DNA of 64,000 nt from a virus. The stretch is taken from positions 1-64,000 of the IMG/VR virus record IMGVR_UViG_3300009103_000001; one strand, written 5' to 3'. Shown one piece after another: positions 1 to 64,000 of this stretch. The position numbers and the translations under genes were made by a program. The notes under the pieces were generated by a model that ran no database searches, was not told the origin of the DNA, and saw nothing but the letters and a program-made list of their open reading frames with translations. Within the stretch, counting starts at the first letter, position 1. Every line of letters begins with the position of its first letter.

Positions 1-792
1 ACCAGATAAAAATTCTGGTTTAGATAATTCATTAACTAATTTAAAGGCTTGTTTATCATCTCTTAATGTTTGAAACCTTGGGTAACCAGAAGACCTTTCC
101 CACTTAGGTCTATAATGCATTGCTAATTTATAATAATCATCAGTTTTCATTGACTTTGTGGGGGGTATCATTCTTTTATCCATTAAAAAGAATATTGGAC
201 CTTGTGTAAAATATTGTTCAAAATAACCTGAATAACCCCTCATAGCCACACACCATCTAGTACCTGAACCATATCTACATGCCGCTTGATGTGTTAATGG
301 TGTTAATAGTAAAAAATCATCATTTTCAAAAAGTTTAACAACACCAGACTCTTTTATTTCTTTTCTAGATAATTTTAATTTAGCTTTTTCTACTGCTTTA
401 TGTAATTCATCCCAACCAGAGTATTGATTTATATCTCTTTGTTCAAACTTTCTTGGATATGAATTAAAATATTCAACATCATCTTTTAAATCTTTTCTAT
501 TTTGGTCGTGTATTTTATATTCAGCATAACGTCTAGACCAATAATCATTGTTAACGTCATTTTTTTCGTCATTTAAATAGTCTGTAGGTATATCTGAAAG
601 TGGGTATAACAGAATTTTAGCTAACCAATCTAAATATTTATTATTACCAGATGGGTCATATTTATCCGCAATATCATCAATAATACTATGTGTCCTTAAT
701 GGAAATTTCTTTTTAATATTATCAATTCTGGCTTCAAGAAGTAAGTTGTCAACCTTGCTTAATATAAGTTCCGTTATGTGTTTATTATCCAT
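1..792 (-). CDS. YGxxTxWC-family protein with capsid-targeting-type leader (partial)
   Basis: The gene reads leftward from ATG at 792 and runs off the window edge after 264 codons without a stop. The first 20 residues form a hydrophobic/charged leader ending L-L-E (residues 18-20), which fits the (I/L)-x-E prohead-protease consensus of T4-like phages. The body has an S-G-N-N-K-Y-L-D-W-L segment near residue 50 and C-R-Y-G-S-G-T-R-W-C near residue 170. Both are shared with the gene starting at 63391, and the second also with 62313. I do not know this family's biochemistry; paired Cys and Trp suggest a fixed structural or catalytic core. CATATTTAT lies upstream of the start on the coding strand, close to the GATATTTAT word of other leader genes. 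Confidence 0.75.
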   Translation of the reverse strand, partial: MDNKHITELILSKVDNLLLEARIDNIKKKFPLRTHSIIDDIADKYDPSGNNKYLDWLAKILLYPLSDIPTDYLNDEKNDVNNDYWSRRYAEYKIHDQNRKDLKDDVEYFNSYPRKFEQRDINQYSGWDELHKAVEKAKLKLSRKEIKESGVVKLFENDDFLLLTPLTHQAACRYGSGTRWCVAMRGYSGYFEQYFTQGPIFFLMDKRMIPPTKSMKTDDYYKLAMHYRPKWERSSGYPRFQTLRDDKQAFKLVNELSKPEFLSG

Positions 793-837
793 AAAAAATA
801 CTTTTACTATAAATATGTAAAAATATGTAAAATAACA

Positions 838-2460
838 CTATAAGAAAAAATCCTCAAATAAAAAACTATCGTTTAAATCCCAATCCCTTTTTAGTCTATG
901 TTTTTTTTGTAAATAAAAGTGGCCACCTATATTTTTAATCCAAATATTATCTAATAGTTTATTTAATAACTTTATTCTATCATCAATACACATATCATTA
1001 ATATTTTTTAAATTTTTATTATCATATAATACATCCAAATTTTTAGGTCTCATACCAAGACCATTATAATCTTTTATAAAATTATTTTTAATATATTTTA
1101 TAAATTTAATATGTGATTTTATACTATCCTTTTTACTTATTGTGATATCAAATATACCTCTTGGAATTGTAATACCTATTTTTTCTAATCTAAGCAAATC
1201 TATTGTATCAAATTCACCATCTAAGTAATTTTCATTCTTACCCCAAGACTCTAATAAAACAGAACATTTATTACTCCACCCCATACTATTTCTCTGCAGT
1301 GTAGTTTGGTCATCTATTTCAATATTTGTAGTATAAGTAGGTAAATAAAATTTAGTATCATTATAGTTAGTTTTAATGTCATTAATGTCTATTTCACTAT
1401 TAAAAAAATATTTAAACTTATTATTTATTTTATTACTAAAGGTTGAAGACCTTGGATGAACATTTTTACTCTTTGGTAAACATCCATACCATTCAATTAA
1501 TTTATTTTTTTTATCATTATTTTTATTTCTAACAAATATATCCCAATATTTTATAAAAGATTTATTGTTTAAAATATTATAATTTCTAAAAATATATTTT
1601 ATTTTAAATTTTTTGGGCCAATATACATATAAATCTTCCCTTGTAACCACCCCCGATGATGTATTCTTTAGTTTTTTAACAATAAAATGTTTATTAACAA
1701 ATCTTTTGTTTTTTCGATATTTATCATACCATATTTTCCCAATCGTTTTATGTCTTGGCATAGTATCTTCTAAAAAACCATGTTTTAGTAATTCTATTTC
1801 AGATTTTAAATCACAGTTGGTTTTTAATGCTTTAGTTTTATTTATTAATCTTATTGCCGTATTTAATGGTGTTAATAATGATACAACCTCTATTTTATCG
1901 TTAACTAAAAATTCAATAAACTTATTATTATAAATTATTTTTTTATTTATAGTATCTAATCCAGCACAACAACAGTTTAAATCAAAGTTATCTAATAAAC
2001 CTTTATAATAATCTTGTTGATTTATCTCATCAGAATTAGTACCCACACAAATCAATATGGTATTCCAATTTAAATTTCTAACACTACTAACCATCCTCAT
2101 ATTTTCACCATTTGGGCCAAACCAAACGTTACCATATCCATCTGAATTTAAATTAAGGTTATCATTATTTATAAATCTTTCGTCACCCACGACACTGGTT
2201 GAACCCCAATCAATATCTTCAGTTTTTTTAAAAATAAAAAAATCAATATCATTAATTACCGGTTCTGTATTTTTTTTATATAATATATTGTATATTGTAT
2301 TTGCAATAGAACCTCCGGCTATGTAGCCTTGGCTCAGTGGGTACTGTTCGTATGTGTAATCTCTAGACAACTCAAGTAGAGAGCTTTTAATAATTTGTTT
2401 CTCAACAATATTATATGTTTCTTCTTTATTTAAAAATTCTATAATTTCTTTTTTATCCAT
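838..2460 (-). CDS. Nucleotidyltransferase-fold protein, 540 aa
   Basis: The N-terminal region carries G-G-S-I-A-N (about residues 49-54) followed by N-D-I-D-F-F (about 70-75). This is the G-G-S/T...D-x-D arrangement of the nucleotidyltransferase (polymerase beta-like) superfamily, where the two Asp residues bind metal. The remaining 400 or so residues are Lys/Asn-rich and match nothing I recognise. The substrate (RNA, nucleotide or protein) cannot be told from sequence. It has no capsid-targeting-type leader, unlike its left neighbour. It is followed by a 46-base gap to the 792 gene and may share its transcript. Confidence 0.6.
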   Translation of the reverse strand: MDKKEIIEFLNKEETYNIVEKQIIKSSLLELSRDYTYEQYPLSQGYIAGGSIANTIYNILYKKNTEPVINDIDFFIFKKTEDIDWGSTSVVGDERFINNDNLNLNSDGYGNVWFGPNGENMRMVSSVRNLNWNTILICVGTNSDEINQQDYYKGLLDNFDLNCCCAGLDTINKKIIYNNKFIEFLVNDKIEVVSLLTPLNTAIRLINKTKALKTNCDLKSEIELLKHGFLEDTMPRHKTIGKIWYDKYRKNKRFVNKHFIVKKLKNTSSGVVTREDLYVYWPKKFKIKYIFRNYNILNNKSFIKYWDIFVRNKNNDKKNKLIEWYGCLPKSKNVHPRSSTFSNKINNKFKYFFNSEIDINDIKTNYNDTKFYLPTYTTNIEIDDQTTLQRNSMGWSNKCSVLLESWGKNENYLDGEFDTIDLLRLEKIGITIPRGIFDITISKKDSIKSHIKFIKYIKNNFIKDYNGLGMRPKNLDVLYDNKNLKNINDMCIDDRIKLLNKLLDNIWIKNIGGHFYLQKKHRLKRDWDLNDSFLFEDFFL

Positions 2461-2689
2461 GTGTGTGTTTTGATGTAATTATAAAAAAATAATAAATAAT
2501 TGTCAAAATAATATCGTAAAAACAATTATTATTTTGTATGTTTAATGTGATACAATTTTTTATTTTTATTATGAAATTAAATAAAAAATTATAATTTATA
2601 GACAAATATAATAATATATTAACTACTTATAAACCTTAACAATATTGTCTTTTTTTAATATATTATTTATATTTATAAATAAAAGACTA

Positions 2690-2986
2690 ATGAAAATAAT
2701 ATTAAAAATTACGGTTTTTTTGTTATTTACTCTATTTTTTGAAAAATCTTTTTCACAAGAAAAACAAAACACAGAAGGTCCACAAAAAATAATTCTTGAA
2801 ATGGAATTAGAACAAGTTGTAAAATTTAGTGTACCAGCAAACGATGATTTAGAAATTTTAAATAAAGAGAAACAAAAATACCCACCAAAAACAATAGATA
2901 ATGTGTGTTTACCAGAGAATAAGATAAACATACCAAAAACTAATACAATAATAAAGGAGGAAGATTATGATGAAAACGATAAGTAA
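2690..2986 (+). CDS. Small secreted protein, 98 aa
   Basis: I chose ATG 2690 over the in-frame ATG at 2645 because it gives a clean signal peptide: M-K-I, a hydrophobic stretch of about 15 residues, then S-F-S-Q, with cleavage expected near residue 23. The mature part is short, Glu/Lys/Pro-rich and has no known domain. It overlaps the next gene by 20 bases, and its last codons supply the Shine-Dalgarno-like AAAGGAGG for that gene. The two are therefore probably co-expressed and exported together. Function unknown. Confidence 0.6.
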   Translation: MKIILKITVFLLFTLFFEKSFSQEKQNTEGPQKIILEMELEQVVKFSVPANDDLEILNKEKQKYPPKTIDNVCLPENKINIPKTNTIIKEEDYDENDK

Positions 2987-5465
2987 ACTATTAATTTTAC
3001 TACTACTACCAATTTTCACGTTTGGTCAAGTATCAACACTACCACACGCCTCAGATTTTGAGGTTGGTTTTGGTGATTGGACAAATTCTACATTTGATAA
3101 TTTTGATTGGACCCAAACAACTTCAGGGACACCATCATCTGGTACTGGACCACAAATAGGACCACCATACGGAGATTTAGGCTCTTTGGGTTATGTATTT
3201 ACTGAATCATCTGGGTCTAACCAAAATAGCCAAGCATGGTTAGAATGTGAATATAATTTAACTTCATACACCGGAATTGAAATGACTTTTGCATATCATA
3301 TGTATAGTGCAAATGGAGGTGCATATGGACCTGGATTGTTACAGCTGGACATTTATGATGGAACTGCTTGGACATTTGGAGTATGGAGTAGTACAAATAA
3401 TGACCCAGGATGGCAAACTGGATATGTAGATTTATCGGCTTATGATGGATTAGGTCAGGTTATTTTATCTTGGACTGGTGCAACAACTGGTTGGCAATCG
3501 GATATTTCATTAGATAATATAATTGTTACAGGAGTAGAAAATATACCTTTAATAACAACGTATCCCTATGAAGTAGATTTTGAAACAGAATTACAACATA
3601 TAACCGATGCTGCAGCAACAGGGTTTACCTTTGTTAAGCCAGGTTGGAGAAATACTGGTGGTGATGGAACTGATTGGAGAGCAGATGCTGGTGGGACACC
3701 ATCGGTAGATACTGGTCCTGGTAGTGGTGCAACTACAGGTGCTTCAGATTATTCGCCAGGAAATTCTACTGGGTTTTATCTTTATTTTGAATCATCAACA
3801 CCAAACTATCCAACAGTAAATGCTTACTTATTAACACCAAGATTTGATTTAACATCAAACACATACCCAGTAATGGAGTTTTGGTATAATATGTATGGTA
3901 CTGGTATGGGGAGTTTAAAGATGCAAATGAGTACTGATGGGGGAACTACATGGTCAGCAGATTATATGAACATATCTGGTGATAGAGGTAGTGAATGGAC
4001 ACAAGTTATATTTGACATGATTGATTTTAGGGGTGAAACTAATGTAGTATTTAGGTTTGAGGCGGAATCTGCTGCTGATTGGAATAGCGATATTTGTATA
4101 GATAACTTCCGAGTACTAGATATGAATACTAGTCCTTTAGATGTGTATATTGATTTGAATTTAGTTAGTGATGCTTTCGGTGCAAATCCTGGGACATCAA
4201 TAAATATGGTAGGGAATACAACACAATCAATACGTTCCAATGGATATGAATTTTCTATTTTAAATATCAACAACACTAATGGGATAACAATAACAGATGA
4301 TTTAGTCACAAAAAAATTAGCGTTAGTTGATGGTATTATAACCACTGGGGCAAATAAAGTTTCTGTTACAAGTAATTTATGGAATGCTGTAGCTGGTGGT
4401 TCTGACGCTTCTTTTATAAATGGAAATCTTAGGAGATATATTACAACTAATACAAGTACCTATGGTTTCCCACTTGGTTATGGTACAGGTACAGCAAACT
4501 ATCATAAAATAGATTTGATTAATAACAATATGACAGGTGTGTCATATATTGATGCATATGTTTCAGATATGACTGGTGGTAATAATTTAGAACTTAATAC
4601 ATCAGAATCTTCATCGATGATTACTGAAATGGCAGATAAAGAGTGGTTCTTGACTCCCGATGCACAACCAATTACTGGTGATTATGGTGTTAATTTATAT
4701 TTAAATGGGTTAGCAGGGGCTTTATTACAAGATGATAATTTTACCGTACTTAAAAGACCAAATGGTTCTATCACATATGGAGATTGGGATGCGTTTGATG
4801 CAACAACAGATATTCCACCTGCCGGAAGTAACGGTAGAACAACTGCTAGTGGATATGGTCAAAAAACTGGATTTGATAGTTTCAGTGGTTTTGGTATTGG
4901 CGGTACTGGGGGTAGCCCATTACCAATAGTATTATTATCATTTGGGGCTGAATTAAGTGGTAATAATGTGGATGTTAATTGGTCGGTTGCTTCACAAGTT
5001 AACAATGATTATTATACGGTATTAAGAAGTATTGATGCGTATGATTGGGAAGAGATTGGAAGAGTAGAAGGAGCTGGAAATAGTAATACTCAAATGGATT
5101 ATAGATTTATAGATGATGACCCATATATTGGACTATCTTATTATAAATTAAAACAAACTGATTTTGATGGGAAATTCGAAGAATTTTATCCTGTGTCGGT
5201 TTCATATGATGTTGAAATAGTGGGGTTATTAGTTTCTCCAAACCCCGTTACAGATATTATAACCTTAACAATGGATGGTAATTTACACAATGATTTACAT
5301 GTAATTAAAATATTTGATTATAAAGGTAATGTCATACTTACAAATAATCTAATTGGTAATTTAAAAGATTATATGGTAGATGTTAGAAAATTATCATCTG
5401 GCATGTATATAGTTAAAGTTAAAAACAGAAGACAATTAGGTATTGGTAAATTCATAAAAGAATAG
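2967..5465 (+). CDS. Secreted MAM-like protein with T9SS type A sorting domain
   Basis: 832 residues with a signal peptide (about 1-20, ending T-F-G-Q). Two MAM/concanavalin-like beta domains follow at about 25-190 and 195-390; both have the D-F-E...W...D-(I/N)-(I/C)-x-(D/I)-N pattern. A region of unknown type spans 390-650. The last 75 or so residues begin V-S-P-N-P-V-T-D and end K-F-I-K-E, which is the type A C-terminal sorting domain recognised by the Bacteroidota type IX secretion system. The product should cross the outer membrane or be displayed on the cell surface. The start is preceded by AAAGGAGG, unusually strong for this window. Such proteins are typical of Bacteroidota chromosomes and unexpected in a phage. 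Confidence 0.8.
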   Translation: MMKTISKLLILLLLPIFTFGQVSTLPHASDFEVGFGDWTNSTFDNFDWTQTTSGTPSSGTGPQIGPPYGDLGSLGYVFTESSGSNQNSQAWLECEYNLTSYTGIEMTFAYHMYSANGGAYGPGLLQLDIYDGTAWTFGVWSSTNNDPGWQTGYVDLSAYDGLGQVILSWTGATTGWQSDISLDNIIVTGVENIPLITTYPYEVDFETELQHITDAAATGFTFVKPGWRNTGGDGTDWRADAGGTPSVDTGPGSGATTGASDYSPGNSTGFYLYFESSTPNYPTVNAYLLTPRFDLTSNTYPVMEFWYNMYGTGMGSLKMQMSTDGGTTWSADYMNISGDRGSEWTQVIFDMIDFRGETNVVFRFEAESAADWNSDICIDNFRVLDMNTSPLDVYIDLNLVSDAFGANPGTSINMVGNTTQSIRSNGYEFSILNINNTNGITITDDLVTKKLALVDGIITTGANKVSVTSNLWNAVAGGSDASFINGNLRRYITTNTSTYGFPLGYGTGTANYHKIDLINNNMTGVSYIDAYVSDMTGGNNLELNTSESSSMITEMADKEWFLTPDAQPITGDYGVNLYLNGLAGALLQDDNFTVLKRPNGSITYGDWDAFDATTDIPPAGSNGRTTASGYGQKTGFDSFSGFGIGGTGGSPLPIVLLSFGAELSGNNVDVNWSVASQVNNDYYTVLRSIDAYDWEEIGRVEGAGNSNTQMDYRFIDDDPYIGLSYYKLKQTDFDGKFEEFYPVSVSYDVEIVGLLVSPNPVTDIITLTMDGNLHNDLHVIKIFDYKGNVILTNNLIGNLKDYMVDVRKLSSGMYIVKVKNRRQLGIGKFIKE

Positions 5466-5680
5466 TGAAAAATTTATTTTTTATATTATTACCCTTATCA
5501 TTAATAAGTTGTTCAAAATACCAAGTCGTTAGTGAAGTAAGAGTAAATTTATACCACATGCATAACCCAAAAACTAATGATGTGGAAATAATATTGACTG
5601 AACAAGATTTAAAAGTGGGTGAATGGTATAAATTAAACCAAATAAAAACAATAGAAATTGAAAATAGAAAAAACAAATAA
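5465..5680 (+). CDS. Small lipoprotein, 71 aa
   Basis: The GTG start at 5465 overlaps the stop codon of the T9SS gene by one base, which implies translational coupling. The N-terminus has a short signal sequence with lipobox L-I-S-C (Cys about residue 16), so the mature protein is probably lipid-anchored. The rest shows no recognisable domain. Its 3' end overlaps the SiaC-like gene. Confidence 0.6.
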   Translation: MKNLFFILLPLSLISCSKYQVVSEVRVNLYHMHNPKTNDVEIILTEQDLKVGEWYKLNQIKTIEIENRKNK

Positions 5681-6062
5681 TACACCAGAAATTATATTTG
5701 ATAAAGATAATTGTGTTTTAACATTTGCAGGTGCTTCTTATCCTGAAAATGCCAACCATTTTTATGAACCCATAAAGATTGATATTCATAATTGTTTTAA
5801 TGATTTAAATGGTAAAGAAAAGGATATTAAAATTATATGTAAATTTACTTTATTAAATTCTGTATCGACTAGATATATGTATGAATTTTTTAAAATATCT
5901 GATTTATATTCACAACATAATAAACCCGTAGTTGTTGATTGGTTTTATGAAAGTGATGATGAAGATATGGGGGGTGATGGTAAAATATTTAAAAAAAGTT
6001 TTAAATATTTAAACTTTAATATAATTGGTGTAGATGATATAGATAACATTACTGTATCCTAA
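5658..6062 (+). CDS. SiaC-like protein (DUF1987 family)
   Basis: The TTG start at 5658 gives M-K-I-E-K-T-N-N-T-P, matching the usual start of the SiaC/DUF1987 family. The C-terminal half has V-D-W-F-Y-E-S-D-D-E-D-M, the family's W-Y-(Y/F)-E-x-D-D-E-D-M signature, near residues 97-108. In Pseudomonas, SiaC is a STAS-like partner switched by phosphorylation that activates the diguanylate cyclase SiaD. The homologue here (134 aa) has the usual family length. No kinase, phosphatase or cyclase partner is nearby, so it may act on host signalling. It overlaps the lipoprotein gene upstream by 23 bases and converges on the gene ending at 6049. Confidence 0.7.
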   Translation: MKIEKTNNTPEIIFDKDNCVLTFAGASYPENANHFYEPIKIDIHNCFNDLNGKEKDIKIICKFTLLNSVSTRYMYEFFKISDLYSQHNKPVVVDWFYESDDEDMGGDGKIFKKSFKYLNFNIIGVDDIDNITVS

Positions 6063-6960
6063 CCATCCAAACCAATTTATCATTATTAGTGTTAAATATA
6101 TCTGTAAATAAAGCGGAGTTTATTTCACCATTAGTCACAAAACTATTAGGGACCGTACCACTAAAGTCACCACCAATAGTATAGAAGTTATAAAGTGTTA
6201 ACTCAGACATATTATTACCAAAAATACTATTAACAGTGTAGTTATATGGTGTACCACTATTTATTGTATACGATATACCATTTATAAAATCTAAGGTATC
6301 ATTAGGGTAATTATTGGCAAAACCATCATAAAATTTAGTAACAACCCATTTAGTACCTATAATATCACTTACACTCACAGTATTAGTTATAACACCACCG
6401 TACATATATCCATATAAAGCATTTGGTTGACAATTAGTACAAGTTTCACCTTGTTTTAAAAATGTTAATGTAGAAAAATAACTTAAATTTTCACCACCAA
6501 TAGAACCAAAACCTTCATGTATTTTAACAGTAAGTTTAGTATCGGTTAATTCTAAAACAATCATTGGTCTTGATGAACCATTTTCTAACCCAATAACAGA
6601 TATATTATTACCACTAGATGTATAACCATAAGAATTACCCCCATTTAATGTAAAGTTAGAATTACCAAAATTCCATGTAGTTATATCTTGTATAATAGTA
6701 TCGAATGGTACGTCAGCTCCATTAACAGGGTCTAAGGTACTTTGATTTTGAGTCGAACTAAAATGGTCATAATATGTTAAATCACCATTATCCATATTTT
6801 CAACATAAAACCTACCTTCAGTTAAAACCCAATTTATTCCAAGTATACTATAGTTAGTTGGAGTTGGGGCCACTACATTATTATCCGGTCTTAATGGCTC
6901 TTCTTTTTTACAAGATACGATTGTTAAGACACTTAAGAGTATTATAAATATTTTTTTCAT
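6049..6960 (-). CDS. Secreted lipoprotein, 303 aa
   Basis: It starts at 6960 with a lipoprotein signal ending I-V-S-C-K-K (Cys about residue 17). Two repeated beta-rich halves (about 40-165 and 190-300) both carry a (I-L/I-I)-G-(I/T)-x-W-V-(L/V)-T-(E/K) opening, suggesting an internal duplication of a lipocalin- or META-like domain; that domain name is a guess. A textbook Bacteroidota promoter lies at 6992-7021, so the gene is probably read by the host polymerase early in infection. It converges with the SiaC-like gene and overlaps its end by 14 bases. Confidence 0.65.
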   Translation of the reverse strand: MKKIFIILLSVLTIVSCKKEEPLRPDNNVVAPTPTNYSILGINWVLTEGRFYVENMDNGDLTYYDHFSSTQNQSTLDPVNGADVPFDTIIQDITTWNFGNSNFTLNGGNSYGYTSSGNNISVIGLENGSSRPMIVLELTDTKLTVKIHEGFGSIGGENLSYFSTLTFLKQGETCTNCQPNALYGYMYGGVITNTVSVSDIIGTKWVVTKFYDGFANNYPNDTLDFINGISYTINSGTPYNYTVNSIFGNNMSELTLYNFYTIGGDFSGTVPNSFVTNGEINSALFTDIFNTNNDKLVWMVRIQ

Positions 6961-6991
6961 GTTTAGGTATTTTTATTTTTATTACAGATTA

Positions 6992-7021
6992 CAAATATAA
7001 CTATTTTATTTTAATTAACAA
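6992..7021 (-). promoter_or_regulatory. Bacteroidota-type promoter for the lipoprotein gene
   Basis: On the minus strand TTG (7021-7019) and TATATTTG (6999-6992) are separated by 19 bases. This matches the -33 TTG / -7 TAnnTTTG elements of the primary sigma factor of Bacteroidota. Transcription would begin a few bases further left, about 25 bases before the ATG at 6960. Confidence 0.7.
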
Positions 7022-7082
7022 AAAAAAGACGTATTTTTTTATTAAAAGTTTATTTTTAATAAACCTTAATTATATTAAAATT

Positions 7083-7319
7083 ATGAAAAAAATAATTATA
7101 GATAATTTTAGATTGGGTGAAGAGGTTTTAATAACAAATTTTAACCCACCTATGAAAGCAAAAATAGCTGATATGTATGAACTACCATACGACCAAATAC
7201 CTATGATAGGAGACCCTTCATTAAAAAAATATCATGGTAAAAATGTACCAATAATAGAAGTTTTTTTAGAAGGTAAAGTTAGGTCTTTTGTAAAAGATGT
7301 TGTCACAAAAATAAAATGA
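7083..7319 (+). CDS. Hypothetical protein, 78 aa
   Basis: An 78-residue soluble protein with a G-E-E-V-L-I-T-N-F start and alternating beta-strand pattern, possibly a small SH3-like fold. The upstream region has a perfect inverted repeat, GTTTATT-ttt-AATAAAC (7048-7064), that could be an attenuator or operator. It overlaps the next gene by 4 bases. Function unknown. Confidence 0.6.
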   Translation: MKKIIIDNFRLGEEVLITNFNPPMKAKIADMYELPYDQIPMIGDPSLKKYHGKNVPIIEVFLEGKVRSFVKDVVTKIK

Positions 7320-7528
7320 ACACATTAGATATAGTATATTTAGTAATATCAATTTTAGTAACATTCCCCATTTCACATTTATTATTAAAAAAGGCAATAA
7401 TAATGGATTTTAATTATGATGAGGAAAAGGGTAAAGACTTAAATAAATTTTTTTATATACCTTATTTAAATATTGTGATATATTTTTTTTATTTATTATG
7501 GGTTATAATAACATTTAAAAGACCATAA
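7316..7528 (+). CDS. Small membrane protein, 70 aa
   Basis: ATGA overlap with the preceding gene. Two hydrophobic segments (about residues 5-27 and 48-67) separated by a charged loop predict a double-spanning inner-membrane protein. No motif tells its role. Confidence 0.55.
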   Translation: MNTLDIVYLVISILVTFPISHLLLKKAIIMDFNYDEEKGKDLNKFFYIPYLNIVIYFFYLLWVIITFKRP

Positions 7529-7529
7529 A

Positions 7530-7538
7530 GATATTTAT
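7530..7538 (+). promoter_or_regulatory. GATATTTAT motif before the first leader-gene run
   Basis: GATATTTAT sits 5 bases before the GTG start at 7543. The same nine bases precede at least eight other transcription units in the window at similar distance, mostly ones headed by capsid-targeting-type genes. I infer a phage (late) promoter or start-region element. Confidence 0.5.
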
Positions 7539-7542
7539 ATGT

Positions 7543-8187
7543 GTGAAACATTTAGAACACATATTAAATAGAATAGTAGAAGAAGAAACTTTTAATGATT
7601 TATACCAAGTAAAAAATACTTGGGTAGAGATAGACCAAAGTGATAGGTCAAAATTAGAAAAAAAATTATGGTATTTAATAGATAATGCCTATAAAGTATT
7701 CCCAAAGGGACACCCCCGAATAAAGAGCCCCAGTGATATAACAAATGATTTAGAAATGTCTTTTTGGCGTGCATCTGACCATGATGATGACCCACATGCC
7801 GATATGGTTGTTTTTGGTAGAAAGACACCTGCAGGTATTAAAATTTCTGGAATTGGTCATGATGGGGAAATATTAAGTAGAAAAGAAGTTGTTAGACAAT
7901 GTGCTAATTTATTAAGACAACAGGGTTTTTGGGTTGAAGCTTCTGATAATTTAGCTAGAATATTATTACAATTACATAAAGTACCAACAGTAGAAACACC
8001 AGAGAAAGTTGAAAAAACTTTATATAAGCCAATAAAAAAGTGGTTAGGAACAGTAGAAGGTCAACCTGGATATGGTTGGTATATAAGAGATGTTGAGTAT
8101 ATGTCCAACTCTTATAACTGGAAGGATTCATTACCAGGTCGTAGAAACTATTTAACAAAGATACTTATAGGAAAGCCTAATGTATAA
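7543..8187 (+). CDS. Leader-bearing protein, 214 aa
   Basis: GTG start; the leader is M-K-H-L-E-H-I-L-N-R-I-V-E-E, with predicted prohead-protease cut after I-V-E (residue 13). The body shows a basic/acidic N-terminal half with H-D-D-D-P-H-A-D and a central G-(I/K)-K-I-S-G-I-G-H-D-G segment. The C-terminal third is Trp/Tyr-rich. No family recognised. It is the first of nine consecutive leader genes with overlapping or touching ends, so probably one operon. Confidence 0.65.
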   Translation: MKHLEHILNRIVEEETFNDLYQVKNTWVEIDQSDRSKLEKKLWYLIDNAYKVFPKGHPRIKSPSDITNDLEMSFWRASDHDDDPHADMVVFGRKTPAGIKISGIGHDGEILSRKEVVRQCANLLRQQGFWVEASDNLARILLQLHKVPTVETPEKVEKTLYKPIKKWLGTVEGQPGYGWYIRDVEYMSNSYNWKDSLPGRRNYLTKILIGKPNV

Positions 8188-8960
8188 TGAAAAACTTAAT
8201 TAAAAAAATATTAAAAGAAGAGTTATCAGATGATGAGTTAAATTGGATTCGTGAAGTGGACCCTATAGCAGAGTTTGGTAGATACGTTGATGAAGAAAGT
8301 TCTCGTTATGGGTTTAAGGATGATTCTGATAGAGATTGGTTACGTTTAATAGATAATACTAAAGAATTTTTAGAAGAATTCGTTGATGAAACAAATATTC
8401 TTCAAAATTATGTAGAAAGTTTAAAGAGTTCAACGATGGGGTATCCAACTAGTAAAGCAACGGATACATTAAAGGCAATAGAAGAGATGTTGGGGGATGA
8501 AGATGGTCAATCATCATGGGATTATGTAGAATATTTTCATGATAATCAACATTATTTATGGACGTTTTTAAATAATTTTGGACATTATGCAAATAAACAT
8601 AATTTAACTTTAGTAGAAATGTTAAATTTAAGTCATACATATTTTGACCAAAAAGTTGATGATGATATTAAAAGGTCAGAATCATTAAGAGAATATAATG
8701 AATACGAAAAAAGGTCTACAACTGAAATGACAATGGGTCTATTACTACAGGCTGTGGATTCACTTAAAGATGCGTTAAGATATGTGGAATCAGCATTACA
8801 ATTCGCTTATCAAACAAATAATGAAGATTTAATTAGAGAATTAGAAGACATTAGAATGCATATTTCACATGATGATGGTGACCAAATTGGTTGGGAAGGT
8901 GACCAAACTCATGCAAATATTATTGGTAAGATAAAAGATGTAATAGAAAAATACAGTTAA
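8187..8960 (+). CDS. Leader-bearing protein, 257 aa
   Basis: The start is M-K-N-L-I-K-K-I-L-K-E-E, cut predicted after L-K-E (residue 11), followed by the usual acidic stretch and L-N-W-I-R-E-V-D-P. This is the W-(I/V)-x-(D/E)-(V/x)-x-P linker seen throughout the family. The body is highly acidic and mostly helical, with no recognised domain. Its ATG shares a base with the previous stop (TAATG). Confidence 0.65.
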   Translation: MKNLIKKILKEELSDDELNWIREVDPIAEFGRYVDEESSRYGFKDDSDRDWLRLIDNTKEFLEEFVDETNILQNYVESLKSSTMGYPTSKATDTLKAIEEMLGDEDGQSSWDYVEYFHDNQHYLWTFLNNFGHYANKHNLTLVEMLNLSHTYFDQKVDDDIKRSESLREYNEYEKRSTTEMTMGLLLQAVDSLKDALRYVESALQFAYQTNNEDLIRELEDIRMHISHDDGDQIGWEGDQTHANIIGKIKDVIEKYS

Positions 8961-9404
8961 GTGAAAGATAGAATTAGAAAAATATTAAGAGAGGAAACCG
9001 AAAAACAACCAACAACTTATTATCTTATTGTTGATAAAAGAACTAATAAAGTAATGGACCCTGGTTTATGGAGAATAGGGTTTGAGAATTCGGGTGGTTC
9101 ATCTTATGGGACTTGGGGTATAGACTTCGGTGACCCAAAGTCAGTTGCTCAATACTCATTCAAAGATATGGATGAGATTGAAGAGGTGGTAGAGGATATT
9201 GAATTAGAAAAAAATGATTTAGAAGAAAGATTTCCATTAGATGATGAAGGTAAAAGAGCTTGGAATATACAAGAAGAGATTGATTATTATACTGAATTAT
9301 TACAACATTTAGAAGTTAGAGGGTTTAAATTAGCGGTAGAACCAATTAAAGTTGAAGACCCTTTTAAAAAATTATTTGGATATTCACCTTATGATGAAGA
9401 ATAG
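8961..9404 (+). CDS. Leader-bearing protein, 147 aa
   Basis: The GTG start directly follows the previous stop. The leader M-K-D-R-I-R-K-I-L-R-E-E is cut after L-R-E in the model. A short beta-rich segment containing D-P-G-L-W-R-I-G is followed by a long acidic helix (about 75-120). Unknown family. Confidence 0.6.
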   Translation: MKDRIRKILREETEKQPTTYYLIVDKRTNKVMDPGLWRIGFENSGGSSYGTWGIDFGDPKSVAQYSFKDMDEIEEVVEDIELEKNDLEERFPLDDEGKRAWNIQEEIDYYTELLQHLEVRGFKLAVEPIKVEDPFKKLFGYSPYDEE

Positions 9405-9735
9405 AATTAAAAAAATATTGAAAGAAACTGATTTTGATTGGGTTAAGGATAACCCAATTAGTTCTAAAGAAATATATGTAATTCAATTTGATAAGGGTTG
9501 GGTTTTAGAACCAGACCCTAGAGGGGAATTTGGTTATTATGATATTAGAAATAAAAAGATTGGTGATTGGATTATGCATGTGGGATTTAATTCATTAGAA
9601 GAAGCCGGAGAATATTTAGAGTGGTATATATCAGGGAACCAAGAAGCGTATGAAGATGACATTAAAGACCTTGGCCACCCAAAGATAGTTAAATATAGAT
9701 TAAATTATATGTTAGAATTTATAGAAGAATATTAA
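9394..9735 (+). CDS. Leader-bearing protein, 113 aa
   Basis: I place the start at 9394 (M-K-N-R-I-K-K-I-L-K-E) rather than the upstream in-frame ATG at 9352, because this restores the family leader; ATG 9391 is also possible. The predicted cut after L-K-E (residue 10) is followed by T-D-F-D-W-V-K-D. It overlaps the upstream gene by 11 bases. Body unknown. Confidence 0.6.
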   Translation: MKNRIKKILKETDFDWVKDNPISSKEIYVIQFDKGWVLEPDPRGEFGYYDIRNKKIGDWIMHVGFNSLEEAGEYLEWYISGNQEAYEDDIKDLGHPKIVKYRLNYMLEFIEEY

Positions 9736-10071
9736 ATGAAAGATAGAATTAGAAAAATATTGAGAGAGTCAGATTTTGATTGGACTAAAGAAAATACCAA
9801 CGAAGTGCCAATAAAAGATATTGAGGATTGGGTTGACAAAACTAGGTATGAAGTTGCTGGATGGATTCAAAAAATAGATGAATTTTATAAAAATGCTCCC
9901 CAAGTTGATTGGAGTATTAGGGGTGATATGGAAGAGGAAGATAAAATGTTAGCATTAACGGTTAAAGGTATTGGTGACGAATTAAGAAATATATATAGTA
10001 GTTTTGATTCCATAGATGATGAAATAGATTATCTCAGAAACCCAAAAATGTTTGACGATAATGAACTTTAA
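9736..10071 (+). CDS. Leader-bearing protein, 111 aa
   Basis: The leader M-K-D-R-I-R-K-I-L-R-E-S-D-F-D-W is nearly identical at DNA level to that of the gene at 8961, pointing to copying of the leader between genes. The rest is a short acidic helical protein with no match. The start immediately follows the previous stop. Confidence 0.6.
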   Translation: MKDRIRKILRESDFDWTKENTNEVPIKDIEDWVDKTRYEVAGWIQKIDEFYKNAPQVDWSIRGDMEEEDKMLALTVKGIGDELRNIYSSFDSIDDEIDYLRNPKMFDDNEL

Positions 10072-10082
10072 AAATAAAAAAA

Positions 10083-10577
10083 ATGAAAAGAATTAAATTA
10101 ACAGAACAACAATTTAAAAATATTTTAAACGAAGAAGATAAAAAAAATTATATGTTTTTTCAAAATCTAAATCAAATAAAAGGTCAAGTCGAAGAATTGT
10201 TATCAATGGATGGGTCTAAATTAGATAATATTTTATCGGATGGTCATGATTGGGCTTCGGACCATATTACAACAGCTAAAGATGATGTTGAAGAAGTTTA
10301 TCATTTTTTTAAACATGGTGAAACAATTAGAGAAAATAAGAGTGAACAAAAAGTAATACCGGAAGATTATAATAAAAAAGTATGGGAGTTTAGAATATCT
10401 TATAATAACGCGAAAGACAATCTAGAAGAAATTTTTAATGATATAATGGACACTGATGAGGTAACAGACCCTAATAAAGCTAAAGATATAATAATAGACC
10501 TTCTCCAACAAGTATATGATGAATATGTAGAAGATAACGATGAAGACAATAATTATACCCATAGCTTTGAATGGTAA
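10083..10577 (+). CDS. Leader-bearing protein, 164 aa
   Basis: The leader differs in detail (M-K-R-I-K-L-T-E-Q-Q-F-K-N-I-L-N-E-E) but ends in I-L-N-E, matching L-x-E at residue 17. The mature part is an acidic, predicted all-helical protein, possibly a coiled coil. Unknown function. Confidence 0.55.
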   Translation: MKRIKLTEQQFKNILNEEDKKNYMFFQNLNQIKGQVEELLSMDGSKLDNILSDGHDWASDHITTAKDDVEEVYHFFKHGETIRENKSEQKVIPEDYNKKVWEFRISYNNAKDNLEEIFNDIMDTDEVTDPNKAKDIIIDLLQQVYDEYVEDNDEDNNYTHSFEW

Positions 10578-10589
10578 AATTTTAGAACA

Positions 10590-10871
10590 ATGATAAGAAA
10601 AATTATAATAGAAGAATTATTAAAGGAAGATTTTGATTTAATGAAAAATAGTGATATAAAAATATATGTATTAAAGTTTACTGATTATGATGGTAAGTAT
10701 GAAACAGATGTAGATACAAAGTATTTTGGTGATTATGATAAAGCTATTAAATATTTAGTAGATAATGGGTATGAAAAAAAAGATTGGCCAATTTATAACA
10801 ATGAATATGAACAATGGGGTAAAGATTATTCTTTATCAGCTAAATTATATACAAGAACATTAGAACAGTAA
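10590..10871 (+). CDS. Leader-bearing protein, 93 aa
   Basis: The start M-I-R-K-I-I-I-E-E-L-L-K-E-D-F-D-L contains two possible cut points, I-I-E (residue 8) and L-K-E (residue 13). The body is a compact alpha/beta protein with a repeated D-Y-D-G/K theme. No family recognised. Confidence 0.55.
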   Translation: MIRKIIIEELLKEDFDLMKNSDIKIYVLKFTDYDGKYETDVDTKYFGDYDKAIKYLVDNGYEKKDWPIYNNEYEQWGKDYSLSAKLYTRTLEQ

Positions 10872-10879
10872 TAAGAATA

Positions 10880-11218
10880 ATGAATTTAAGAAAAATCATA
10901 CGAGAAGAGATTGAACCCCCAACTAATATAGATTGGATTAAGGATAATCAATTTAACTACATGAAAAATATATCTGATGAAGAAATTAAAAAAATTAAAT
11001 TAGATGAACTAAGGTGGTTAGAGGATAGTGTGAATTGTTATGGTTTAAGTGATACTTTATTTACAAAAGTATCCAGATGGAACAAAGTTCCACTTAGATT
11101 ACACAACGGAGAAAAAATATATGTTGACGATGTTTTAATAGTTGATTATAGATGTAAAAAGAAACCCATGTCAGCTAATAATCATAGGGTGGTGGACCCT
11201 AATATATATGATATATAA
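10880..11218 (+). CDS. Leader-bearing protein, 112 aa
   Basis: The leader M-N-L-R-K-I-I-R-E-E-I is followed by N-I-D-W-I-K-D, the canonical linker. The C-terminal half is basic and rich in short beta strands. Its stop overlaps the next start (TAATG). Unknown function. Confidence 0.6.
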   Translation: MNLRKIIREEIEPPTNIDWIKDNQFNYMKNISDEEIKKIKLDELRWLEDSVNCYGLSDTLFTKVSRWNKVPLRLHNGEKIYVDDVLIVDYRCKKKPMSANNHRVVDPNIYDI

Positions 11219-11862
11219 TGAACTTAAAGAAACTTATACGAGAAGAAATAGATGATTTTGATTGGGTTGATGATGCTAATCAGCTAGGGGATTCAGAGTT
11301 TAGAAAAGCTGTGTTTGATTTACAAATAGAAAGAATGAAAAAATCTTTGTACGGACATCAAGAACAGATTGCTTCATGGGTACAAAGTGGTGTTGATGAT
11401 TATGAATCTGATGGCGTTACCAAAATAGGAGAAAGAGATATCAAACAATGGTTAAGAGATGATGCTGGTGAATCAGATATTTTTATTCCTGACTGTTGGG
11501 TCAGTGATAGGTACTTTGAAGAAGAGTATATTGACCCATTGTGGCAAAAATTTTCAGATGACACTTATGATAAATATTTTGCACCGAATGCACCAATGGC
11601 CTATAAAATTGGGAGAGTAAATGAAGCTCATAATCTTTTAGAAGAAGATGACTTTGATTGGGATGAAGTTTTAAGAAATCAACGAAATGAAGAAGATGAT
11701 AAGTATTATAGACTTGAACAAGATTTTAGTGAGTGTATAAGAAACTTACAAGAAAAGTATTCTCAAGGTGAGAATAAGATTGGATATGATTCATATGCGA
11801 CAATAGATGTTATGAAACAAATATTGCCACAATTATTAGATGAAATGTTCCAAGAATTATAA
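11218..11862 (+). CDS. Leader-bearing two-part protein, 214 aa
   Basis: The leader M-N-L-K-K-L-I-R-E-E-I-D-D-F-D-W-V-D-D opens a 130-residue acidic domain. A second junction, L-L-E-E-D-D-F-D-W near residues 138-146, precedes a 70-residue helical tail. In the cleavage model the protein would yield two fragments. No known domain. Confidence 0.6.
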   Translation: MNLKKLIREEIDDFDWVDDANQLGDSEFRKAVFDLQIERMKKSLYGHQEQIASWVQSGVDDYESDGVTKIGERDIKQWLRDDAGESDIFIPDCWVSDRYFEEEYIDPLWQKFSDDTYDKYFAPNAPMAYKIGRVNEAHNLLEEDDFDWDEVLRNQRNEEDDKYYRLEQDFSECIRNLQEKYSQGENKIGYDSYATIDVMKQILPQLLDEMFQEL

Positions 11863-11880
11863 TAAATAAAAAACATAAAA

Positions 11881-12054
11881 ATGGAAAAAGTATTAGAAAT
11901 TTTAAAATCATGGTGGATTAATTCAGCTGCAACAGGATTATTAGGTGTATTGTTATTATCTTATGGATATAAACTATATGCTGGACTTGCTTTAGGTTGG
12001 GCTGCTTGTGCTACTATAGATAAATTAAAAAGTATGGCAACACCAAAAAAGTAA
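11881..12054 (+). CDS. Small membrane protein, 57 aa
   Basis: ATG at 11881, stop at 12052. One long or two close hydrophobic segments span about residues 13-45, with small residues (A-A-T-G-L-L-G-V), and the tail is basic. It lies inside the leader-gene operon but has no leader itself. The start of the 12055 polyprotein follows directly. A lysis, channel or membrane-anchor role is possible but not shown. Confidence 0.55.
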   Translation: MEKVLEILKSWWINSAATGLLGVLLLSYGYKLYAGLALGWAACATIDKLKSMATPKK

Positions 12055-15009
12055 TTGAGTAATTTGGTTAATAAAATATTGAGAGAGAATGCTTCAGAAA
12101 TTTATAAAATTTTTGAGGAAGCAGAATTTGACCCTTTTGGTCACATTATTGATAGTGCTAAAGAATCTGATGACCCAGAAGAATTAGATATTAATTTAGA
12201 AGAAGACTGTGTATTAGGTTTTTCAAATGGCAATTCAAAATTAGAGTGGCCTTATATTTCATTGCCTGCAGGGTATACCTGTCCTTTTGCTACTGTATGT
12301 AAAAATTTCCCCGCTAAATGGGAAGGACCGATTAAAGGTGGTAAATTTAAAAGACCATCTTCATGGGAGAAAAATGTTAAACCTGGTCCAGAAGCTAAAT
12401 TTATGTGTTATGCCGCAAGAGCACAAGGACAATATCCGGCAGCAAATGTACAAGTATTTAAAAACCTTAATCTTTTAAAATCAATGAAGACTAAAGAAAA
12501 AATGGCCAACCTTATTATAAAGTCAATGGAGTATCATGGTATAGACAATACAGATATATTTAGGATTCATGAGGCTGGTGATTTTTTTAATCAAGAATAT
12601 TTTGACGCATGGATTGAGGTCGCTAAGAAGATGCCACAGACATTATTTTATGCCTATACAGTGTCATTACCATTTTGGTTATCTAGAAGAAATGAGATAC
12701 CTAAAAACTTTAAATTGATTGCTTCTATGGATGAAAACAATGAACAAACAATATTAGATAATAATTTAAGATATTCAAAGGTGGTAAATGATGAGAATGA
12801 GGCTAAAGAATTGGGGTTACCTATAGATGTTGATGATATGGTAGCGTGGGGAACGGATGATAATTTTGCGTTACCTTTACATGGACCTCAACCAAAAGGT
12901 TCAGAAGCGGCTCAAGCACTTAAAAGAAATAAACAGTCTGGTTTATATGATAAAATAAAACAAGCCAAACAAACCAATCAAGCCAAAAAAAATACATTAA
13001 GAGATAAGTTAAGAAGAGAATTAAGGTCAGAATCTTTTATAAAAGAAAATGATTGGGATTGGGCAGAGTCAATATCAAACCCATTAGAGATTTCAGATGT
13101 CCCACAAAAGATTTGGATGTTGGATTTAACAAGAGAGGAACAGAAAAAAATATATGATTATTTAATTTCTTTAGGGTTTGAAGGAAATACAACTATTAAG
13201 GCTATTACCAAGTCAGATAAATATTTACAAAAATTAGCTGTTTTAATTTTAAATGTTGATAATAGGATTTATGTTGGTGATGAAGAGATTGTTGCTCTAT
13301 CAAGAGGCGAAGAAAAACCAAGACCAAAAGGAAAATTAGGTCATTTGTCTTTTTATAGTGGGGGTAAAGAGAGTCAACGAAAACAACACTTAGAACAATT
13401 AAAGGATTCTTGGGAAAATAGTTATGGTGGTTATTTAGAAATCGACCCAAAAGACTTATTAGATTTAGTCGATAATAACTTAAGTGAAGACATAAAGTAT
13501 ATGGCCGATAATGATGGTTTAGATTGGATAATGGATACTGAACCAAGTGATTTTGGTTATGGGGTTTATGACTCACTTAAAGATGCTGTTATATCACAAT
13601 TAGGTGATTACGATAATATTTCTATTGAAGACACCGTGGTGTTTGAAGGTGATAATTTTACTGTCTATAGGGTAGAGATACAATCAGGTCGTGAAATAGT
13701 AACATTAAAAAATAATAGAACTAATAAAAATTTTCAAATAGTTCTTCACAACCCAATTCCACCAGAGTGGGAAAAAGAGCTTCCACCTTTAGATGAAGAC
13801 CTAGAATATTGGGGTGTTAGGGGTGATAAAATGGGCCCTATAAAGGAAGATGATGAGGTAACATCATTAAAAGGACATAGAGACTATGATAATTGGGTTT
13901 TTATTCATAGAAATTTACATAGACCACCCTATTATTCAATTAAAGCAGGGAGAAGTGGGGGACCAGTCATTGGTTATGATACTGATATATGGTTAGAAGA
14001 TGTTACATTTAAAGTACAAGCAGGCGGAAGAGATAGGACTAGAAAAGAAATGAGAAAAAATGTTCATGCCGGTGTTGTGGGTAAAATTAAAGATTCTGGT
14101 GGTAGTTATGATACAAGTGGTTGGGTGTTGGTGACTTATAATCCATATCAACATGATTCATTCGTTGAATATGAAACTGGCATACCAATACATAACGCTA
14201 AAGAAGCAATATTAAAAAACGAAAAAGAAGTTTGGATAAAACAAGATAAAAATAATATAAATGAAGAATTCAGTTGGTTATTAACTGCTGGTGCCATTTT
14301 TTCACTCTATAAATTTTTTAAGGGAGCTCTTAAATCTAGAAATAATAGTAACCCAGAAGATGAAAAAATAAGAAGAAAATTATGGAATTTAAATATATAT
14401 ATTCGTGATTTTTTAAAAGATGGTGGTAAATTAAAATACGAAGAGAATCCTTGGTTCCACGTTTTTGAAATTGGTGAAGTAACTATAAAAATAAATAAAG
14501 AAAATAATACAATGTTTTGGACTAATTTGGTTCCAGGGAAATTTTTGAAGTATAAGCCAGGTAAAAGAACAGAATTTACTGACATTGGTTGGGATGAACA
14601 CGAATTTACAGAATCAATACAAATGTCCCAAGAAGAAATTGATGAATTAGTTAGTGCAATAAAAGAAGACTTAAAAGAAGATTTAAAAGAAAATAAAAGT
14701 GACTTTGATTGGGTGGATGATAGACCACAACCATCTACTGGTGAGATAGAATTAAAAGTATATTTAAAACCACATTGGTATGAGGGTAGGAATGAATATA
14801 TGTTATTAGAATGGATGATATCTTTTGAAAATATGGAACAATTTTTATCAGATGTGAAAGATTATGTGATTGAAGCTGTTGAAGGATATGATATACCATT
14901 AATGAATATAGGTATAAATGGTTGGGGAGCATTAAATAGATACCCCTCAGAAACAAAAGAATTAAAAGATGGTATAGCTAAAATAGTAAAAATGGCTAAA
15001 AAGTTATGA
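12055..15009 (+). CDS. Gp88-domain polyprotein with capsid-targeting-type leader, 984 aa
   Basis: The TTG start follows directly after the previous stop. The leader S-N-L-V-N-K-I-L-R-E-N is followed by a second possible site (I-F-E, residue 21). Residues about 45-310 match the mycobacteriophage Gp88 family: an L-P-A-G-x-T-C-P-F-A-x-x-C motif, a later F-M-C-Y-A-A-R-A, and F-R-I-H-E-A-G-D-F-F. The conserved Cys residues suggest a metal site. Further junctions follow at I-K-E (331, then W336), I-N-E (737, then W741) and L-K-E (875 and 879, then F-D-W884-886), separating at least three further unknown domains. The 331 domain resembles the 'L-x-x-(L/M)-G-(F/Y)' module of the 37886, 42996 and 44058 polyproteins. 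Confidence 0.8.
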   Translation: MSNLVNKILRENASEIYKIFEEAEFDPFGHIIDSAKESDDPEELDINLEEDCVLGFSNGNSKLEWPYISLPAGYTCPFATVCKNFPAKWEGPIKGGKFKRPSSWEKNVKPGPEAKFMCYAARAQGQYPAANVQVFKNLNLLKSMKTKEKMANLIIKSMEYHGIDNTDIFRIHEAGDFFNQEYFDAWIEVAKKMPQTLFYAYTVSLPFWLSRRNEIPKNFKLIASMDENNEQTILDNNLRYSKVVNDENEAKELGLPIDVDDMVAWGTDDNFALPLHGPQPKGSEAAQALKRNKQSGLYDKIKQAKQTNQAKKNTLRDKLRRELRSESFIKENDWDWAESISNPLEISDVPQKIWMLDLTREEQKKIYDYLISLGFEGNTTIKAITKSDKYLQKLAVLILNVDNRIYVGDEEIVALSRGEEKPRPKGKLGHLSFYSGGKESQRKQHLEQLKDSWENSYGGYLEIDPKDLLDLVDNNLSEDIKYMADNDGLDWIMDTEPSDFGYGVYDSLKDAVISQLGDYDNISIEDTVVFEGDNFTVYRVEIQSGREIVTLKNNRTNKNFQIVLHNPIPPEWEKELPPLDEDLEYWGVRGDKMGPIKEDDEVTSLKGHRDYDNWVFIHRNLHRPPYYSIKAGRSGGPVIGYDTDIWLEDVTFKVQAGGRDRTRKEMRKNVHAGVVGKIKDSGGSYDTSGWVLVTYNPYQHDSFVEYETGIPIHNAKEAILKNEKEVWIKQDKNNINEEFSWLLTAGAIFSLYKFFKGALKSRNNSNPEDEKIRRKLWNLNIYIRDFLKDGGKLKYEENPWFHVFEIGEVTIKINKENNTMFWTNLVPGKFLKYKPGKRTEFTDIGWDEHEFTESIQMSQEEIDELVSAIKEDLKEDLKENKSDFDWVDDRPQPSTGEIELKVYLKPHWYEGRNEYMLLEWMISFENMEQFLSDVKDYVIEAVEGYDIPLMNIGINGWGALNRYPSETKELKDGIAKIVKMAKKL

Positions 15010-15476
15010 AAAATCTAATTAGAAAAATATTAAAAGAAGCGAGAGAACCCATAAATGGGTATTCTATACCTAATAAGTGGATTGACGGCAATAAGTTACA
15101 AACTTTTGAATCTAAAGGTATTAAATATCGTGTAATATATCCTTGGGACAATGAAAGAAATGGTAGAATAGTTATGCAAGTAATACCTTATGATGGTAAA
15201 GATATAGCTATTTATGATGAATATAAGAAGGTATCAAATAATCCTTATGCTCAAGAAAAATATTATGAAGATGGTACAATATATGAATGGACCAAAGAAA
15301 GTGGTGAAAAATTATTCAATCAATTAAATTCTTTTGTTGGTTCTAACCATGATTGGTATGTACATAAATTTGAAGAAGAATTTGGGTTAATTATTTATAT
15401 AGGTATGAATATTTTTGAACTGGTTGAAGATTTTTTACATATAGCTGATGATGGAGACCCATTTAATAAATTATAG
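15006..15476 (+). CDS. Leader-bearing protein, 156 aa
   Basis: ATGA overlap with the polyprotein. The leader M-K-N-L-I-R-K-I-L-K-E-A is cut after L-K-E in the model. The body is alpha/beta with Y-R-V-I-Y-P-W-D and an acidic C-terminus; unknown family. It is the last gene of the run that began at 7543. Confidence 0.6.
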   Translation: MKNLIRKILKEAREPINGYSIPNKWIDGNKLQTFESKGIKYRVIYPWDNERNGRIVMQVIPYDGKDIAIYDEYKKVSNNPYAQEKYYEDGTIYEWTKESGEKLFNQLNSFVGSNHDWYVHKFEEEFGLIIYIGMNIFELVEDFLHIADDGDPFNKL

Positions 15477-15521
15477 AATATATACATATTTTTTTTGTAA
15501 TTCAAAGGTATATTTATAGGT

Positions 15522-15731
15522 ATGGCATTACCAATTAAATTTAAAGAATTTGTTAAAGACCCAGTTAAAGGTATTTTATTTTTAGCATTAATCGCAATAA
15601 TGTATTTATACATTGATAATAAAATGGTATATGTTAACCAAATAGAAAAACAAGAACAAAGAATAGAAAAACTTGAAAAACAAGTTGAAGAATTACAAGA
15701 AAAATTATTAAAGGTTGTATCAGAAGATTAA
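15522..15731 (+). CDS. Membrane-anchored coiled-coil protein, 69 aa
   Basis: One transmembrane segment (about residues 16-33) is followed by a strong heptad coiled coil (I-E-K-L-E-K-Q-V-E-E-L, to about residue 65). GTATATTTATAGG just upstream resembles the window's GATATTTAT motif. The next gene has the same anchor-plus-coil design, so the two may form a complex. A spanin-like or envelope role is possible but speculative. Confidence 0.6.
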   Translation: MALPIKFKEFVKDPVKGILFLALIAIMYLYIDNKMVYVNQIEKQEQRIEKLEKQVEELQEKLLKVVSED

Positions 15732-16328
15732 ATGAAAGATAATATTCAAATAATAATTGTTATACTATTAGTAGCATCATTTTTAGGTTTTTTGATTGTA
15801 TACGAAAAAACTCATTTAGTCGCACCAATACAAAAAGAGGTTGAGTCTGTTAAAGAAGAAATATCTAAAAACGATTCAATATTTCAGATGGTAGATAGAA
15901 AATGGGCAGAACAAAAAATACATAAACAAAAAACAGAACACGAAATGGATTCTTTAATGGAGACTTTGGATGGTAAAAAATTAACAATAGAGTTAATGGA
16001 AGGAATTAAAGAAAAGTTTATTAAAGCAAAAAAAGAATGTGATAGAAAAAGTGTTGTCATAGATAGTTTAACTAATAGATATATAGAAGATACTAAAAAA
16101 CTACAAACAGAATTAAGTGATGTGCATTTAGATTTAATAGGAGCGGAACAAAGAATTGAAAAATTATTAGAGAGAGAAATAAAAATAATAAATTCTTATT
16201 CACATAAAGTAGATTCATTAGAATTAAAGTTAAGTGAATTTATAGATATTGATGATGTCCCTACAATTATAGTTGACACCGATTCAGACAGAAAAAAGAA
16301 AAAAAGGTCTAAAAAAAATAAAAATTAA
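15732..16328 (+). CDS. Membrane-anchored coiled-coil protein, 198 aa
   Basis: An N-terminal transmembrane helix (about 6-24) precedes a long, nearly continuous coiled coil (about 30-170), and the C-terminus is a basic Lys-rich tail. It begins right after the stop of the smaller anchor-plus-coil gene, which suggests a structural pair. No enzymatic motif. Confidence 0.6.
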   Translation: MKDNIQIIIVILLVASFLGFLIVYEKTHLVAPIQKEVESVKEEISKNDSIFQMVDRKWAEQKIHKQKTEHEMDSLMETLDGKKLTIELMEGIKEKFIKAKKECDRKSVVIDSLTNRYIEDTKKLQTELSDVHLDLIGAEQRIEKLLEREIKIINSYSHKVDSLELKLSEFIDIDDVPTIIVDTDSDRKKKKRSKKNKN

Positions 16329-16365
16329 AGTTTACCAATAAAAATATTTTCTTTAAAATTATTAA

Positions 16366-16608
16366 ATGAGAAAATATTATAGAAAAAACGAACATTATTA
16401 TTCAGTAGATGAAACACATATTTTACACGTAAAATATGGTAAATGTGTTAATACTATACCTTCAATAGAAGATTTTTACAAACAAATAAGTATTGGAGAA
16501 GAAATAAATGAAGAATCTTTTATTTGGGCTTTAAAAAATACATTAAATACATTATTCTTTAATAATAAACAACTAGAAAAGTTAAATACGTTAAAACATA
16601 AATTTTAA
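16366..16608 (+). CDS. Hypothetical protein, 80 aa
   Basis: A small soluble protein rich in Tyr/Lys/Asn, with a predicted beta-hairpin start (H-Y-Y-S-V-D-E-T-H) and helical end. No recognised family. It is followed within 4 bases by a small basic protein. Confidence 0.5.
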   Translation: MRKYYRKNEHYYSVDETHILHVKYGKCVNTIPSIEDFYKQISIGEEINEESFIWALKNTLNTLFFNNKQLEKLNTLKHKF

Positions 16609-16611
16609 AAC

Positions 16612-16788
16612 ATGCCAAAATCAAGACATAGAAAGAACCATAAAAAAAAGGTAAAAGCGAGAAGATTAAGATTAGAACAAAAAAGAAGTTCCTTTTATAA
16701 AAAATTACAAGAAGCTTATGGTAAAGAAATGGCAGAGAAATTAAAGGAACAAGGTGGTTTAGACGAAGACCCAAATAATATAGAGTAA
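16612..16788 (+). CDS. Small highly basic protein, 58 aa
   Basis: ATG 16612, stop 16786. The N-terminal half is extremely basic (P-K-S-R-H-R-K-N-H-K-K-K-V-K-A-R-R) and the C-terminal half is an amphipathic acidic helix. It could bind nucleic acid. It is packed tightly between neighbours. Confidence 0.55.
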   Translation: MPKSRHRKNHKKKVKARRLRLEQKRSSFYKKLQEAYGKEMAEKLKEQGGLDEDPNNIE

Positions 16789-16799
16789 AAAAATTAAAT

Positions 16800-17438
16800 A
16801 TGGAAAATATTGTCACCAACTATGAAATAAAAGAAAAAAAAGTATTACATAAAGGTTTTATTGATGTAAAAGAATACACTATTAGTGATGGTGAAACAGA
16901 GGTAAAAAGAGAAATTATAGAATCCCCAAATTCGGTTTCAGCAATTATATATAACACTAACACTAAAAAATATATATTTGTAGAACAATATAGAGCAGGT
17001 TCTAACGGTATAATGGTTGAGGTTGTCTCTGGTGAAATAGAAAAATCTGAAAAACCTGAACAAACAATTAAAAGAAAAGTAATGGAAGAAACGGGTTATA
17101 AAGTAGATTATAGTAACCATATTACCGATTTTTACATATCTCCAAATAAGATGTCACAAATAATATCTATTTTTTATTGTGAAGTAAGTGAAAAAATTAA
17201 TGAAGGTATAAATAATAACACATCTATTGTGGAAGTAGAAAAATTAGGTTTAGGTGGTAAACTATTTTTCGAAGACCCATCAACAATAGATATGTCCGCA
17301 GATAAAGAAAATAATTTTTTACCACCATACCAATTAATTGATGCAAAATCTTTGGTTTCTGTAATGTGGTTAGAAAATAGTAATACATTAAAAAACATGG
17401 CTGATGTTATAACACAAGCTAAAATTAGGTCATTATAA
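16800..17438 (+). CDS. Nudix hydrolase (ADP-ribose pyrophosphatase-like) with altered box
   Basis: 212 residues. The Nudix box lies at 78-100: G78, E84, R92, E96, E97 and G99 are in place, but the usual R-E pair is R92-K93. The two metal-binding Glu of E-E-x-G are present. The preceding F-V-E-Q-Y-R-A-G is typical of ADP-ribose/NDP-sugar pyrophosphatases. Its stop overlaps the start of an isochorismatase-fold gene, suggesting a joint role around NAD or ADP-ribose. The R-K change could weaken catalysis. Confidence 0.75.
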   Translation: MENIVTNYEIKEKKVLHKGFIDVKEYTISDGETEVKREIIESPNSVSAIIYNTNTKKYIFVEQYRAGSNGIMVEVVSGEIEKSEKPEQTIKRKVMEETGYKVDYSNHITDFYISPNKMSQIISIFYCEVSEKINEGINNNTSIVEVEKLGLGGKLFFEDPSTIDMSADKENNFLPPYQLIDAKSLVSVMWLENSNTLKNMADVITQAKIRSL

Positions 17439-18106
17439 TGGAAGATGTTTTACCAATATTTTTTAATGTTAACACACAAAAAGATTTTTTTATAGGTTCT
17501 TATAAGATACCTACCTCGGAACATATCTTAAATAATTTAAATGATTTAACACAATATGCTAAATTAAATAATATAAAAGTTATTAATTCAGCTGGATGGT
17601 ATACTGAAGACTCTAAACATCTTTCAGATAATCCAGATTATGTTAAAACTTTTCCTAAACATTGTTTAATAGATAGTGCTGGGGCTATTTTTTTAAGAGA
17701 AACTTCACCAGAAAAATATTTTTTAATGGATTGGAATAATCCTACTGGTATGCAATTTAATTTAATACATTCAAATAATAATATTATAGTAACTAAAAAA
17801 AATATGGATTTTTTTGAAGGTAATAGTTATTCTGAAATGTTAATACATAATTTAGGTGTACCAATAAAACAAAGACCTTTATTTTTAGTATATGGAATAG
17901 ATGTTGGACCAACAGTGTTAGGTTTATTAAAAAGAGGTTATTCGGTACAAGTGGTTGAAGATGCCAATAGAACATTACAGGGATTACCATTTAAAAGGGA
18001 TGATATTCTAGAACAAAAACAAAATTTATACCCAGACCAAATTCAGTCTATTTCTGATGAAACACCATTAAAATTTATTAAAACAAAAGAAGTATTATCA
18101 CTATGA
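17438..18106 (+). CDS. Isochorismatase/nicotinamidase-fold protein, probably inactive
   Basis: 222 residues aligning by eye to nicotinamidases: F-F-N-V-N-T-Q-K-D-F for I-V-D-V-Q-N-D-F, a Lys at 120/121, and Y-G-I-D-V-G-P-T-V for the G-x-x-T-D-V-C-V region. In this alignment the catalytic Asp becomes Asn12 and the nucleophilic Cys becomes Gly157, with only Lys kept. It would then be a pseudoenzyme, perhaps a binding or decoy protein for a nicotinamide-like ligand. It is coupled to the Nudix gene upstream and to a 207-residue unknown downstream. Confidence 0.6.
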   Translation: MEDVLPIFFNVNTQKDFFIGSYKIPTSEHILNNLNDLTQYAKLNNIKVINSAGWYTEDSKHLSDNPDYVKTFPKHCLIDSAGAIFLRETSPEKYFLMDWNNPTGMQFNLIHSNNNIIVTKKNMDFFEGNSYSEMLIHNLGVPIKQRPLFLVYGIDVGPTVLGLLKRGYSVQVVEDANRTLQGLPFKRDDILEQKQNLYPDQIQSISDETPLKFIKTKEVLSL

Positions 18107-18726
18107 ACCAAGAAGACCAAGAAGATATTTTAAATGTTGTACAAAGATGGGAACCTTTGGGTTTATTAGATGGTTTACCCATTTTAGAAAAAACTGAATT
18201 AGCGGTAATATATGATAATGCTACTAGATTAATGTTATCAGAGATATCTATTAAAAAAATACCTAAAAGCGTTTCAGATATTTTCGATAATGTATTATTA
18301 CCAATATGTAGAAGATTATATAAAAGAGTTGGACCTAATTTTGAATTAGATTTGATGTTAAGTTCATTATTGGATGTTATTAATGAACGTAAGGGTGAAA
18401 TACTTAAAGTAGACCCAAAAGAACCAGAAAAAAATCCTATTGTAAGTTTTTGTATTGAATTTGCGGATAGTTATGAAGATGATACTACAAATAAAAATAT
18501 ATTAACAGATGAAGAATATGGTAATAAAATAGAAAAAATTTTATCATCATTAAAAAATGTTTTGTTAAATGATAATATTATTTCATGGGTAGATTCTAGT
18601 GATGGTGAATATAAAATTAATTTATCAAAAGCTAAAAAAACAAAACAACAAACTAGATTTTATAACCAATCAGTAGCTAAAAATTTATTAAATTCAGCTT
18701 TATCGGAGATTAATAAAGGTATTTAA
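18103..18726 (+). CDS. Hypothetical protein, 207 aa
   Basis: ATGA overlap with the isochorismatase-fold gene. A mostly helical soluble protein with no recognised motif; C-R-R-L-Y-K-R-V-G-P sits near the middle. Context suggests it works with the two preceding genes. It converges with the small leftward gene ending at 18723. Confidence 0.55.
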   Translation: MNQEDQEDILNVVQRWEPLGLLDGLPILEKTELAVIYDNATRLMLSEISIKKIPKSVSDIFDNVLLPICRRLYKRVGPNFELDLMLSSLLDVINERKGEILKVDPKEPEKNPIVSFCIEFADSYEDDTTNKNILTDEEYGNKIEKILSSLKNVLLNDNIISWVDSSDGEYKINLSKAKKTKQQTRFYNQSVAKNLLNSALSEINKGI

Positions 18727-18890
18727 CTTTTATTATTTATGTGTTCTCTCATTTTATTTATTTGTTTATCTATTTCCAAGTTTAAATATTTTATGGTCTC
18801 GTCATCATCAGTTTTATGTAACCATTCTTTAAGCCTTTCAATATTATCGATATAATTTTGTAATACTTTATAATAGTCACTATCTTCCAT
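18723..18890 (-). CDS. Small helical protein, 55 aa
   Basis: I use ATG 18890 (M-E-D-S-D-Y-Y-K) rather than the longer GTG form at 18917, because ATATTTAT sits between the two. Predicted as two acidic/basic helices, possibly a coiled coil. Function unknown. Confidence 0.5.
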   Translation of the reverse strand: MEDSDYYKVLQNYIDNIERLKEWLHKTDDDETIKYLNLEIDKQINKMREHINNKS

Positions 18891-18952
18891 TAAATTTTTT
18901 AATATAAATATTGACACTTAGTTAGATTATTACTATAATTTAAATATTAAAT

Positions 18953-19023
18953 GCGGGTGTAGCTTAATATAAAGAGCGTTCAACATCCAGTTGGAAGGTG
19001 AAGGTTACTCCTATCCACCCGCT
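18953..19023 (+). tRNA. tRNA-like RNA, possibly tRNA-Gly(UCC), unusual arms
   Basis: A perfect 7-bp acceptor stem joins GCGGGTG (18953-18959) to CACCCGC (19016-19022), with a D-arm-like GCTT...GAGC and a 5-bp anticodon stem TTCAA/TTGGA enclosing C-A-T-C-C-A-G. Read as a standard 7-base loop, the anticodon is TCC (Gly). Three things are abnormal: no G-G in the D-loop, no T-T-C in the T-loop (only about 20 bases remain for variable loop plus T-arm), and A instead of T at position 33. It may be a degenerate tRNA, an armless-type tRNA or a tRNA mimic. Confidence 0.5.
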
Positions 19024-19038
19024 CTAAAAACTCTTTAA

Positions 19039-19326
19039 ATGAAAAAATATAAATTAAGAAGTGGTTCAGATATACATTTAGATTCATTAGATAATGTTAT
19101 ACATAATTCTGATTTTGATTCTGTATTAGGAAAAATAAATTCAGAATTTAGATTCATCCCTAATGGTAAAATATGTTTAGAACAAGGATTAACATCAGAA
19201 ATGTTAATTGCTATAACAGAAGTAATAAAAGAAAAAGCTGGTATAGGTAAAAAGAAAGATGATTATATTACTGACATCATTAAGGGAAAAGACACATCCA
19301 AAACGGAAAAAGAACTCTGTGGATAA
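19039..19326 (+). CDS. Hypothetical protein, 95 aa
   Basis: It starts 16 bases after the tRNA-like RNA. A small acidic/basic protein with D-S-V-L-G-K-I-N-S-E-F-R-F-I-P-N-G-K and a Lys-rich tail. No family recognised. It overlaps the following gene by one base. Confidence 0.5.
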   Translation: MKKYKLRSGSDIHLDSLDNVIHNSDFDSVLGKINSEFRFIPNGKICLEQGLTSEMLIAITEVIKEKAGIGKKKDDYITDIIKGKDTSKTEKELCG

Positions 19327-19541
19327 TGGAAAACCTTTATTATAAAATATCTAATTTAGATTTAGATATTAAATTTAAGAAGAATACCCATAAATATAAT
19401 AATGAGGAAAAACACTTCCCAAAAATAGTAGAAATAATACATAAAGGTGATGATATCACAGAGTTAATCGATAGAAATCTACTAGAATCAATCCAATCAG
19501 ACATTTATAAAAAAATAAATAACATTAACACTAATGATTGA
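19326..19541 (+). CDS. Hypothetical protein, 71 aa
   Basis: The start shares a base with the previous stop (TAATG). Short charged protein with no recognised motif. Its last codons abut the GATATTTAT motif that precedes the metallopeptidase-like gene. Confidence 0.5.
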   Translation: MENLYYKISNLDLDIKFKKNTHKYNNEEKHFPKIVEIIHKGDDITELIDRNLLESIQSDIYKKINNINTND

Positions 19542-19548
19542 TATTTAT
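19540..19548 (+). promoter_or_regulatory. GATATTTAT motif before the HExxH leader gene
   Basis: GATATTTAT ends 5 bases before the ATG at 19554, the same arrangement as at 7530, 38910, 57841, 61398 and 62296. Confidence 0.5.
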
Positions 19549-19553
19549 ATCAT

Positions 19554-21026
19554 ATGGGTAATGTTAAAAAAATAATCAAAAAACTTTTAGTAGAAGTGGC
19601 AGGAATATCTTTCGAGGTTAGAAAATGGTCTAACATAATAGGTAATTATGTAGATAATGTATATGCAGAAGAAAAAAAGAAATTAGAAAAAGAAAGTAAT
19701 GATAAACCACAACAATCAAAAAGTTGGGGTAGTACAACACCTTCGTATAATGATTTTGATTATGACGCATCATTAGGCTTCACACATTTTCAACATGATA
19801 AAGATGCTGATGTTCACGAATATGATAGAATAGTAGATGAAGCTTATCTTTATGCTGATGAATTACAGGTTACACCAGACGCTAGACATGAATGTCCTAA
19901 CATAGATAAGGCTATATCTGGTATTTTATTAAAAATAACTTTAGATGGGGTGGGTGGTATAGATGTAGAATCAGCTCAAGGGTCTAAATTAGATGATTCT
20001 TTTATTGATTGTGTTATTGAATTAGTAGAAGACCATATGGTTTCTGGACAAGATTTTTATGACATGAGTTATAATACTTTACACGCAATGAGGGAAGATG
20101 AGGAAGATTTTGGTTGGACATTCCCTAAATATGATAGTAAAAATAAAAAATGGTGGGAAATAGATAGAAGTAGTTATGGTGGTTATGGTGGTTACAGTGG
20201 TTACAAACGTTTAATTCCAGATATTAAAAAAATAGAGATAAATGGTAAAGATTATCCTGAAGCTTATAAAGATTTTAGTGTTGATAAGTGGGTTATAGAA
20301 GATTCTTATAGAACTGAATATGACCATTGGAAGTCTGGTTATAATGATGAGGGTGAATATATTGTATATTTAAATATGAGTATTGGGCCTAATTTTGGTG
20401 GCTCAGCCTTAACACACGAAATTAAACATGCTTATGATGATTGGAATAGGATGAGACATGGTGGTAAACCTATCAGAGATTCTTGGGAAATCCAAAACAT
20501 ATATACAAAGGATTTTGAAAAATTAGTTTTAGGTGCTGGTCGTGATTTAAATCAAGCATTAACTTCAATTATAAGATATTATTATTTGGGTTCAAATTTA
20601 GAAACGCCAGCGTATCTTGAGAATGAATATGATAATGTATCATTTATGGGAAATTATCGTGAAACAGCTAAAAAATTAATGAATTTTAAAGCTAAAAACT
20701 ATATGAAAGAAAATGGTGAACCAGCTAAAGGTTTACAAGAATCTTGGGAAAAGTTAATAAAAGAATTTGATATACCACTTTTTAGAAAATTTAAAAATGT
20801 TATTAATTTTTTAGAATATACAGAAAAATATTTTAATAAAAGAGGTAGAAATATATTAAAACGTATCGATAAGATGAGGTATGTTCACGATAAACCAGAA
20901 CCTAAACCAGTAGTTGGTAAATGGAAAAGTAAGAGTTGGGATGATTATAAAAAAGAAATAGAGAATAATCGAAAAGATAATAATCGAAAAGATAATAATC
21001 AAAACCAATTAAAATTACCATTTTAA
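19554..21026 (+). CDS. Putative zinc metallopeptidase with capsid-targeting-type leader, 490 aa
   Basis: The leader M-G-N-V-K-K-I-I-K-K-L-L-V-E ends in L-V-E (residue 14), a possible prohead-protease site. The central domain contains A-L-T-H-E-I-K-H-A-Y-D-D, with the HExxH zinc-binding motif at residues 288-292, and further Glu/Asp downstream that could supply the third ligand. A Gly/Tyr-rich stretch (about 205-218) precedes it, and the tail has repeated R-K-D-N-N units. If packaged, it would be a virion protease delivered to the host. The third ligand and target are unknown. Confidence 0.65.
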   Translation: MGNVKKIIKKLLVEVAGISFEVRKWSNIIGNYVDNVYAEEKKKLEKESNDKPQQSKSWGSTTPSYNDFDYDASLGFTHFQHDKDADVHEYDRIVDEAYLYADELQVTPDARHECPNIDKAISGILLKITLDGVGGIDVESAQGSKLDDSFIDCVIELVEDHMVSGQDFYDMSYNTLHAMREDEEDFGWTFPKYDSKNKKWWEIDRSSYGGYGGYSGYKRLIPDIKKIEINGKDYPEAYKDFSVDKWVIEDSYRTEYDHWKSGYNDEGEYIVYLNMSIGPNFGGSALTHEIKHAYDDWNRMRHGGKPIRDSWEIQNIYTKDFEKLVLGAGRDLNQALTSIIRYYYLGSNLETPAYLENEYDNVSFMGNYRETAKKLMNFKAKNYMKENGEPAKGLQESWEKLIKEFDIPLFRKFKNVINFLEYTEKYFNKRGRNILKRIDKMRYVHDKPEPKPVVGKWKSKSWDDYKKEIENNRKDNNRKDNNQNQLKLPF

Positions 21027-21064
21027 TACTTTCCTAATACAGTTATTTTTTCTATACTTAACAT

Positions 21065-21502
21065 ATGGATAAAATAATAAGAAATTTAAGAGATTGTCTT
21101 TTAGCTAAAAAAAACGGTAAAAAAGTACCTAATTTATTTAGAAGTAAAATTACTAAAGAAACTTATGGTAATTATTGTTATTTTGCTTTTAATGACGATG
21201 GTGTAGATTCCAAAATCACATCAATATCAATAATAGTAGAGAAAGAAAAAGTTTCATTAATAAAAAATATTTTTAATAAACAAAAAACATATATTTATAA
21301 AATGAGATTAGTTGTAGATTGTTCAAATACTGACAAAAAATTTAATTTTAATTCAAAAGAAAAACCGATAATAAAAGAAATTTATCATTTAATGGATGAT
21401 TGTATCGACACATACCATGAAAAAACAATTAAGTATTTAAATGAAATAACTAAAGCAGATATTAGTTTAGTTAATAATAATAATATAACACATAATTTTT
21501 AA
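21065..21502 (+). CDS. Hypothetical protein, 145 aa
   Basis: A Lys/Asn-rich soluble protein with two predicted beta sheets. No recognised motif. It ends 7 bases before dnaK and may share its transcript. Confidence 0.5.
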
Positions 21503-21509
21503 AAATAAT

Positions 21510-23366
21510 ATGGGAAAAATTATAGGAATAGATTTAGGTACCACAAACTCTTGTGTTGCCGTAATAGAAGGAAGTGAAACAAAAATAATAGTTAACGGAG
21601 AGGGTAAAAGAACAACACCTTCAATAGTTTCCTATTTAGATGATGAGATTAAAGTTGGTGACCCAGCTAAAAGACAAATGGTTGTTAAACCAGATAAAAC
21701 AGTATATTCAATAAAAAGATTTATTGGGTTAAAATACGATGAAGTTAAAGATTACTTAAATAAAGTATCTTATAAGATAGTTAAAAGTGGTAAAAATTTA
21801 AAAGTAGACGTTGGTGGTAAAAAACTATCACCACAACAAATATCAGCGACCGTACTACAAAATTTGAAGAAAACAGCTGAAGACTATTTAGGGTCTGAGG
21901 TTACTGAAGCGGTTGTTACTGTACCAGCTTACTTCAATGACGCTCAAAGACAAGCAACAAAAGAAGCTGGTGAAATAGCTGGATTAAAAATAAGTAGAAT
22001 AATAAACGAACCAACAGCCGCAGCTTTAGCTTATGGTATGGATAAGAAAAAAGATGATATGACTATTGCTGTATATGATTTAGGTGGTGGTACGTTTGAT
22101 GTATCTATTCTTGAGTTAGGTGATGGGGTATTTGAAGTTAAATCTACTAATGGTGACACAAATCTTGGTGGTGATAATTTTGATGAAGCTATAATAGATT
22201 GGTTAGTGGAGGAATGTAAAAAGGATTTTGGTTTTGATATTAGTAAAGATACACAAGCATTACAAAGAATAAGAGAAGCTTCTGAAAAGGCTAAATGTGA
22301 GTTGTCATCATCATCAACTACTGAAATAAATTTACCATATATAACTGTTACAGATGCTGGGCCACAACATTTAGTTAGAAATTTTAGTAGAACAGATTTT
22401 GATAAGTTAACATCTGATTTAGTAAGTAGAACTTTAGAACCTTGTAAAAAGGCATTAAAAGATGCCAATCTAAATACTAAAGATATTGATGAAATTATTT
22501 TGGTTGGAGGGTCTACTAGAATTCCTGCAGTACAAGAAGCTGTTGAAAAACTATTTGGTAAAAAACCATCTAAGAATGTTAATCCAGATGAGGTTGTTGC
22601 CATGGGTGCAGCAATACAAGGTGGTGTGTTATCTGGTGATGTTAATGATGTGTTATTATTAGATGTTACACCATTATCTTTAGGTATTGAAACTGTTGGT
22701 GGTGTTATGACTAGGTTAATAGAGGCCAATACAACAATACCAACTACTAAAAGTCAAGTTTTCTCTACGGCAGCAGATAATCAACCAGCGGTAGATATAC
22801 ATGTGTTACAAGGAGAAAGACCAATGGTAGCAGATAATAGAACATTAGGCAGATTTCAATTAACGGATATACCACCAGCAATGAGAGGTATACCCCAAAT
22901 AGAGGTTACCTTTGATATTGATTCTAATGGTATTATTAATGTATCAGCTAAAGACAAAGGGACCAACAAAGAACAAAACATAAAAATTGAATCTGGAAGT
23001 AGTTTAAGTGAAGAAGAAATTGAAAGAATGAAACAAGAGGCTGAAATGAATATGAAAGCTGATGAAGAAAAGAGAAATAAGATTGATAAAATAAATCAAG
23101 CAGACACTTTAATTTTCCAAACGGAAAAACATTTAAAGGAACTTGAAGAGAAACTATCTGATGAAGATAAAGAAATAATTGTAGAATCTTTAAATGAACT
23201 TAAAGAGTCTAAAACTAAAGAAGATTTAAAAGAAATTGAAACTAATATAGAAAAATTAAATTCAAAATGGCAAGAAGTATCGTCTAAAGTTTATCAGACA
23301 GATGAAACATCAAGTGACACCCAAGACAATGAAGCAACAGATGTTGAATTTGAGGAAGTTAAATAA
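21510..23366 (+). CDS. dnaK: Chaperone DnaK (Hsp70)
   Basis: A complete 618-residue Hsp70. The ATPase domain has phosphate motif 1 ([10 protein letters not shown], 5-14), the linker-facing [11 protein letters not shown] motif, [10 protein letters not shown] and G-G-S-T-R-I-P. The substrate domain follows from about 385 ([11 protein letters not shown]), then a helical lid and an acidic tail. It is full length with no missing motif, so probably active. Bacteroidota DnaKs look alike, so recent acquisition from the host is plausible. No dnaJ or grpE is nearby, so it would use host co-chaperones. It could fold the many head-targeted polyproteins. Confidence 0.95.
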
Positions 23367-23671
23367 TGACTAAAAAACGTAAAACATATTTAAGTATTTT
23401 AATTACATTAACCGCTATAAGTGCATTAACAATATATTTGACAGTACCCAAATATTTTTTTTATAACCCAACTTATAAAGATAGGTGTATTCAAAAAAAA
23501 GAATGGATATATAAAATAGATTCTTGTGATGACGATTCTGAATTAAAAAGACAAATATGGTTAGATAGTTTATTGCTAGAAGATGCTAAAATATACGATA
23601 TACATACATTAGAAGAATATTTTGAAAAACACGATTCATTAGTTAAACAAAGTGATGGAAGAGATAAGTAA
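23366..23671 (+). CDS. Membrane-anchored small protein, 101 aa
   Basis: The start overlaps the dnaK stop. One N-terminal transmembrane helix (about 8-27) is followed by a charged domain with two Cys (C-I-Q-K-K-E-W...D-S-C). Unknown function. Confidence 0.55.
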   Translation: MTKKRKTYLSILITLTAISALTIYLTVPKYFFYNPTYKDRCIQKKEWIYKIDSCDDDSELKRQIWLDSLLLEDAKIYDIHTLEEYFEKHDSLVKQSDGRDK

Positions 23672-23843
23672 AATAGATATGATTATATATCTGAGAAAAA
23701 GAGGTTGGAGACCTTTATGGTCAGAAGATAATTGGATAGATGGTAATAGGGTTTATAGTAATCCAGATTGGGCAGGAACTAGTTTAGACAAGGCCTATCA
23801 GTATGTTAAAGAAAACGAACATTTATATATAGAAGAAGATTAG
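23652..23843 (+). CDS. Hypothetical protein, 63 aa
   Basis: Overlaps the previous gene by 20 bases; an ATG at 23655 is also possible. Trp-rich short protein (R-G-W-R-P-L-W-S-E-D-N-W). No known family. Confidence 0.5.
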   Translation: MMEEISKIDMIIYLRKRGWRPLWSEDNWIDGNRVYSNPDWAGTSLDKAYQYVKENEHLYIEED

Positions 23844-23845
23844 TA

Positions 23846-24037
23846 ATGACTACACAAGAAAGAGATTGGGTATTAGGATTACCCAAAGAAACCAAACTTA
23901 GGTTTTTAGAAGATGCTTTAAAAGAAGATAATTTTAAAATATTTTTACAGATAAGTAAAATATTATTAGACGCACCATTATGTGATGGTGGGATATCTAC
24001 AGAAGAAATAGAAGAAGTAAGAAAAAAATATATTTAA
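23846..24037 (+). CDS. Hypothetical protein, 63 aa
   Basis: Small predicted helical protein beginning 2 bases after the previous stop, as expected in a tight operon. No motif recognised. Confidence 0.5.
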   Translation: MTTQERDWVLGLPKETKLRFLEDALKEDNFKIFLQISKILLDAPLCDGGISTEEIEEVRKKYI

Positions 24038-24046
24038 AACAATAAA

Positions 24047-24244
24047 ATGAACAAAAGTTATATTATAAAGAAAACCATGAGAAAATCTGATGGTAAAAAA
24101 ATACATATATTTATGACAAACGGTCAAAGTGAGATTTTAGAAATGGAAGATAAAAATATTGCTAAAAAGTTTGTTAAAGTATTAAATGAAAATTCAGATA
24201 GTGGTTGGAAGTATACCTTACATTCCATTTCAACACCTAAATAA
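24047..24244 (+). CDS. Hypothetical protein, 65 aa
   Basis: Basic alpha/beta small protein (K-I-H-I-F-M-T-N-G-Q-S-E-I-L-E), perhaps a short beta barrel. Last gene before the promoter of the esterase. Confidence 0.5.
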   Translation: MNKSYIIKKTMRKSDGKKIHIFMTNGQSEILEMEDKNIAKKFVKVLNENSDSGWKYTLHSISTPK

Positions 24245-24256
24245 TTAAATAATTTA

Positions 24257-24286
24257 TTGCCTTTAAATTTATTTTAACTATATTTG
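24257..24286 (+). promoter_or_regulatory. Bacteroidota-type promoter for the esterase
   Basis: TTG (24257-24259), 19 bases, then TATATTTG (24279-24286), a full match to the host housekeeping promoter form. The ATG at 24295 lies only 8 bases further, so the mRNA would be almost leaderless. Confidence 0.7.
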
Positions 24287-24294
24287 TAGTTAAT

Positions 24295-24768
24295 ATGGAA
24301 ATTTTATATTTACACGGCTATAAGGGTGAACCTAACGAAAAAAGAATTAAATATTTAAAAGGGTTAGGCCATAATGTTATTGCCCCACATATAGATTACG
24401 ACAACGAACCAAACATATTCATAGAATTACTTAAATTAGATTATGACTACATTATAGGTAATTCTTTAGGTGGTTATTTAGCTTTCTATATTTCTAAATA
24501 TAAGGGAGTAAAATCTATCTGTATTAACCCACCGTTACATATGGATTTAAAAGTTAATATTACAATACCAAATATCGATGAGTTACCAATACAAAAACCT
24601 TGTAGTGTTATACTTGGTATGGATGATGATGTGGTTAACCCAAAAAAAGTTATTGATTGGTTAATAGAAAATAAACCTTATTGTGACTTACATGTGTATG
24701 ATGGTGTTGGACATAGATATCATATAAATGATTTTATAAATATGGTTGGTCACCTAATAAAAAAATAG
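24295..24768 (+). CDS. Small alpha/beta hydrolase (YqiA-like esterase)
   Basis: 157 residues beginning I-L-Y-L-H-G-Y (oxyanion region), with nucleophile elbow G-N-S-L-G-G (Ser57), a late acid region G-M-D-D-D-V-V and catalytic His in G-V-G-H-R-Y-H. Length and motif spacing fit the UPF0227/YqiA esterase family. The substrate is unknown. It has its own host-type promoter, so early expression is likely. Confidence 0.75.
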   Translation: MEILYLHGYKGEPNEKRIKYLKGLGHNVIAPHIDYDNEPNIFIELLKLDYDYIIGNSLGGYLAFYISKYKGVKSICINPPLHMDLKVNITIPNIDELPIQKPCSVILGMDDDVVNPKKVIDWLIENKPYCDLHVYDGVGHRYHINDFINMVGHLIKK

Positions 24769-24799
24769 AATTTAAACAGTAAAACTAATATTTATTAAT

Positions 24800-25522
24800 A
24801 TGGGTTTAGATAAAAACATAAAAATGATTACTAGAAATATTTTGTTAGAAGAGTTTGACGATGTATCTAAAAGTGTACGTAAAGAACTTTTATCTAGAAT
24901 GGAGAAAGATAAGGAAGAAGAATATTATGTTTTTGACGATGATGAGGTAAAAACAGACCCAACTAAAGGTGTTGTAGCACCATCTAGAAAAGTTATAGAC
25001 AATGTATGTAGAAGAGCTAAAATATGTGATGAACAAGGTCCGATAACATTTGGACAACTAGAACTTTTAATTAAAGCAGCACAAAAAAGAAAGTTTGGTA
25101 TAAACATGGGTGAAGGTGTGTATAAATCATTTATAAGATTATTACCATGGTTTATACCACAAATTGCTATAGCAGCATTTTTAGGTAGTGGATTAAGAGC
25201 AACAAATAAAGTGGTTAAACCAGCTTTAGAGACAACAAAAGGTTATAAGAGATGGTGGGGTAAAGTTGTTACAAATGTAATGGATTTAGTTGAAGGTGAG
25301 TTACCAATTAATGACCCATTTAATAAAATATTTTTTATAAGTGATGGTATGTTAGAATTGTTGAATGAAAAATCTAAAATTAAATTTGCTAGATATATTG
25401 CTGAAGTTGCAGCATCTAAACCAAAAAATGAAGTTGTACCAGACTATTTTGTTGAAAATGAACTTAGAAGTTGGTTAAATAAAAAATATTTACTAAATCC
25501 ACCATTAAAACCACAAAAATGA
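24800..25522 (+). CDS. Leader-bearing protein, 240 aa
   Basis: The leader M-G-L-D-K-N-I-K-M-I-T-R-N-I-L-L-E-E-F-D-D ends in L-L-E (residue 17). The mature protein has a basic N-terminal half, a hydrophobic segment (L-P-W-F-I-P-Q-I-A-I-A-A-F-L-G) near residue 115-130 that could insert in a membrane, and a helical C-terminus. AATATTTAT upstream at 24787 resembles the window's promoter word. Family unknown. Confidence 0.6.
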   Translation: MGLDKNIKMITRNILLEEFDDVSKSVRKELLSRMEKDKEEEYYVFDDDEVKTDPTKGVVAPSRKVIDNVCRRAKICDEQGPITFGQLELLIKAAQKRKFGINMGEGVYKSFIRLLPWFIPQIAIAAFLGSGLRATNKVVKPALETTKGYKRWWGKVVTNVMDLVEGELPINDPFNKIFFISDGMLELLNEKSKIKFARYIAEVAASKPKNEVVPDYFVENELRSWLNKKYLLNPPLKPQK

Positions 25523-25779
25523 TTCGTAAAATAATAAAAGAAGAACTATTAAAAGAGTTAGATATGAGTATTGAAAGAGGTTTATTATCATATTTAATGA
25601 TAAATTATGAAACTATGGATAATAGTTTTACAAAGAGACATGGTGATGGTGAAGAATGGTTCACAAAAGAAGAAATGATAAAACACATACAAACAAAGTT
25701 TAAAGTTAATAAAGATATGGCAACAAACATTATAGAAGCTTATTTAGAATCTGAAAATAATAAGAATTTTGGTGTTTAA
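25519..25779 (+). CDS. Leader-bearing protein, 86 aa
   Basis: ATGA overlap with the preceding leader gene. The leader M-I-R-K-I-I-K-E-E-L-L-K-E-L offers I-K-E (residue 8) and L-K-E (residue 13). The body is a small helical domain with T-K-R-H-G-D-G-E-E-W-F, resembling a short DNA-binding winged helix only loosely. Confidence 0.55.
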   Translation: MIRKIIKEELLKELDMSIERGLLSYLMINYETMDNSFTKRHGDGEEWFTKEEMIKHIQTKFKVNKDMATNIIEAYLESENNKNFGV

Positions 25780-25809
25780 TATTTTATGTTTTTTTATTAT
25801 AATTCCATT

Positions 25810-26196
25810 ATGGAAAATAAAAACCCAGCAGCAGGTGTACTGTTAATTTGTGACAAAAAATTTTTATTAGCTAAAAGAAGTCATAAATGTAATTACCCAC
25901 ATAAATGGGCTATTATAGGTGGAGCAATGGATGTTGGTGAAACATCTTTAACAACAATTAAAAGAGAGTTAAAAGAAGAAACCCAAATAAATTCAGGAGA
26001 TATCAAATTTGTTTTTTTTGAGAGACAATTAGAACTAGATAGACCTTTTGATTTCTATTTGGGTTTTTGTGATAAAGAATACTCTTGTATCTTAGACCAT
26101 GAAAATGATGATTGGGGTTGGTTTACAATAGATAATTTACCCACACCCCTATTTCCAACATTGAATAAAACATTAAATAAAATATTTAAAAAATGA
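25810..26196 (+). CDS. Nudix hydrolase, 128 aa
   Basis: Start at ATG 25810 (M-E-N-K-N-P-A-A-G-V), since the upstream ATG at 25786 only adds a non-homologous stretch. A complete Nudix box G-G-A-M-D-V-G-E...R-E-L-K-E-E-T lies at about 43-65, with all metal ligands present. The K-W-A-I-I-G-G-A context is like MutT/NudA-type enzymes acting on nucleoside triphosphates. Unlike the gene at 16800, it keeps every consensus residue. Confidence 0.8.
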   Translation: MENKNPAAGVLLICDKKFLLAKRSHKCNYPHKWAIIGGAMDVGETSLTTIKRELKEETQINSGDIKFVFFERQLELDRPFDFYLGFCDKEYSCILDHENDDWGWFTIDNLPTPLFPTLNKTLNKIFKK

Positions 26197-26387
26197 AAAA
26201 ATATTATTGTATTTATGAGATAATAAGTAAAACTAAATTTGGTACTGTTGAATCAGAAGAAAAGGAAGTTTTAAAAAATAAAACATTTTCAGAACACTCA
26301 GCAGTTCAATGGGTTAGTGAACATCTTAGTAAGGAAAAATATAAGGAAAATGTTTATAGAATAAAACCTATATACGCAAATGAATAA
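26193..26387 (+). CDS. Hypothetical protein, 64 aa
   Basis: ATGA overlap with the Nudix gene. A short beta-rich protein; Y-C-I-Y-E-I-I-S-K-T start and S-A-V-Q-W-V-S-E-H centre. No family recognised. Confidence 0.5.
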   Translation: MKKYYCIYEIISKTKFGTVESEEKEVLKNKTFSEHSAVQWVSEHLSKEKYKENVYRIKPIYANE

Positions 26388-26751
26388 AGTTTTTTTAATA
26401 GATATTGATGGTACCATTTGTGATGATATCAAGAATGAGGATAGTCATTTATTTTCTACAGCTAAACCATTTAAAAATGCTTTAAGTATAATTAATAAAT
26501 GGTATGATGAAGGTAATGTTATAACATATTTTACGGCTAGAGAAAATAAAGATAGAGAAGTAACAGAAAAATGGTTAGAAGATAATGGTTTTAAATATCA
26601 TGCATTAATAATGGATAAACCAAGGATTAAAGACAATCAAATATATCATTGGATTGACAATAAACCAACTAGAGCTACAACATTTAAGGGTGCTTGGACA
26701 GAACTTAAAAGAGTTAACACTGAGATAGATGTTTTCGATGATGAAGAATAA
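26380..26751 (+). CDS. HAD-family phosphatase, 123 aa
   Basis: Motif I F-L-I-D-I-D-G-T (Asp8, Asp10), motif II Thr in Y-F-T-A-R-E, and a Lys plus W-I-D-N-K-P motif III/IV region. Short HAD proteins of this form in phages act as 3'-phosphatase or nucleotidase domains, like the phosphatase half of polynucleotide kinase. No kinase half is present. It lies in a tight run of small enzymes. Confidence 0.7.
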   Translation: MNKVFLIDIDGTICDDIKNEDSHLFSTAKPFKNALSIINKWYDEGNVITYFTARENKDREVTEKWLEDNGFKYHALIMDKPRIKDNQIYHWIDNKPTRATTFKGAWTELKRVNTEIDVFDDEE

Positions 26752-26980
26752 AAATACACCGACATTAGATTTACACGGAACAAAACATAGAGATGTTTTT
26801 AGAAAAGTAGATGTGTTTATTGGTGAACATTTATTAAAAGGTACGACAAACCAAATATTTATTATAACTGGACATAGTAAAGACATGAAAAATCTTGTAA
26901 ATAAAGTCTTAGGTGATTATGAGTTATATTCACAAGAAAGTATAATAAATAATGGTTTATTAGTTGTAGACTTAACATGA
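26741..26980 (+). CDS. Smr-domain protein, 79 aa
   Basis: The start is uncertain (ATGs at 26729, 26738 and 26741; the last gives M-K-N-K-N-T-P). T-L-D-L-H-G is the hallmark of the Smr domain, followed by I-I-T-G-H-S-K-D-M, the conserved G-(R/H)-G-x-(H/S) region. Smr domains nick or cleave nucleic acids, and stand-alone short ones are often RNA or ribosome related. Overlaps HAD and M23 genes. Confidence 0.65.
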   Translation: MKNKNTPTLDLHGTKHRDVFRKVDVFIGEHLLKGTTNQIFIITGHSKDMKNLVNKVLGDYELYSQESIINNGLLVVDLT

Positions 26981-27537
26981 AAAATGAACACATAACAGTA
27001 TTATTATTAATATTATTTACATTAGGCCTTATTATATCTTTTTCTATTTATCACCATAAAACTGAAAAATACATTAAAAAATTAGAAGAAGATATAGCAG
27101 AAACCTACCAGCACATTAATTCTTTTTATTATTTTTTAAATGGGTTACCTTTAGGTTCCCCATTGGACTCATTAAAAATAACTTCTAAATTCGGGATAAG
27201 AAAAAACCCAAACAAAAAATGGCGTAAACATAATGGCATTGATTTAAGTGGAAGCTATAAAGATTCTGTATATGTTACTGCTGATGGGGTGGTTATTAAA
27301 TCTGGTTGGTTTTATGGTTATGGTAAATGTGTTATTGTAGAGCATTCAAATGGTTACACAACATTATATGCACATTTGAGAAAAACTTTAGTAAAAAAAG
27401 ATGATATTGTTTGTAAAGGTCAGGTTATTGGTATAGTTGGTAATACAGGGTTTTCTACTGGGTCCCATTTACATTATGAAATAAGACATTTGGGGGAACC
27501 ACAAGACCCATATCATTTTATTATTTTTGAAGAATAA
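26977..27537 (+). CDS. M23 (LytM) peptidase, membrane-anchored
   Basis: 186 residues: an N-terminal transmembrane helix (about 7-25), a short coiled coil, then an M23 domain with H85-N-G-I-D89, H133 (Y-A-H-L) and H164-L-H166. All zinc ligands and the catalytic His are present, so it should cut peptidoglycan cross-links. The anchor suggests action from the inner membrane on the cell wall, during lysis or in superinfection control. ATGA overlap with the Smr gene. Confidence 0.85.
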   Translation: MKNEHITVLLLILFTLGLIISFSIYHHKTEKYIKKLEEDIAETYQHINSFYYFLNGLPLGSPLDSLKITSKFGIRKNPNKKWRKHNGIDLSGSYKDSVYVTADGVVIKSGWFYGYGKCVIVEHSNGYTTLYAHLRKTLVKKDDIVCKGQVIGIVGNTGFSTGSHLHYEIRHLGEPQDPYHFIIFEE

Positions 27538-27614
27538 TATTGTTTATTTAAAACATTATTATTATATTTATAATATATTAAAATAAAATTTTATAAAATA
27601 AAAACAATTCAGTA

Positions 27615-27797
27615 ATGTGTGAAAATTCTTTAATTAGAAAAGAACAAGTGATTTTAAGTAAATTATACGAATGCCAAGATGAATTAGATATTTTATTTAA
27701 CAATAAAGAAAATATAATACCATCACAACTAAACAGTATTAAATCATTAATAAAGGTGTTAGAATATGATTTACAGAATAAAAATACAATAATATGA
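27615..27797 (+). CDS. Hypothetical protein, 60 aa
   Basis: Short helical protein, likely coiled coil (K-L-Y-E-C-Q-D-E-L-D-I-L). Preceded by 77 bases of AT-rich sequence that may hold a promoter. ATGA overlap with the tiny membrane protein that follows. Confidence 0.5.
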   Translation: MCENSLIRKEQVILSKLYECQDELDILFNNKENIIPSQLNSIKSLIKVLEYDLQNKNTII

Positions 27798-27895
27798 GAT
27801 TTATAAAATTTATGTTAAGTATATTTAATGGTTTTAGTGGGCTATTGATAATATTAATTTTATTCTTTATTTTTATTTATTACATAACTTTTTAA
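27794..27895 (+). CDS. Tiny single-span membrane protein, 33 aa
   Basis: ATG at 27794 overlaps the upstream stop by 4 bases; stop at 27893. About 20 consecutive hydrophobic residues form one transmembrane helix. Its position in an overlapping gene pair supports real translation. It could be a holin-like or regulatory micropeptide. Confidence 0.45.
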   Translation: MRFIKFMLSIFNGFSGLLIILILFFIFIYYITF

Positions 27896-27905
27896 ATTAT
27901 TAAAA

Positions 27906-28091
27906 ATGAACGAAAAATTAAATGAAATAATAAATATAGAACAAATAAAAATTATATTGGACGAATTTAGTGATGAAGAATTATTAAGGGAGTTAAAGTT
28001 TTATTTACTAACATTTAATGATGAATTAAAAGAATTGGGTATAGACCCATCCACATTAGCGTGGCAAATATACACTACAAATAATAAATAA
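27906..28091 (+). CDS. Hypothetical protein, 61 aa
   Basis: Acidic helical protein ending D-P-S-T-L-A-W-Q-I-Y. No family recognised. One base separates its stop from the next start codon. Confidence 0.5.
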   Translation: MNEKLNEIINIEQIKIILDEFSDEELLRELKFYLLTFNDELKELGIDPSTLAWQIYTTNNK

Positions 28092-28092
28092 C

Positions 28093-28308
28093 ATGGAACA
28101 AATATCTAAAACTATTAATAGAAATTTTTATACTAACCTTAGAGATTTAGGTAGAGGTCATTCAGAAATAATGAAATCCATACAACCCAATAGAAAGGAA
28201 CAATTTTATAAAGATATAGAGTCTTTAATTAAACCAAAACATAAGTGGTGGTCACTATTATTATACGCTTTTAAAAATAAAAGGTTAAAAGGTAAATATG
28301 AAATATGA
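28093..28308 (+). CDS. Hypothetical protein, 71 aa
   Basis: A basic small protein with a Trp pair (H-K-W-W-S-L-L-L-Y-A). It overlaps the sigma factor gene by 4 bases, so it may regulate or be regulated with it. An anti-sigma role would be guesswork. Confidence 0.5.
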   Translation: MEQISKTINRNFYTNLRDLGRGHSEIMKSIQPNRKEQFYKDIESLIKPKHKWWSLLLYAFKNKRLKGKYEI

Positions 28309-28907
28309 ATGAAGATTACACATATACCACAAGTGATGCTGATTATATATTAGTGAAAAAATATTTAGAAGGTGATTCTACAGCCTTTACACCCCTTTTT
28401 AACAAATACAAACCGATTTTTTTTAGTAATTTAATTAAATGGTATGGTCAGAATAGTTATAATGATTATGAAGAAATACAAGATATGTCTATGGAATTTT
28501 TGGGTAGAATTGCATCAAAATTACATATGTATGACCCTAAAAAAAGTACTGTAGGTACTTGGATTACTAATTCTATGAGAAATTTTATGATTGAATATTA
28601 TAAAAGAAATAATAGTCAAAAAAGAATACCTAGTCAAAAAAAGATATATTTTGATGAAATACCACATTTTGAACCATCAGATAATGACATTTATAAGAAT
28701 TTAGAAATTAAATCTCACAGAAAGTTAATAAAAAAAATGTTAGAGTCTTTGGGTCACGATGATACTAAAATATTTAACGATATATTCATTAAAGGTAAGA
28801 CACAAGCGGAGGTAGCAAGAGAATTAGGAATTGGGGCTAGTACATTAGAATATAGAGTTAGAAGAGTAAAAAAAAGATTAGAAAAATTTAAACCAAAAGA
28901 TTTTTAA
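28305..28907 (+). CDS. ECF-like sigma factor, 200 aa
   Basis: Region 2 spans about 20-100 (F-T-P-L-F-N-K-Y...D-P-K-K-S-T-V-G-T-W-I...M-R-N-F-M-I-E), and region 4 about 140-195, with a helix-turn-helix K-T-Q-A-E-V-A-R-E-L-G-I. The layout matches ECF sigma-70 factors. It is a natural candidate for the factor that reads the GATATTTAT-type motif in front of phage leader genes, though this is inference. Confidence 0.75.
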   Translation: MNEDYTYTTSDADYILVKKYLEGDSTAFTPLFNKYKPIFFSNLIKWYGQNSYNDYEEIQDMSMEFLGRIASKLHMYDPKKSTVGTWITNSMRNFMIEYYKRNNSQKRIPSQKKIYFDEIPHFEPSDNDIYKNLEIKSHRKLIKKMLESLGHDDTKIFNDIFIKGKTQAEVARELGIGASTLEYRVRRVKKRLEKFKPKDF

Positions 28908-29302
28908 TGAAAAATTGTAAGGAGACTATATTATTAATATGTTTTATACTATTTGTTGGTATTTTTCAGTATAAAGCAGATAAAAAAAAATATAATATAA
29001 TTTCTACAACAGATATTAATATTGAGGAAGCTATAGATATTATTCATCATAATTTTTCTGGTATTTATACCAAACCAATCATAAGAGAGTCTTTAATATT
29101 GTTATTTAACAAATATTCTATAGAAAAAAGTTTAGAAAATTATTTAGATATTAGTAATAGATTAATAGAATATCGAAAAGTTTCTAAGGGTATGGTAAAA
29201 GAAATGGATATAATAAATGATATATTATTAAAACCAAAAATTGATACAATTCAATTAAAGGAGGCTATTGAGATTTCGTATAATAATTTTATTAATAGTT
29301 AA
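28907..29302 (+). CDS. Membrane-anchored protein, 131 aa
   Basis: Shares a base with the sigma stop (TAATG). One N-terminal hydrophobic helix (about 6-21) precedes a helical soluble domain. An anti-sigma function is conceivable from position but nothing in the sequence shows it. Confidence 0.5.
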   Translation: MKNCKETILLICFILFVGIFQYKADKKKYNIISTTDINIEEAIDIIHHNFSGIYTKPIIRESLILLFNKYSIEKSLENYLDISNRLIEYRKVSKGMVKEMDIINDILLKPKIDTIQLKEAIEISYNNFINS

Positions 29303-29317
29303 TATATTTATAATAAA

Positions 29318-29494
29318 ATGGACAAATCATTAAAAGAGGTAGAATTAGACCAAATATATGAAACCATTAGATGGTCTAAACAACATGATTTAGAGGCTGA
29401 AGTTATCTTATCCTCAATAAACTATATTAAAAATAATCCTAAAGCTTCAATAAAAGAATCTTTGGAGTATGCATTAACTGAATGGGATTTATGA
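29318..29494 (+). CDS. Hypothetical protein, 58 aa
   Basis: ATG 29318, stop 29492. Helical acidic protein (L-K-E-V-E-L-D-Q-I-Y-E-T-I-R-W-S). ATGA overlap with the following lipoprotein gene supports it as real. Confidence 0.5.
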   Translation: MDKSLKEVELDQIYETIRWSKQHDLEAEVILSSINYIKNNPKASIKESLEYALTEWDL

Positions 29495-29655
29495 AAGTAT
29501 CACAAAAAGATTTGTTTCAAGCCCTAATATGGGTTATTATGGTGTTTTTTATTTTAGCTAGTTGTACACCAGTTAAAAATAATTGTGGCACTACAAAACA
29601 ACATAAAATTAGAATGAATAACACTAAAAAGATGGCACCATCTATGATGAATTAA
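29491..29655 (+). CDS. Small lipoprotein, 54 aa
   Basis: Begins in the preceding stop (ATGA). A hydrophobic helix is followed by lipobox F-I-L-A-S-C-T (Cys about residue 24), so lipidation is likely. Short polar tail with a second Cys. No known domain. Confidence 0.55.
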   Translation: MKVSQKDLFQALIWVIMVFFILASCTPVKNNCGTTKQHKIRMNNTKKMAPSMMN

Positions 29656-29661
29656 ACTATT

Positions 29662-30501
29662 ATGAAAAATTTAAAATATTATTTTGAGGATGAAAGAATA
29701 AAATATTTATTCTTTTTAATTATTTTTACTCTATTTGTTTGTTGTACAGTATATTCACAAGAATACTATGATGATATATATTATACTGTTGATGATTATG
29801 AGACTTTAGATACATTAGATACGGATACTTTAGAAAAATCAATATATATAACTAATAATTACTATACCAATTATTCTTCAAGAATTAATAGATTTTATAG
29901 AAGACCATATTATGCATCTTATTGGTCATATTATAACCCACATTGGTATTCCTATTATTATTACGGTTATAGTAATGTTTCATTTTATTGGTGGTACAAT
30001 AGGAATTGGGGTGTTGGTTGGTATTACCCTTATAATAACTATTCTTATTGGTATTGGCCAAATTATTATTCAAACTATTATTGTTATAGTAATTATTACC
30101 CAAATAATTATTATTACGGTCATAGAAAAAGTATATCCACTAATAATAGAAAAACAACTACTTCAAATAAAAATGTTAAATTAATAAAAGTAGAAAAAGA
30201 AAAAGATTATAGCTATAAAAATGATAATTATATTAAGGTAAATAATACAAACCAAGTTAAGGTAAATAACCAAGTAAGAGTTTCAAAAAGTGATATTAAT
30301 ATTGAAAAATTAAATAAATCAAATAATAATTATAAAAATAGTAGTGTAAGAGTTAATAGTAATTATAATAATAACAAAGTGAAAATTAATAACAATTATA
30401 ATAACAACTATAAAAATAATTATAATAAACCTAGACGTATAAACATGAACCCTAATAGGTCAAATCAAGTTAATCGTTCTAATAATAGATTACCTAAATA
30501 A
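29662..30501 (+). CDS. Secreted Tyr/Asn-rich low-complexity protein, 279 aa
   Basis: A hydrophobic N-terminal segment (about 15-33, ending T-V-Y-S-Q) gives a signal peptide. The mature part has an extraordinary Tyr/Trp-rich tract (about 75-155, with runs such as Y-Y-Y-Y-G-Y-S), then a Lys/Asn-rich tail with repeated N-Y-N-N-N-(K/Y). It likely forms an adhesive, fibrous or amyloid-like extracellular material. It follows a lipoprotein gene and could be displayed on the infected cell. Confidence 0.65.
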   Translation: MKNLKYYFEDERIKYLFFLIIFTLFVCCTVYSQEYYDDIYYTVDDYETLDTLDTDTLEKSIYITNNYYTNYSSRINRFYRRPYYASYWSYYNPHWYSYYYYGYSNVSFYWWYNRNWGVGWYYPYNNYSYWYWPNYYSNYYCYSNYYPNNYYYGHRKSISTNNRKTTTSNKNVKLIKVEKEKDYSYKNDNYIKVNNTNQVKVNNQVRVSKSDINIEKLNKSNNNYKNSSVRVNSNYNNNKVKINNNYNNNYKNNYNKPRRINMNPNRSNQVNRSNNRLPK

Positions 30502-30568
30502 TAATTAAAAAAAAAACATACTTTAGTATTTTACAGCATATTTACTATTTTAGAGGAACAATAATAAT

Positions 30569-31411
30569 TTGTCTAAAAAAAAAATGATAAAAACTAAAGA
30601 GTACAATTCCCTAGTTCAGAAACTAAGGGAATTTTTTTTGCAAAAGGGGTTTCTAGAAGTACCCGTTCAATCTAGATTATCAATATTAGCAGCATGTGAA
30701 GACCCATATACGGTTAAGAAGTTTAAGTGGAAAGGTAATGATTGGCCTTTACCACAAACAGGCCAAATGTGGTTAGAACATGAATTACTATCCAATCCTA
30801 GTGAAAATGGTTTTTTCTGTATATCAACATCATACAGACACGAACCAAATCCCATTCCTGGTAGACATGAAACTATATTCCCAATGTTTGAATTTGAAGC
30901 AAAAGGTGATATGGGTGAGTTAATTAAAATGGAATTTGAACTATTAGAACACTTAGGGTTAGATACACCTAAAAGATTGTATTATGATAATATTTGTAAA
31001 GAATATAACATAGACATTTTAGAAACTGAACATGAAACTAAGATGTGGGAAGATTTTGGTTCATCTGTTTCATTAGAGTATTTTCCAGAAAGAACTTCAC
31101 CTTTTTGGAACATGAAACATGGTGGTGATGGAATATTCAATAAAGTAGATGTGATATTATTTGGTCAAGAAACAATTGGTTCAGCCGAAAGAGCAACTAA
31201 TAAAGATGAAATGAGGTATTATTTCAATACTATATCAGATGGTGGTTATAAAAATAAATTATATGATTTATTTGGAGAAAAAAGGGTAAATGAAGAATTA
31301 GAAAAATATTTATCTTTTGATTTTTTTCCTAGATTTGGTGGCGGTATTGGTGTAACTAGACTTTTAAGGGCAATGAAGTTACAAGAAAAAAATATGTTAG
31401 TGACAGTATAG
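30569..31411 (+). CDS. Class II aminoacyl-tRNA synthetase-fold protein (Asn/Asp type), 280 aa
   Basis: The start is TTG 30569 or ATG 30584. Motif 2 (S-Y-R-H-E-P-N...H-E-T-I-F-P-M-F-E-F-E, about 92-113) and motif 3 (F-G-G-G-I-G-V-T-R-L-L-R, about 260-271) are those of the AsnRS/AspRS catalytic core. There is no anticodon-binding domain, so it resembles the stand-alone asparagine-synthetase-like paralogues rather than a true synthetase. It could make Asn or aminoacylate a non-standard substrate. Confidence 0.7.
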   Translation: MSKKKMIKTKEYNSLVQKLREFFLQKGFLEVPVQSRLSILAACEDPYTVKKFKWKGNDWPLPQTGQMWLEHELLSNPSENGFFCISTSYRHEPNPIPGRHETIFPMFEFEAKGDMGELIKMEFELLEHLGLDTPKRLYYDNICKEYNIDILETEHETKMWEDFGSSVSLEYFPERTSPFWNMKHGGDGIFNKVDVILFGQETIGSAERATNKDEMRYYFNTISDGGYKNKLYDLFGEKRVNEELEKYLSFDFFPRFGGGIGVTRLLRAMKLQEKNMLVTV

Positions 31412-31449
31412 GTATTGAATGTTAGAATTATTATTCTTATTTTTAATAT

Positions 31450-31590
31450 ATGAATAAGAATAATAAAACATGTCCAGATTGCGGGGTAGAAATGTCTTTA
31501 ATACATTCACCTTATATTGGTAATTGTACCAAAAAATACAGTAAAATTAAAAGTTTATTGTTAGAAGTTACAGAAGTACAAAATAATTGA
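31450..31590 (+). CDS. Small zinc-ribbon-like protein, 46 aa
   Basis: ATG 31450, stop 31588. N-terminal C-P-D-C-G knuckle with a later single Cys (G-N-C-T-K), so an incomplete or dimeric metal site. Its stop overlaps the GATATTTAT motif of the next gene cluster. Confidence 0.5.
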   Translation: MNKNNKTCPDCGVEMSLIHSPYIGNCTKKYSKIKSLLLEVTEVQNN

Positions 31591-31597
31591 TATTTAT
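31589..31597 (+). promoter_or_regulatory. GATATTTAT motif before the secreted-protein cluster
   Basis: GATATTTAT lies 6 bases before ATG 31604. Here the motif heads a run of exported proteins rather than leader genes, so it is probably a general phage promoter class. Confidence 0.5.
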
Positions 31598-31603
31598 TTT
31601 TAG

Positions 31604-32935
31604 ATGTTATTTAAAAGAATATTAAATACTATAATTTTATTATTATTTTGTATAAGTATTAAAGCACAGTTACCTAATGATGATTGTAATAATGCAACAC
31701 CATTAGGTAATCTACCAAATCCCGCAAATTGTGGTAACGGACCAAACAACAACGGTCAAGGTGCACCAGTTACATTTAATAATCTTACAAATGTAAATTC
31801 CCAAACAGAAACTCCTTATACTACTTTAATTAATTGCCAAGGTACTATAGGAAATAATATGGCATCACCGGCTACAGATGTTTGGTATTCATTTGTCGCA
31901 ACAGGTAATTCCTTAGATTTAACTATTACTGGAGGAATTAACCAACCAAATGTTGGAATATGGACAGGTAATTGCGGTGCATTAATTGGTGTTGGATGTG
32001 ACATTGGTGCAGGTGGTAATTTAAATACTACCGCACAATTAACCCCAGGTCAAACTTATTATATTCAAGTTAGTGGTGGGAATCCTGCCGACCAAGGTGT
32101 ATTCGATTTAACTTTACAAAACAATAATAGTTGTGACGATTGTTTATTATCGTCCACAATGACTGTTACACCATTACCAACAAATGGTGTATACCAAGCA
32201 GGGACTACTGTAACTTTTTGTTTTACTGTTACAGAATGGTCTCAAGAAAATCAAAACTGGTTTCATGGTGTTGTACCAATTATGGGTGCCGGTTGGGGAC
32301 CAATCACACCGGTTAGTGCCGCGAATACTTGTGATGGTGGTCCTGGTGTCTGGGATTGGTTTACAAATATTGGTACACCAAATGGAAATTCCGATGGATT
32401 CTTTTTTGATGGTGATTTATTCAATAATCCAAATGGAAATCCAGATGATAACTATGGGGATAATTGTAATGGTAATGTCAATTGGGAATTTTGTTGGGAA
32501 GCAACAACTATTGATTGTCCTCCAGGTCAAGATGGGGATGATTTAAGTGTTTTTGTAGAAACATATGCAGATGGAGAAACTGGGAGTTGGGTTAATATTG
32601 CTTGTCAAAATGACCCAGTTTTTGCTTTCTCAGCAAGTTTAACATGTTGTCCACCACCATTAGAATCTCATACAGATGAAATATGTTTGGGACAAAATAA
32701 TGGTACGATAACTGTCACTGGTCAGGGAAGTAGTCCTTGGGATTATGTTTGGGAAGACCCATCTTCAAACGTGATTCAGACATCTAATAATGTTAATGGG
32801 TCGGATACCATGACAGGTTTATCTCCTGGTATATATACTGTTACTGTCACTGATGATGATGGTTGTGTACAAACGATAACAATAACTATATTGGCCGGAG
32901 GCCAAGCCATGACAAGTAGTATATGGCATAACTAA
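31604..32935 (+). CDS. Secreted adhesin-like protein with SprB-type repeat, 443 aa
   Basis: Signal peptide ends I-K-A-Q (about 22). A Cys-rich beta domain follows (D-D-C-N-N-A-T-P-L...V-W-Y-S-F-V-A-T), the bacterial pre-peptidase-like pattern. After an unknown Trp-rich region (about 185-345), a SprB-type repeat (about 355-430) carries G-T-I-T-V-T...G-L-S-P-G-I-Y-T-V-T-V-T-D-D-D-G-C. SprB is the mobile adhesin of gliding flavobacteria. The protein ends I-W-H-N, a tail shared with two neighbours. It has no canonical T9SS domain itself. Confidence 0.7.
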   Translation: MLFKRILNTIILLLFCISIKAQLPNDDCNNATPLGNLPNPANCGNGPNNNGQGAPVTFNNLTNVNSQTETPYTTLINCQGTIGNNMASPATDVWYSFVATGNSLDLTITGGINQPNVGIWTGNCGALIGVGCDIGAGGNLNTTAQLTPGQTYYIQVSGGNPADQGVFDLTLQNNNSCDDCLLSSTMTVTPLPTNGVYQAGTTVTFCFTVTEWSQENQNWFHGVVPIMGAGWGPITPVSAANTCDGGPGVWDWFTNIGTPNGNSDGFFFDGDLFNNPNGNPDDNYGDNCNGNVNWEFCWEATTIDCPPGQDGDDLSVFVETYADGETGSWVNIACQNDPVFAFSASLTCCPPPLESHTDEICLGQNNGTITVTGQGSSPWDYVWEDPSSNVIQTSNNVNGSDTMTGLSPGIYTVTVTDDDGCVQTITITILAGGQAMTSSIWHN

Positions 32936-32952
32936 TAATTAATAATAAAAAA

Positions 32953-33516
32953 ATGAAAAAACTATTAATTTTATTTGGAATTTTAACATTCTTTACGACA
33001 GATTTGTTTTCACAAATCACAACTAACCCCGATACTGCTTGTGTTGGTTCGGTAGGTGAACAATATTGGGTCACAAACACTGCTGGTTCAACTTATGATT
33101 GGACAGTAACAGGTGGTGGTGGTTCAATTGCGTCAGGTCAAGGAACATCAGCAATTACAGTTGATTGGGGTAATACACCAGGACTTTACCCATCGGCTAT
33201 TACGGTAGTTGAAACTAATGCTGCTGGATGTACAGATACAGTAGATTTGGATGTATTCTTATTATTACCAACATTTACACAAATAGGTCCTTTCTGTGAA
33301 GGTGACCCATGTGAAATATTAGATGGTACACCAGCTGGTGGTGTATGGACTGGCACAGGAGTAGTATTTGACCCAGTAACAGGGAATTATGAATTCTGTC
33401 CAACAACATCTGGTAATGGTACATTCAATTTAACATACACAGTTGGTGGATGTTCTATAGTAATGACGGTAGTTGTTAACGCAGCACCAGTATTAGGACC
33501 AATAATACATAATTAA
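32953..33516 (+). CDS. Secreted PKD-like protein, 187 aa
   Basis: Signal peptide ends L-F-S-Q (about 21). A PKD-like domain (about 25-105) has Y-D-W-T-V-T-G-G-G and I-T-V-D-W-G, typical of gliding-motility-associated surface proteins. A second beta domain with G-G-V-W-T-G-T-G-V (about 120-175) follows. It ends G-P-I-I-H-N. It shares a base with the next gene. Confidence 0.7.
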   Translation: MKKLLILFGILTFFTTDLFSQITTNPDTACVGSVGEQYWVTNTAGSTYDWTVTGGGGSIASGQGTSAITVDWGNTPGLYPSAITVVETNAAGCTDTVDLDVFLLLPTFTQIGPFCEGDPCEILDGTPAGGVWTGTGVVFDPVTGNYEFCPTTSGNGTFNLTYTVGGCSIVMTVVVNAAPVLGPIIHN

Positions 33517-34097
33517 TGTTTAGGATAATATTAATAATATTATCTTTATTACCATTATTTGGTTTGTCACAGGATGTGCAAACAATAGAATCGTGTGAAA
33601 GCTCATTATTAATCCAAGAATATTGGGTTGATGATGGGCCTAACACTTACTATTGGAGTGTAGAAAACGGTGTAATACTCAATGGTCAAGGTGAAAATTT
33701 AGTTACTATAGATTGGAACAATACTCCTTTTGGTCAATATCTTTTAAGTGTATATGTTATTAGTGATGCAGGGTGTGCTGGTGATACTTCATATCTTATA
33801 ATAGATATAGATGAATGTTCATTTGACGGTATTTACATACCCAACGCATTTAGCCCAAATGGTGATGGAGTAAATGATGTTTTTGGGCCTGTAGGACAAA
33901 ATATTGAAAGGTTAGAATTATTTATTTTTAATCGTTGGGGACAACAAATATATGAATCATATCATGGAGAAGCATGGGATGGTACATTATACGATAAAAT
34001 GTGTCAAATAGATGTATATGTTTGGAAGGTAAACTACAAATTTGAAGGAGAAAATTTTATGCACTATGCATATGGTCATGTAAGTTTAATTAGATAA
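33516..34097 (+). CDS. Secreted protein with T9SS type B (gliding-associated) C-terminal domain
   Basis: 193 residues: signal peptide (to about 19, L-S-Q), one PKD-like domain with W-S-V-E-N-G and T-I-D-W-N-N, then a C-terminal domain from about 105. That domain contains I-P-N-A-F-S-P-N-G-D-G-V-N-D and F-N-R-W-G-Q-Q-I-Y-E-S, the signature of type B sorting domains. It should be exported by the host type IX system. It is the only one of the four neighbours with a recognised sorting domain. Confidence 0.8.
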   Translation: MFRIILIILSLLPLFGLSQDVQTIESCESSLLIQEYWVDDGPNTYYWSVENGVILNGQGENLVTIDWNNTPFGQYLLSVYVISDAGCAGDTSYLIIDIDECSFDGIYIPNAFSPNGDGVNDVFGPVGQNIERLELFIFNRWGQQIYESYHGEAWDGTLYDKMCQIDVYVWKVNYKFEGENFMHYAYGHVSLIR

Positions 34098-34107
34098 ATG
34101 TTTTAAA

Positions 34108-34701
34108 ATGAGAACACTTCTTTTAATATTTCTAATATTAAAGGTAAACATTTTATTCTCACAAATAATATGGATAGAGGATTTTACACCTTATATTAAT
34201 GGAACACAAAATGCGTTAAAGTGGACAACTAATGCAAATAATTGTGATGCTGATGGTTTACCAGGAACTGTTGCTGATAACTATTGGGGAACATTTAACG
34301 GAGAATTTAGGTGTGAGGATATTGAAGGATTAACTTGTTGTTCTGGTGGACAAGGAGAAGCAGATAACTTATGGCTATCAGAAGATATTAACATAAATGG
34401 TTTCACAAATATATACGTTTCAATAACAACTAGGGTACAAGGAAATGTAGAATGTGCTGCTTGTGGTTTAGGTGGTGATTATTTAGAGGCATCATACCAA
34501 ATAGATGGAGGACCATGGATTCCGTTTACTACTATATGTGGAGCTACTAATGGATTTACTAATACTGATTGTATATATGTGGGTTTAGGTAACATAGTTA
34601 AAATTCGTGTTATATTAGGGAATCAAGCAAACGATGAGGTTTATTATTTTGATGATGTAACAGTTTATAGTACACAAAATAATGTAATTTTTCATAATTA
34701 A
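34108..34701 (+). CDS. Secreted MAM/jelly-roll-like protein, 197 aa
   Basis: Signal peptide ends I-L-F-S-Q (about 18). A single beta-sandwich domain with W-I-E-D-F, two Cys clusters (T-C-C-S-G-G and C-A-A-C-G) and Y-F-D-D-V-T-V-Y near the end resembles MAM/laminin-G-type folds. It ends N-V-I-F-H-N, so it carries the same I-x-H-N tail as the SprB-repeat and PKD-like neighbours. Confidence 0.65.
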   Translation: MRTLLLIFLILKVNILFSQIIWIEDFTPYINGTQNALKWTTNANNCDADGLPGTVADNYWGTFNGEFRCEDIEGLTCCSGGQGEADNLWLSEDININGFTNIYVSITTRVQGNVECAACGLGGDYLEASYQIDGGPWIPFTTICGATNGFTNTDCIYVGLGNIVKIRVILGNQANDEVYYFDDVTVYSTQNNVIFHN

Positions 34702-34737
34702 TTTGATATATTGATTATAAATGTATAATATTAATTA

Positions 34738-34902
34738 ATGAGACCAAAATATAATTTATTAAAACATAGGTTTAATAACCATCTTTATGATTTTATTGTG
34801 ACTGGTAATTTATCAGATGTAAGTGATGAGGATATTAGATATTTTACCCAAAGATTAATAGAATCATTAAGATTACCCCCAAATTACTACTCATATGAAT
34901 AA
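34738..34902 (+). CDS. Hypothetical protein, 54 aa
   Basis: ATG 34738, stop 34900. Small basic/acidic helical protein (K-H-R-F-N-N-H-L-Y-D-F-I-V-T). It overlaps the next gene by 8 bases. No family recognised. Confidence 0.5.
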   Translation: MRPKYNLLKHRFNNHLYDFIVTGNLSDVSDEDIRYFTQRLIESLRLPPNYYSYE

Positions 34903-35338
34903 AGGTGATATAGTAAAATTAGTTGATGGTAGAAGAGTTACAATAGTAAGTCTACCTACATCTTTTATGGCTAACGGTTCTTATGAGGTTATAGATAATA
35001 AAACTAAATTTTGGGTCACCCCAGAAGAAATACTATATACAATAGACCAAGAAAATGATGATGATTTAGATAATTATTTTGAATGTATATTTGATGAAAA
35101 TGGTTTAAATTTAATACCTAAAAATATTATAAATATTGATATAGAATCTGACCGAGAAGATATTAATAGAATTAAATTAACTTTTAGTGATGACACCAAA
35201 CATAAGATATGTAATATCCATATTGGTGATACGGTTATAAAAGACTTAGATGGATTAACTGAACAAGCAAAAGAAGAAGAAAAAAGTAAAATAGAAAAAA
35301 TAGTAGATATTATTAAAACAAAAAAAGTAGAATTATGA
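34895..35338 (+). CDS. Hypothetical protein with SH3-like start, 147 aa
   Basis: N-terminal G-D-I-V-K-L-V-D-G-R-R-V-T-I-V resembles small SH3-like barrels. The remainder is acidic with a helical tail. ATGA overlap with the following small exported protein. Confidence 0.5.
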   Translation: MNKGDIVKLVDGRRVTIVSLPTSFMANGSYEVIDNKTKFWVTPEEILYTIDQENDDDLDNYFECIFDENGLNLIPKNIINIDIESDREDINRIKLTFSDDTKHKICNIHIGDTVIKDLDGLTEQAKEEEKSKIEKIVDIIKTKKVEL

Positions 35339-35601
35339 AAAAATTAATAACAATAATATTAATATCATTTAATTATATAACATATGGACAAGATAGGAAA
35401 GACAAACCAATTTCAGTTGTTTCAGAAAATAGAGATACATTATTTTTAACAAATGATGATGTGGGTTATATGATACAAAATGTTTGGGATGAAAACTATG
35501 AAAATGAAAAACCAATAATAATCATAAAGTCAGAAAATTGGATTATAACAGAATATATTAAAAGAAATGAAATAGTTTTCATAAATGAATCAAAACAATG
35601 A
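35335..35601 (+). CDS. Small exported protein, 88 aa
   Basis: Signal peptide (about 1-19, ending I-T-Y-G-Q) followed by a short charged domain. The Q at the predicted cleavage site is typical of Bacteroidota export signals. It overlaps thyA by 4 bases. Confidence 0.55.
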   Translation: MKKLITIILISFNYITYGQDRKDKPISVVSENRDTLFLTNDDVGYMIQNVWDENYENEKPIIIIKSENWIITEYIKRNEIVFINESKQ

Positions 35602-36674
35602 AAAACAACATAGAACACGATTATTTAAAACTACTCAAGGATGTCCTTGAAAATGGGCAAGAAAAAAAAGATAGAACAGGAACAGGTACTATCTCTGTAT
35701 TTGGTAGACAAATCAGACACGATATGTCAAGAGGGTTCCCTCTATTAACAACAAAGAAAATGTATTGGAAAGGAATTGTAACAGAATTGTTATGGTTCTT
35801 ACGTGGTGATACAAACATCAAATACCTTGTTGATAATGATTGTCATATTTGGGATGGTGATGCGTATAAAAATTATGAAAAAAACGCTGTTGTAGGTGAT
35901 GTTATTGATAGTTACTACGAACCATCAACTGATAAATGGCATCTCTATAATAAAGAAGAACTCATAGACAAAATCAAAACAGATGAGGTTACTGAGTTTG
36001 CAAAGAAGTGGGGTGATTTAGGTCCTATCTATGGTAAACAATGGAGAGATTGGGGTGGTGATAAGTTTGTAGGTGATAACTTTCCTAACTTTAAGAATGG
36101 TATCGACCAAATCCAACGAGCAATAGACAAACTAAAAACAGACCCAGATTCTAGAAGAAATATTGTTTCAGCTTGGAATGTAGATGAGTTAGACCAAATG
36201 ACGCTTCCACCTTGTCATTATGGGTTTCAAGTTTACACAAGAGAGTTGAATTATAATGAAAAGGTACATGAAGCTAGAAAAAGGTTCGGGTTTGAATCAG
36301 AGGATGGTACTAGAACGTTTGATATTAATAGTAAAGAATCTATTGAATTTCTAAATTCATCACAAAGAGCAATCTCTCTAATGTGGAATCAACGTTCAGT
36401 CGATACATTCTTAGGTTTACCATTCAATATAGCATCTTATGGTTTACTACTTGAAATCATAGCTAAAGAAGTTAATATGGTTCCTGATGAATTGATTGGT
36501 ACTTTGGGTGATGTTCATTTATATAAGAATCATATCGAACAAGCGAAGGAACAATTAACTAGAGAACCTATGGAATTACCTAAATTAAATATAGTAAATA
36601 AAACATCCAACAATGAAATATTGATTGAAAATTATCAATCACACCCAACAATTAAAGCAGAATTATCTAATTAA
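35598..36674 (+). CDS. thyA: Thymidylate synthase
   Basis: 358 residues, about 90 more than the usual ThyA. The active-site loop L-P-P-C-H-Y-G-F-Q has Cys206, and R-S-V-D-T-F-L-G-L-P-F-N-I-A-S-Y and the N-terminal R-T-G-T-G-T motifs are intact. Extra segments lie at about 95-125 and, between the Cys loop and the R-S-V-D motif, about 220-258. It converts dUMP to dTMP with methylene-tetrahydrofolate. Codon choice looks slightly less AT-biased than in neighbours, suggesting later acquisition. Confidence 0.9.
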   Translation: MKNNIEHDYLKLLKDVLENGQEKKDRTGTGTISVFGRQIRHDMSRGFPLLTTKKMYWKGIVTELLWFLRGDTNIKYLVDNDCHIWDGDAYKNYEKNAVVGDVIDSYYEPSTDKWHLYNKEELIDKIKTDEVTEFAKKWGDLGPIYGKQWRDWGGDKFVGDNFPNFKNGIDQIQRAIDKLKTDPDSRRNIVSAWNVDELDQMTLPPCHYGFQVYTRELNYNEKVHEARKRFGFESEDGTRTFDINSKESIEFLNSSQRAISLMWNQRSVDTFLGLPFNIASYGLLLEIIAKEVNMVPDELIGTLGDVHLYKNHIEQAKEQLTREPMELPKLNIVNKTSNNEILIENYQSHPTIKAELSN

Positions 36675-36678
36675 TACT

Positions 36679-36912
36679 ATGACAAAAAGACAAAAAATAC
36701 TTTTAATAACATATTGGGGATTAATTTTTTTAAGTTGTGGTTGTGTAACATCTAAAAGAACAAAACCTTGTAATCAATGCCCACAATATAGTTTTATAAG
36801 TTATGATACAACAATTATAACCATACCACATTATAACTATAATAAAATGTGTTTCCCAGGATATAAAACAAAATTAATTACTGAAGAAGAGATTATAATA
36901 GAAAAGTTATAA
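36679..36912 (+). CDS. Small lipoprotein, 77 aa
   Basis: ATG 36679 (M-T-K-R-Q-K-I-L-L) gives a signal sequence with F-L-S-C-G-C, a lipobox-like end. The longer ATG at 36625 lies inside thyA. C-x-x-C follows in the mature part (C-N-Q-C). Function unknown. Confidence 0.55.
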   Translation: MTKRQKILLITYWGLIFLSCGCVTSKRTKPCNQCPQYSFISYDTTIITIPHYNYNKMCFPGYKTKLITEEEIIIEKL

Positions 36913-36972
36913 TATAGCAAAAAAAATGTGAATATAAATTTATACTCACATTATTAACCCATATCTATATTA

Positions 36973-37755
36973 CTATATAAATGTATGTCTAAAGGGACTT
37001 TGTCTATCCGAAGTAATTTGTTCAACTTGTTCAAATATTTCGGTAGCTCTTGGTATGTATCTCATTCTACCTTCAGCTAATCTATAAGACAATTTAACTT
37101 TGTTTTCACCTCTACGATTTTTACTAAAGATTAAATAACGATTTGTTTCATGTTCATCATTAATAACATATAACATACCTGTTGTATCAAACTCAATAGA
37201 AGAATCACCCTTAAACGTACCAGATTTTGTGGCTTGTTGAATAACCATAAAAGATGTGTAAGTGTTTGTTGGGTTATTACCCTTTTTATGTTTGAACATT
37301 AAGTCCATAACCCATTTATAACTTTGTTTAGCGTTTAAAGAAGTTGTAGCTTGTATTCTTTGAGATAGAACTTCCAAACTATCTATTAAAATACCATCCC
37401 AACCTTCATTTAAAGTATCGGTTAAAACTTGTTTTGGGTCTTCACAACCAGCTAAATATAATGTATCCAAATCACGTAGACCGTGGATTTTCATTGACAA
37501 TTCGTAATTATCAATTTCATCTTGTTCACCAGAAATATATAAGAACTTCTTTGTTTCATTATTTCTTTGTAGTCTATGTAATGTGTCAATAGCCCAAGAT
37601 GTTTTACCACTACCAGCACCACCAACCACAACATAAATACATGAAGGTAATAAACCCCCTCTATCAGAAATAAAATTATCTAATATGGTATTGGTCTTCA
37701 TAGGTACTAAAACTTCTTGTGGTATCTCTAAATCTCTTAATTTGACTATTTTCAT
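36973..37755 (-). CDS. RadA/RecA-like ATPase, 260 aa
   Basis: Walker A G-G-A-G-S-G-K-T (45-52) and Walker B G-I-L-I-D-S (about 121-126) sit in a single RecA core. Y-I-S-G-E-Q-D-E resembles the Y-V-S-G-E-E segment of RadA/Sms and DnaB-type ATPases. There is no zinc finger or Lon-like domain, so it is a minimal version. Likely role: DNA recombination or replication support. A perfect Bacteroidota promoter at 37796-37826 implies early expression. Confidence 0.8.
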   Translation of the reverse strand: MKIVKLRDLEIPQEVLVPMKTNTILDNFISDRGGLLPSCIYVVVGGAGSGKTSWAIDTLHRLQRNNETKKFLYISGEQDEIDNYELSMKIHGLRDLDTLYLAGCEDPKQVLTDTLNEGWDGILIDSLEVLSQRIQATTSLNAKQSYKWVMDLMFKHKKGNNPTNTYTSFMVIQQATKSGTFKGDSSIEFDTTGMLYVINDEHETNRYLIFSKNRRGENKVKLSYRLAEGRMRYIPRATEIFEQVEQITSDRQSPFRHTFI

Positions 37756-37795
37756 TGGTTAATATATTATAAGGTTATTAATTTTTTACTTTGTA

Positions 37796-37826
37796 CAAAT
37801 ATAGTTAAAAAAAATAATATGGCCAA
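37796..37826 (-). promoter_or_regulatory. Bacteroidota-type promoter for the RecA-like ATPase
   Basis: Minus strand: TTG (37826-37824), 20 bases, TATATTTG (37803-37796). Initiation is expected about 35 bases before the ATG at 37755. Confidence 0.7.
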
Positions 37827-37852
37827 GTAAAAAACTAGATATTTAAAGGAAT

Positions 37853-37898
37853 GCTGGCTCAGAATACGGAGGAGCTAGATAAAATCTAGTTATCCAGC
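37853..37898. other. Nested hairpin at the end of a polyprotein gene
   Basis: Outer arms GCTGG (37853-37857) and CCAGC (37894-37898) enclose an inner perfect hairpin CTAGAT-aaa-ATCTAG (37875-37889). It overlaps the stop codon of the leftward gene ending at 37886 and lacks a downstream T-run, so it is more likely an RNA stability or processing element than a simple terminator. Confidence 0.45.
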
Positions 37899-38818
37899 AA
37901 GGTGTCGTGGTGGTACTTGTCTATCTCATCTATTAACAAATAGTAACTAGGCGTTCTTTCTCTTATATCTTTTGATAAGTAATTATAGTTGAGTTTAACT
38001 TCATAAAAATCATCTATTATATTCATTACCGTCGCTTCTTGGTAACCAGAAATTCGTCCCATTTTTACGTAATCTACAGTATTTACATAATAATGATAAC
38101 CATTTATTGGCTCTATAGTATCACCTATATTGTATCTATATGGGTTGACATCCTTAACCCAATCTAAGTCAGATTCATTTATTTTATTGGGTTTTATATC
38201 ACTCCAATATATTACTTCTATGTTTTCTTCAATAGAATTTTCAATATCATCATCTGATAATTTTTTTTCTGTGTCTTTATAAAAAGTTAACAGTCCCCTC
38301 ATTGCCCCCAGAAAATGATGTATACTATTTATTTTATATGGTAATATTTTTTGTCCACCACTGTTCCAATTATACCCTAAATTAAATAATGTTTTTTGTA
38401 TTTCTTCACTTTCTTTTGAACTTGATGGGTCTATGTCATTAACTAAAACCCATTCAGTATCCATATTTAAAGCGGTGTTTGTGTCCTCAATCCATTTCAT
38501 ATCATTGGATTCATTCACATCTTTAGGGTATTGTAAATGGTCTGGTGTGGGTACTGAGTTTGGTGGTGCTGTTTCTCCTGTGCATAATTTTAATTTGCCT
38601 TCTTTATTTTGAATATAAAGAGCTGTTAAATCCCAAATTTGTCCATGGCCTTTTTTACTTCTAACAATTACTGTGTTTCTCGGTACATCTATATGTTCAA
38701 TAGTCCAATCAACTCCCTTACTGCTTTTAATACAAGAGCCGGCAATAATAGTACTGGGGACTTCTTTAGCCCAACTAAAATCTTTTATTGATTCTCTTAT
38801 AATTCTTTTTATATTCAC
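37886..38818 (-). CDS. Three-module polyprotein with capsid-targeting-type leader, 310 aa
   Basis: I use GTG 38818 because it gives M-N-I-K-R-I-I-R-E-S-I-K-D-F-S-W; the longer ATG at 38872 adds an unrelated stretch. Predicted cuts: after I-R-E (9), V-N-E (103, then W109) and I-N-E (215, then W220-V-K-D-V). The middle module has the L-x-x-L-G-Y-N-W pattern also found in the 42996 and 44058 proteins. The first module has G-S-C-I near residue 27. GATATTTAT lies 18 bases upstream. Confidence 0.7.
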   Translation of the reverse strand: MNIKRIIRESIKDFSWAKEVPSTIIAGSCIKSSKGVDWTIEHIDVPRNTVIVRSKKGHGQIWDLTALYIQNKEGKLKLCTGETAPPNSVPTPDHLQYPKDVNESNDMKWIEDTNTALNMDTEWVLVNDIDPSSSKESEEIQKTLFNLGYNWNSGGQKILPYKINSIHHFLGAMRGLLTFYKDTEKKLSDDDIENSIEENIEVIYWSDIKPNKINESDLDWVKDVNPYRYNIGDTIEPINGYHYYVNTVDYVKMGRISGYQEATVMNIIDDFYEVKLNYNYLSKDIRERTPSYYLLIDEIDKYHHDTLLDN

Positions 38819-38836
38819 AATTTTATTATTATAATA

Positions 38837-38845
38837 ATAAATATC
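38837..38845 (-). promoter_or_regulatory. GATATTTAT motif (leftward)
   Basis: Minus-strand GATATTTAT, 18 bases before the GTG start at 38818. It shows that the motif follows gene direction and so acts on the sense strand. Confidence 0.5.
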
Positions 38846-38909
38846 ATTAAAACATGTAATAATAAACACCACTATATCTTAACATAACAAACACTTTTTA
38901 TACGGTAAA

Positions 38910-38918
38910 GATATTTAT
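38910..38918 (+). promoter_or_regulatory. GATATTTAT motif before the main polyprotein array
   Basis: GATATTTAT ends 6 bases before ATG 38925. It is back-to-back with the leftward copy at 38837, making a divergent promoter region of about 100 bases. Confidence 0.55.
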
Positions 38919-38924
38919 GAATAT

Positions 38925-41177
38925 ATGAATATTAAAAGACATATAAAAGAAGAAATTAATAAATCTGAAAGTGACTTTGATTGGGTATCTGACCAGGACC
39001 CAAACAATATTCATATAAGAAATTTAGAAAAAGGGATGGAAGTAATGGTTAGTTGTCGTTCTTCTAATGGTCGTGAGAAATTCCCTTCAGTATTGAATAG
39101 AAAACTTACAGTAGATTATATATATGATGATTATAGAGAAGGGTCAATCTGTGTTCACTTTAATGATATGGGTGGTATAAAATATCCTTTTGGTTATAAC
39201 CGTGAACCATTAATACCTGGGTTAAGTATATGTGAAAGTTTGGGGTGTAATTTTAAACTTATTAAATATATCGATGAATCTGATACTAGTAATAAATCAA
39301 AAGACATGCAGTGGGTTAAAGATGTTAAACCAATTAAAATAGGTGATTGTTTAAGAGGACGTTTTTATCGGGAGATTCTCCCATATCAAAACACATATAT
39401 TGTAACAGACATTCTGTTTTCAGTAATACAGTTAAAGATTATACCAAATGCATATCATAATGCTACAATTACAAAACCAATAACTGAAGTTATAAACGCA
39501 ATAGAAAAGGGTTATATGGTGGTATGTGATTGTCTTGAAGATTGTCATGAAAATATAAATGAATCAGAATCTAATATGGATTGGATTAAAGATGTTCCAG
39601 ATAAATTACCTTTAATTCATGATAGGACTAAAATTGGTTTAAAAGATTTTTTAATGGATTTTATGGAGGATAAATCATCTGGAGTATTGGAGGGATTATA
39701 TGATTCAGAACAATATAAACCAACAGATGAATATTTTGATAATATAGAAGCTGAATATGGTCCAGCTCATTGGGAAAATGAAGGGTTAGGTGATTGGGTA
39801 GATTATGATTGGAAAGAACATGGTTATTGGACAAATCATGATGGTACTCCATGGGTTGGTAATTTCGATTTGTTAGAAGAATTAGAAATGGGTTGTGATT
39901 CATGGGAATTTATTGAACGCAAAACAGATGATTATGATTTAGAGTACGGTGGTTGGAATGATTCATTTATATTTAAAAGAAAACGAGACGGTAGATATTT
40001 TTCTTTAATGGTGGGAGGTAGTTATCAAGATGGGATAGAAGACCATTGGGATTTTTTATATGAAGTTTTTCCCCAAATGAAATTAGTTTATGAATCTGAT
40101 AATATAAAAAAAGTAATAAGGAAAGAAATAAATGAATCTGATTTTGAATGGATAGACCATGATAGTCCTTTGGATGATATTAGTTTTAAAACACAATGGA
40201 AAGGAATACACACTCCAGTTTTTACTATTAAAGATAATGGAGACCCTAATTGGGTGTCAATTACTTGGATTAATTCTAGTGGGGTAAAACAAGAGTCAAC
40301 TTATGTACGAAATACTGTTAATAAATTTTTTAGAGAAGGTACATGGATACCTATAAATAACACCCGTTATAATTCTATCACAATAAAAGAATCTAAGGGT
40401 TTAGATTGGATGAATAATTTCCAATGGACTGCTGACATGTTATTATCTATGTTAGAAAATTGTAATGAGATTAAAGTTAGTAATTATAATTTAAAAAATG
40501 ATAAACCTTATACGATAAGAGGTAAAAATTTTCCTATTTATACATTAACTAGATGTGAAGAATGGTGGGATAAGTTTTCCCAAATACCATTAGATAAGAA
40601 TAATCGTGGTCCAGCTGAGTGGTATGATGATTATGATGAGGGTAGGATAGGTTTAATATCTACTTATGGACCTAAATATAAAAATATTAGGGATATTAAT
40701 TTGGAAGACATTGACCAGCGTTGGGGTTGGACTATTTCCCAAACACCACAACAAATAGTTAATTCCTTAAATGGTAAAGGTGGTGAACTTTATATTTTAT
40801 TAGATGAAAATCATAGACCTATTTATGACTTAATCCCTAAAGAATATAGAGAAAAAATTAAATCAAAATGGGAAGATTATTTTTATGATGAAAATTTAAA
40901 AAATACTATAAAAGAAGAAATTAAAAGACCATCAGAAAAAGAATTCAAACAGGCGTTAAAAGACATTCTTACCTTAATCCCTTCTTTATCTCACCAAAGA
41001 ATACATGATGAAGGTTTGGAACATGATAGTGAAACAATGATAAGATTAAATAAAGAAATCTTAGAAAAGGTGAAAGAAGGTGATGATGAGGTTTTGGACG
41101 AATTATGGGAAATATCGGGCACTTTGATAATGAAAAACGCAATTAATATAATTACTTTTTATACAAAATGGATTTAA
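38925..41177 (+). CDS. Six-part polyprotein with capsid-targeting-type leader, 750 aa
   Basis: The leader is M-N-I-K-R-H-I-K-E-E. Junctions: I-K-E 9, I-D-E 118 (W130), I-N-E 213 (W220), I-N-E 404 (W409), I-K-E 489 (W495) and I-K-E 664. Two junctions carry whole internal leader copies: N-I-K-K-V-I-R-K-E-I at 393-402 and N-L-K-N-T-I-K-E-E-I at 657-666, the clearest sign that separate leader genes fused. Module 1 (about 20-115) is homologous to the stand-alone gene at 57854; module 2 (about 130-205) to the last module of the 47802 protein. Module functions are unknown. Unprocessed mass would be near 88 kDa. Confidence 0.75.
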   Translation: MNIKRHIKEEINKSESDFDWVSDQDPNNIHIRNLEKGMEVMVSCRSSNGREKFPSVLNRKLTVDYIYDDYREGSICVHFNDMGGIKYPFGYNREPLIPGLSICESLGCNFKLIKYIDESDTSNKSKDMQWVKDVKPIKIGDCLRGRFYREILPYQNTYIVTDILFSVIQLKIIPNAYHNATITKPITEVINAIEKGYMVVCDCLEDCHENINESESNMDWIKDVPDKLPLIHDRTKIGLKDFLMDFMEDKSSGVLEGLYDSEQYKPTDEYFDNIEAEYGPAHWENEGLGDWVDYDWKEHGYWTNHDGTPWVGNFDLLEELEMGCDSWEFIERKTDDYDLEYGGWNDSFIFKRKRDGRYFSLMVGGSYQDGIEDHWDFLYEVFPQMKLVYESDNIKKVIRKEINESDFEWIDHDSPLDDISFKTQWKGIHTPVFTIKDNGDPNWVSITWINSSGVKQESTYVRNTVNKFFREGTWIPINNTRYNSITIKESKGLDWMNNFQWTADMLLSMLENCNEIKVSNYNLKNDKPYTIRGKNFPIYTLTRCEEWWDKFSQIPLDKNNRGPAEWYDDYDEGRIGLISTYGPKYKNIRDINLEDIDQRWGWTISQTPQQIVNSLNGKGGELYILLDENHRPIYDLIPKEYREKIKSKWEDYFYDENLKNTIKEEIKRPSEKEFKQALKDILTLIPSLSHQRIHDEGLEHDSETMIRLNKEILEKVKEGDDEVLDELWEISGTLIMKNAINIITFYTKWI

Positions 41178-41485
41178 GAAAAATTATAAGAGAAGAAGTG
41201 GATAAATTGGGTTGGATTAAAGACCAAGACCCATTATTTGTGGGTTCTTGTATAACAAAACATTTGCATAAATTACATCCAGAAACACATGGCCCAAATA
41301 GTGAAATATATAAAGAATTTGGACCAACAGATTTAGATTATATAATTGTTGGTGAGAGGGATAATGAAATAATTATTAGACCCAAACCTTTTGACCCAAA
41401 CGATGAAAGACTTTATCTTAGTATCAATAAAAAAGAATTAAGCAATAACATCATTAATAAAAAAATAAGTTTTTGTGAATATTAG
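41168..41485 (+). CDS. Leader-bearing protein, 105 aa
   Basis: Overlaps the previous gene by 10 bases. The leader M-D-L-R-K-I-I-R-E-E-V-D-K-L-G-W-I-K-D is complete, with the standard W-I-K-D linker. The module opens G-S-C-I-T-K-H and has I-I-V-G-E-R-D-N-E. Single module; function unknown. Confidence 0.6.
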   Translation: MDLRKIIREEVDKLGWIKDQDPLFVGSCITKHLHKLHPETHGPNSEIYKEFGPTDLDYIIVGERDNEIIIRPKPFDPNDERLYLSINKKELSNNIINKKISFCEY

Positions 41486-42167
41486 AAAAATCATACGAGA
41501 AGAACTAGATAATATTAAATGGGTTCAAGACCATGGAGATTATTCAGATGCTTTTATTATAAAACCATACCAGCAATCTGCTTTTGGTGGGGATTTATAT
41601 GTAGTATTAGGTTACAATGATAAAGGAATTAGACTTATGAAAGCTGGTGGAATAAGGAGAAATATATATAACCAACCATATGCTCATTTTATTTTTAATA
41701 CCAAAAATGAAGGTGTTGTAATTATAAGAGATTTTCAATGGGAACAATATAGAAAACTTAATGAAGAAGAAAAGGAATTGGTAAATGATGCCATAAAAAG
41801 TAACAAACATCAAGATTATCTTAATATATTAACAAGTGACACAAATTTATATGAGTCAGAAGACCCATTAAAATGGATAAAAGATGTTAAAACAAATGAT
41901 GATATTGCACAAGAGATTTATGATGAGTTGGAATGGGATGCTCTTCACAAGAGACCTCATATCGTTAGAAATCAATGGAATGACATACCTTTCTCAGTTA
42001 GACCATCTCAAAAAAAAGAATCAGCAATTATAATTCCTAGTGTTTTTTATAAAGGGTATAGAGATTATATGAGGAAAAAATGGGGAATTTATGACCCAGA
42101 TATTCAAAAAGAAATTTATTTTAAAATAAGATATTTAATGTATCAAAAAGTAAAAACATATAATTAG
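41475..42167 (+). CDS. Two-module leader-bearing protein, 230 aa
   Basis: GTG start inside the previous gene. The leader is N-I-R-K-I-I-R-E-E-L, then K-W-V-Q-D. A junction near residue 128 (L-Y-E-S...L-K-W-I-K-D-V) precedes a second module with N-D-D-I-A-Q-E-I-Y-D-E, homologous to the duplicated N-Q-D-I-A-Q module of the 47802 protein. Function unknown. Confidence 0.65.
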   Translation: MNIRKIIREELDNIKWVQDHGDYSDAFIIKPYQQSAFGGDLYVVLGYNDKGIRLMKAGGIRRNIYNQPYAHFIFNTKNEGVVIIRDFQWEQYRKLNEEEKELVNDAIKSNKHQDYLNILTSDTNLYESEDPLKWIKDVKTNDDIAQEIYDELEWDALHKRPHIVRNQWNDIPFSVRPSQKKESAIIIPSVFYKGYRDYMRKKWGIYDPDIQKEIYFKIRYLMYQKVKTYN

Positions 42168-42172
42168 ATATT

Positions 42173-42988
42173 ATGGATATAAAAAGAATCATAAAAGAAG
42201 AAATTGATGACTTTAATTGGATTAAAGAATCTGACCCCATAGAACAATTAGATAATCATTATGGTAATATATTTAATCATCTCCCAAGACAAGAAAATAT
42301 TCCTGAAACAGATTATTATAAAGATGCTATTACACTACATGAACTTTTAAATCAATTAGAAGGGGATTATGATGATTTGTTTAGTTCAACTCTAGCAGAT
42401 ATATGTACATGGGGATTACCAATTCCAAGTCATGAAAAATATAGTTCAGTACCAATAATAAAAAAAATACTTTGTCATGATGATTTTAAGAAACCTGAAA
42501 TTAAAAAGTTATTAAAGGGATATTATAAAAAAAGAATAAAACAACTTAAAAAGTTGTTAGGACAACCATCAAGTACATGGGAAACTATTAAAAGATATAA
42601 TCCTTTTTATTCAAGGATATCTGACGCAATTAGAACCACCAATCAAAATGTAAATGAATCCGATGATTTTGGTTGGGTTGATAACTCTATTGAGGTAGGT
42701 AAATGTTTCATGGTAAACTATCCCATTCCATCGTACTATACTATGGAGGATATTAATCTATTGTTTCAGATGATTAAAATAATTGACATAAAACAAGGTA
42801 AAGAACTTAAGGGTGTTGGTGGAAGAAAATTAATGGATATTCCAAAAGATTCATTTAATGAAAGAGCAGTTAAAATAAAATTCGCTAAAATGAATTATGG
42901 TTCTTGGAGAGATGACTTTGAAATATATTACCCTGAAGTTCAAGACTGGATTGATTGGGGATGGTTAACACCTGTAGAATGTGAATAA
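42173..42988 (+). CDS. Two-module leader-bearing protein, 271 aa
   Basis: The leader M-D-I-K-R-I-I-K-E-E-I-D-D-F-N-W-I-K is followed by a helical module. A V-N-E-S-D-D-F-G-W junction near residue 160-170 then opens a 'VGKCF' module with I-D-I-K-Q-G-K-E-L, D-I-P-K-(D/G)-S-F-(N/D)-E-R-A-V and a C-terminal L-(T/V)-P-(V/T)-E-C-E. That second module is shared with the 42996, 44058 and 48816 proteins. Its last codons are part of a 44-bp DNA repeat. Confidence 0.65.
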   Translation: MDIKRIIKEEIDDFNWIKESDPIEQLDNHYGNIFNHLPRQENIPETDYYKDAITLHELLNQLEGDYDDLFSSTLADICTWGLPIPSHEKYSSVPIIKKILCHDDFKKPEIKKLLKGYYKKRIKQLKKLLGQPSSTWETIKRYNPFYSRISDAIRTTNQNVNESDDFGWVDNSIEVGKCFMVNYPIPSYYTMEDINLLFQMIKIIDIKQGKELKGVGGRKLMDIPKDSFNERAVKIKFAKMNYGSWRDDFEIYYPEVQDWIDWGWLTPVECE

Positions 42989-43019
42989 AAACAAGATGTC
43001 AAAGAACTTAAGAAATATA
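42976..43019 (+). repeat. 44-bp direct repeat, copy 1
   Basis: Identical, base for base, to 49178-49221. In both places it spans the end of a VGKCF-module gene and the first codons of the following leader gene (M-S-K-N-L-R-N-I). It marks a recent duplication or recombination point. Confidence 0.8.
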
Positions 43020-44039
43020 ATAAGGGAAGAAATCAAGGATATACAATGGATTAAAGATACTAATCCACTTAAAGAGGGATATTACTATATTGATGCTGAT
43101 GGTTTATCTCGTGAAGAAAGATTAGATTTACAACAAAAAATATTAGACTTAGGTTTTCGTTGGGATGAACGTTACAATATTCCCCATTATACAAGTGATA
43201 ACCTCAACCATATAGCTTTAAATACATTACGAGGTTATGTTTTAAATGGTGTAGACAATAGAATAACCTATACTGTATTGGCTTATCCTCAGTACGCTAA
43301 AAATTGGTTAACGTATTTATCATATAATAATTTTATTAAATTATATAACCAAAATATTAATGAGAATGATGGTAAGGAATGGATAAAAGATGATTTCGAT
43401 TGGGCTGAAAATCCCATAGAAGTGGGCAATTGTTTTACCCTTAAATTCATAACTCACGGTAACCCTATTTTTGTTATAGATAGAATAGAAGAAGATGGTA
43501 GTGATTTAGATTTGTTTGAGGAACGTGTTGTTGTATATTTTAAAATGATAAATTCTTTCACATCCCTAGGTGGGACACAACAGGTCAACAACTATATGGA
43601 TTACACAGGTCCTGCAAGGATTGAACCATTTGAAGCCTCATTTAAACGAGTTGGTGAATTGATTGATAGGGGTATTTTAATACCTGTAGATTGTGGGAAT
43701 AATCTTAATGAATCAAGTGAGTTGGAATGGATTAAAGATGTTAAAATAAGATTGGGAGATGCATGGAAGGCTGGTTTAATTAATGATGGAGATATTTTAA
43801 CTTTATCTGGAGAACTTGCGGATAGTGACGATTTAAGAAGGATAATGGTAACCGATTTTAGAATAAAAATAATTGAAGTTAAAAACAAATTTACTGACTC
43901 TTACTTCGTACCATTAGATGAAAAATACTATGAATATATTGGATACGATAATGAAGAAGTGAGGTTTTATATAACTGATAAAAAATTAGAAATTGTTGAC
44001 CATATCAAAGTACATGATAATTTAAACATTTATGAATAA
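42996..44039 (+). CDS. Three-module polyprotein with capsid-targeting-type leader, 347 aa
   Basis: ATG 42996 gives M-S-K-N-L-R-N-I-I-R-E-E-I; a GTG form at 42981 adds five residues. Junctions: I-R-E 11, I-N-E 123 (then E-W-I-K-D-D-F-D-W) and L-N-E 239 (then L-E-W-I-K-D-V). Module 1 has the L-x-x-L-G-F-R-W pattern, module 2 is VGNCF type ending L-I-P-V-D-C, and module 3 is a beta-rich unknown. Confidence 0.7.
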   Translation: MSKNLRNIIREEIKDIQWIKDTNPLKEGYYYIDADGLSREERLDLQQKILDLGFRWDERYNIPHYTSDNLNHIALNTLRGYVLNGVDNRITYTVLAYPQYAKNWLTYLSYNNFIKLYNQNINENDGKEWIKDDFDWAENPIEVGNCFTLKFITHGNPIFVIDRIEEDGSDLDLFEERVVVYFKMINSFTSLGGTQQVNNYMDYTGPARIEPFEASFKRVGELIDRGILIPVDCGNNLNESSELEWIKDVKIRLGDAWKAGLINDGDILTLSGELADSDDLRRIMVTDFRIKIIEVKNKFTDSYFVPLDEKYYEYIGYDNEEVRFYITDKKLEIVDHIKVHDNLNIYE

Positions 44040-44057
44040 TATTTATAGATAATTAAC

Positions 44058-45806
44058 ATGGATATTAAAAGAATCATAAAGGAAGAAATTAATGACTTCG
44101 ATTGGGCTGAAAACTTAATTAAGGTGGGTAATTGTTTTGCTATAAGGGACCGAAGGGGTGGTGAAATGTCTCTTAAAATAACTAAAATAATGATACATCC
44201 GGCTAAATCCTACCGTAATGAAGACCCCAATATAAAAGATAACTTCAAACATGATGATGTTATTGTAGTATTCAGTGGAAGCAAATCATCATTAGATTGG
44301 TTATCCTATACAGAAGTTGAAAGTTGGCTTAATAGAGGTGTTTTAATCCCTATTGATTGCGAACAACCAAATGATAAAGAATTTTCAATTATTGATGAAA
44401 ATGATGAGATGGAATGGATTAAAGAAAATCCAATAGAGGTGGGAAAATGTTTCTTAGTAAAAAGCTCAATAATTTTTGGTTGGAATGAGCGTAATGACTT
44501 TACAGTTAAAATAATTGATATAGAACAAGATGAAGGTAAATGGGTAGATATTCCAAAAGGTTCCTTTAATGAAGACACCATTAAAATAAAGTTCAATAAT
44601 TACCTTGAGTTATATTATTCTGATTTTCAAGAATGGCTTAATAATGGATGGTTGATACCCACTGATTGTGGAAATAGTATTAATGAATCTGATGACCTAC
44701 AATGGATTAAAGATATAAAACCATCCTTTTATACACTTGTAATAGATTTAGGGGAGAAGATATCTAGAGCTAAATATAGAAAAGTAATGTTGAAATTAGA
44801 TTCAATGGGTTATAAATGGTATCAATTAGCTATGAATGTGAGAGATAAATTATTAGTTAATAGATTTGGTCCAAAACCAATTATACATTTTTACCCTGGA
44901 TTTAGATATCTAATATTAGGCCCAACAGGAGAAATCCCAGAAAAAGAGATAAGTCATACCAACCTTATAAGAAAATATCCATCATTAGATGTAATCCCCG
45001 TTAATGATTTTCTTAGTCAACCCATAAATGAATCCAATGACCTACAATGGATAAAGGATGTAGAAACATCAAAGTTTAGACCAGAGGTGGGTGATTACAT
45101 AGAAGTAAGGAATAAAGGTAGTGAAGAAGCTTATCGTAATTGGTTGGGTTCAGATTTAAGTGAAGCTTATGATGATGGTATCTATGGTTATAACATACAA
45201 GGTGAAGTTATACCCGAAATTCAAAAAGCGATGAGAGGTAAAGGGTTTAATATAATAGAACATAATACGGATGATGTTATTTTTTTTCCTTATCATGAAT
45301 ATATGTTAGAATATGCTGATATCCATGTTGAATTTAAAGATTTAGATTTAGAATATTACCCCATTTCTTACTCTTCTAAGGATATTAATGAATCAGAAGA
45401 AATGGATGACTTTGGTTGGATTAAAGATTCTCAACCAATATCATACGATTTTCTTTTGGGTAAATCTTTATATTTTAACCCATCCATTAGTGACGCTGAA
45501 ACCAATGAATCAATAATGAAATTATTGGAAAGTATAGGTTTTAAACGCTGGGACAGGAACCCAAATACTAACGAAATAGATGATTGGGGTGGTCTATTTA
45601 AGGAAGAAGAAATTATTGGCTTATATTTTAGACCAAGTGATGGACAGGTAATGTTTACAACAGACGATGACTTAGACCCCCACCATGGTAGTGACTTTGA
45701 TGAATATGATTATGAAGAACATCTTCATGGCGCAGTGGAGGACATCAGTTGGATTGAGATTCTTGATGGTTGGCAAGTATTGGGACATTATTTAGGTACT
45801 GTATAA
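44058..45806 (+). CDS. Five-module polyprotein with capsid-targeting-type leader, 582 aa
   Basis: The leader is M-D-I-K-R-I-I-K-E-E-I. Predicted cuts after I-K-E 9, I-D-E 114, I-N-E 210, I-N-E 325 and I-N-E 445, each followed within 5-10 residues by a W-(I/A)-(K/E)-(D/E) linker. Modules 1 and 2 are tandem VGxCF domains ending P-I-D-C and P-T-D-C; module 3 has L-D-S-M-G-Y-K-W; module 5 has L-E-S-I-G-F-K-R-W, so 3 and 5 may be relatives. AATATTTAT precedes the gene. It is the last rightward gene of the array and converges with small leftward genes. Confidence 0.75.
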   Translation: MDIKRIIKEEINDFDWAENLIKVGNCFAIRDRRGGEMSLKITKIMIHPAKSYRNEDPNIKDNFKHDDVIVVFSGSKSSLDWLSYTEVESWLNRGVLIPIDCEQPNDKEFSIIDENDEMEWIKENPIEVGKCFLVKSSIIFGWNERNDFTVKIIDIEQDEGKWVDIPKGSFNEDTIKIKFNNYLELYYSDFQEWLNNGWLIPTDCGNSINESDDLQWIKDIKPSFYTLVIDLGEKISRAKYRKVMLKLDSMGYKWYQLAMNVRDKLLVNRFGPKPIIHFYPGFRYLILGPTGEIPEKEISHTNLIRKYPSLDVIPVNDFLSQPINESNDLQWIKDVETSKFRPEVGDYIEVRNKGSEEAYRNWLGSDLSEAYDDGIYGYNIQGEVIPEIQKAMRGKGFNIIEHNTDDVIFFPYHEYMLEYADIHVEFKDLDLEYYPISYSSKDINESEEMDDFGWIKDSQPISYDFLLGKSLYFNPSISDAETNESIMKLLESIGFKRWDRNPNTNEIDDWGGLFKEEEIIGLYFRPSDGQVMFTTDDDLDPHHGSDFDEYDYEEHLHGAVEDISWIEILDGWQVLGHYLGTV

Positions 45807-45812
45807 ATCAGT

Positions 45813-45995
45813 TTAATCCCACATTCTGTAGGTTTTTGGAATCATATCTACCATAGTCATAATAGATTTTCTACTATGAGTAGATTCTAACTCATCATTA
45901 TTCTCTGTTATGATATTATGTTCTTTTAAGAAGAAGTACTGTCTATCAGATACTATAAAAACATCATTTTCTTTGGGTAGGTTAATTACTCTCAT
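45813..45995 (-). CDS. Hypothetical protein, 60 aa
   Basis: Start at ATG 45995 (M-R-V-I-N-L-P-K-E-N), within the last codons of the upstream gene and preceded by AATAAAG; longer in-frame starts lie inside that gene. Short soluble protein, no motif. Confidence 0.5.
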   Translation of the reverse strand: MRVINLPKENDVFIVSDRQYFFLKEHNIITENNDELESTHSRKSIMTMVDMIPKTYRMWD

Positions 45996-46167
45996 CTTTA
46001 TTAACTTCTTTAATCTCAAATACTTTACAATCTTCAATATTACAACACTCTAACATTTCTTCTTTCCATTTTAACATTTTATTTATGTTAGTTGAAATGT
46101 TGTACCCTACGGTAAAGTCATCATTTCTTTCACCATGAATCAACCCTATATATTGTTTCTTACTCAT
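45982..46167 (-). CDS. Hypothetical protein, 61 aa
   Basis: ATG 46167 is preceded by the 17-base leader AACCAAAACAAAG found before many small leftward genes, which fixes the start (M-S-K-K-Q-Y-I-G). Contains C-C-N-I-E-D-C. No known family. Confidence 0.55.
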   Translation of the reverse strand: MSKKQYIGLIHGERNDDFTVGYNISTNINKMLKWKEEMLECCNIEDCKVFEIKEVNKDESN

Positions 46168-46181
46168 CTTTGTTTTGGTTT
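46165..46181 (-). promoter_or_regulatory. Conserved start leader AAACCAAAACAAAGATG
   Basis: First (leftmost) exact copy of the 17-base element that otherwise clusters at 53.3-57.8 kb. It ends in the ATG of the gene starting at 46167. Confidence 0.65.
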
Positions 46182-46396
46182 TAATCTCTAAATGTTGGTC
46201 CAGCAAATCCTGGTATATACATAACTCTCATTGTAGTTGTTTCTGCTTGTTCTTGAGTCATTCCTTTGTCAAGATATTTCTGTATTAGCTCTTCTTTCAT
46301 TTTTATACACTGTTTCGTCATTTCTCTATCTTCATCTGTAATACTCTCAACATATCTTTTGAAAAGTCCTTTCTTGGGTTTGAATTCTTTACTCAT
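46181..46396 (-). CDS. Hypothetical protein, 71 aa
   Basis: Helical, basic N-terminus (S-K-E-F-K-P-K-K-G-L-F-K-R-Y) and M-T-Q-E-Q-A-E-T-T centre. Overlaps the upstream gene by 4 bases. Function unknown. Confidence 0.5.
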   Translation of the reverse strand: MSKEFKPKKGLFKRYVESITDEDREMTKQCIKMKEELIQKYLDKGMTQEQAETTTMRVMYIPGFAGPTFRD

Positions 46397-46839
46397 CCTT
46401 TAATAAGTTTGGCAATCAATTTTGATTTTTCAATAGTACTCATATCATCGTTCTCCAATAATTTCAATGTCTTATACACTTTAAATTCATTTTCATCAAA
46501 TTCATTAATACCATTCTCTTCCATCCATTGTATTTTGAGTTTAACATCACCAAGCTCCAACTCCAATCTTTCTTTCTCTTCCGTTAAATCTTCTTTATTG
46601 GTGGCATTACAGAAACCAACCAATTCATGTGCATATACCCAACCAACACTTCTAGAATCAACACAAGACAATATATAATAAGCTTCATATTGTTGATGCT
46701 TGTAATCAACTTTCACACATGGCTCTCCCAAATACACTTCTTTACTCAAGTCACAAGAAGCACCATAAATAAACCCATGAGAACTCTGAGGCATTCCACA
46801 AGGCGCCACCTGCAATTTATAAGTTTTTGTTTTTCCCAT
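46393..46839 (-). CDS. Hypothetical protein, 148 aa
   Basis: ATG 46839 (M-G-K-T-K-T-Y-K-L) is preferred to the in-frame start at 46893. N-terminal half is beta-rich with several Cys (A-P-C-G-M, A-S-C-D, E-P-C-V, L-S-C-V); C-terminal half is a coiled coil (E-E-K-E-R-L-E-L-E). First gene of a leftward four-gene cluster. No family recognised. Confidence 0.55.
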   Translation of the reverse strand: MGKTKTYKLQVAPCGMPQSSHGFIYGASCDLSKEVYLGEPCVKVDYKHQQYEAYYILSCVDSRSVGWVYAHELVGFCNATNKEDLTEEKERLELELGDVKLKIQWMEENGINEFDENEFKVYKTLKLLENDDMSTIEKSKLIAKLIKG

Positions 46840-46912
46840 TTTAATTTTTAATATTAGATTTTTAATTTTTTTCACTAAAACAACAATAATCATTATCTAC
46901 AAAAACGTCAAA

Positions 46913-46960
46913 TAAAAAAAAGGGGGGTAGGGGGGATTTTTCTTAAGCCGCAATTTTTTT
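46913..46960. repeat. 48-bp inverted repeat, left copy
   Basis: Contains GGGGGGTAGGGGGG followed by ATTTTTCTTAAGCCGC. It is the reverse complement of 55293-55340 with one mismatch in 48 bases. It lies in the gap between the leftward cluster (ending 46839) and a rightward leader operon. The paired G6 runs could form unusual DNA structure. Confidence 0.8.
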
Positions 46961-46982
46961 ACTAATCCACATATAAATTTAA

Positions 46983-47008
46983 CCCTATTATGAATACTCA
47001 TAACAGGG
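46983..47008. other. Hairpin between inverted repeat and leader promoter
   Basis: CCCTATTATGA and TCATAACAGGG pair with one mismatch around a 4-base loop (ATAC), followed by GCTTTTC. It could stop or insulate transcription entering from the left. Confidence 0.5.
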
Positions 47009-47025
47009 GCTTTTCTTACAAGAAC

Positions 47026-47034
47026 GATATTTAT
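47026..47034 (+). promoter_or_regulatory. GATATTTAT motif before the 47 kb leader operon
   Basis: GATATTTAT overlaps an upstream ATG at 47033 and ends 4 bases before the preferred start at 47039. Confidence 0.5.
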
Positions 47035-47038
47035 GATT

Positions 47039-47359
47039 ATGAAACTAAAAAGAATAATAAAAGAATCCATATTAGATAACTGGTTTAGAAAGAATACACT
47101 TAAAACCCTTATAAACAGAAGTGCTTATTCTTATAATATGCATGATGTTATAATTAAAAAAGGTGATGATATAATTATATGGTTAAAACCATTTCCCAAA
47201 AGCAGTTATAGTGAAGAAGACCAACAATATGTATTAAACACAGAAAATGAAACTTTATCAGTATATGGAAGAGGATTAAATAATGAACCTGATTCAATAT
47301 ATAATTTATCAGAAAAAGAATACCATGATATATTCAATAAAATATATCATTTAATATGA
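47039..47359 (+). CDS. Leader-bearing protein, 106 aa
   Basis: ATG 47039 gives M-K-L-K-R-I-I-K-E-S, matching the family; ATG 47033 adds two residues. Cut predicted after I-K-E (9). The body is a small alpha/beta domain with I-I-K-K-G-D-D-I-I-I-W. No W-I-K-D linker. ATGA overlap with the next gene. Confidence 0.6.
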   Translation: MKLKRIIKESILDNWFRKNTLKTLINRSAYSYNMHDVIIKKGDDIIIWLKPFPKSSYSEEDQQYVLNTENETLSVYGRGLNNEPDSIYNLSEKEYHDIFNKIYHLI

Positions 47360-47805
47360 ATATAAGAAGAATCATAAGGGAAGAAATGGATAACCATATA
47401 ACCAAAGTTATATTAGATACCATTAATGAATATGATATGGACCCTTATGATATTAATAATGATTTATGTGAAGATTTCACAATGGATGTAATTAATAAAA
47501 TGGGAGGATATAACGATAATTTATATGAATTATCTGATGATATGATTTCTAATTTTAGAGACCCAAAATATGCGTTAGATTACTGGGATGGAGAATTAAT
47601 AGAAACACCTTATGGCGTATGGAGCAAAAATGGGTTAGATAGATATGGATACCCTCCCATTCCTTTAAAAGATATTAAAGAAGAATTTAATCATGTATGG
47701 ATATATTACAATGGAAAACATTATGATGCAGAAGAACCTTATGGAGTTAATAACTGGACCGAATTGCCAATGATTAAAAGACAATTAAACTTATATAATA
47801 TATGA
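47356..47805 (+). CDS. Tagged Cys/His peptidase-like protein, 149 aa
   Basis: The leader M-N-I-R-R-I-I-R-E-E is joined directly to M-D-N-H-I-T-K-V-I-L-D-T-I-N. From there it aligns with the untagged gene at 56979. Cys (N-D-L-C-E-D-F), His (F-N-H-V-W-I) and Asp (H-Y-D-A-E) are in the order of papain/transglutaminase-like folds, a pattern seen in other phage proteins. An enzyme role is therefore plausible but not proven. An extra 40 residues lie between Cys and His compared with its untagged relative. Confidence 0.65.
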   Translation: MNIRRIIREEMDNHITKVILDTINEYDMDPYDINNDLCEDFTMDVINKMGGYNDNLYELSDDMISNFRDPKYALDYWDGELIETPYGVWSKNGLDRYGYPPIPLKDIKEEFNHVWIYYNGKHYDAEEPYGVNNWTELPMIKRQLNLYNI

Positions 47806-48806
47806 AATCAACAATAAGAAGAATCATAAGGGAAGAAATGGATGGTCTGGAATGGATTAAAAATGTTCAATCCAATCAGGACATTGCACAAGAGATTGCT
47901 GATGAAACAGAGGTAGATGATAATAAAAGAAAAATATATTTTCCCTTTTCCACCCCTTTCCCTCACTCTCTTTCTTTTTCTCTTCCTTTCTTTTCTTCAC
48001 ATTGTAAAAAAGTATATGGATTAAATGATGATGATATAAAAGATATATGGAAAAGATATAAGAAGATGGTTATGGATAAAATAAATGACCATAATAATCT
48101 TAATGAGAATGATGAATTAAAATGGATAAAAGATGTTCAATCCAATCAGGACATTGCACAGAAAATTGCTGATGAAACAATTATTGACTATGACTATAAA
48201 ATATATGCACCCTCCTTACCCAAATACCCTTTTCCACCTTTCCCACCAAATAAACCAATACGTTCCTTTCATGCTTATTGTGAAGAACAATATGGATTAA
48301 ATGATGATGATATAAAAGATGTATGGAATAGATATAAGAAACTTATTACAGATAAAATTAATGACTATAGGGAAAATTTATTCTCCACTAATGCTTTTAA
48401 TGAATCACCCAATATTAATGAATCCAATGACCTACAATGGATTAAGGATATTAGGTCAATTAAAATAGATGATTGTTTAAAGGTTAGTGGAAACTACACC
48501 TTTTCAAAGGATGATGAAGGAGAAATAACACATTGGCTACATCGTCCATGGACATATATTGTAAAAGATATTAAAAATAACAATTTAGGGGATTATTTAC
48601 TTTTAGAAATTATTTATACTGATTTACCAACTAACCGGAGAAGTACATATTTAATTACAAAATCATTAAAAGAAGTTATAGATGCTATAGAAAGAGGTTA
48701 TTTAAAATTTTGTGATAACCCTAAAAAACGAGATGAGTTTCAAGATGAAATAAATAGTGATTTATATCCTGGTAATATGGGAGATGAAATGTCTGCACCT
48801 AGATAA
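47802..48806 (+). CDS. Three-module polyprotein with capsid-targeting-type leader, 334 aa
   Basis: The leader is M-K-S-T-I-R-R-I-I-R-E-E. Junctions after I-R-E 11, L-N-E 102 and I-N-E 207. Modules 1 and 2 are tandem copies (N-V-Q-S-N-Q-D-I-A-Q ... Y-G-L-N-D-D-D-I-K-D) with a variable Pro/Phe/Ser-rich insert. Module 3 matches the second module of the 38925 protein (I-D-D-C-L-K...T-K-S-L-K-E-V-I-D-A-I-E-R-G-Y). The DNA of modules 1 and 2 repeats 'ttcaatccaatcaggacatt' exactly, so the duplication is recent. Confidence 0.7.
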   Translation: MKSTIRRIIREEMDGLEWIKNVQSNQDIAQEIADETEVDDNKRKIYFPFSTPFPHSLSFSLPFFSSHCKKVYGLNDDDIKDIWKRYKKMVMDKINDHNNLNENDELKWIKDVQSNQDIAQKIADETIIDYDYKIYAPSLPKYPFPPFPPNKPIRSFHAYCEEQYGLNDDDIKDVWNRYKKLITDKINDYRENLFSTNAFNESPNINESNDLQWIKDIRSIKIDDCLKVSGNYTFSKDDEGEITHWLHRPWTYIVKDIKNNNLGDYLLLEIIYTDLPTNRRSTYLITKSLKEVIDAIERGYLKFCDNPKKRDEFQDEINSDLYPGNMGDEMSAPR

Positions 48807-48815
48807 TATAAAAAA

Positions 48816-49190
48816 ATGAATATAAGAAGAATCATAAGGGAAGAAATAAATGACTTTGATTGGGCTGAAAATCATATAGAGGTTGGGAAATGTTTCAAAA
48901 AACTTTCCAGCAACTACAGAAAAGAAGGGGGTTGGTTAATCGATGAACCTAATGAAAACTATACAGTTAAAATAATTGATATAAAACAAGGTAAAGAACT
49001 TCACAATAAAGGCAAATGGATAGATATCCCTAAAGGTTCATTTGATGAAAGAGCAGTTATAATAAAGTTCGCCAGACCTGAGATGAAGAGAACTGGATAT
49101 ACAAATTGGACAGGTGATATTGAGTTATATTACTCTAATGTTCAAGAATGGCTTAATGATGGGTGGTTAGTGCCTACAGAATGTGAATAA
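48816..49190 (+). CDS. Leader-bearing VGKCF-module protein, 124 aa
   Basis: Leader M-N-I-R-R-I-I-R-E-E-I-N-D-F-D-W-A-E, then one VGKCF module with I-D-I-K-Q-G-K-E-L and D-I-P-K-G-S-F-D-E-R-A-V, ending V-P-T-E-C-E. It is the stand-alone form of a module found inside the 42173, 42996 and 44058 proteins. Its end lies in the 44-bp repeat. Confidence 0.65.
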   Translation: MNIRRIIREEINDFDWAENHIEVGKCFKKLSSNYRKEGGWLIDEPNENYTVKIIDIKQGKELHNKGKWIDIPKGSFDERAVIIKFARPEMKRTGYTNWTGDIELYYSNVQEWLNDGWLVPTECE

Positions 49191-49221
49191 AAACAAGATG
49201 TCAAAGAACTTAAGAAATATA
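49178..49221 (+). repeat. 44-bp direct repeat, copy 2
   Basis: Identical to 42976-43019; spans the stop of the VGKCF gene and the first codons of the next leader gene. Confidence 0.8.
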
Positions 49222-49770
49222 GTTAAAAGAATACTGAAAGAATCAGAATTAGATTGGTTCTCAGATATGAATATCGATAAGATAAAAGTGGGTGCTAAAT
49301 TTAACGTCAATGGCTCCTTTACAGGAACTTTTATAATTAATGAGATACTTTGGAATGAGAAGTTTCCTATGCATACTGAGGTTAACTATGAAGGTATTGA
49401 TTATAGTGGTTCCAAATTTAAGAATAGTGTTAGAATTAAAGATTTTTTAAGATGGTTAGACAATGGAATAATAGTACCCATAGAAAGAACACTAAAAGAA
49501 GCAGAATTCGATTGGTTCTCAGATATGAATATAGATAAGATAAAAGTTGGTGCTAAATTTAAATCTGTTAAACATTTGGATTTCCAAACAGGGGATGCAG
49601 GAACTTTTATAATTGATGAGATACTTTGGAATGAGAGGTCTCTTATGCATAGTGCAGTTAAGTATAGTGGTGTTGATTATAGAGGTTTCAAGTTTTTAGA
49701 TTGGGTCATAGTTAAAGATTTTTTAAGATGGTTGGATGATGGAACAATAGTACCTATAGAAGATAAATAG
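49198..49770 (+). CDS. Tandem-module leader-bearing protein, 190 aa
   Basis: ATG 49198: M-S-K-N-L-R-N-I-V-K-R-I-L-K-E-S. The chain is two near-identical modules, each opening with L-K-E-(S/A)-E-(L/F)-D-W-F-S-D-M-N-I-D-K and ending (I/V)-P-I-E; the second starts near residue 100. Each would be released by a cut after L-K-E. Module function unknown. Confidence 0.65.
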   Translation: MSKNLRNIVKRILKESELDWFSDMNIDKIKVGAKFNVNGSFTGTFIINEILWNEKFPMHTEVNYEGIDYSGSKFKNSVRIKDFLRWLDNGIIVPIERTLKEAEFDWFSDMNIDKIKVGAKFKSVKHLDFQTGDAGTFIIDEILWNERSLMHSAVKYSGVDYRGFKFLDWVIVKDFLRWLDDGTIVPIEDK

Positions 49771-50121
49771 AGACGTTCTACGGTCTTTAAATCAATTAAA
49801 TAATCCCCACTATCATTAGAACATTAAATGTCCTTAAAACCCAGGATTTACAAAACACTACTTTTTATATTATGTGGAAATCGTACATATGGGTAGTAAA
49901 CAAAACCATCGATTAAATGGAGTATTGTGGGATAAAGTGGTAAATTGTGTCCTTTTTACACCTCTTTCACACTGTGGGACCCGACCTTCCCTTAAATTGT
50001 TTGCAAAAATCTGGGGATTTTAGACAAAAAATCAAGGTCTGACAAAATGTCATGGTCGATTTCACCAGTACAAAAACCATACCAAAACTATGGGTATGAC
50101 ATAATGTCATTCAAGTTGGAC
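49771..50121. other. Non-coding region with TGACA palindromes
   Basis: No gene is visible in this 351-base gap between converging genes. It contains two perfect palindromes, TGACAAAATGTCA (50040-50052) and TGACATAATGTCA (50097-50109), about 57 bases apart. Between them, 50069-50092 is an inverted, diverged copy of a segment repeated at 52.70-52.85 kb. Operators or replication iterons are possible. Confidence 0.6.
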
Positions 50122-50358
50122 TTAACTCAATAAACGAGAGTGTATATGTGGTTGTGCAGATAAACCATTCTCTTCAATCTGCCTCCAAAACTCTGGTTCC
50201 CAAATATTCAAAGGCACATTTCGATAAAATTCATGCCATTGGTTCCACAAATGAAATACAGCATTCATGTAATCCATTTCTCTCATTAATTCTCCATTTG
50301 GTGTTACAATTGTATCTTCAATGAAGCAATGTCTATTTATTTCCTTTTTTATTTTCAT
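50122..50358 (-). CDS. Hypothetical protein, 78 aa
   Basis: Trp-rich soluble protein (H-L-W-N-Q-W-H-E-F-Y) with M-K-I-K-K-E-I-N start. ATGA overlap with the 56-residue gene upstream. No family recognised. Confidence 0.5.
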   Translation of the reverse strand: MKIKKEINRHCFIEDTIVTPNGELMREMDYMNAVFHLWNQWHEFYRNVPLNIWEPEFWRQIEENGLSAQPHIHSRLLS

Positions 50359-50525
50359 CTTTTAACAATGATTGTATTACCAAACCTATTAGCATGGACC
50401 CACCACTTAATATACTCATCCTTTATAACTGCTGGAGTGTGATGTCTTGTAAGAGTAACCACAAAATAGCCTTCCATTACATTTTTTTTAAAGTTATGTT
50501 TCTTATTTTTCTTTATTATTTTCAT
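50355..50525 (-). CDS. Hypothetical protein, 56 aa (paralogue pair with 55361)
   Basis: ATG 50525, stop 50355. The first 21 residues (M-K-I-I-K-K-N-K-K-H, then N-F-K-K-N-V-M-E-G-Y-F) are almost identical to the gene starting at 55513, and the DNA is about 95 percent identical over 60 bases; the rest is unrelated. This suggests exchange of 5' gene ends between cassettes. Overlaps both neighbours by 4 bases. Confidence 0.55.
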   Translation of the reverse strand: MKIIKKNKKHNFKKNVMEGYFVVTLTRHHTPAVIKDEYIKWWVHANRFGNTIIVKR

Positions 50526-50782
50526 AGTATATGATTTTTAATATGTCTCTTTGGCAATAGTTCACGCCCACATTTAAACATACAATAAAATATCATATCA
50601 TCACAACTATCAAAATCTTTATTTAATACTCTTTTTTTATCTTCCTTATTTAATGAGTCATATTCTTTAAGTAAGGAAAAAGTTTTTAAAACTGAGTATC
50701 GTGCATTCCACATTTGAGCTGGTTGGGATGAATAGAATCTAGCGTAGTCACGTGCTAATACTATGTAGTTAGTGCCTTTCAT
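50522..50782 (-). CDS. Hypothetical protein, 86 aa
   Basis: Helical, mixed-charge protein with C-D-D-M-I-F-Y-C-M-F-K-C (three Cys). Overlaps the next gene by 4 bases. Function unknown. Confidence 0.5.
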   Translation of the reverse strand: MKGTNYIVLARDYARFYSSQPAQMWNARYSVLKTFSLLKEYDSLNKEDKKRVLNKDFDSCDDMIFYCMFKCGRELLPKRHIKNHIL

Positions 50783-50785
50783 GTT

Positions 50786-51118
50786 TTACATCATCCAGTT
50801 AAGTGGTGTTATCTTCTTCCTTACAAACGTGTCTACTTTAACCACGGCTGATGGTGATATAGCATTCCTATGGCCAGTACGAGTAGAATCCAACTCAGGA
50901 CCAGTAATCCATAATCTATCATCTGACCAAGGGTGACCATATTTAACAAAAGGCGAATCCACAAACTCAGTTACCGTGAAAACCTTATCCCTTGCTGGTC
51001 TTGTCATAGTTCTTGTTCCACCACCTTTAACTATTTGTATTTCATAGTTCGTTTCGGGGCGTTTATAATGTACTGTGTCCCCAATCTTTATTTCCGTTCC
51101 GTTCTTATCTTTTACCAT
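50786..51118 (-). CDS. Hypothetical SH3-like protein, 110 aa
   Basis: N-terminal G-T-E-I-K-I-G-D-T-V-H-Y-K-R resembles small SH3/KOW-like barrels seen in phage proteins. Codon use is less AT-biased than in the leader genes. Three bases separate it from the downstream gene. Function unknown. Confidence 0.5.
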   Translation of the reverse strand: MVKDKNGTEIKIGDTVHYKRPETNYEIQIVKGGGTRTMTRPARDKVFTVTEFVDSPFVKYGHPWSDDRLWITGPELDSTRTGHRNAISPSAVVKVDTFVRKKITPLNWMM

Positions 51119-51124
51119 CTTATT

Positions 51125-51295
51125 TTATTTTAGCCATACACCATATATAGGAATTTCACTAAGTCTTCCCTTTCTGTATGGGCTTTCAGACTTAACAACG
51201 CAAAGCAATTCTCTTCTTGCTACGTTGTCTTCAGTGTTTATTACCTCACTGTTATACTTTGGATTTCTGCTATTTAGTTTTCTTTTCTTTGCCAT
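51125..51295 (-). CDS. Hypothetical protein, 56 aa
   Basis: ATG 51295, stop 51125. Basic N-terminus (A-K-K-R-K-L-N-S-R-N-P-K-Y) and a short beta-rich rest. Sits between two other leftward genes with the same spacing style. No family recognised. Confidence 0.5.
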   Translation of the reverse strand: MAKKRKLNSRNPKYNSEVINTEDNVARRELLCVVKSESPYRKGRLSEIPIYGVWLK

Positions 51296-51314
51296 TGTAA
51301 TTAATGTTAAAGGG

Positions 51315-51536
51315 TTAAAATTTGAATTTATATTTTGTGAACTTAACTAATGGGTTGCTCCCCAATGGACATCGATGAACTTGAGGCAAACTAATCACTA
51401 TATCCATTTCCATACAAGGGTTGGTCATTTCTTCTGAAATTTGTCCATACACTGTCATTATTCTATCCATATCATACCAATAGTATTCACCACCACCGAG
51501 TAGTCTTAAACGTCTTTCTGCTTCTGTTTCGTGCAT
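51315..51536 (-). CDS. Hypothetical protein, 73 aa
   Basis: Start at 51536 (M-H-E-T-E-A-E-R-R). Leads the leftward cluster 51536-50122 and has its own consensus Bacteroidota promoter just upstream, so probably an early gene. Unknown fold. Confidence 0.55.
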   Translation of the reverse strand: MHETEAERRLRLLGGGEYYWYDMDRIMTVYGQISEEMTNPCMEMDIVISLPQVHRCPLGSNPLVKFTKYKFKF

Positions 51537-51554
51537 ATCAATTATTCTTTAATA

Positions 51555-51585
51555 CAAAGATAGTAATAATAATTGAATAAAACAA
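51555..51585 (-). promoter_or_regulatory. Bacteroidota-type promoter for the 50-51.5 kb cluster
   Basis: Minus strand: TTG (51585-51583), 20 bases, TATCTTTG (51562-51555). Initiation would be about 10-15 bases before ATG 51536. Confidence 0.7.
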
Positions 51586-51595
51586 ATAATGGCAT

Positions 51596-51620
51596 AAAAA
51601 AAGACCTCATCTCTGAGGCC
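51596..51620 (-). terminator. Rho-independent terminator, copy 1
   Basis: Minus strand: GGCCTCA-GAGA-TGAGGTC hairpin (51620-51603) followed by seven T. A second identical hairpin lies about 106 bases to the right. Confidence 0.75.
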
Positions 51621-51654
51621 TTACAGATTTAGAAACAATCTTATGTTATTGTTA
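51596..51654 (-). ncRNA. Candidate small RNA 1, about 59 nt
   Basis: Bounded by a consensus promoter (51660-51690) and the terminator at 51596-51620, with no open reading frame of note. The predicted transcript is little more than a short single-stranded 5' part plus the terminator hairpin. It could act as an antisense or decoy RNA. Confidence 0.5.
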
Positions 51655-51659
51655 TAAAA

Positions 51660-51690
51660 CAAATATAGTGATTATTTTTTTAATGGACAA
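51660..51690 (-). promoter_or_regulatory. Bacteroidota-type promoter for small RNA 1
   Basis: Minus strand: TTG (51690-51688), 20 bases, TATATTTG (51667-51660). The spacer AATAATCAC end is shared with the promoter at 51815-51845, so the two arose by duplication. Confidence 0.65.
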
Positions 51691-51701
51691 GCCCTTAGCA
51701 T

Positions 51702-51726
51702 AAAAAAAGACCTCATCTCTGAGGCC
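51702..51726 (-). terminator. Rho-independent terminator, copy 2
   Basis: Same hairpin and T-run as at 51596-51620 (stem 51726-51709, T7 to 51702). Ends candidate small RNA 2. Confidence 0.75.
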
Positions 51727-51809
51727 TAGTTTACTAAATGAGATTTACAATAACAAATTTTATTTAGTAAAGACAAAGAGTAAAAAATGGGTTGCCCCTT
51801 TTTTTATCA
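51702..51809 (-). ncRNA. Candidate small RNA 2, about 108 nt
   Basis: Lies between the promoter at 51815-51845 and terminator copy 2. It contains a GGGGCAACCC mini-hairpin near its 5' end and a perfect 10-bp stem, arms 51730-51739 and 51762-51771, before the terminator. No coding potential seen. Confidence 0.5.
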
Positions 51810-51814
51810 TAATA

Positions 51815-51845
51815 TAAATATAGTGATTATTTTTTAATAAAACAA
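51815..51845 (-). promoter_or_regulatory. Bacteroidota-type promoter for small RNA 2
   Basis: Minus strand: TTG (51845-51843), 20 bases, TATATTTA (51822-51815); one base from the TAnnTTTG consensus. Confidence 0.6.
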
Positions 51846-51983
51846 TAGGCCATGTCAAATATTTTTTTTATCTTTGTTATGTCGTTTAGCTAAGGACTGC
51901 AGGTACAGACTCCAGCGCCAAGGAATACTTTAAGACCTTTTTTTTTATAAGGCAGGTGTGGCGCCGATTGCCTCTCACATCCT
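51846..51983 (-). ncRNA. Candidate structured RNA 3
   Basis: Downstream of the promoter at 51989-52018 the leftward transcript is locally GC-rich. It carries GGCGCCACACC and CCTTGGCGCTGG segments whose GCGCCA and TGGCGC parts can pair across about 45 bases, plus an AGGCA/TGCCT stem. No reading frame stands out. The 3' end is not defined by sequence; it may run into the next units. Confidence 0.4.
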
Positions 51984-51988
51984 TAATA

Positions 51989-52018
51989 CAAAGATACGGC
52001 TTTTATTTTTAACGGCAA
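51989..52018 (-). promoter_or_regulatory. Bacteroidota-type promoter for structured RNA 3
   Basis: Minus strand: TTG (52018-52016), 19 bases, TATCTTTG (51996-51989). Fourth promoter of the same form and direction within 470 bases. Confidence 0.65.
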
Positions 52019-52036
52019 TGGAATATTTATAAAAAG

Positions 52037-52702
52037 ATGCGTAAATCAATCAAAAAAATATTAAGTGAAAACGAATGGGAATGGGTTAATAAGATAGAAC
52101 CTAAACTAACTAAAGACCTAATCTTATGCTCTAACCATGAAAGGTTTAATCCAGGTTGTATGGAAATACTAAATGTATCGAATAGAATAGTATACACGAA
52201 ATCCTTAGAGACTGGTAACCGTTACGCAGACCCTATAGCAGATGTTATGAGGTGGTTAACTGATGGTGATTATCTACTAATGGATGGAACAGGAGAACTG
52301 GTAATACCATTAAAAGAATCAGATGATATGGACTGGATAAGAGATGTGGACCCAATGGTATCATTCGAAGACATTCATAAGGATAACTACCCACTTAGAA
52401 GAGATAGAACTTTTGACGGCTATGATTTAAAATTTGGTGTGAAGATTAAAAACTTGGATGCTATTATAGAAATGACAATGGATTGTAATGGTGATGAAGG
52501 AGAATGGATTGAGGATATTGCATGGTGTATAGTTGTGAATAGTAGCTACTTAAACCATCAAGATGTATACTGTGTTACCTCTCCAAAATATACATGGGAA
52601 GGACAAAGGGCTTGTTTGGATGTATACTTCTACGATAAAAATAATGTTAACATAGCCGACTACTGGGTATCAGATGATATGATTGAGTTATATTATCTGT
52701 GA
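52037..52702 (+). CDS. Two-module leader-bearing protein, 221 aa
   Basis: The leader M-R-K-S-I-K-K-I-L-S-E-N is followed by E-W-E-W-V-N-K. A second junction, L-K-E-S-D-D-M-D-W-I-R-D-V-D-P near residues 94-109, opens a second module with Y-D-L-K-F-G-V-K-I-K-N-L-D-A. AATATTTAT lies 7 bases upstream. It is isolated between the RNA locus and the 68-bp repeats. Module functions unknown. Confidence 0.65.
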   Translation: MRKSIKKILSENEWEWVNKIEPKLTKDLILCSNHERFNPGCMEILNVSNRIVYTKSLETGNRYADPIADVMRWLTDGDYLLMDGTGELVIPLKESDDMDWIRDVDPMVSFEDIHKDNYPLRRDRTFDGYDLKFGVKIKNLDAIIEMTMDCNGDEGEWIEDIAWCIVVNSSYLNHQDVYCVTSPKYTWEGQRACLDVYFYDKNNVNIADYWVSDDMIELYYL

Positions 52703-52849
52703 CAATGTGACAGTTCTATATAGTTTGGTATGATTCTTGTACTGGGCTAACAACTTTAAAAAATAGTATGACAATGTGACAGTTCCATATGGTTTGGTAC
52801 GATTCTTGTACTGGCTAACCACTTTGAGAATATATATGACAAAATGACA
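52700..52849. repeat. 68-69 bp direct repeats with TGACA sites
   Basis: TGACAATGTGACA (52700), TGACAATGTGACA (52769) and TGACAAAATGACA (52837) start three successive units about 68 bases apart; the first two units are nearly identical along their length and the third is partial. Part of the unit is present inverted at 50069-50092. The first unit overlaps the stop codon of the leader gene. Confidence 0.7.
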
Positions 52850-53142
52850 GACATTTTAGCCCTATGGGGCTCCCCCCTGGGGTCCCCCCCGTGGGCGCGT
52901 ATCCCCCCTCCCCGGTATGGCAAGGGTTGCCACAACCAGGGGTCGGTTCCGTTTGCACACCTAAATCCTGTAAATCCCAGAAAAAATATGGGCGCTTTTT
53001 TTTTCAGAAAAGCGACTAAAAAATGCCCAGAAAAATTTTTACTAAAAAAGGGGTCTATCTCAATGCACAGTAAGACAAATAAAATAGACTTATAAGTAAT
53101 ACCCAAATGAAAAGAATTTCATATAAATACTTTTCAGTAAAA
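52850..53142. other. Non-coding stretch with GC-rich island
   Basis: From about 52855 to 52975 the base composition flips to mostly G/C with repeated runs of C and G and a GGCAA-ggg-TTGCC hairpin, in DNA that is otherwise strongly AT-rich. Reading frames on both strands cross it but look like chance products. The remainder to 53142 is AT-rich with no gene seen. Confidence 0.6.
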
Positions 53143-53328
53143 TCATTTAATTTTTTCATCTTTTTTTGGTTTATTACAATGTGAATCGTTCAACCCCAGT
53201 TTCTCAATAATACTACCAGCACATAAACCTATAACAAACGCAAACCCTGTTGTGACACTTATCTTAAATCCTAACAAAATTACACCCACACCTATAATGT
53301 TAAATAATATATTTCCTATTTTACTCAT
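53143..53328 (-). CDS. Small membrane protein, 61 aa
   Basis: Start at 53328 within the conserved leader. Two hydrophobic segments (about 7-24 and 27-43, rich in Gly/Ile/Val) and a basic tail. Last gene of the leftward micro-gene run. Role unknown. Confidence 0.55.
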   Translation of the reverse strand: MSKIGNILFNIIGVGVILLGFKISVTTGFAFVIGLCAGSIIEKLGLNDSHCNKPKKDEKIK

Positions 53329-53455
53329 CTTTGTTTTGGTTTAAGTAATATAATTCGACTATTTCTTCAGGTGTTAGTTCCATCATTGTATCTGTGCAAT
53401 AAGGTGCGTCTTCTTGAATCCATCGAATAAATTTTATCATTTCTTCTTTACTCAT
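53321..53455 (-). CDS. Hypothetical protein, 44 aa
   Basis: ATG 53455 follows a variant of the conserved leader; a longer in-frame start (53503) lies in the upstream gene. Ends L-N-Q-N-K-D-E, the frame reading of the leader of the next gene. Helical and acidic. Confidence 0.5.
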   Translation of the reverse strand: MSKEEMIKFIRWIQEDAPYCTDTMMELTPEEIVELYYLNQNKDE

Positions 53456-53670
53456 CTTTGGTTTAGTTTTTCGATTAAATAATCTTTCAATCCTTCTATC
53501 CAAGTGGGAATCATATCATAATACTGGTGTGCTGAAGGGGTAAAAGTCATATTACGATTATCTTCATAGTATTGATATTTATCTTTTAGTTCTTGAATTT
53601 TAAGCTTAACATCTTCAGTGGTTGAAACCTTTATCATGCTTACTATTTCTTTCTTAATTATTTCACTCAT
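53452..53670 (-). CDS. Hypothetical protein, 72 aa
   Basis: M-S-E-I-I-K-K-E-I-V-S start, helical N-terminal half and Tyr-rich middle. Ends in the next gene's leader (N-Q-R). Function unknown. Confidence 0.5.
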   Translation of the reverse strand: MSEIIKKEIVSMIKVSTTEDVKLKIQELKDKYQYYEDNRNMTFTPSAHQYYDMIPTWIEGLKDYLIEKLNQR

Positions 53671-53682
53671 CTTCTTTTTGGT

Positions 53683-53811
53683 TTATCTAGTTTCATAATA
53701 ACCTTTGCTTTTGTAATTCACATTTTTGTCTTTTCCAATGTAAAACAAGAACCATATAATGGTAATAAGAAAAAACAATTTGAGTATGAATCCAATATCA
53801 ATTCTTCTCAT
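53683..53811 (-). CDS. Small membrane protein, 42 aa
   Basis: ATG 53811, stop 53683; an exact AAACCAAAACAAAG leader precedes the start. One transmembrane helix (about 7-24) and a basic tail. Confidence 0.5.
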   Translation of the reverse strand: MRRIDIGFILKLFFLITIIWFLFYIGKDKNVNYKSKGYYETR

Positions 53812-54098
53812 CTTTGTTTTGGTTTAATATAATCGTATCTAATATGTAAAGCACATGCCTTTGAGTCACCTACAATATCACCAATAGGTTGTATATCGTA
53901 CAGATATATTCCTTCAATATCTTTATATACAGGATTTGATTTCATATAATCCTTTTTACGATTCCACCATTCATTAAAAGTTTCATTTAGTTTCGTACCT
54001 TCAGCCCTAACACACCAATTTGGGTATTCGCCGTTTATACATTGTTTATTCAATGTTGTATCGTGTTGTAGGGGGTTATCTACTTTAATTACTTTCAT
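53808..54098 (-). CDS. Hypothetical protein, 96 aa
   Basis: Exact conserved leader before ATG 54098. Alpha/beta protein with N-G-E-Y-P-N-W-C-V-R-A-E and a central F-N-E-W-W-N-R-K; ends I-K-P-K-Q-R, encoded by the next leader. W-C-V-R-A-E is faintly like the W-C-x-A motif of the leader-bearing YGxxTxWC family. Confidence 0.5.
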   Translation of the reverse strand: MKVIKVDNPLQHDTTLNKQCINGEYPNWCVRAEGTKLNETFNEWWNRKKDYMKSNPVYKDIEGIYLYDIQPIGDIVGDSKACALHIRYDYIKPKQR

Positions 54099-54110
54099 CT
54101 TTGTTTTGGT

Positions 54111-54248
54111 TTAATCTTTTGACATCATATAAAATAATAACATATAGATTGCCATTAATATAGAGCCATTGGATTGTCCAACACACATAAAGTAAGTCGA
54201 AGCAATCATTGCAGCAATACTAAAATATCTCCATTTACCTTTATTCAT
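54111..54248 (-). CDS. Small membrane protein, 45 aa
   Basis: ATG 54248 with exact conserved leader; stop 54111. Two short hydrophobic stretches (about 9-23 and 28-41). Unknown role. Confidence 0.5.
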   Translation of the reverse strand: MNKGKWRYFSIAAMIASTYFMCVGQSNGSILMAIYMLLFYMMSKD

Positions 54249-54260
54249 CTTTGTTTTGGT

Positions 54261-54467
54261 TTAATGACCCCACTTTTTATTAAATTCTTTGTCTGTTCGA
54301 AGTTTTTCTAAAAATTCATCTTCTGAATAAACGGAATGACTCTTCGATGGAAATGGTGTTTTTAATTCTACTTCTTTTAACCATTTATTATCCATCATAT
54401 CCACATTATCCATATATTTTCTCCATAGTGGATTTTCGTCTTTTGGGTTTGTTTTATACATAATCAT
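54261..54467 (-). CDS. Hypothetical protein, 68 aa
   Basis: ATG 54467 with exact conserved leader. Charged helical protein (N-P-L-W-R-K-Y-M-D-N). No family recognised. Confidence 0.5.
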   Translation of the reverse strand: MIMYKTNPKDENPLWRKYMDNVDMMDNKWLKEVELKTPFPSKSHSVYSEDEFLEKLRTDKEFNKKWGH

Positions 54468-54631
54468 CTTTGTTTTGGTTTTAATTCAATGTACTTATTA
54501 AATTGTCTTTTATATTCATTCCACTCTTCATCTGTTGGCGGTGTTTCCCTATCTAACCAACTTTTGATATCAATCTCCAACTTTAATCTGAGGTTGTTTA
54601 TCGCTTTATCAATTCCTGTATCAATCATCAT
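54464..54631 (-). CDS. Hypothetical protein, 55 aa
   Basis: ATG 54631 after a variant leader; stop 54464; ends L-K-P-K-Q-R from the next leader. Opens M-I-D-T-G-I-D-K-A, also found in a 13-codon remnant at 56144-56185. Confidence 0.5.
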   Translation of the reverse strand: MMIDTGIDKAINNLRLKLEIDIKSWLDRETPPTDEEWNEYKRQFNKYIELKPKQR

Positions 54632-54636
54632 CTTTG

Positions 54637-54783
54637 TTATGTGTAATATTCATATCCCATCATACGCTCATTATCATCCAATCTCTTTTGGAGTTCTTTC
54701 TTTAACTTTTTGTTCTTGGTTTTACTTATAGCTCTTTTTAAACTATTGTTACTGTTCTTAAGTTGTTTAATAAGTCCTTTCAT
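54637..54783 (-). CDS. Small basic protein, 48 aa
   Basis: ATG 54783, stop 54637. Very Lys-rich helix (S-K-T-K-N-K-K-L-K-K-E-L-Q-K-R). Possibly nucleic-acid binding. Confidence 0.5.
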   Translation of the reverse strand: MKGLIKQLKNSNNSLKRAISKTKNKKLKKELQKRLDDNERMMGYEYYT

Positions 54784-54798
54784 CTTCTTTGTTTTGTT

Positions 54799-55062
54799 TT
54801 AAACTTTTAATTCAATCATTTCACATATCATATCAAACTGTTCCATGTTGTTACATTTACCATTATATTTAACTGAGTAATTTGGACCATCTTGATTAAA
54901 CCCTTTATCGGTTGTTGTTATAGTAACTTTACCGTTTAATACGGTTAGGAAAGCTCCTTGTCCATCATCTTCCCAAACATTACCCTTTTGATATTTGTCT
55001 TCGTTTAACCATTGGCTCATCCATCTCCATCCTTTTTCTTCTAATTCTTCTCTAGTCATCAT
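54799..55062 (-). CDS. Hypothetical protein, 87 aa
   Basis: Exact conserved leader before ATG 55062. M-T-R-E-E-L-E-E-K-G-W-R-W-M, then a beta-rich domain with V-T-I-T-T-T-D. Overlaps the upstream gene by 11 bases. Confidence 0.5.
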   Translation of the reverse strand: MMTREELEEKGWRWMSQWLNEDKYQKGNVWEDDGQGAFLTVLNGKVTITTTDKGFNQDGPNYSVKYNGKCNNMEQFDMICEMIELKV

Positions 55063-55246
55063 CTTTGTTTTGGTTTAATATACCTCTGCCTACACCTTCC
55101 TCTATCATAAACAATTGTTGCCAAAGTGCTATAGCAGTTTCTGTATCTCCGGATTCTTTTATCTTCATTATTTCATTGTCCATTTCAACAAAATCTTCTT
55201 TAGTCTTGCATTGAAATAGTCTTTCTAATATTTCTTCTTTACTCAT
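55052..55246 (-). CDS. Hypothetical protein, 64 aa
   Basis: First gene of the leftward run 55246-53143, with exact conserved leader and the promoter at 55260-55290. Helical (E-I-L-E-R-L-F-Q-C-K-T-K-E-D-F); ends I-L-N-Q-N-K-D-D-D from the next leader. Confidence 0.55.
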   Translation of the reverse strand: MSKEEILERLFQCKTKEDFVEMDNEIMKIKESGDTETAIALWQQLFMIEEGVGRGILNQNKDDD

Positions 55247-55259
55247 CTTTGTTTTGGTT

Positions 55260-55290
55260 TAAATATAAGTAATACATTTTAGATTATCAA
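55260..55290 (-). promoter_or_regulatory. Bacteroidota-like promoter for the 53-55 kb micro-genes
   Basis: Minus strand: TTG (55290-55288), 20 bases, TATATTTA (55267-55260). The surrounding 40 bases closely resemble 57787-57817, the equivalent place in front of the next cluster. Confidence 0.6.
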
Positions 55291-55292
55291 TA

Positions 55293-55340
55293 AAAAAAAT
55301 GGCGGCTTAAGAAAAATCCCCCCTACCCCCCTTTTTTATT
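55293..55340. repeat. 48-bp inverted repeat, right copy
   Basis: Reverse complement of 46913-46960 with one mismatch; has two C6 runs on the plus strand. It lies directly upstream (promoter side) of the 53-55 kb micro-gene cluster. Confidence 0.8.
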
Positions 55341-55360
55341 TCTATTTTTATCTAATTCTT

Positions 55361-55513
55361 TTAACTATGATTGTCAAAAATTATTGGTTCAGTACCATCA
55401 TGAATATTGCCAAGTTTTATGTAAAATGTGGCTTTTGAAAGAGTAAACATAAAATAGCCTTCCATCACATCTTTTTTAAAGTTATGTTTCTTATTTTTCT
55501 TTATTATTTTCAT
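55361..55513 (-). CDS. Hypothetical protein, 50 aa (paralogue of 50355 gene)
   Basis: ATG 55513, stop 55361. N-terminal 21 residues nearly match the gene at 50355; the C-terminal part differs. The start has the conserved leader with one mismatch. Confidence 0.5.
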   Translation of the reverse strand: MKIIKKNKKHNFKKDVMEGYFMFTLSKATFYIKLGNIHDGTEPIIFDNHS

Positions 55514-55656
55514 CTTTGTTTTGGTTGTTCTCTATACAATTCTTCTAACCGTTTCTTATGTGATTTAACATACTTTCTATTTAAGTCTAATAATGTCATC
55601 TTATATCTATAGTCTTTATCCGTTAGATATCTCCATATATGTTTAATAAATCTCAT
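55510..55656 (-). CDS. Small basic protein, 48 aa
   Basis: ATG 55656 with exact conserved leader; stop 55510; ends E-Q-P-K-Q-R from the next leader. Basic helical protein. Confidence 0.5.
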   Translation of the reverse strand: MRFIKHIWRYLTDKDYRYKMTLLDLNRKYVKSHKKRLEELYREQPKQR

Positions 55657-55849
55657 CTTTGTTTTGGTTTTTAATATCCAACACCCATTCCATTAAATCA
55701 ATCATACTACATTGTGTTCTGAATTGTTCTCTTTTTTCAGATATACCCCACAAACCTCCATTTGGTGGATTATTTAAGAAATGAGTTAATTCATCTTTAT
55801 GTTCATTCATTTCTATTAACTTGTTATATATTTCTTCTCTGCTTTTCAT
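55643..55849 (-). CDS. Hypothetical protein, 68 aa
   Basis: Start 55849 with variant leader AAACCAAAAAGAAG. Helical N-terminus, N-P-P-N-G-G-L-W-G turn, ends K-N-Q-N-K-D-E-I-Y through the next leader. Confidence 0.5.
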   Translation of the reverse strand: MKSREEIYNKLIEMNEHKDELTHFLNNPPNGGLWGISEKREQFRTQCSMIDLMEWVLDIKNQNKDEIY

Positions 55850-55864
55850 CTTCTTTTTGGTTTT

Positions 55865-55969
55865 TCATATTATAATTAATGTATATATTATTACAGAACA
55901 AGCAATTAATATTCCTATAATATGTAACCCCTTCTGTAACTTATTTAATTTATTCCAATCCTCTCTCAT
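55865..55969 (-). CDS. Tiny membrane protein, 34 aa
   Basis: ATG 55969, stop 55865. Basic start (E-D-W-N-K-L-N-K-L-Q-K) and one transmembrane helix (about 16-34). Variant leader present. Confidence 0.45.
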   Translation of the reverse strand: MREDWNKLNKLQKGLHIIGILIACSVIIYTLIII

Positions 55970-56151
55970 CTTTGTTTTAATTTAATTAATTTATCACACA
56001 ACCTATATTGTTCTTCCTGTATATAATGTTTGATTAATTCATCTATATCATTATTTGTATATTCTATTTTACCCAATCTAATATCTAGAAATTTAAAATT
56101 CATTTCTATATTTCTCTTAACAGTTTTAAATCTATTACTAAGTTCACTCAT
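55966..56151 (-). CDS. Hypothetical protein, 61 aa
   Basis: Overlaps the next start by 4 bases; ends K-L-K-Q-R through the leader. Helical, charged. Its own start lacks the conserved leader and instead sits in the remnant at 56144-56185. Confidence 0.5.
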   Translation of the reverse strand: MSELSNRFKTVKRNIEMNFKFLDIRLGKIEYTNNDIDELIKHYIQEEQYRLCDKLIKLKQR

Positions 56152-56185
56152 CTGTATGTGCTTTGTCTATTCCTGTGTCAATCAT
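56144..56185 (-). pseudogene. Remnant of the M-I-D-T-G-I-D-K-A cassette
   Basis: A 13-codon frame opens like the 54464 gene (M-I-D-T-G-I-D-K-A) and then stops. The DNA matches the first 27 bases of that gene with three changes. It looks like a cassette truncated by insertion of the following gene. Confidence 0.45.
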
Positions 56186-56300
56186 CTTTGTAGAGTTTTA
56201 TTAAATCTTTAATAATGTAATACCCTGCCATTAAAAAAGAGAATATTGCTATCCCATAAAATATTAATCCTATTATACCTATTATTTTAATCATGTTCAT
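56178..56300 (-). CDS. Small membrane protein, 40 aa
   Basis: ATG 56300, stop 56178. One transmembrane helix of about 24 residues. Variant leader (AAACAAAG). Confidence 0.5.
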   Translation of the reverse strand: MNMIKIIGIIGLIFYGIAIFSFLMAGYYIIKDLIKLYKDD

Positions 56301-56307
56301 CTTTGTT

Positions 56308-56805
56308 TTAATTTTTTTTCCATCCACAATCACAATGATTGGCAATACCTAACATATCGTCTTTTTCCCAACCAAGTTCCTTTAATACTTTCATTTGGGT
56401 TTCTTCATCTCTATCCATACCAAATAGGTCTTTACATCCATTGTATTTCCTACTCCAACAGTTTGGTTTGTGTGATGCTTTAATATCTCCCCATTTTTTT
56501 AATTTGGTTTCATACATAATAAAACCTGGAAGATGGCCTATTACCCACCACTCTTTACAACCATTGTATTCATCGTTCCAATCATACATTGCCATTAAAT
56601 CCATCTTATAATAATTCTCATCATCTCTAGATAAGTTTTCATTAATATCGACAGAGACTGCATAAGAATGAAATTTTGGGTTTTCTGAAAACCTTTTAAC
56701 AAAGGGTATCTCTAAAACTTGGTCGAAGGTGTCTACTTCATACTCACTATCTTCAAAACCTGAAAAATAATTTGGTCTTCTTTCTATAAATTTCTTTTTA
56801 CTCAT
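56308..56805 (-). CDS. Hypothetical protein, 165 aa
   Basis: ATG 56805 (M-S-K-K-K-F-I-E-R-R) preferred over 56811. Trp/Cys-rich alpha/beta protein with repeated E-Y-N-G-C-K-E-W-W / K-Y-N-G-C-K-D-L segments and a C-terminal H-C-D-C-G-W, which may bind zinc. Largest gene of this micro-gene cluster; family unknown. Confidence 0.5.
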   Translation of the reverse strand: MSKKKFIERRPNYFSGFEDSEYEVDTFDQVLEIPFVKRFSENPKFHSYAVSVDINENLSRDDENYYKMDLMAMYDWNDEYNGCKEWWVIGHLPGFIMYETKLKKWGDIKASHKPNCWSRKYNGCKDLFGMDRDEETQMKVLKELGWEKDDMLGIANHCDCGWKKN

Positions 56806-56817
56806 CTTCATTTTAAT

Positions 56818-56982
56818 TTATATACAATGGTCCACAATGGGTGAATCATTTGTATTAGTTAAATTTCTTATTAGTTTAACATCATCTTTAATAATGTGTG
56901 TAGTACCATCGGTATATAAGATTTCTACAATACCATCTTCAATTGTAACTTCTTTAATGTTATCTAAATTAAACTCTCTCAT
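56818..56982 (-). CDS. Hypothetical protein, 54 aa
   Basis: ATG 56982, stop 56818, variant leader. Beta-rich (I-V-E-I-L-Y-T-D-G-T-T-H-I-I). Overlaps the peptidase-like gene by 4 bases. Confidence 0.5.
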   Translation of the reverse strand: MREFNLDNIKEVTIEDGIVEILYTDGTTHIIKDDVKLIRNLTNTNDSPIVDHCI

Positions 56983-57272
56983 CTTCGTTTTGATTTTAAA
57001 TTTCTTTTAGCTAAAGGTAATTCCGTCCAGTTATCAACTCCATTAGGTACTTCAGAATCATAATGTTTCCCATTATAATAAACCCAACAATGAGTTATTT
57101 CATCATCAACAGATACTAATGGAATACACTTTTCATCACTTATACCTTTCATCTTATTAATAACAGTCGTAGCAAACTCACCACATAAACCATTGTTAAT
57201 ATCATAAGGACTATAGTTTATTTTTTTATATTTGTTAATAGTATCTAATATAACCTCTGTTATGTTACTCAT
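56979..57272 (-). CDS. Untagged Cys/His peptidase-like protein, 97 aa
   Basis: From residue 1 it aligns with residues 11 onward of the leader-tagged gene at 47356: I-T-E-V-I-L-D-T-I-N, then D-I-N-N-G-L-C-G-E-F, H-C-W-V-Y-Y-N-G-K-H-Y-D and N-W-T-E-L-P. Conserved Cys30-area, His and Asp fit a papain/transglutaminase-like order. It lacks the capsid-targeting-type leader and lies in a leftward cluster with host-type promoters, so it should act in the cytoplasm. Confidence 0.6.
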   Translation of the reverse strand: MSNITEVILDTINKYKKINYSPYDINNGLCGEFATTVINKMKGISDEKCIPLVSVDDEITHCWVYYNGKHYDSEVPNGVDNWTELPLAKRNLKSKRR

Positions 57273-57304
57273 CTTCTTTTGGTTTATTTATATGTTACAA
57301 ACAA

Positions 57305-57538
57305 TTAAAATAAGATTAATGGGTATTCATTCAGATATAGCCCATATATAAACAACCCTATTGATGTAAAAAGCAGTAGCCAAAACCTTCTTTTAGGGGC
57401 TGTTCCCTGTTCAATTTCTATAAACCCCCATAACATTTTTTTTCTACTAGACCATTTCTCTTCATACGTGGCTATGTTTAACACAATGCTAAATATTAGG
57501 AGTATTACCACTACTGCTTTTAATTCAAATCCTACCAT
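57305..57538 (-). CDS. Small membrane protein, 77 aa
   Basis: Two transmembrane segments (about 6-24 and 51-72) joined by a charged loop with K-W-S-S-R-K-K-M. Overlaps the upstream gene by 14 bases. Unknown function. Confidence 0.55.
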   Translation of the reverse strand: MVGFELKAVVVILLIFSIVLNIATYEEKWSSRKKMLWGFIEIEQGTAPKRRFWLLLFTSIGLFIYGLYLNEYPLILF

Positions 57539-57773
57539 CTTCTTTTATTTTTTTTAATTCAATACATTTTTCGAAATCGTTCTTTTCTGCGAAGTAATCT
57601 AATATTAAATCAAAGTCAATATCATTTAAATCTTTGCGTATATCATGAGCTACCCATATTTCTTCTTCATTGGTATCAATTAATTCGTCAAATGTATTCT
57701 TACCTGTTAGTATTTTATAAGAATTAATCATAGATAATTCAATAAATTTATCATTAGATACTATTTTACTCAT
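57525..57773 (-). CDS. Hypothetical protein, 82 aa
   Basis: First gene of the leftward run 57773-55361; start within a variant of the conserved leader, promoter at 57787-57817. Acidic helical protein; no family. Confidence 0.55.
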   Translation of the reverse strand: MSKIVSNDKFIELSMINSYKILTGKNTFDELIDTNEEEIWVAHDIRKDLNDIDFDLILDYFAEKNDFEKCIELKKIKEDGRI

Positions 57774-57786
57774 CTTTGTTTTGATT

Positions 57787-57817
57787 TAAAAATAAGTAAT
57801 ATATTGGATATTATCAA
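57787..57817 (-). promoter_or_regulatory. Bacteroidota-like promoter for the 55-57.8 kb micro-genes
   Basis: Minus strand: TTG (57817-57815), 20 bases, TATTTTTA (57794-57787). Weak -7 but the flanks repeat those of the promoter at 55260-55290. Confidence 0.5.
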
Positions 57818-57840
57818 TAAAAAAACTTTGTATAATTAAC

Positions 57841-57849
57841 GATATTTAT
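57841..57849 (+). promoter_or_regulatory. GATATTTAT motif
   Basis: Lies 4 bases before ATG 57854. Rightward element in a divergent region facing the leftward promoter at 57787. Confidence 0.55.
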
Positions 57850-57853
57850 TAAT

Positions 57854-58144
57854 ATGAATATCAAGAAAATTATAAGGGAAGAAATCGATTTAAATTGGGT
57901 TAAAGATATCAGTCCTGATAATGCCACCATAAAGGATTTGGAAGTGGGAATGAATGTTATACCAAGCTGTAATAGTTTGGGTTTATTTGATATATCATAT
58001 GCTGTAGCTGAAATACATGAACATACTGAGGGAAACTATGATGAGGGTTCTTGTGTGTTATTATATCCCAACACTGAAAACACAGAGTATAATGTATTAT
58101 ATTTATGTGAACACTTAAACTGTAGTTTTAAAATATTAACCTAA
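57854..58144 (+). CDS. Single-module leader-bearing protein, 96 aa
   Basis: The leader M-N-I-K-K-I-I-R-E-E-I-D-L-N-W-V-K-D-I-S-P is followed by one module with I-K-D-L-E-V-G-M-N-V-I-P-S-C, Y-D-E-G-S-C-V and C-E-H-L-N-C-S-F-K-I. It is homologous to the first module of the 750-residue polyprotein at 38925 and represents its unfused form. Confidence 0.65.
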   Translation: MNIKKIIREEIDLNWVKDISPDNATIKDLEVGMNVIPSCNSLGLFDISYAVAEIHEHTEGNYDEGSCVLLYPNTENTEYNVLYLCEHLNCSFKILT

Positions 58145-58287
58145 GATTTAAGTTTATTTAGAATTTCTTTTAATTCAAAACACAATAGTTCTACTACTTC
58201 TGGTTCTGTTGATGAACCACAACAAAAATTATTATTTTCCTCTATTTCATCTACTATTGAGATAGCTCTTTCAATTTCTGGGTTCAT
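58141..58287 (-). CDS. Small acidic protein, 48 aa
   Basis: ATG 58287, stop 58141. Acidic helix with C-C-G motif in the middle (N-N-F-C-C-G-S-S). Overlaps the end of the convergent leader gene by 4 bases. Confidence 0.45.
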   Translation of the reverse strand: MNPEIERAISIVDEIEENNNFCCGSSTEPEVVELLCFELKEILNKLKS

Positions 58288-58334
58288 GATTAATAATGTT
58301 TATTACCAATAAATATTAATATATTTATATTAAA

Positions 58335-58454
58335 ATGTTAGAAAAAATAAAAGAAATAAAAGAAATTAGAGATAAGTTAATAAAAGATGGGTATCACTTT
58401 CCGTTAAAATGGGAGGAAGTTAAAAAGGCTATTATATATAACAATAAATGTTAA
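58335..58454 (+). CDS. Small protein, 39 aa
   Basis: ATG 58335, stop 58452. Lys/Glu-rich helix and a W-E-E-V-K-K-A-I segment. ATATTTAT lies just upstream. Overlaps the thioredoxin gene end by 4 bases. Confidence 0.45.
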   Translation: MLEKIKEIKEIRDKLIKDGYHFPLKWEEVKKAIIYNNKC

Positions 58455-58747
58455 GTATTATTAATAACTGATTCCACTATTAAGTTTTTTGGTGGTAAAC
58501 CACTTTGTCTCCACACCACTTTACCTTCTTTAAATAAAATAAGTGTTGGCACACTTCTTATACCATGTTTAACAGCAAAATCCCTATTTTTATCTATGTC
58601 TACCTTTAGGATTGTTGCAACATCTTTTACTTCTGTAGATACTTGTTCTAATAGTGGTTCCATCATACGACATGGGCCACACCAAGTAGCATAAAAATCT
58701 ACTAGTGTTGGTTTAGTTGAATTAATTGTTTCGTTAAAATTTTTCAT
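58451..58747 (-). CDS. Thioredoxin
   Basis: 98 residues with active site W-C-G-P-C (22-26), cis-Pro region V-P-T-L and typical V-D-F-Y-A-T start. All catalytic residues are present, so it should act as a disulfide reductase. Phage thioredoxins serve ribonucleotide reductase or polymerase processivity; which applies here is unknown. GATATTTAAT, near the window's promoter word, precedes it on the minus strand. Confidence 0.9.
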   Translation of the reverse strand: MKNFNETINSTKPTLVDFYATWCGPCRMMEPLLEQVSTEVKDVATILKVDIDKNRDFAVKHGIRSVPTLILFKEGKVVWRQSGLPPKNLIVESVINNT

Positions 58748-58766
58748 ATTATTAAATATCTATTTT

Positions 58767-59021
58767 TTATTTAAAATCATGTTTAATTGAAGTTCTTCTT
58801 GGTGTTAGGTCACCAATGTAACCATACTTTAACACTAAGTCAATTCTAAACTTTAATGTAAATATATCTATATTATAATTTAAACAATCTAAATCTCTAA
58901 TCCATGATTTAAAAGATGGGTATTCCTTTTCATTATGGTATATTAATCCATGAGACACAACACTAGCCATCAATCTCTGTTCTTGTTTAGTTAATATTTC
59001 AAAATAATCGTTACTCTTCAT
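58767..59021 (-). CDS. Hypothetical protein, 84 aa
   Basis: Helical soluble protein (F-E-I-L-T-K-Q-E-Q-R-L-M) ending with a basic tail (P-R-R-T-S-I-K-H). Overlaps the membrane protein gene upstream by 11 bases. No family recognised. Confidence 0.5.
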   Translation of the reverse strand: MKSNDYFEILTKQEQRLMASVVSHGLIYHNEKEYPSFKSWIRDLDCLNYNIDIFTLKFRIDLVLKYGYIGDLTPRRTSIKHDFK

Positions 59022-59334
59022 TATTTAATTTATGTTTAAGTAAATTTTTCTTTGGTGATAACTTGTCAGTCTTTGGCCTAATCTCATCATAAGGTATGAT
59101 AGCACTTCGTCTAACAAAACTTTGAGCTGTTTGCCAATATTGATTAACCTCTTCCTGCATTGTCATCATATCATGTTCATCAAGTGGTCTGTTGACTCTC
59201 TCTTCAATCTTTTTATTTATTATCTTTATATTTCTCTTATGTTTATAATGTATATATAAAAGAACAATGCCCCAAAATGTAAGAGATGACACACATGCGA
59301 TTAAACCTCCAAAATTTATTGATACTTCATTCAT
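59011..59334 (-). CDS. Single-span membrane protein, trio member 1, 107 aa
   Basis: The N-terminus M-N-E-V-S-I-N-F-G-G-L-I is nearly the same as in the 59327 gene; one transmembrane helix (about 8-28), then Y-K-H-K-R and a soluble tail with S-P-K-K-N-L-L-K-H-K, a worn version of the trio's shared module. Start preceded by AAGGAGG (59345-59351), an unusually strong Shine-Dalgarno for this DNA. Confidence 0.6.
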   Translation of the reverse strand: MNEVSINFGGLIACVSSLTFWGIVLLYIHYKHKRNIKIINKKIEERVNRPLDEHDMMTMQEEVNQYWQTAQSFVRRSAIIPYDEIRPKTDKLSPKKNLLKHKLNNEE

Positions 59335-59731
59335 TCTCTCTATTCCTCCTTACTAAATTGCCTTCTATTAAATTGAACCCTTGTAAAGGAACTAAATTAT
59401 CCAGTTCATCTTGAGAAACCTCTTCTCCATTATCCACTTCCCTTACATAAATTCCAGGGCCAATAGGTGAATGGATTCTAAAGGCTTCTTTCCTAATCCC
59501 TTGGTCAATCTTATGTACCTTCATCTTTTTCTTTGGTAAGAAGTCTTCCTTCACAGTAATCGTATTCCCACTGATTGCACCAAACCGTGGTAAATTCATC
59601 CGTGGTTCCGTATCTACTGTTTGTTCTCTTTTATGTTTATAACGTATACATAACATAGTAATGCCATATCCTAGTAGTACTGACACACATCCTATGATTA
59701 AACCTATAAAATTTATTGATACTTCATTCAT
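59327..59731 (-). CDS. Single-span membrane protein, trio member 2, 134 aa
   Basis: M-N-E-V-S-I-N-F-I-G-L-I-I anchor (transmembrane about 8-30), then a cytoplasmic module D-F-L-P-K-K-K-M-K-V-H-K-I-D-Q-G-I-R-K and G-P-G-I-Y-V-R-E-V-D that recurs in the 59733 gene. AAGGAGG lies at 59742-59748. Probably forms a complex with its neighbours. Confidence 0.65.
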   Translation of the reverse strand: MNEVSINFIGLIIGCVSVLLGYGITMLCIRYKHKREQTVDTEPRMNLPRFGAISGNTITVKEDFLPKKKMKVHKIDQGIRKEAFRIHSPIGPGIYVREVDNGEEVSQDELDNLVPLQGFNLIEGNLVRRNRENE

Positions 59732-59732
59732 T

Positions 59733-60584
59733 CTATCTATCCCTCCTTATCCTTACCATTCCTGAGTAATATTCGGAATTACTCCTTGGTGTCCACAAAT
59801 TCCCATCCATTAAATCATCTATATCTACAGTGCTATGGTCCACTTCCCTTACATAAATTCCAGGCCCTAAAAGAATTTCATGTTTTCTAATACCTTGGTC
59901 CAGCTTATGTACCTTCATTTTTTTCTTGGGTAAGAAGTCCGCTTCCTTTTTAATCCAAGGATAATCATATGTTTGTCTATTTAGATAATCAAATATTTGC
60001 CTTCTTGATGGCCAACCTCTTCTAATTCTAAGATAGCCATTCTCTTCAGCATAATTCCAACTTGCCATACGACAATGTTGGCACTCACAATCGGTCGCAT
60101 GTGTTGCAGGATAACCTTCAAAGCCATATAAATCTATATGAGTTTCTTGGGTTATAACAAAGCCTCGCCAATCTTGTACCAGGTATTCATTATCTGTAAA
60201 GTAAGGGTCTTGTTGAGGTGGGGTAGGTTTCTTCTTTTTAATTAATTTCTTTATCCTGCTTATTGCATGTGCTGGTAAAGAATAGGCAAGAAAGGGCAAT
60301 GCTGTCATGAACAATAGTCCTTTCCCTATGTCTTTTATTATTCCAGAACTTGTTACATCTGGCGGTTCCTGTAATTGTTTATCCACCATATCCACGTATA
60401 GATGTACACCCCAATCAATTGTTTGCAATATGCCTAATATGCCTACAAGGCACATAAGAGGTATCACTATCCAAAACTTAATCAAAAAGAAGGCAAGGTT
60501 TTCAGGTTGAATCCCAAGATAATCTTGAATTTTATCTATTAGCTTATTCCAGCCATATGTATGTTCATCATTCCATTTAATCAT
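59733..60584 (-). CDS. Multi-span membrane protein, trio member 3, 283 aa
   Basis: Two or three transmembrane helices (about 30-53 and 88-107) precede a cytoplasmic region. That region has a C-E-C-Q-H-C possible metal knuckle (about 164-169) and the shared module A-D-F-L-P-K-K-K-M-K-V-H-K...G-P-G-I-Y-V-R-E-V-D near residue 213-249. First gene of the leftward unit 60584-58451. Function unknown; a membrane-sited sensor or exclusion system would fit but is inference. Confidence 0.6.
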   Translation of the reverse strand: MIKWNDEHTYGWNKLIDKIQDYLGIQPENLAFFLIKFWIVIPLMCLVGILGILQTIDWGVHLYVDMVDKQLQEPPDVTSSGIIKDIGKGLLFMTALPFLAYSLPAHAISRIKKLIKKKKPTPPQQDPYFTDNEYLVQDWRGFVITQETHIDLYGFEGYPATHATDCECQHCRMASWNYAEENGYLRIRRGWPSRRQIFDYLNRQTYDYPWIKKEADFLPKKKMKVHKLDQGIRKHEILLGPGIYVREVDHSTVDIDDLMDGNLWTPRSNSEYYSGMVRIRRDR

Positions 60585-60674
60585 GAATTAAATATATAAA
60601 TAAATAAAATATCAAACAAGCATTTAAAACAAATATTTATATACAATAATAAAAATATTATTTATATTTGACAA

Positions 60675-60863
60675 ATGAATAAAACTAAATTTAAAATTGG
60701 TGATAAAGCAATAAAACCAAAAGGGTATAATTTCCCATGTACCATTGTTGGTGTTTTTGAGACCTTAAAGGGTGAGATTAGAATAGTTGGTGAAATGGAC
60801 GATTATGGTCTATTACATATTTTTAATGAAAACCAATTAGAACATTATGGAGAAAATAAATAA
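60675..60863 (+). CDS. Hypothetical SH3-like protein, 62 aa
   Basis: K-I-G-D-K-A-I-K-P-K-G-Y...C-T-I-V-G-V-F-E resembles small barrel proteins of phages. Overlaps the HD hydrolase by 17 bases. TATATTTG 8 bases before the ATG may be a -7 element without a clear -33. Confidence 0.5.
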   Translation: MNKTKFKIGDKAIKPKGYNFPCTIVGVFETLKGEIRIVGEMDDYGLLHIFNENQLEHYGENK

Positions 60864-61383
60864 AATAAAAGAATTAGCCACAACATTACATGGTGACCAA
60901 AAAAGAAAATATTCTGGTGACCCATATATTACACATACCTTCAGAGTTGCTGATACAGTAAAAGAAAATGGTGGTGATGAGGCTATGATATATGCGGCAG
61001 TTCTCCATGATGTTTTAGAGGATACACCAACAACTGAAACAGAACTTTTTGAAAAATTAATGACAATTATTGAACCTAATATTGTTATAGATGTCATTAA
61101 ACTGGTTAAAGAATTAACAGATGTCTTTACTACAGAAAAATACCCAAATATGAATAGAAAAGGTAGGAAGGAAATGGAGGCTATCAGAATGGGTAAAATT
61201 TCACCTAGAGCTCAAACAATTAAATACGCCGACCTTTTGGATAATATTGAGGATATCATGAAAAACGACCCAAATTTTGGTAAATTATATATTAAAGAAA
61301 AATATATTATTTTAAAACACATGAATAAAGGGAATAGAAATCTTTATGAAAAATGTTTAGAAATAATTAATAAACATATATAA
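60847..61383 (+). CDS. HD-domain (p)ppGpp hydrolase-like protein (SpoT/MESH1 type), 178 aa
   Basis: The order H30 (Y-I-T-H), H54-D55 with E58-D59 (V-L-H-D-V-L-E-D-T) and a later K-Y-A-D-L-L-D-N matches the RelA/SpoT hydrolase domain and the short MESH1/SAH enzymes. The early H-G-D-Q-K-R-K-Y-S-G is the family's substrate-binding strip. No synthetase domain is present. It probably removes the alarmone (p)ppGpp and would relieve host stringent response. Confidence 0.8.
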   Translation: MEKINKIKELATTLHGDQKRKYSGDPYITHTFRVADTVKENGGDEAMIYAAVLHDVLEDTPTTETELFEKLMTIIEPNIVIDVIKLVKELTDVFTTEKYPNMNRKGRKEMEAIRMGKISPRAQTIKYADLLDNIEDIMKNDPNFGKLYIKEKYIILKHMNKGNRNLYEKCLEIINKHI

Positions 61384-61397
61384 ACAACCATCATTAA

Positions 61398-61406
61398 GAT
61401 ATTTAT
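61398..61406 (+). promoter_or_regulatory. GATATTTAT motif
   Basis: Ends 4 bases before ATG 61411; preceded by AA as at 7530, 38910 and 62296. Confidence 0.55.
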
Positions 61407-61410
61407 TGAT

Positions 61411-61791
61411 ATGAACATAAAAAAGATAATAAAAGAAGAATTAGAATGGATTAAAAAAATCGAACCAAAATATATGCCAAAAAAAGATGAGTTGATTGAG
61501 GTTAGGTACGAAAATAAAGATTCTTTTTTACAATGGATTGGTTCATTTAAAACACCTTATTTAAGTGGTAAGTTTGGTAAATACATTAAAGGGCGTGTTG
61601 TAGACATATCTGATAATTTCTTCTTATTAGTGGTAAAAGATACAACTGGAAATCATGGAATATATTTCCCAACAATAACCGATAACATTGAATGGACAAA
61701 ACCATATTGGCCAACTAGTGGGGTAGGTGGACCACCTAAAGGTATATATGTTGAAGATATTGGTCTTAGATATGTACCACTATCGTCTTAG
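61411..61791 (+). CDS. Leader-bearing protein, 126 aa
   Basis: The leader M-N-I-K-K-I-I-K-E-E is followed by L-E-W-I-K-K-I-E-P. One beta-rich module with E-L-I-E-V-R-Y-E and G-R-V-V-D-I-S-D-N-F-F. ATGA-type convergence with the leftward gene at its end. Function unknown. Confidence 0.6.
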   Translation: MNIKKIIKEELEWIKKIEPKYMPKKDELIEVRYENKDSFLQWIGSFKTPYLSGKFGKYIKGRVVDISDNFFLLVVKDTTGNHGIYFPTITDNIEWTKPYWPTSGVGGPPKGIYVEDIGLRYVPLSS

Positions 61792-62258
61792 TACCGTGTG
61801 TATCTAGGGAACCTATGTTTTAATATTCTACCCCTAGGTTTTAACTTACCATTTAAAGTATTAAATCTGTACATACTATAATTTACTCTTGTTACCCTAG
61901 TTATTGGGGGCAGTAGTGGTTGTGTAACTTCAGTTGGTGTATATCTATCTATAATAATAGTATATTGTCTTTCATGTTTTTTTCGTAAAATATCTAATTT
62001 AAGTTGTTTTTTAGCTCTAAGAATAGTTAACCTAGATGGCCTTTTATTTATATTTCTTTTCCTAAAACAAGCGAAAGGGTAATTAGATATCCAAATCGTA
62101 GTATCACCTAATTTTGCGGTATGTTCACCAATATTACTAAAGGTATATTCATCTAATAACACATTAAATTCATCATCCCAATCTTTATCATATGGGTCAT
62201 TCATTAACCAAAAATTAGGTCTGAATATAAATTGTAAGTTTCTAAAAAAATCTTTCAT
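61788..62258 (-). CDS. Hypothetical protein, 156 aa
   Basis: Basic protein with N-terminal D-F-F-R-N-L, a central T-T-I-W-I-S-N-Y-P-F-A-C-F and a long basic helix (R-P-S-R-L-T-I-L-R-A-K-K-Q-L). No leader of the capsid-targeting type. Not a family I can name. Confidence 0.5.
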   Translation of the reverse strand: MKDFFRNLQFIFRPNFWLMNDPYDKDWDDEFNVLLDEYTFSNIGEHTAKLGDTTIWISNYPFACFRKRNINKRPSRLTILRAKKQLKLDILRKKHERQYTIIIDRYTPTEVTQPLLPPITRVTRVNYSMYRFNTLNGKLKPRGRILKHRFPRYTRY

Positions 62259-62295
62259 AATTATTAATTATAATAAAATATTTTTAAATCGTAAA

Positions 62296-62304
62296 GATAT
62301 TTAT
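62296..62304 (+). promoter_or_regulatory. GATATTTAT motif
   Basis: Ends 8 bases before ATG 62313; flanked by AAA on the left as in several other copies. Confidence 0.55.
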
Positions 62305-62312
62305 ATATAACT

Positions 62313-62861
62313 ATGGATATAAGAAAAATCATAAAAGAGGAAATGGAATCTAAAAATATAGGATATGAAGATATTGTATATGAAGATGATAACCTAATAG
62401 TTATATATCCAAAAACAAGGGAAGCTTCATGTAATTATGGTGAAGACACAAATTGGTGTACAGCAGCTGAAGGTGGACAATCTTTCCATGAATATAATGA
62501 TAAAGGTAACTTATATTATCATATATGGAAATTTAAAATGCCTAATAATAAACAAAACTATCAAAAAATTGCTAGATTCATTGAATATGGTAAAGAATAT
62601 GGTGAACTTGGTGATTTTTTCTTATTTGATGATAGTCAAGTGGATAAGTATGAAATATTATTTAATATTTTAAATGGTAAAAAATTAAAGGAGGGTGGTT
62701 TTGAGTATCCAGCAGAGTTAAAACCATTAAATGATTCTTGGGAAAAAGCTTTTATTGCTGTTGATACACATTATGCAAAAAATGGTTTACACAAAACACC
62801 AACATATACGGAACCCGATATAGAAGATTTATGGGATGACGATTATGAAGAATTTTTCTAG
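62313..62861 (+). CDS. YGxxTxWC-family protein with capsid-targeting-type leader, 182 aa
   Basis: The leader is M-D-I-R-K-I-I-K-E-E. Family core: V-I-Y-P-K-T-R-E-A-S-C-N-Y-G-E-D-T-N-W-C-T-A-A near residues 30-55, then Y-Y-H-I-W-K-F. The C-terminal half is acidic. Two longer relatives lie at the two window ends, so this is a three-member family here, all with leaders. Confidence 0.65.
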   Translation: MDIRKIIKEEMESKNIGYEDIVYEDDNLIVIYPKTREASCNYGEDTNWCTAAEGGQSFHEYNDKGNLYYHIWKFKMPNNKQNYQKIARFIEYGKEYGELGDFFLFDDSQVDKYEILFNILNGKKLKEGGFEYPAELKPLNDSWEKAFIAVDTHYAKNGLHKTPTYTEPDIEDLWDDDYEEFF

Positions 62862-62950
62862 TGTAAATTGACTTTTATAGTCAATAACTTATATTTATAT
62901 AGTAGACCAACCAATTAGGTACACACCTTAATCAATAATTAAAAATTATT

Positions 62951-63070
62951 ATGAGAAATTACGACCCAAACGATAAACCTTGCTTTGATGGTGATATTTA
63001 TGAAGATTTTATAGATGAAATCCCAGAAGAAGATATTTATTATAATATAGATGATTCTTTTGAATATTAA
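62951..63070 (+). CDS. Small acidic protein, 39 aa
   Basis: ATG 62951, stop 63068. Strongly acidic (D/E-rich) with Y-D-P-N-D-K-P-C-F-D-G start. It is in the same reading frame as the gene fragment that follows, separated from it only by one TAA. Confidence 0.5.
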   Translation: MRNYDPNDKPCFDGDIYEDFIDEIPEEDIYYNIDDSFEY

Positions 63071-63076
63071 AAAAAC

Positions 63077-63337
63077 ATAATCATAAGAGATATAAGACCA
63101 TATACTGATACTAAAGACCTAGAGGTAGGTAAAAGATATATTGCCTATGATATAGGTAATGATGAACTTCATGGTGAACCTTTTATTGTTTTAAAAAAAA
63201 ATGAAAGTATAGATAATATACAAATTCACATCAAATGGCTTAATATGAATAGAGGTACTATCATAACAGAAAAATCTATAGGAAATTGGGAACCAATATT
63301 TAGACCTAGTATGGAGTGGATGTGGTTCTATAGATAA
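63077..63337 (+). pseudogene. Leader-gene-like frame without a normal start codon
   Basis: An 86-codon open frame reading I-I-I-R-D-I-R-P-Y-T-D-T-K-D-L-E-V-G-K-R-Y-stop-free to 63335. The DNA start, ataatcataagagatata, resembles the leader codons of other genes, but no ATG, GTG or TTG precedes the body in frame (stop at 63068). Either an ATA-type start is used, or the gene has lost its start codon and decayed. D-L-E-V-G-(K/M) is shared with the 57854 protein. Confidence 0.45.
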
Positions 63338-63359
63338 TTTAATTCACACAACTTTATTG

Positions 63360-63368
63360 GATATTTAT
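63360..63368 (+). promoter_or_regulatory. GATATTTAT motif
   Basis: Lies 22 bases before ATG 63391; a second ATATTTAT follows at 63379, closer to the start. Confidence 0.45.
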
Positions 63369-63390
63369 TATTAATAATATATTTATTGAT

Positions 63391-64000
63391 ATGGATATTA
63401 AATTATTATTAGAAAGAATTATACTTACTGAAGGTAGGGTTGAGAATGCTAGAAAAAAATATCCTAATATACCAGATAAAATTTTTGATTATTACGTAGA
63501 TAATGACCCATCTGGTAATCAAAAGTACCTTAATTGGGTTTTAAAAACTATAACAGCTGATTGGGGTATTACACAAACATCACATTTTAGACAAAATCAT
63601 TCTGAGTTATTAGATAGTTTAACATTCTTCCATGAAAATAACCAAGCGTTTAATAAAAAAGATATAAATCATTATAAAAATTTAACTATGTTTTTCCAAA
63701 CCATTGCTGAGGTTAGGGAAAAGGTGAGACAAAAAAAGGAAGAAAAAAAGGCTAAAAAACAAAGAAACCTTGTTTATCAAGATAAGGATTGGGTTGTAAT
63801 ATCACCTAAATCACATTTAGCTTCTTGTGTTTATGGTTCTGGTACAAAATGGTGTGTTACAATGAAAGATTATTCACATCATTGGGATAGATATTCTAAA
63901 AACGCAACATTCTTTTTTATAATAGATAAAAATAAAGATGATTCGGATAACCTATATAAAGTCGCTTTTAGAAAAATAGGTAGAAGTGGTAAGGTTGAAT
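63391..64000 (+). CDS. YGxxTxWC-family protein with capsid-targeting-type leader (partial)
   Basis: Cut by the right window edge after about 203 codons. The leader M-D-I-K-L-L-L-E-R-I-I-L-T-E-G ends L-T-E (residue 14), with L-L-E at 8 as an alternative. S-G-N-Q-K-Y-L-N-W-V and C-V-Y-G-S-G-T-K-W-C-V-T-M match the protein at the left edge (1-792). A Lys-rich linker (about 110-128) lies between the two parts. Confidence 0.7.
   Translation, partial: MDIKLLLERIILTEGRVENARKKYPNIPDKIFDYYVDNDPSGNQKYLNWVLKTITADWGITQTSHFRQNHSELLDSLTFFHENNQAFNKKDINHYKNLTMFFQTIAEVREKVRQKKEEKKAKKQRNLVYQDKDWVVISPKSHLASCVYGSGTKWCVTMKDYSHHWDRYSKNATFFFIIDKNKDDSDNLYKVAFRKIGRSGKVE

Follow-up and report, generated by a model that had tools for sequence, protein, structure and literature searches.

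The window analysed here, 64,000 nucleotides of a 210-kb viral contig, raises the question of why proteins of unrelated families (sigma-70, GP88, HExxH, YGxGTKWC) share a short N-terminal peptide, for example MNIRKIIRE/E or MKNLIRKILKE/E (a slash marks a predicted cut). All 32 starts listed in an earlier sequence-only reading are open reading frames with the peptides given there (Table 1). The consensus offered with them, M-x-x-[KR][KR]I[IL][KR]E[ES], was too strict, fitting 12 of the 32 exactly and 17 with variable spacing, but its general form, two hydrophobic residues, any residue and Glu near the N-terminus, is present at 31. Similarly, the tag [DE][FL][DE]W, said to follow, was exact in 8 of the 32, whereas a looser x-x-W-[IV]-K-D was found in about 18.

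When the first 45 residues of each gene were scored with a leave-one-out 8-column score and a threshold of 14 bits, the leader was found on 26 genes in the window and on 39 of the 273 genes called in the contig, denominators here and below being approximate since gene counts came from a simple greedy ORF caller; about 9 further contig genes carry leader variants. The same score was reached by 3 of 5460 composition-shuffled N-termini and 1 of 1021 internal windows (about 0.15 genes by chance), and a core regular expression matched 37 genes, with a shuffle mean of 0.18 and a maximum of 2 in 500. Leaders range from 8 to 25 residues. The pattern extends past the window, to 65.7, 84.5, 89.8, 105-116 and 186-188 kb of the contig, and a longer leader form occurs there on genes that flank those for the protease and capsid.

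Table 1. Leader genes of the window. Leader coordinates are in brackets; numbers after internal sites give the P1 codon (its end for 12055..15009 and 38925..41177).
Gene	Strand	Leader	Remarks
1..792	-	variant MDNKHITELILSKVDNLLLE/ARIDNIKKKFP (792-733)	YGxGTRWC-domain protein; cut by contig start
7543..8187	+	variant MKHLEHILNRIVE/ (7543-7581)	GTG start; 214 aa, no assigned function; GATATTTAT directly upstream
8187..8960	+	MKNLIKKILKE/ (8187-8219)	257 aa, no assigned function
8961..9404	+	MKDRIRKILRE/ (8961-8993)	GTG start
9394..9735	+	MKNRIKKILKE/TDFDWVKD (9394-9426)	
9736..10071	+	MKDRIRKILRE/SDFDWTKE (9736-9768)	
10083..10577	+	long-form variant MKRIKLTEQQFKNILNE/ (10083-10133)	
10590..10871	+	MIRKIIIE/ELLKE (10590-10613)	
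10880..11218	+	MNLRKIIRE/ (10880-10906)	
11218..11862	+	MNLKKLIRE/EIDDFDWVDD (11218-11244)	
12055..15009	+	MSNLVNKILRE/ (12055-12087)	TTG start; 984-aa polyprotein; GP88 domain (residues 65-283); phage L5 gp82-type domain (613-724) shortly after GPIKE/DDEV; last module after DLKE/NKSDFDWVDD (14691)
15006..15476	+	MKNLIRKILKE/ (15006-15038)	
19554..21026	+	variant MGNVKKIIKKLLVE/VAGISFEVRKW (19554-19595)	HExxH motif (HEIKH); domain recurs after TITE/AAGISFEVRKW inside polyprotein at contig 66725-68785
24800..25522	+	variant MGLDKNIKMITRNILLE/ (24800-24850)	
25519..25779	+	MIRKIIKE/ELLKE (25519-25542)	
37886..38818	-	MNIKRIIRE/ (38818-38792)	GTG start; polyprotein; VNE/SNDMKW (38510), INE/SDLDWVKD (38174)
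38925..41177	+	MNIKRHIKE/ (38925-38951)	750-aa polyprotein; IDE/S (39278), INE/SESNMDWIKD (39563), leader-like IKKVIRKEINE/SDFEW (40136), IKE/SKGLDW (40391)
41168..41485	+	MDLRKIIRE/EVDKLGWIKD (41168-41194)	
41475..42167	+	MNIRKIIRE/ (41475-41501)	GTG start; two modules; LYE/SEDPLKWIKD (41855)
42173..42988	+	MDIKRIIKE/ (42173-42199)	two modules; VNE/SDDFGWVDN (42658); second module homologous to whole body of 48816..49190
42996..44039	+	MSKNLRNIIRE/ (42996-43028)	three-module polyprotein; INE/NDGKEW (43364), LNE/SSELEWIKD (43712)
44058..45806	+	MDIKRIIKE/ (44058-44084)	five-module polyprotein; IDE/N (44399), INE/S (44687, 45032, 45392)
47039..47359	+	MKLKRIIKE/SILDNW (47039-47065)	
47356..47805	+	MNIRRIIRE/ (47356-47382)	
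47802..48806	+	MKSTIRRIIRE/ (47802-47834)	three-module polyprotein; LNE/N (48107), INE/S (48422)
48816..49190	+	MNIRRIIRE/EINDFDWAEN (48816-48842)	single module
49198..49770	+	MSKNLRNIVKRILKE/SELDWFSD (49198-49242)	tandem duplicated module; LKE/AEFDWFSD (49500)
52037..52702	+	MRKSIKKILSE/ (52037-52069)	two modules; LKE/SDDMDWIRD (52318)
57854..58144	+	MNIKKIIRE/EIDLNWVKD (57854-57880)	promoter-like GATATTTAT directly upstream
61411..61791	+	MNIKKIIKE/ELEWIKK (61411-61437)	GATATTTAT directly upstream
62313..62861	+	MDIRKIIKE/ (62313-62339)	YGxxTxWC domain
63391..63999	+	variant MDIKLLLERIILTE/GRVENARKKYP (63391-63432)	YGxGTKWC-domain protein; continues to 64839 of contig

The capsid-targeting sequences of the T4 internal proteins IPI-IPIII and Alt are cut by gp21 (PMC9026906, PMC12373910), which has L/I-X-E specificity and removes propeptides of 10-19 residues (PMC9026906). 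The sequence-only reading had interpreted the leader as a signal of this type, and a search for the corresponding protease located a gp21-type serine protease at contig 104209-105018 (PF03420, E=3e-26; family S77); the contig also has gp20- and gp23-type head genes (PF07230, E=5e-74; PF07068, E=5e-71). The predicted maturation site of the major capsid protein (MCP), LINE/TTDT, has the same motif as the leader end; it is invariant as [IL]xE/[TSAN] in 60 aligned sequences and adjoins the start of the alignment with mature T4 gp23, which has a weak local score. Leader genes lie on both sides of the protease, scaffold and MCP genes, and the scaffold-like protein has the N-terminus MAENRKSIIDE/A; no leader was found on the DnaK, ClpB-type ATPase, thymidylate synthase, thioredoxin, terminase and portal of the contig. 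Compared with the T4 propeptides of gp24 (MAKINELLRE/S), IPIII (MKTYQEFIAE/A) and gp22 (MLKEQLIAE/A), the leader is nearer to that of the vertex protein gp24 than to the internal-protein leader, MKNLIRKILRE/S nearly matching gp24 in length, residue classes and end, but what T4 has on one capsid vertex protein is found here on many unrelated proteins.

Leader genes also have an upstream element in common with structural genes. The promoter-like motif ATATTTAT precedes 13/35 leader, 12/21 structural and 17/145 other first genes, and the enrichment at leader genes repeats in two relatives. It was this motif, and not the T4 late promoter TATAAATA, that showed enrichment.

Inside the leader polyproteins, of which about a dozen have internal sites, modules start just after another [IL]xE in 18 of 20 cases (background 11-15%), although the motif is short and common, so that single internal sites may be due to chance, and the sites, lying in paralogous modules, are not independent of each other. 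Where a stand-alone leader gene has a homologue among the internal modules, the boundary carried [ILM]xE in 11 of 13 cases and V-N-E in the other two, against a background of 19%. Most internal modules have a similar tag at their start, S/N-D-x-x-x-W-[IV]-K-D. Neither the five-module polyprotein at 44058 nor the HExxH protein had a match among cultured phages. Polyproteins cut by the capsid protease, as predicted here, are not known to us from any other tailed phage. The sequence-only reading had overlooked the predicted cut sites inside the polyproteins, the long form of the leader and its spread across the clade.

Most cargo proteins gave no function in Pfam and PHROGs searches. One leader-bearing protein is an RNA polymerase sigma factor with good matches to region 2 and region 4; it was not found in seven relatives and so is not a universal cargo; one relative found in IMG/VR keeps the leader. 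HExxH motifs occur in two proteins without a Pfam match. Only the GP88 and L5 gp82 domains matched, and neither is named in the polyvalent-protein paper (PMC5512222). One cargo family has a homologue, starting MKLFEVFTLYE, that was detected by mass spectrometry in PA5oct virions; its N-terminus differs in sequence, and the protein might be structural rather than injected. An AlphaFold model of the 62313 protein alone had a pLDDT of 39, and that of a 246-aa relative, built with 41 homologues, a mean pLDDT of 81; the latter had no match among solved structures, and matched only function-unassigned viral proteins, the PA5oct structural protein and weak PcfJ-like hits.

The source is a large T4-like phage, probably with Bacteroidota hosts. 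A megablast search of the window against cultured phages gave no match, and searches of open-licence literature turned up no leader set of this kind described for Bacteroidota phages. Leader genes were found in relatives of 318 kb (25/421 genes) and 380 kb (34/467 genes), with cargo sets that vary between relatives. In Flavobacterium phage immuto only two genes are leader-like, so that it is a poor cultured proxy.

The closest known system is that of the T4 internal proteins and Alt, which likewise have short N-terminal propeptides ending in [IL]xE on unrelated cargo, an S77 prohead protease and a cargo set that varies between relatives. In contrast to T4, with a handful of such genes, about 40-48 (about one gene in six) are present here, with polyproteins carrying internal sites, the long leader form and a sigma factor as cargo. 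The cargo is acidic (mean net charge -0.073 per residue), whereas the T4 internal proteins are basic (PMC9026906), a difference that we count against a T4-type reading. Phages phiKZ, SPN3US and 201phi2-1 also have a large head protein load, partly processed after Glu by a gp21 relative (PMC5694885, PMC10052503), but SPN3US has an AxE motif and mostly propeptides of >100 residues, unlike the [IL]xE and 8-25-residue leaders here, and a short shared leader and polyproteins are not reported among its nine known protease substrates (PMC10052503). The polyvalent proteins of phages and conjugative elements are similarly multi-domain and predicted to be packaged and injected; built-in peptidase domains are proposed for their processing (PMC5512222), whereas prohead-protease-type sites stand at the module boundaries here.

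Several explanations of the shared N-termini can be weighed on these data. They might reflect a repeat at the DNA level, serving in recombination or regulation, or simply the recent duplication of genes, and the W-tag modules are indeed clearly paralogous and partly tandem duplicates. However, the codons of different leaders resemble one another scarcely more than expected from the codon usage of the genome (likeness 0.63 vs 0.60), so selection acts on the peptide and not on the DNA; we rejected the DNA-level repeat on these grounds and, with the leader heading such unrelated families, find this whole explanation barely credible. An amphipathic basic helix that anchors proteins, uncleaved, to the membrane or another infection-stage compartment could conceivably be formed by so short, basic and hydrophobic a peptide, but this is very improbable, as it leaves unexplained why Glu is constant at one position, why the leader agrees with the MCP site, why [IL]xE recurs in the polyproteins and why an upstream motif is common with structural genes. 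The leader might instead target and mature proteins that serve only in the head, as scaffold, stabilisers or internal body. The clustering of leader genes round the scaffold and MCP genes and the start of the scaffold-like protein itself, MAENRKSIIDE/A, fit such a role, and many SPN3US head proteins are without a known host role (PMC10052503). We nonetheless consider it unlikely, since neither the sigma factor nor the HExxH protein has an evident function in the head and the variation of cargo between relatives is as expected of host-facing accessory proteins.

We favor, with a probability of roughly 80%, a T4-type capsid-targeting system that is much enlarged and coupled with polyproteins cut up inside the prohead, with packaging, cleavage and injection as its predicted steps. 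The agreement of the leader end with gp21 specificity, T4 propeptides and the MCP site, the gp21-type protease, the leader genes flanking protease and capsid genes, the motif common with structural genes and the virion-detected PA5oct homologue all support this interpretation. Late in infection, at least 40 otherwise unrelated cargo proteins would be made with the leader, which would bind the scaffold core and thereby enclose them in the prohead. The gp21-type protease would cut after [IL]-x-E, as suggested by the motif identity with the MCP site and T4 substrates, removing the leader and, in about a dozen polyproteins, releasing modules at internal sites. By T4 precedent, the mature proteins would remain associated with the DNA and pass into the next host, where a packaged sigma factor could act before expression of any phage gene.

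New here are the long leader form, polyproteins with internal [IL]xE sites, the shared upstream motif, relatives with leaders, the leader-bearing sigma factor and the PA5oct virion homologue. It is about an even call whether large T4-like phages of one clade deliver tens of distinct polypeptides from the head by a portable 8-25-residue export tag, with multi-effector polyproteins diced by the prohead protease in the capsid, many products with a similar mature N-terminal W-tag, and cargo that includes a sigma factor capable of taking over host RNA polymerase ahead of phage transcription. Phage proteins that are injected have usually been identified singly, from cultured virions. A sequence-readable delivery tag would allow the proteins that uncultured large phages may inject to be listed from DNA alone and would direct attention to proteins of early anti-defence and host takeover. 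With polyproteins cut by the capsid protease, many effectors would be packed under one targeting signal, and a packaged sigma factor, if true, would give phages a simple alternative to virion RNA polymerases such as those of phiKZ and N4.

All 32 leader starts listed by the sequence-only reading exist. Its consensus (M-x-x-[KR][KR]I[IL][KR]E[ES]) was too narrow as written, fitting 12 of them, but 31 share the pattern behind it, a run of basic and hydrophobic residues closed by two hydrophobic ones, a residue of any kind and then Glu. By leave-one-out scoring, 39 of the 273 genes on the contig (the whole IMG/VR record) carry the leader, against 3/5460 shuffled N-termini and 1/1021 internal windows; with about nine variants, the set reaches 48 genes, 13-17% of the contig. 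Codon usage in the leader is ordinary, and conservation thus acts on the peptide, not the DNA. Leader genes also were abundant in a 380-kb relative (34/467) and a 318-kb relative (25/421), where about one is expected, and were few in a distant relative (3/227), T4 (1/214, about 70% of the genome covered) and immuto (2/219). Among 80 relatives of the protease, nearly all with at least 60% identity have several nearby leader genes, and those near 50% have few or none.

T4 internal proteins carry propeptides of 10-19 residues that direct them to the prohead core, and gp21 cleaves after L/I-X-E (PMC9026906). We read the T4 N-termini or sites as MKTYQEFIAE/A (ipIII), MLKEQLIAE/A (gp22), MAKINELLRE/S (gp24) and FGSFLTE/A (gp23), with slashes, which mark known or predicted cleavage points throughout, placed here by published sites or by motif. 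The gp24 propeptide is the nearest T4 counterpart of leaders such as MNIRKIIRE/E and MKNLIRKILKE/E. The contig encodes T4-like terminase (PF03237), portal gp20 (PF07230, E=5e-74) and capsid gp23 (PF07068, E=5e-71), and the gp21-like prohead protease that the earlier reading proposed to search for is present (PF03420). An acidic scaffold-like protein, with the N-terminus MAENRKSIIDE/A, is encoded between protease and capsid genes, around which seven genes bear MKKIIKLNENDIENLVKKIIKEE-type leaders, the short leader forming their second half. The capsid protein reads STLINE/TTDTAGG where mature T4 protein starts to align (weak local score), and all of 60 sequences have [IL]xE at this predicted site, with T, S, A or N as the next residue.

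Repeated modules, each about 85-190 residues long, make up many leader proteins. We picked 20 internal modules by the W-tag alone (a stretch like S/N-D-x-x-x-W-[IV]-K-D), excluding 65604, where an N-terminal leader lies behind a misplaced start. [IL]xE lies within 12 residues upstream of 18 (expected 11-15%), with V-N-E at the remaining two. Different residues (N, D, K, F, S, Y) precede the Glu, which favours a selected motif over mere duplication, although the modules are paralogues and hence not independent. Internal modules also align with stand-alone leader genes between this phage and the 380-kb relative; with ten YGxGTKWC-domain alignments set aside, such boundaries have [ILM]xE in 11/13 (background 19%) and V-N-E in the other two. 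An HExxH domain follows LLVE/VAGISFEVRKW in a stand-alone gene and TITE/AAGISFEVRKW within a polyprotein, and in two polyproteins of the 380-kb relative a full leader occurs internally (NIIREELDDFDW and INKILKEEFDDFDW). Leader ends, the predicted capsid site and internal sites thus have one motif in common.

The leader proteins include a sigma factor, with matches to region 2 (E=7e-14) and region 4 (E=5e-13), of which a 52% identical relative retains the leader. A second sigma-70-like protein, without leader, possibly is made post-infection and serves late genes. Polyprotein 12055 contains GP88 and L5 gp82 domains. The YGxGTKWC family, named for its invariant motif, has >550 relatives in IMG/VR, several copies per genome, mostly beginning with a short peptide ending in [IL]xE/GR or similar (strict count 34/56, shuffles 11.7). 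Its PA5oct homologue (N-terminus MKLFEVFTLYE) is annotated as a structural protein from ESI-MS/MS. The predicted fold matched no solved structure and is similar to Marseillevirus proteins.

ATATTTAT sites (often GATATTTAT) were found 12-60 bases before the start of 13/35 leader (P=8e-4) and 12/21 structural (P=9e-6) first genes, compared to 17/145 others; the opposite-orientation control gave 9/201. The motif likewise precedes 13/21 leader vs 62/321 other genes in the 380-kb relative (P=5e-5) and 11/17 vs 56/296 in the 318-kb relative (P=9e-5), portal, sheath and protease being among the others. In the three related phages it mostly lies 12-30 bases ahead of structural and leader start codons, and we infer that it may serve as a late promoter unlike that of T4.

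Coordinates of features in the window and, beyond 64,000, on the contig
Feature	Position	Remark
YGxGTKWC family	1-792(-), 62313-62861, 63391-63999	
ATATTTAT examples	upstream of 57854, 61411, 62313	also upstream of terminase, portal, sheath genes
MKKIIKLNENDIENLVKKIIKEE-type leader genes	105015, 105627, 106011, 107461, 115360, 115739, 116135	
Second sigma-70-like protein	28305-28907	
Secreted-looking proteins	2967-5465, 31604-34701	like Bacteroidota type IX secretion/gliding-motility C-terminal-domain proteins
Full-length Hsp70 (E=6e-253)	21510-23366	no leader
ClpB/ClpC-type ATPase	85729-88206	no leader
Low-complexity Tyr/Asn-rich protein	29662-30501	signal-peptide-like start
Glutamine synthetase-like gene	101330-102460	among the head genes, with portal on one side and protease on the other

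The record totals 210,157 bases, the window being its first 64 kb, and may be a fragment. Judged by eye, the type IX secretion cargo-like proteins, together with the capsid protein, which matches those of Flavobacterium phage immuto and Rhodothermus phage RM378, suggest a Bacteroidota host.

Setting aside the promoter evidence, which is indirect, all T4-type features testable from sequence were found. Unlike T4 internal proteins, the cargo here is acidic, but charge does not define the system. The simplest account of these sequences is a T4 capsid-targeting system about tenfold larger, with polyproteins added, whose cargo is predicted to be present in virions, cleaved and injected. Its scale, polyproteins and sigma factor distinguish it from an ordinary T4-type system.
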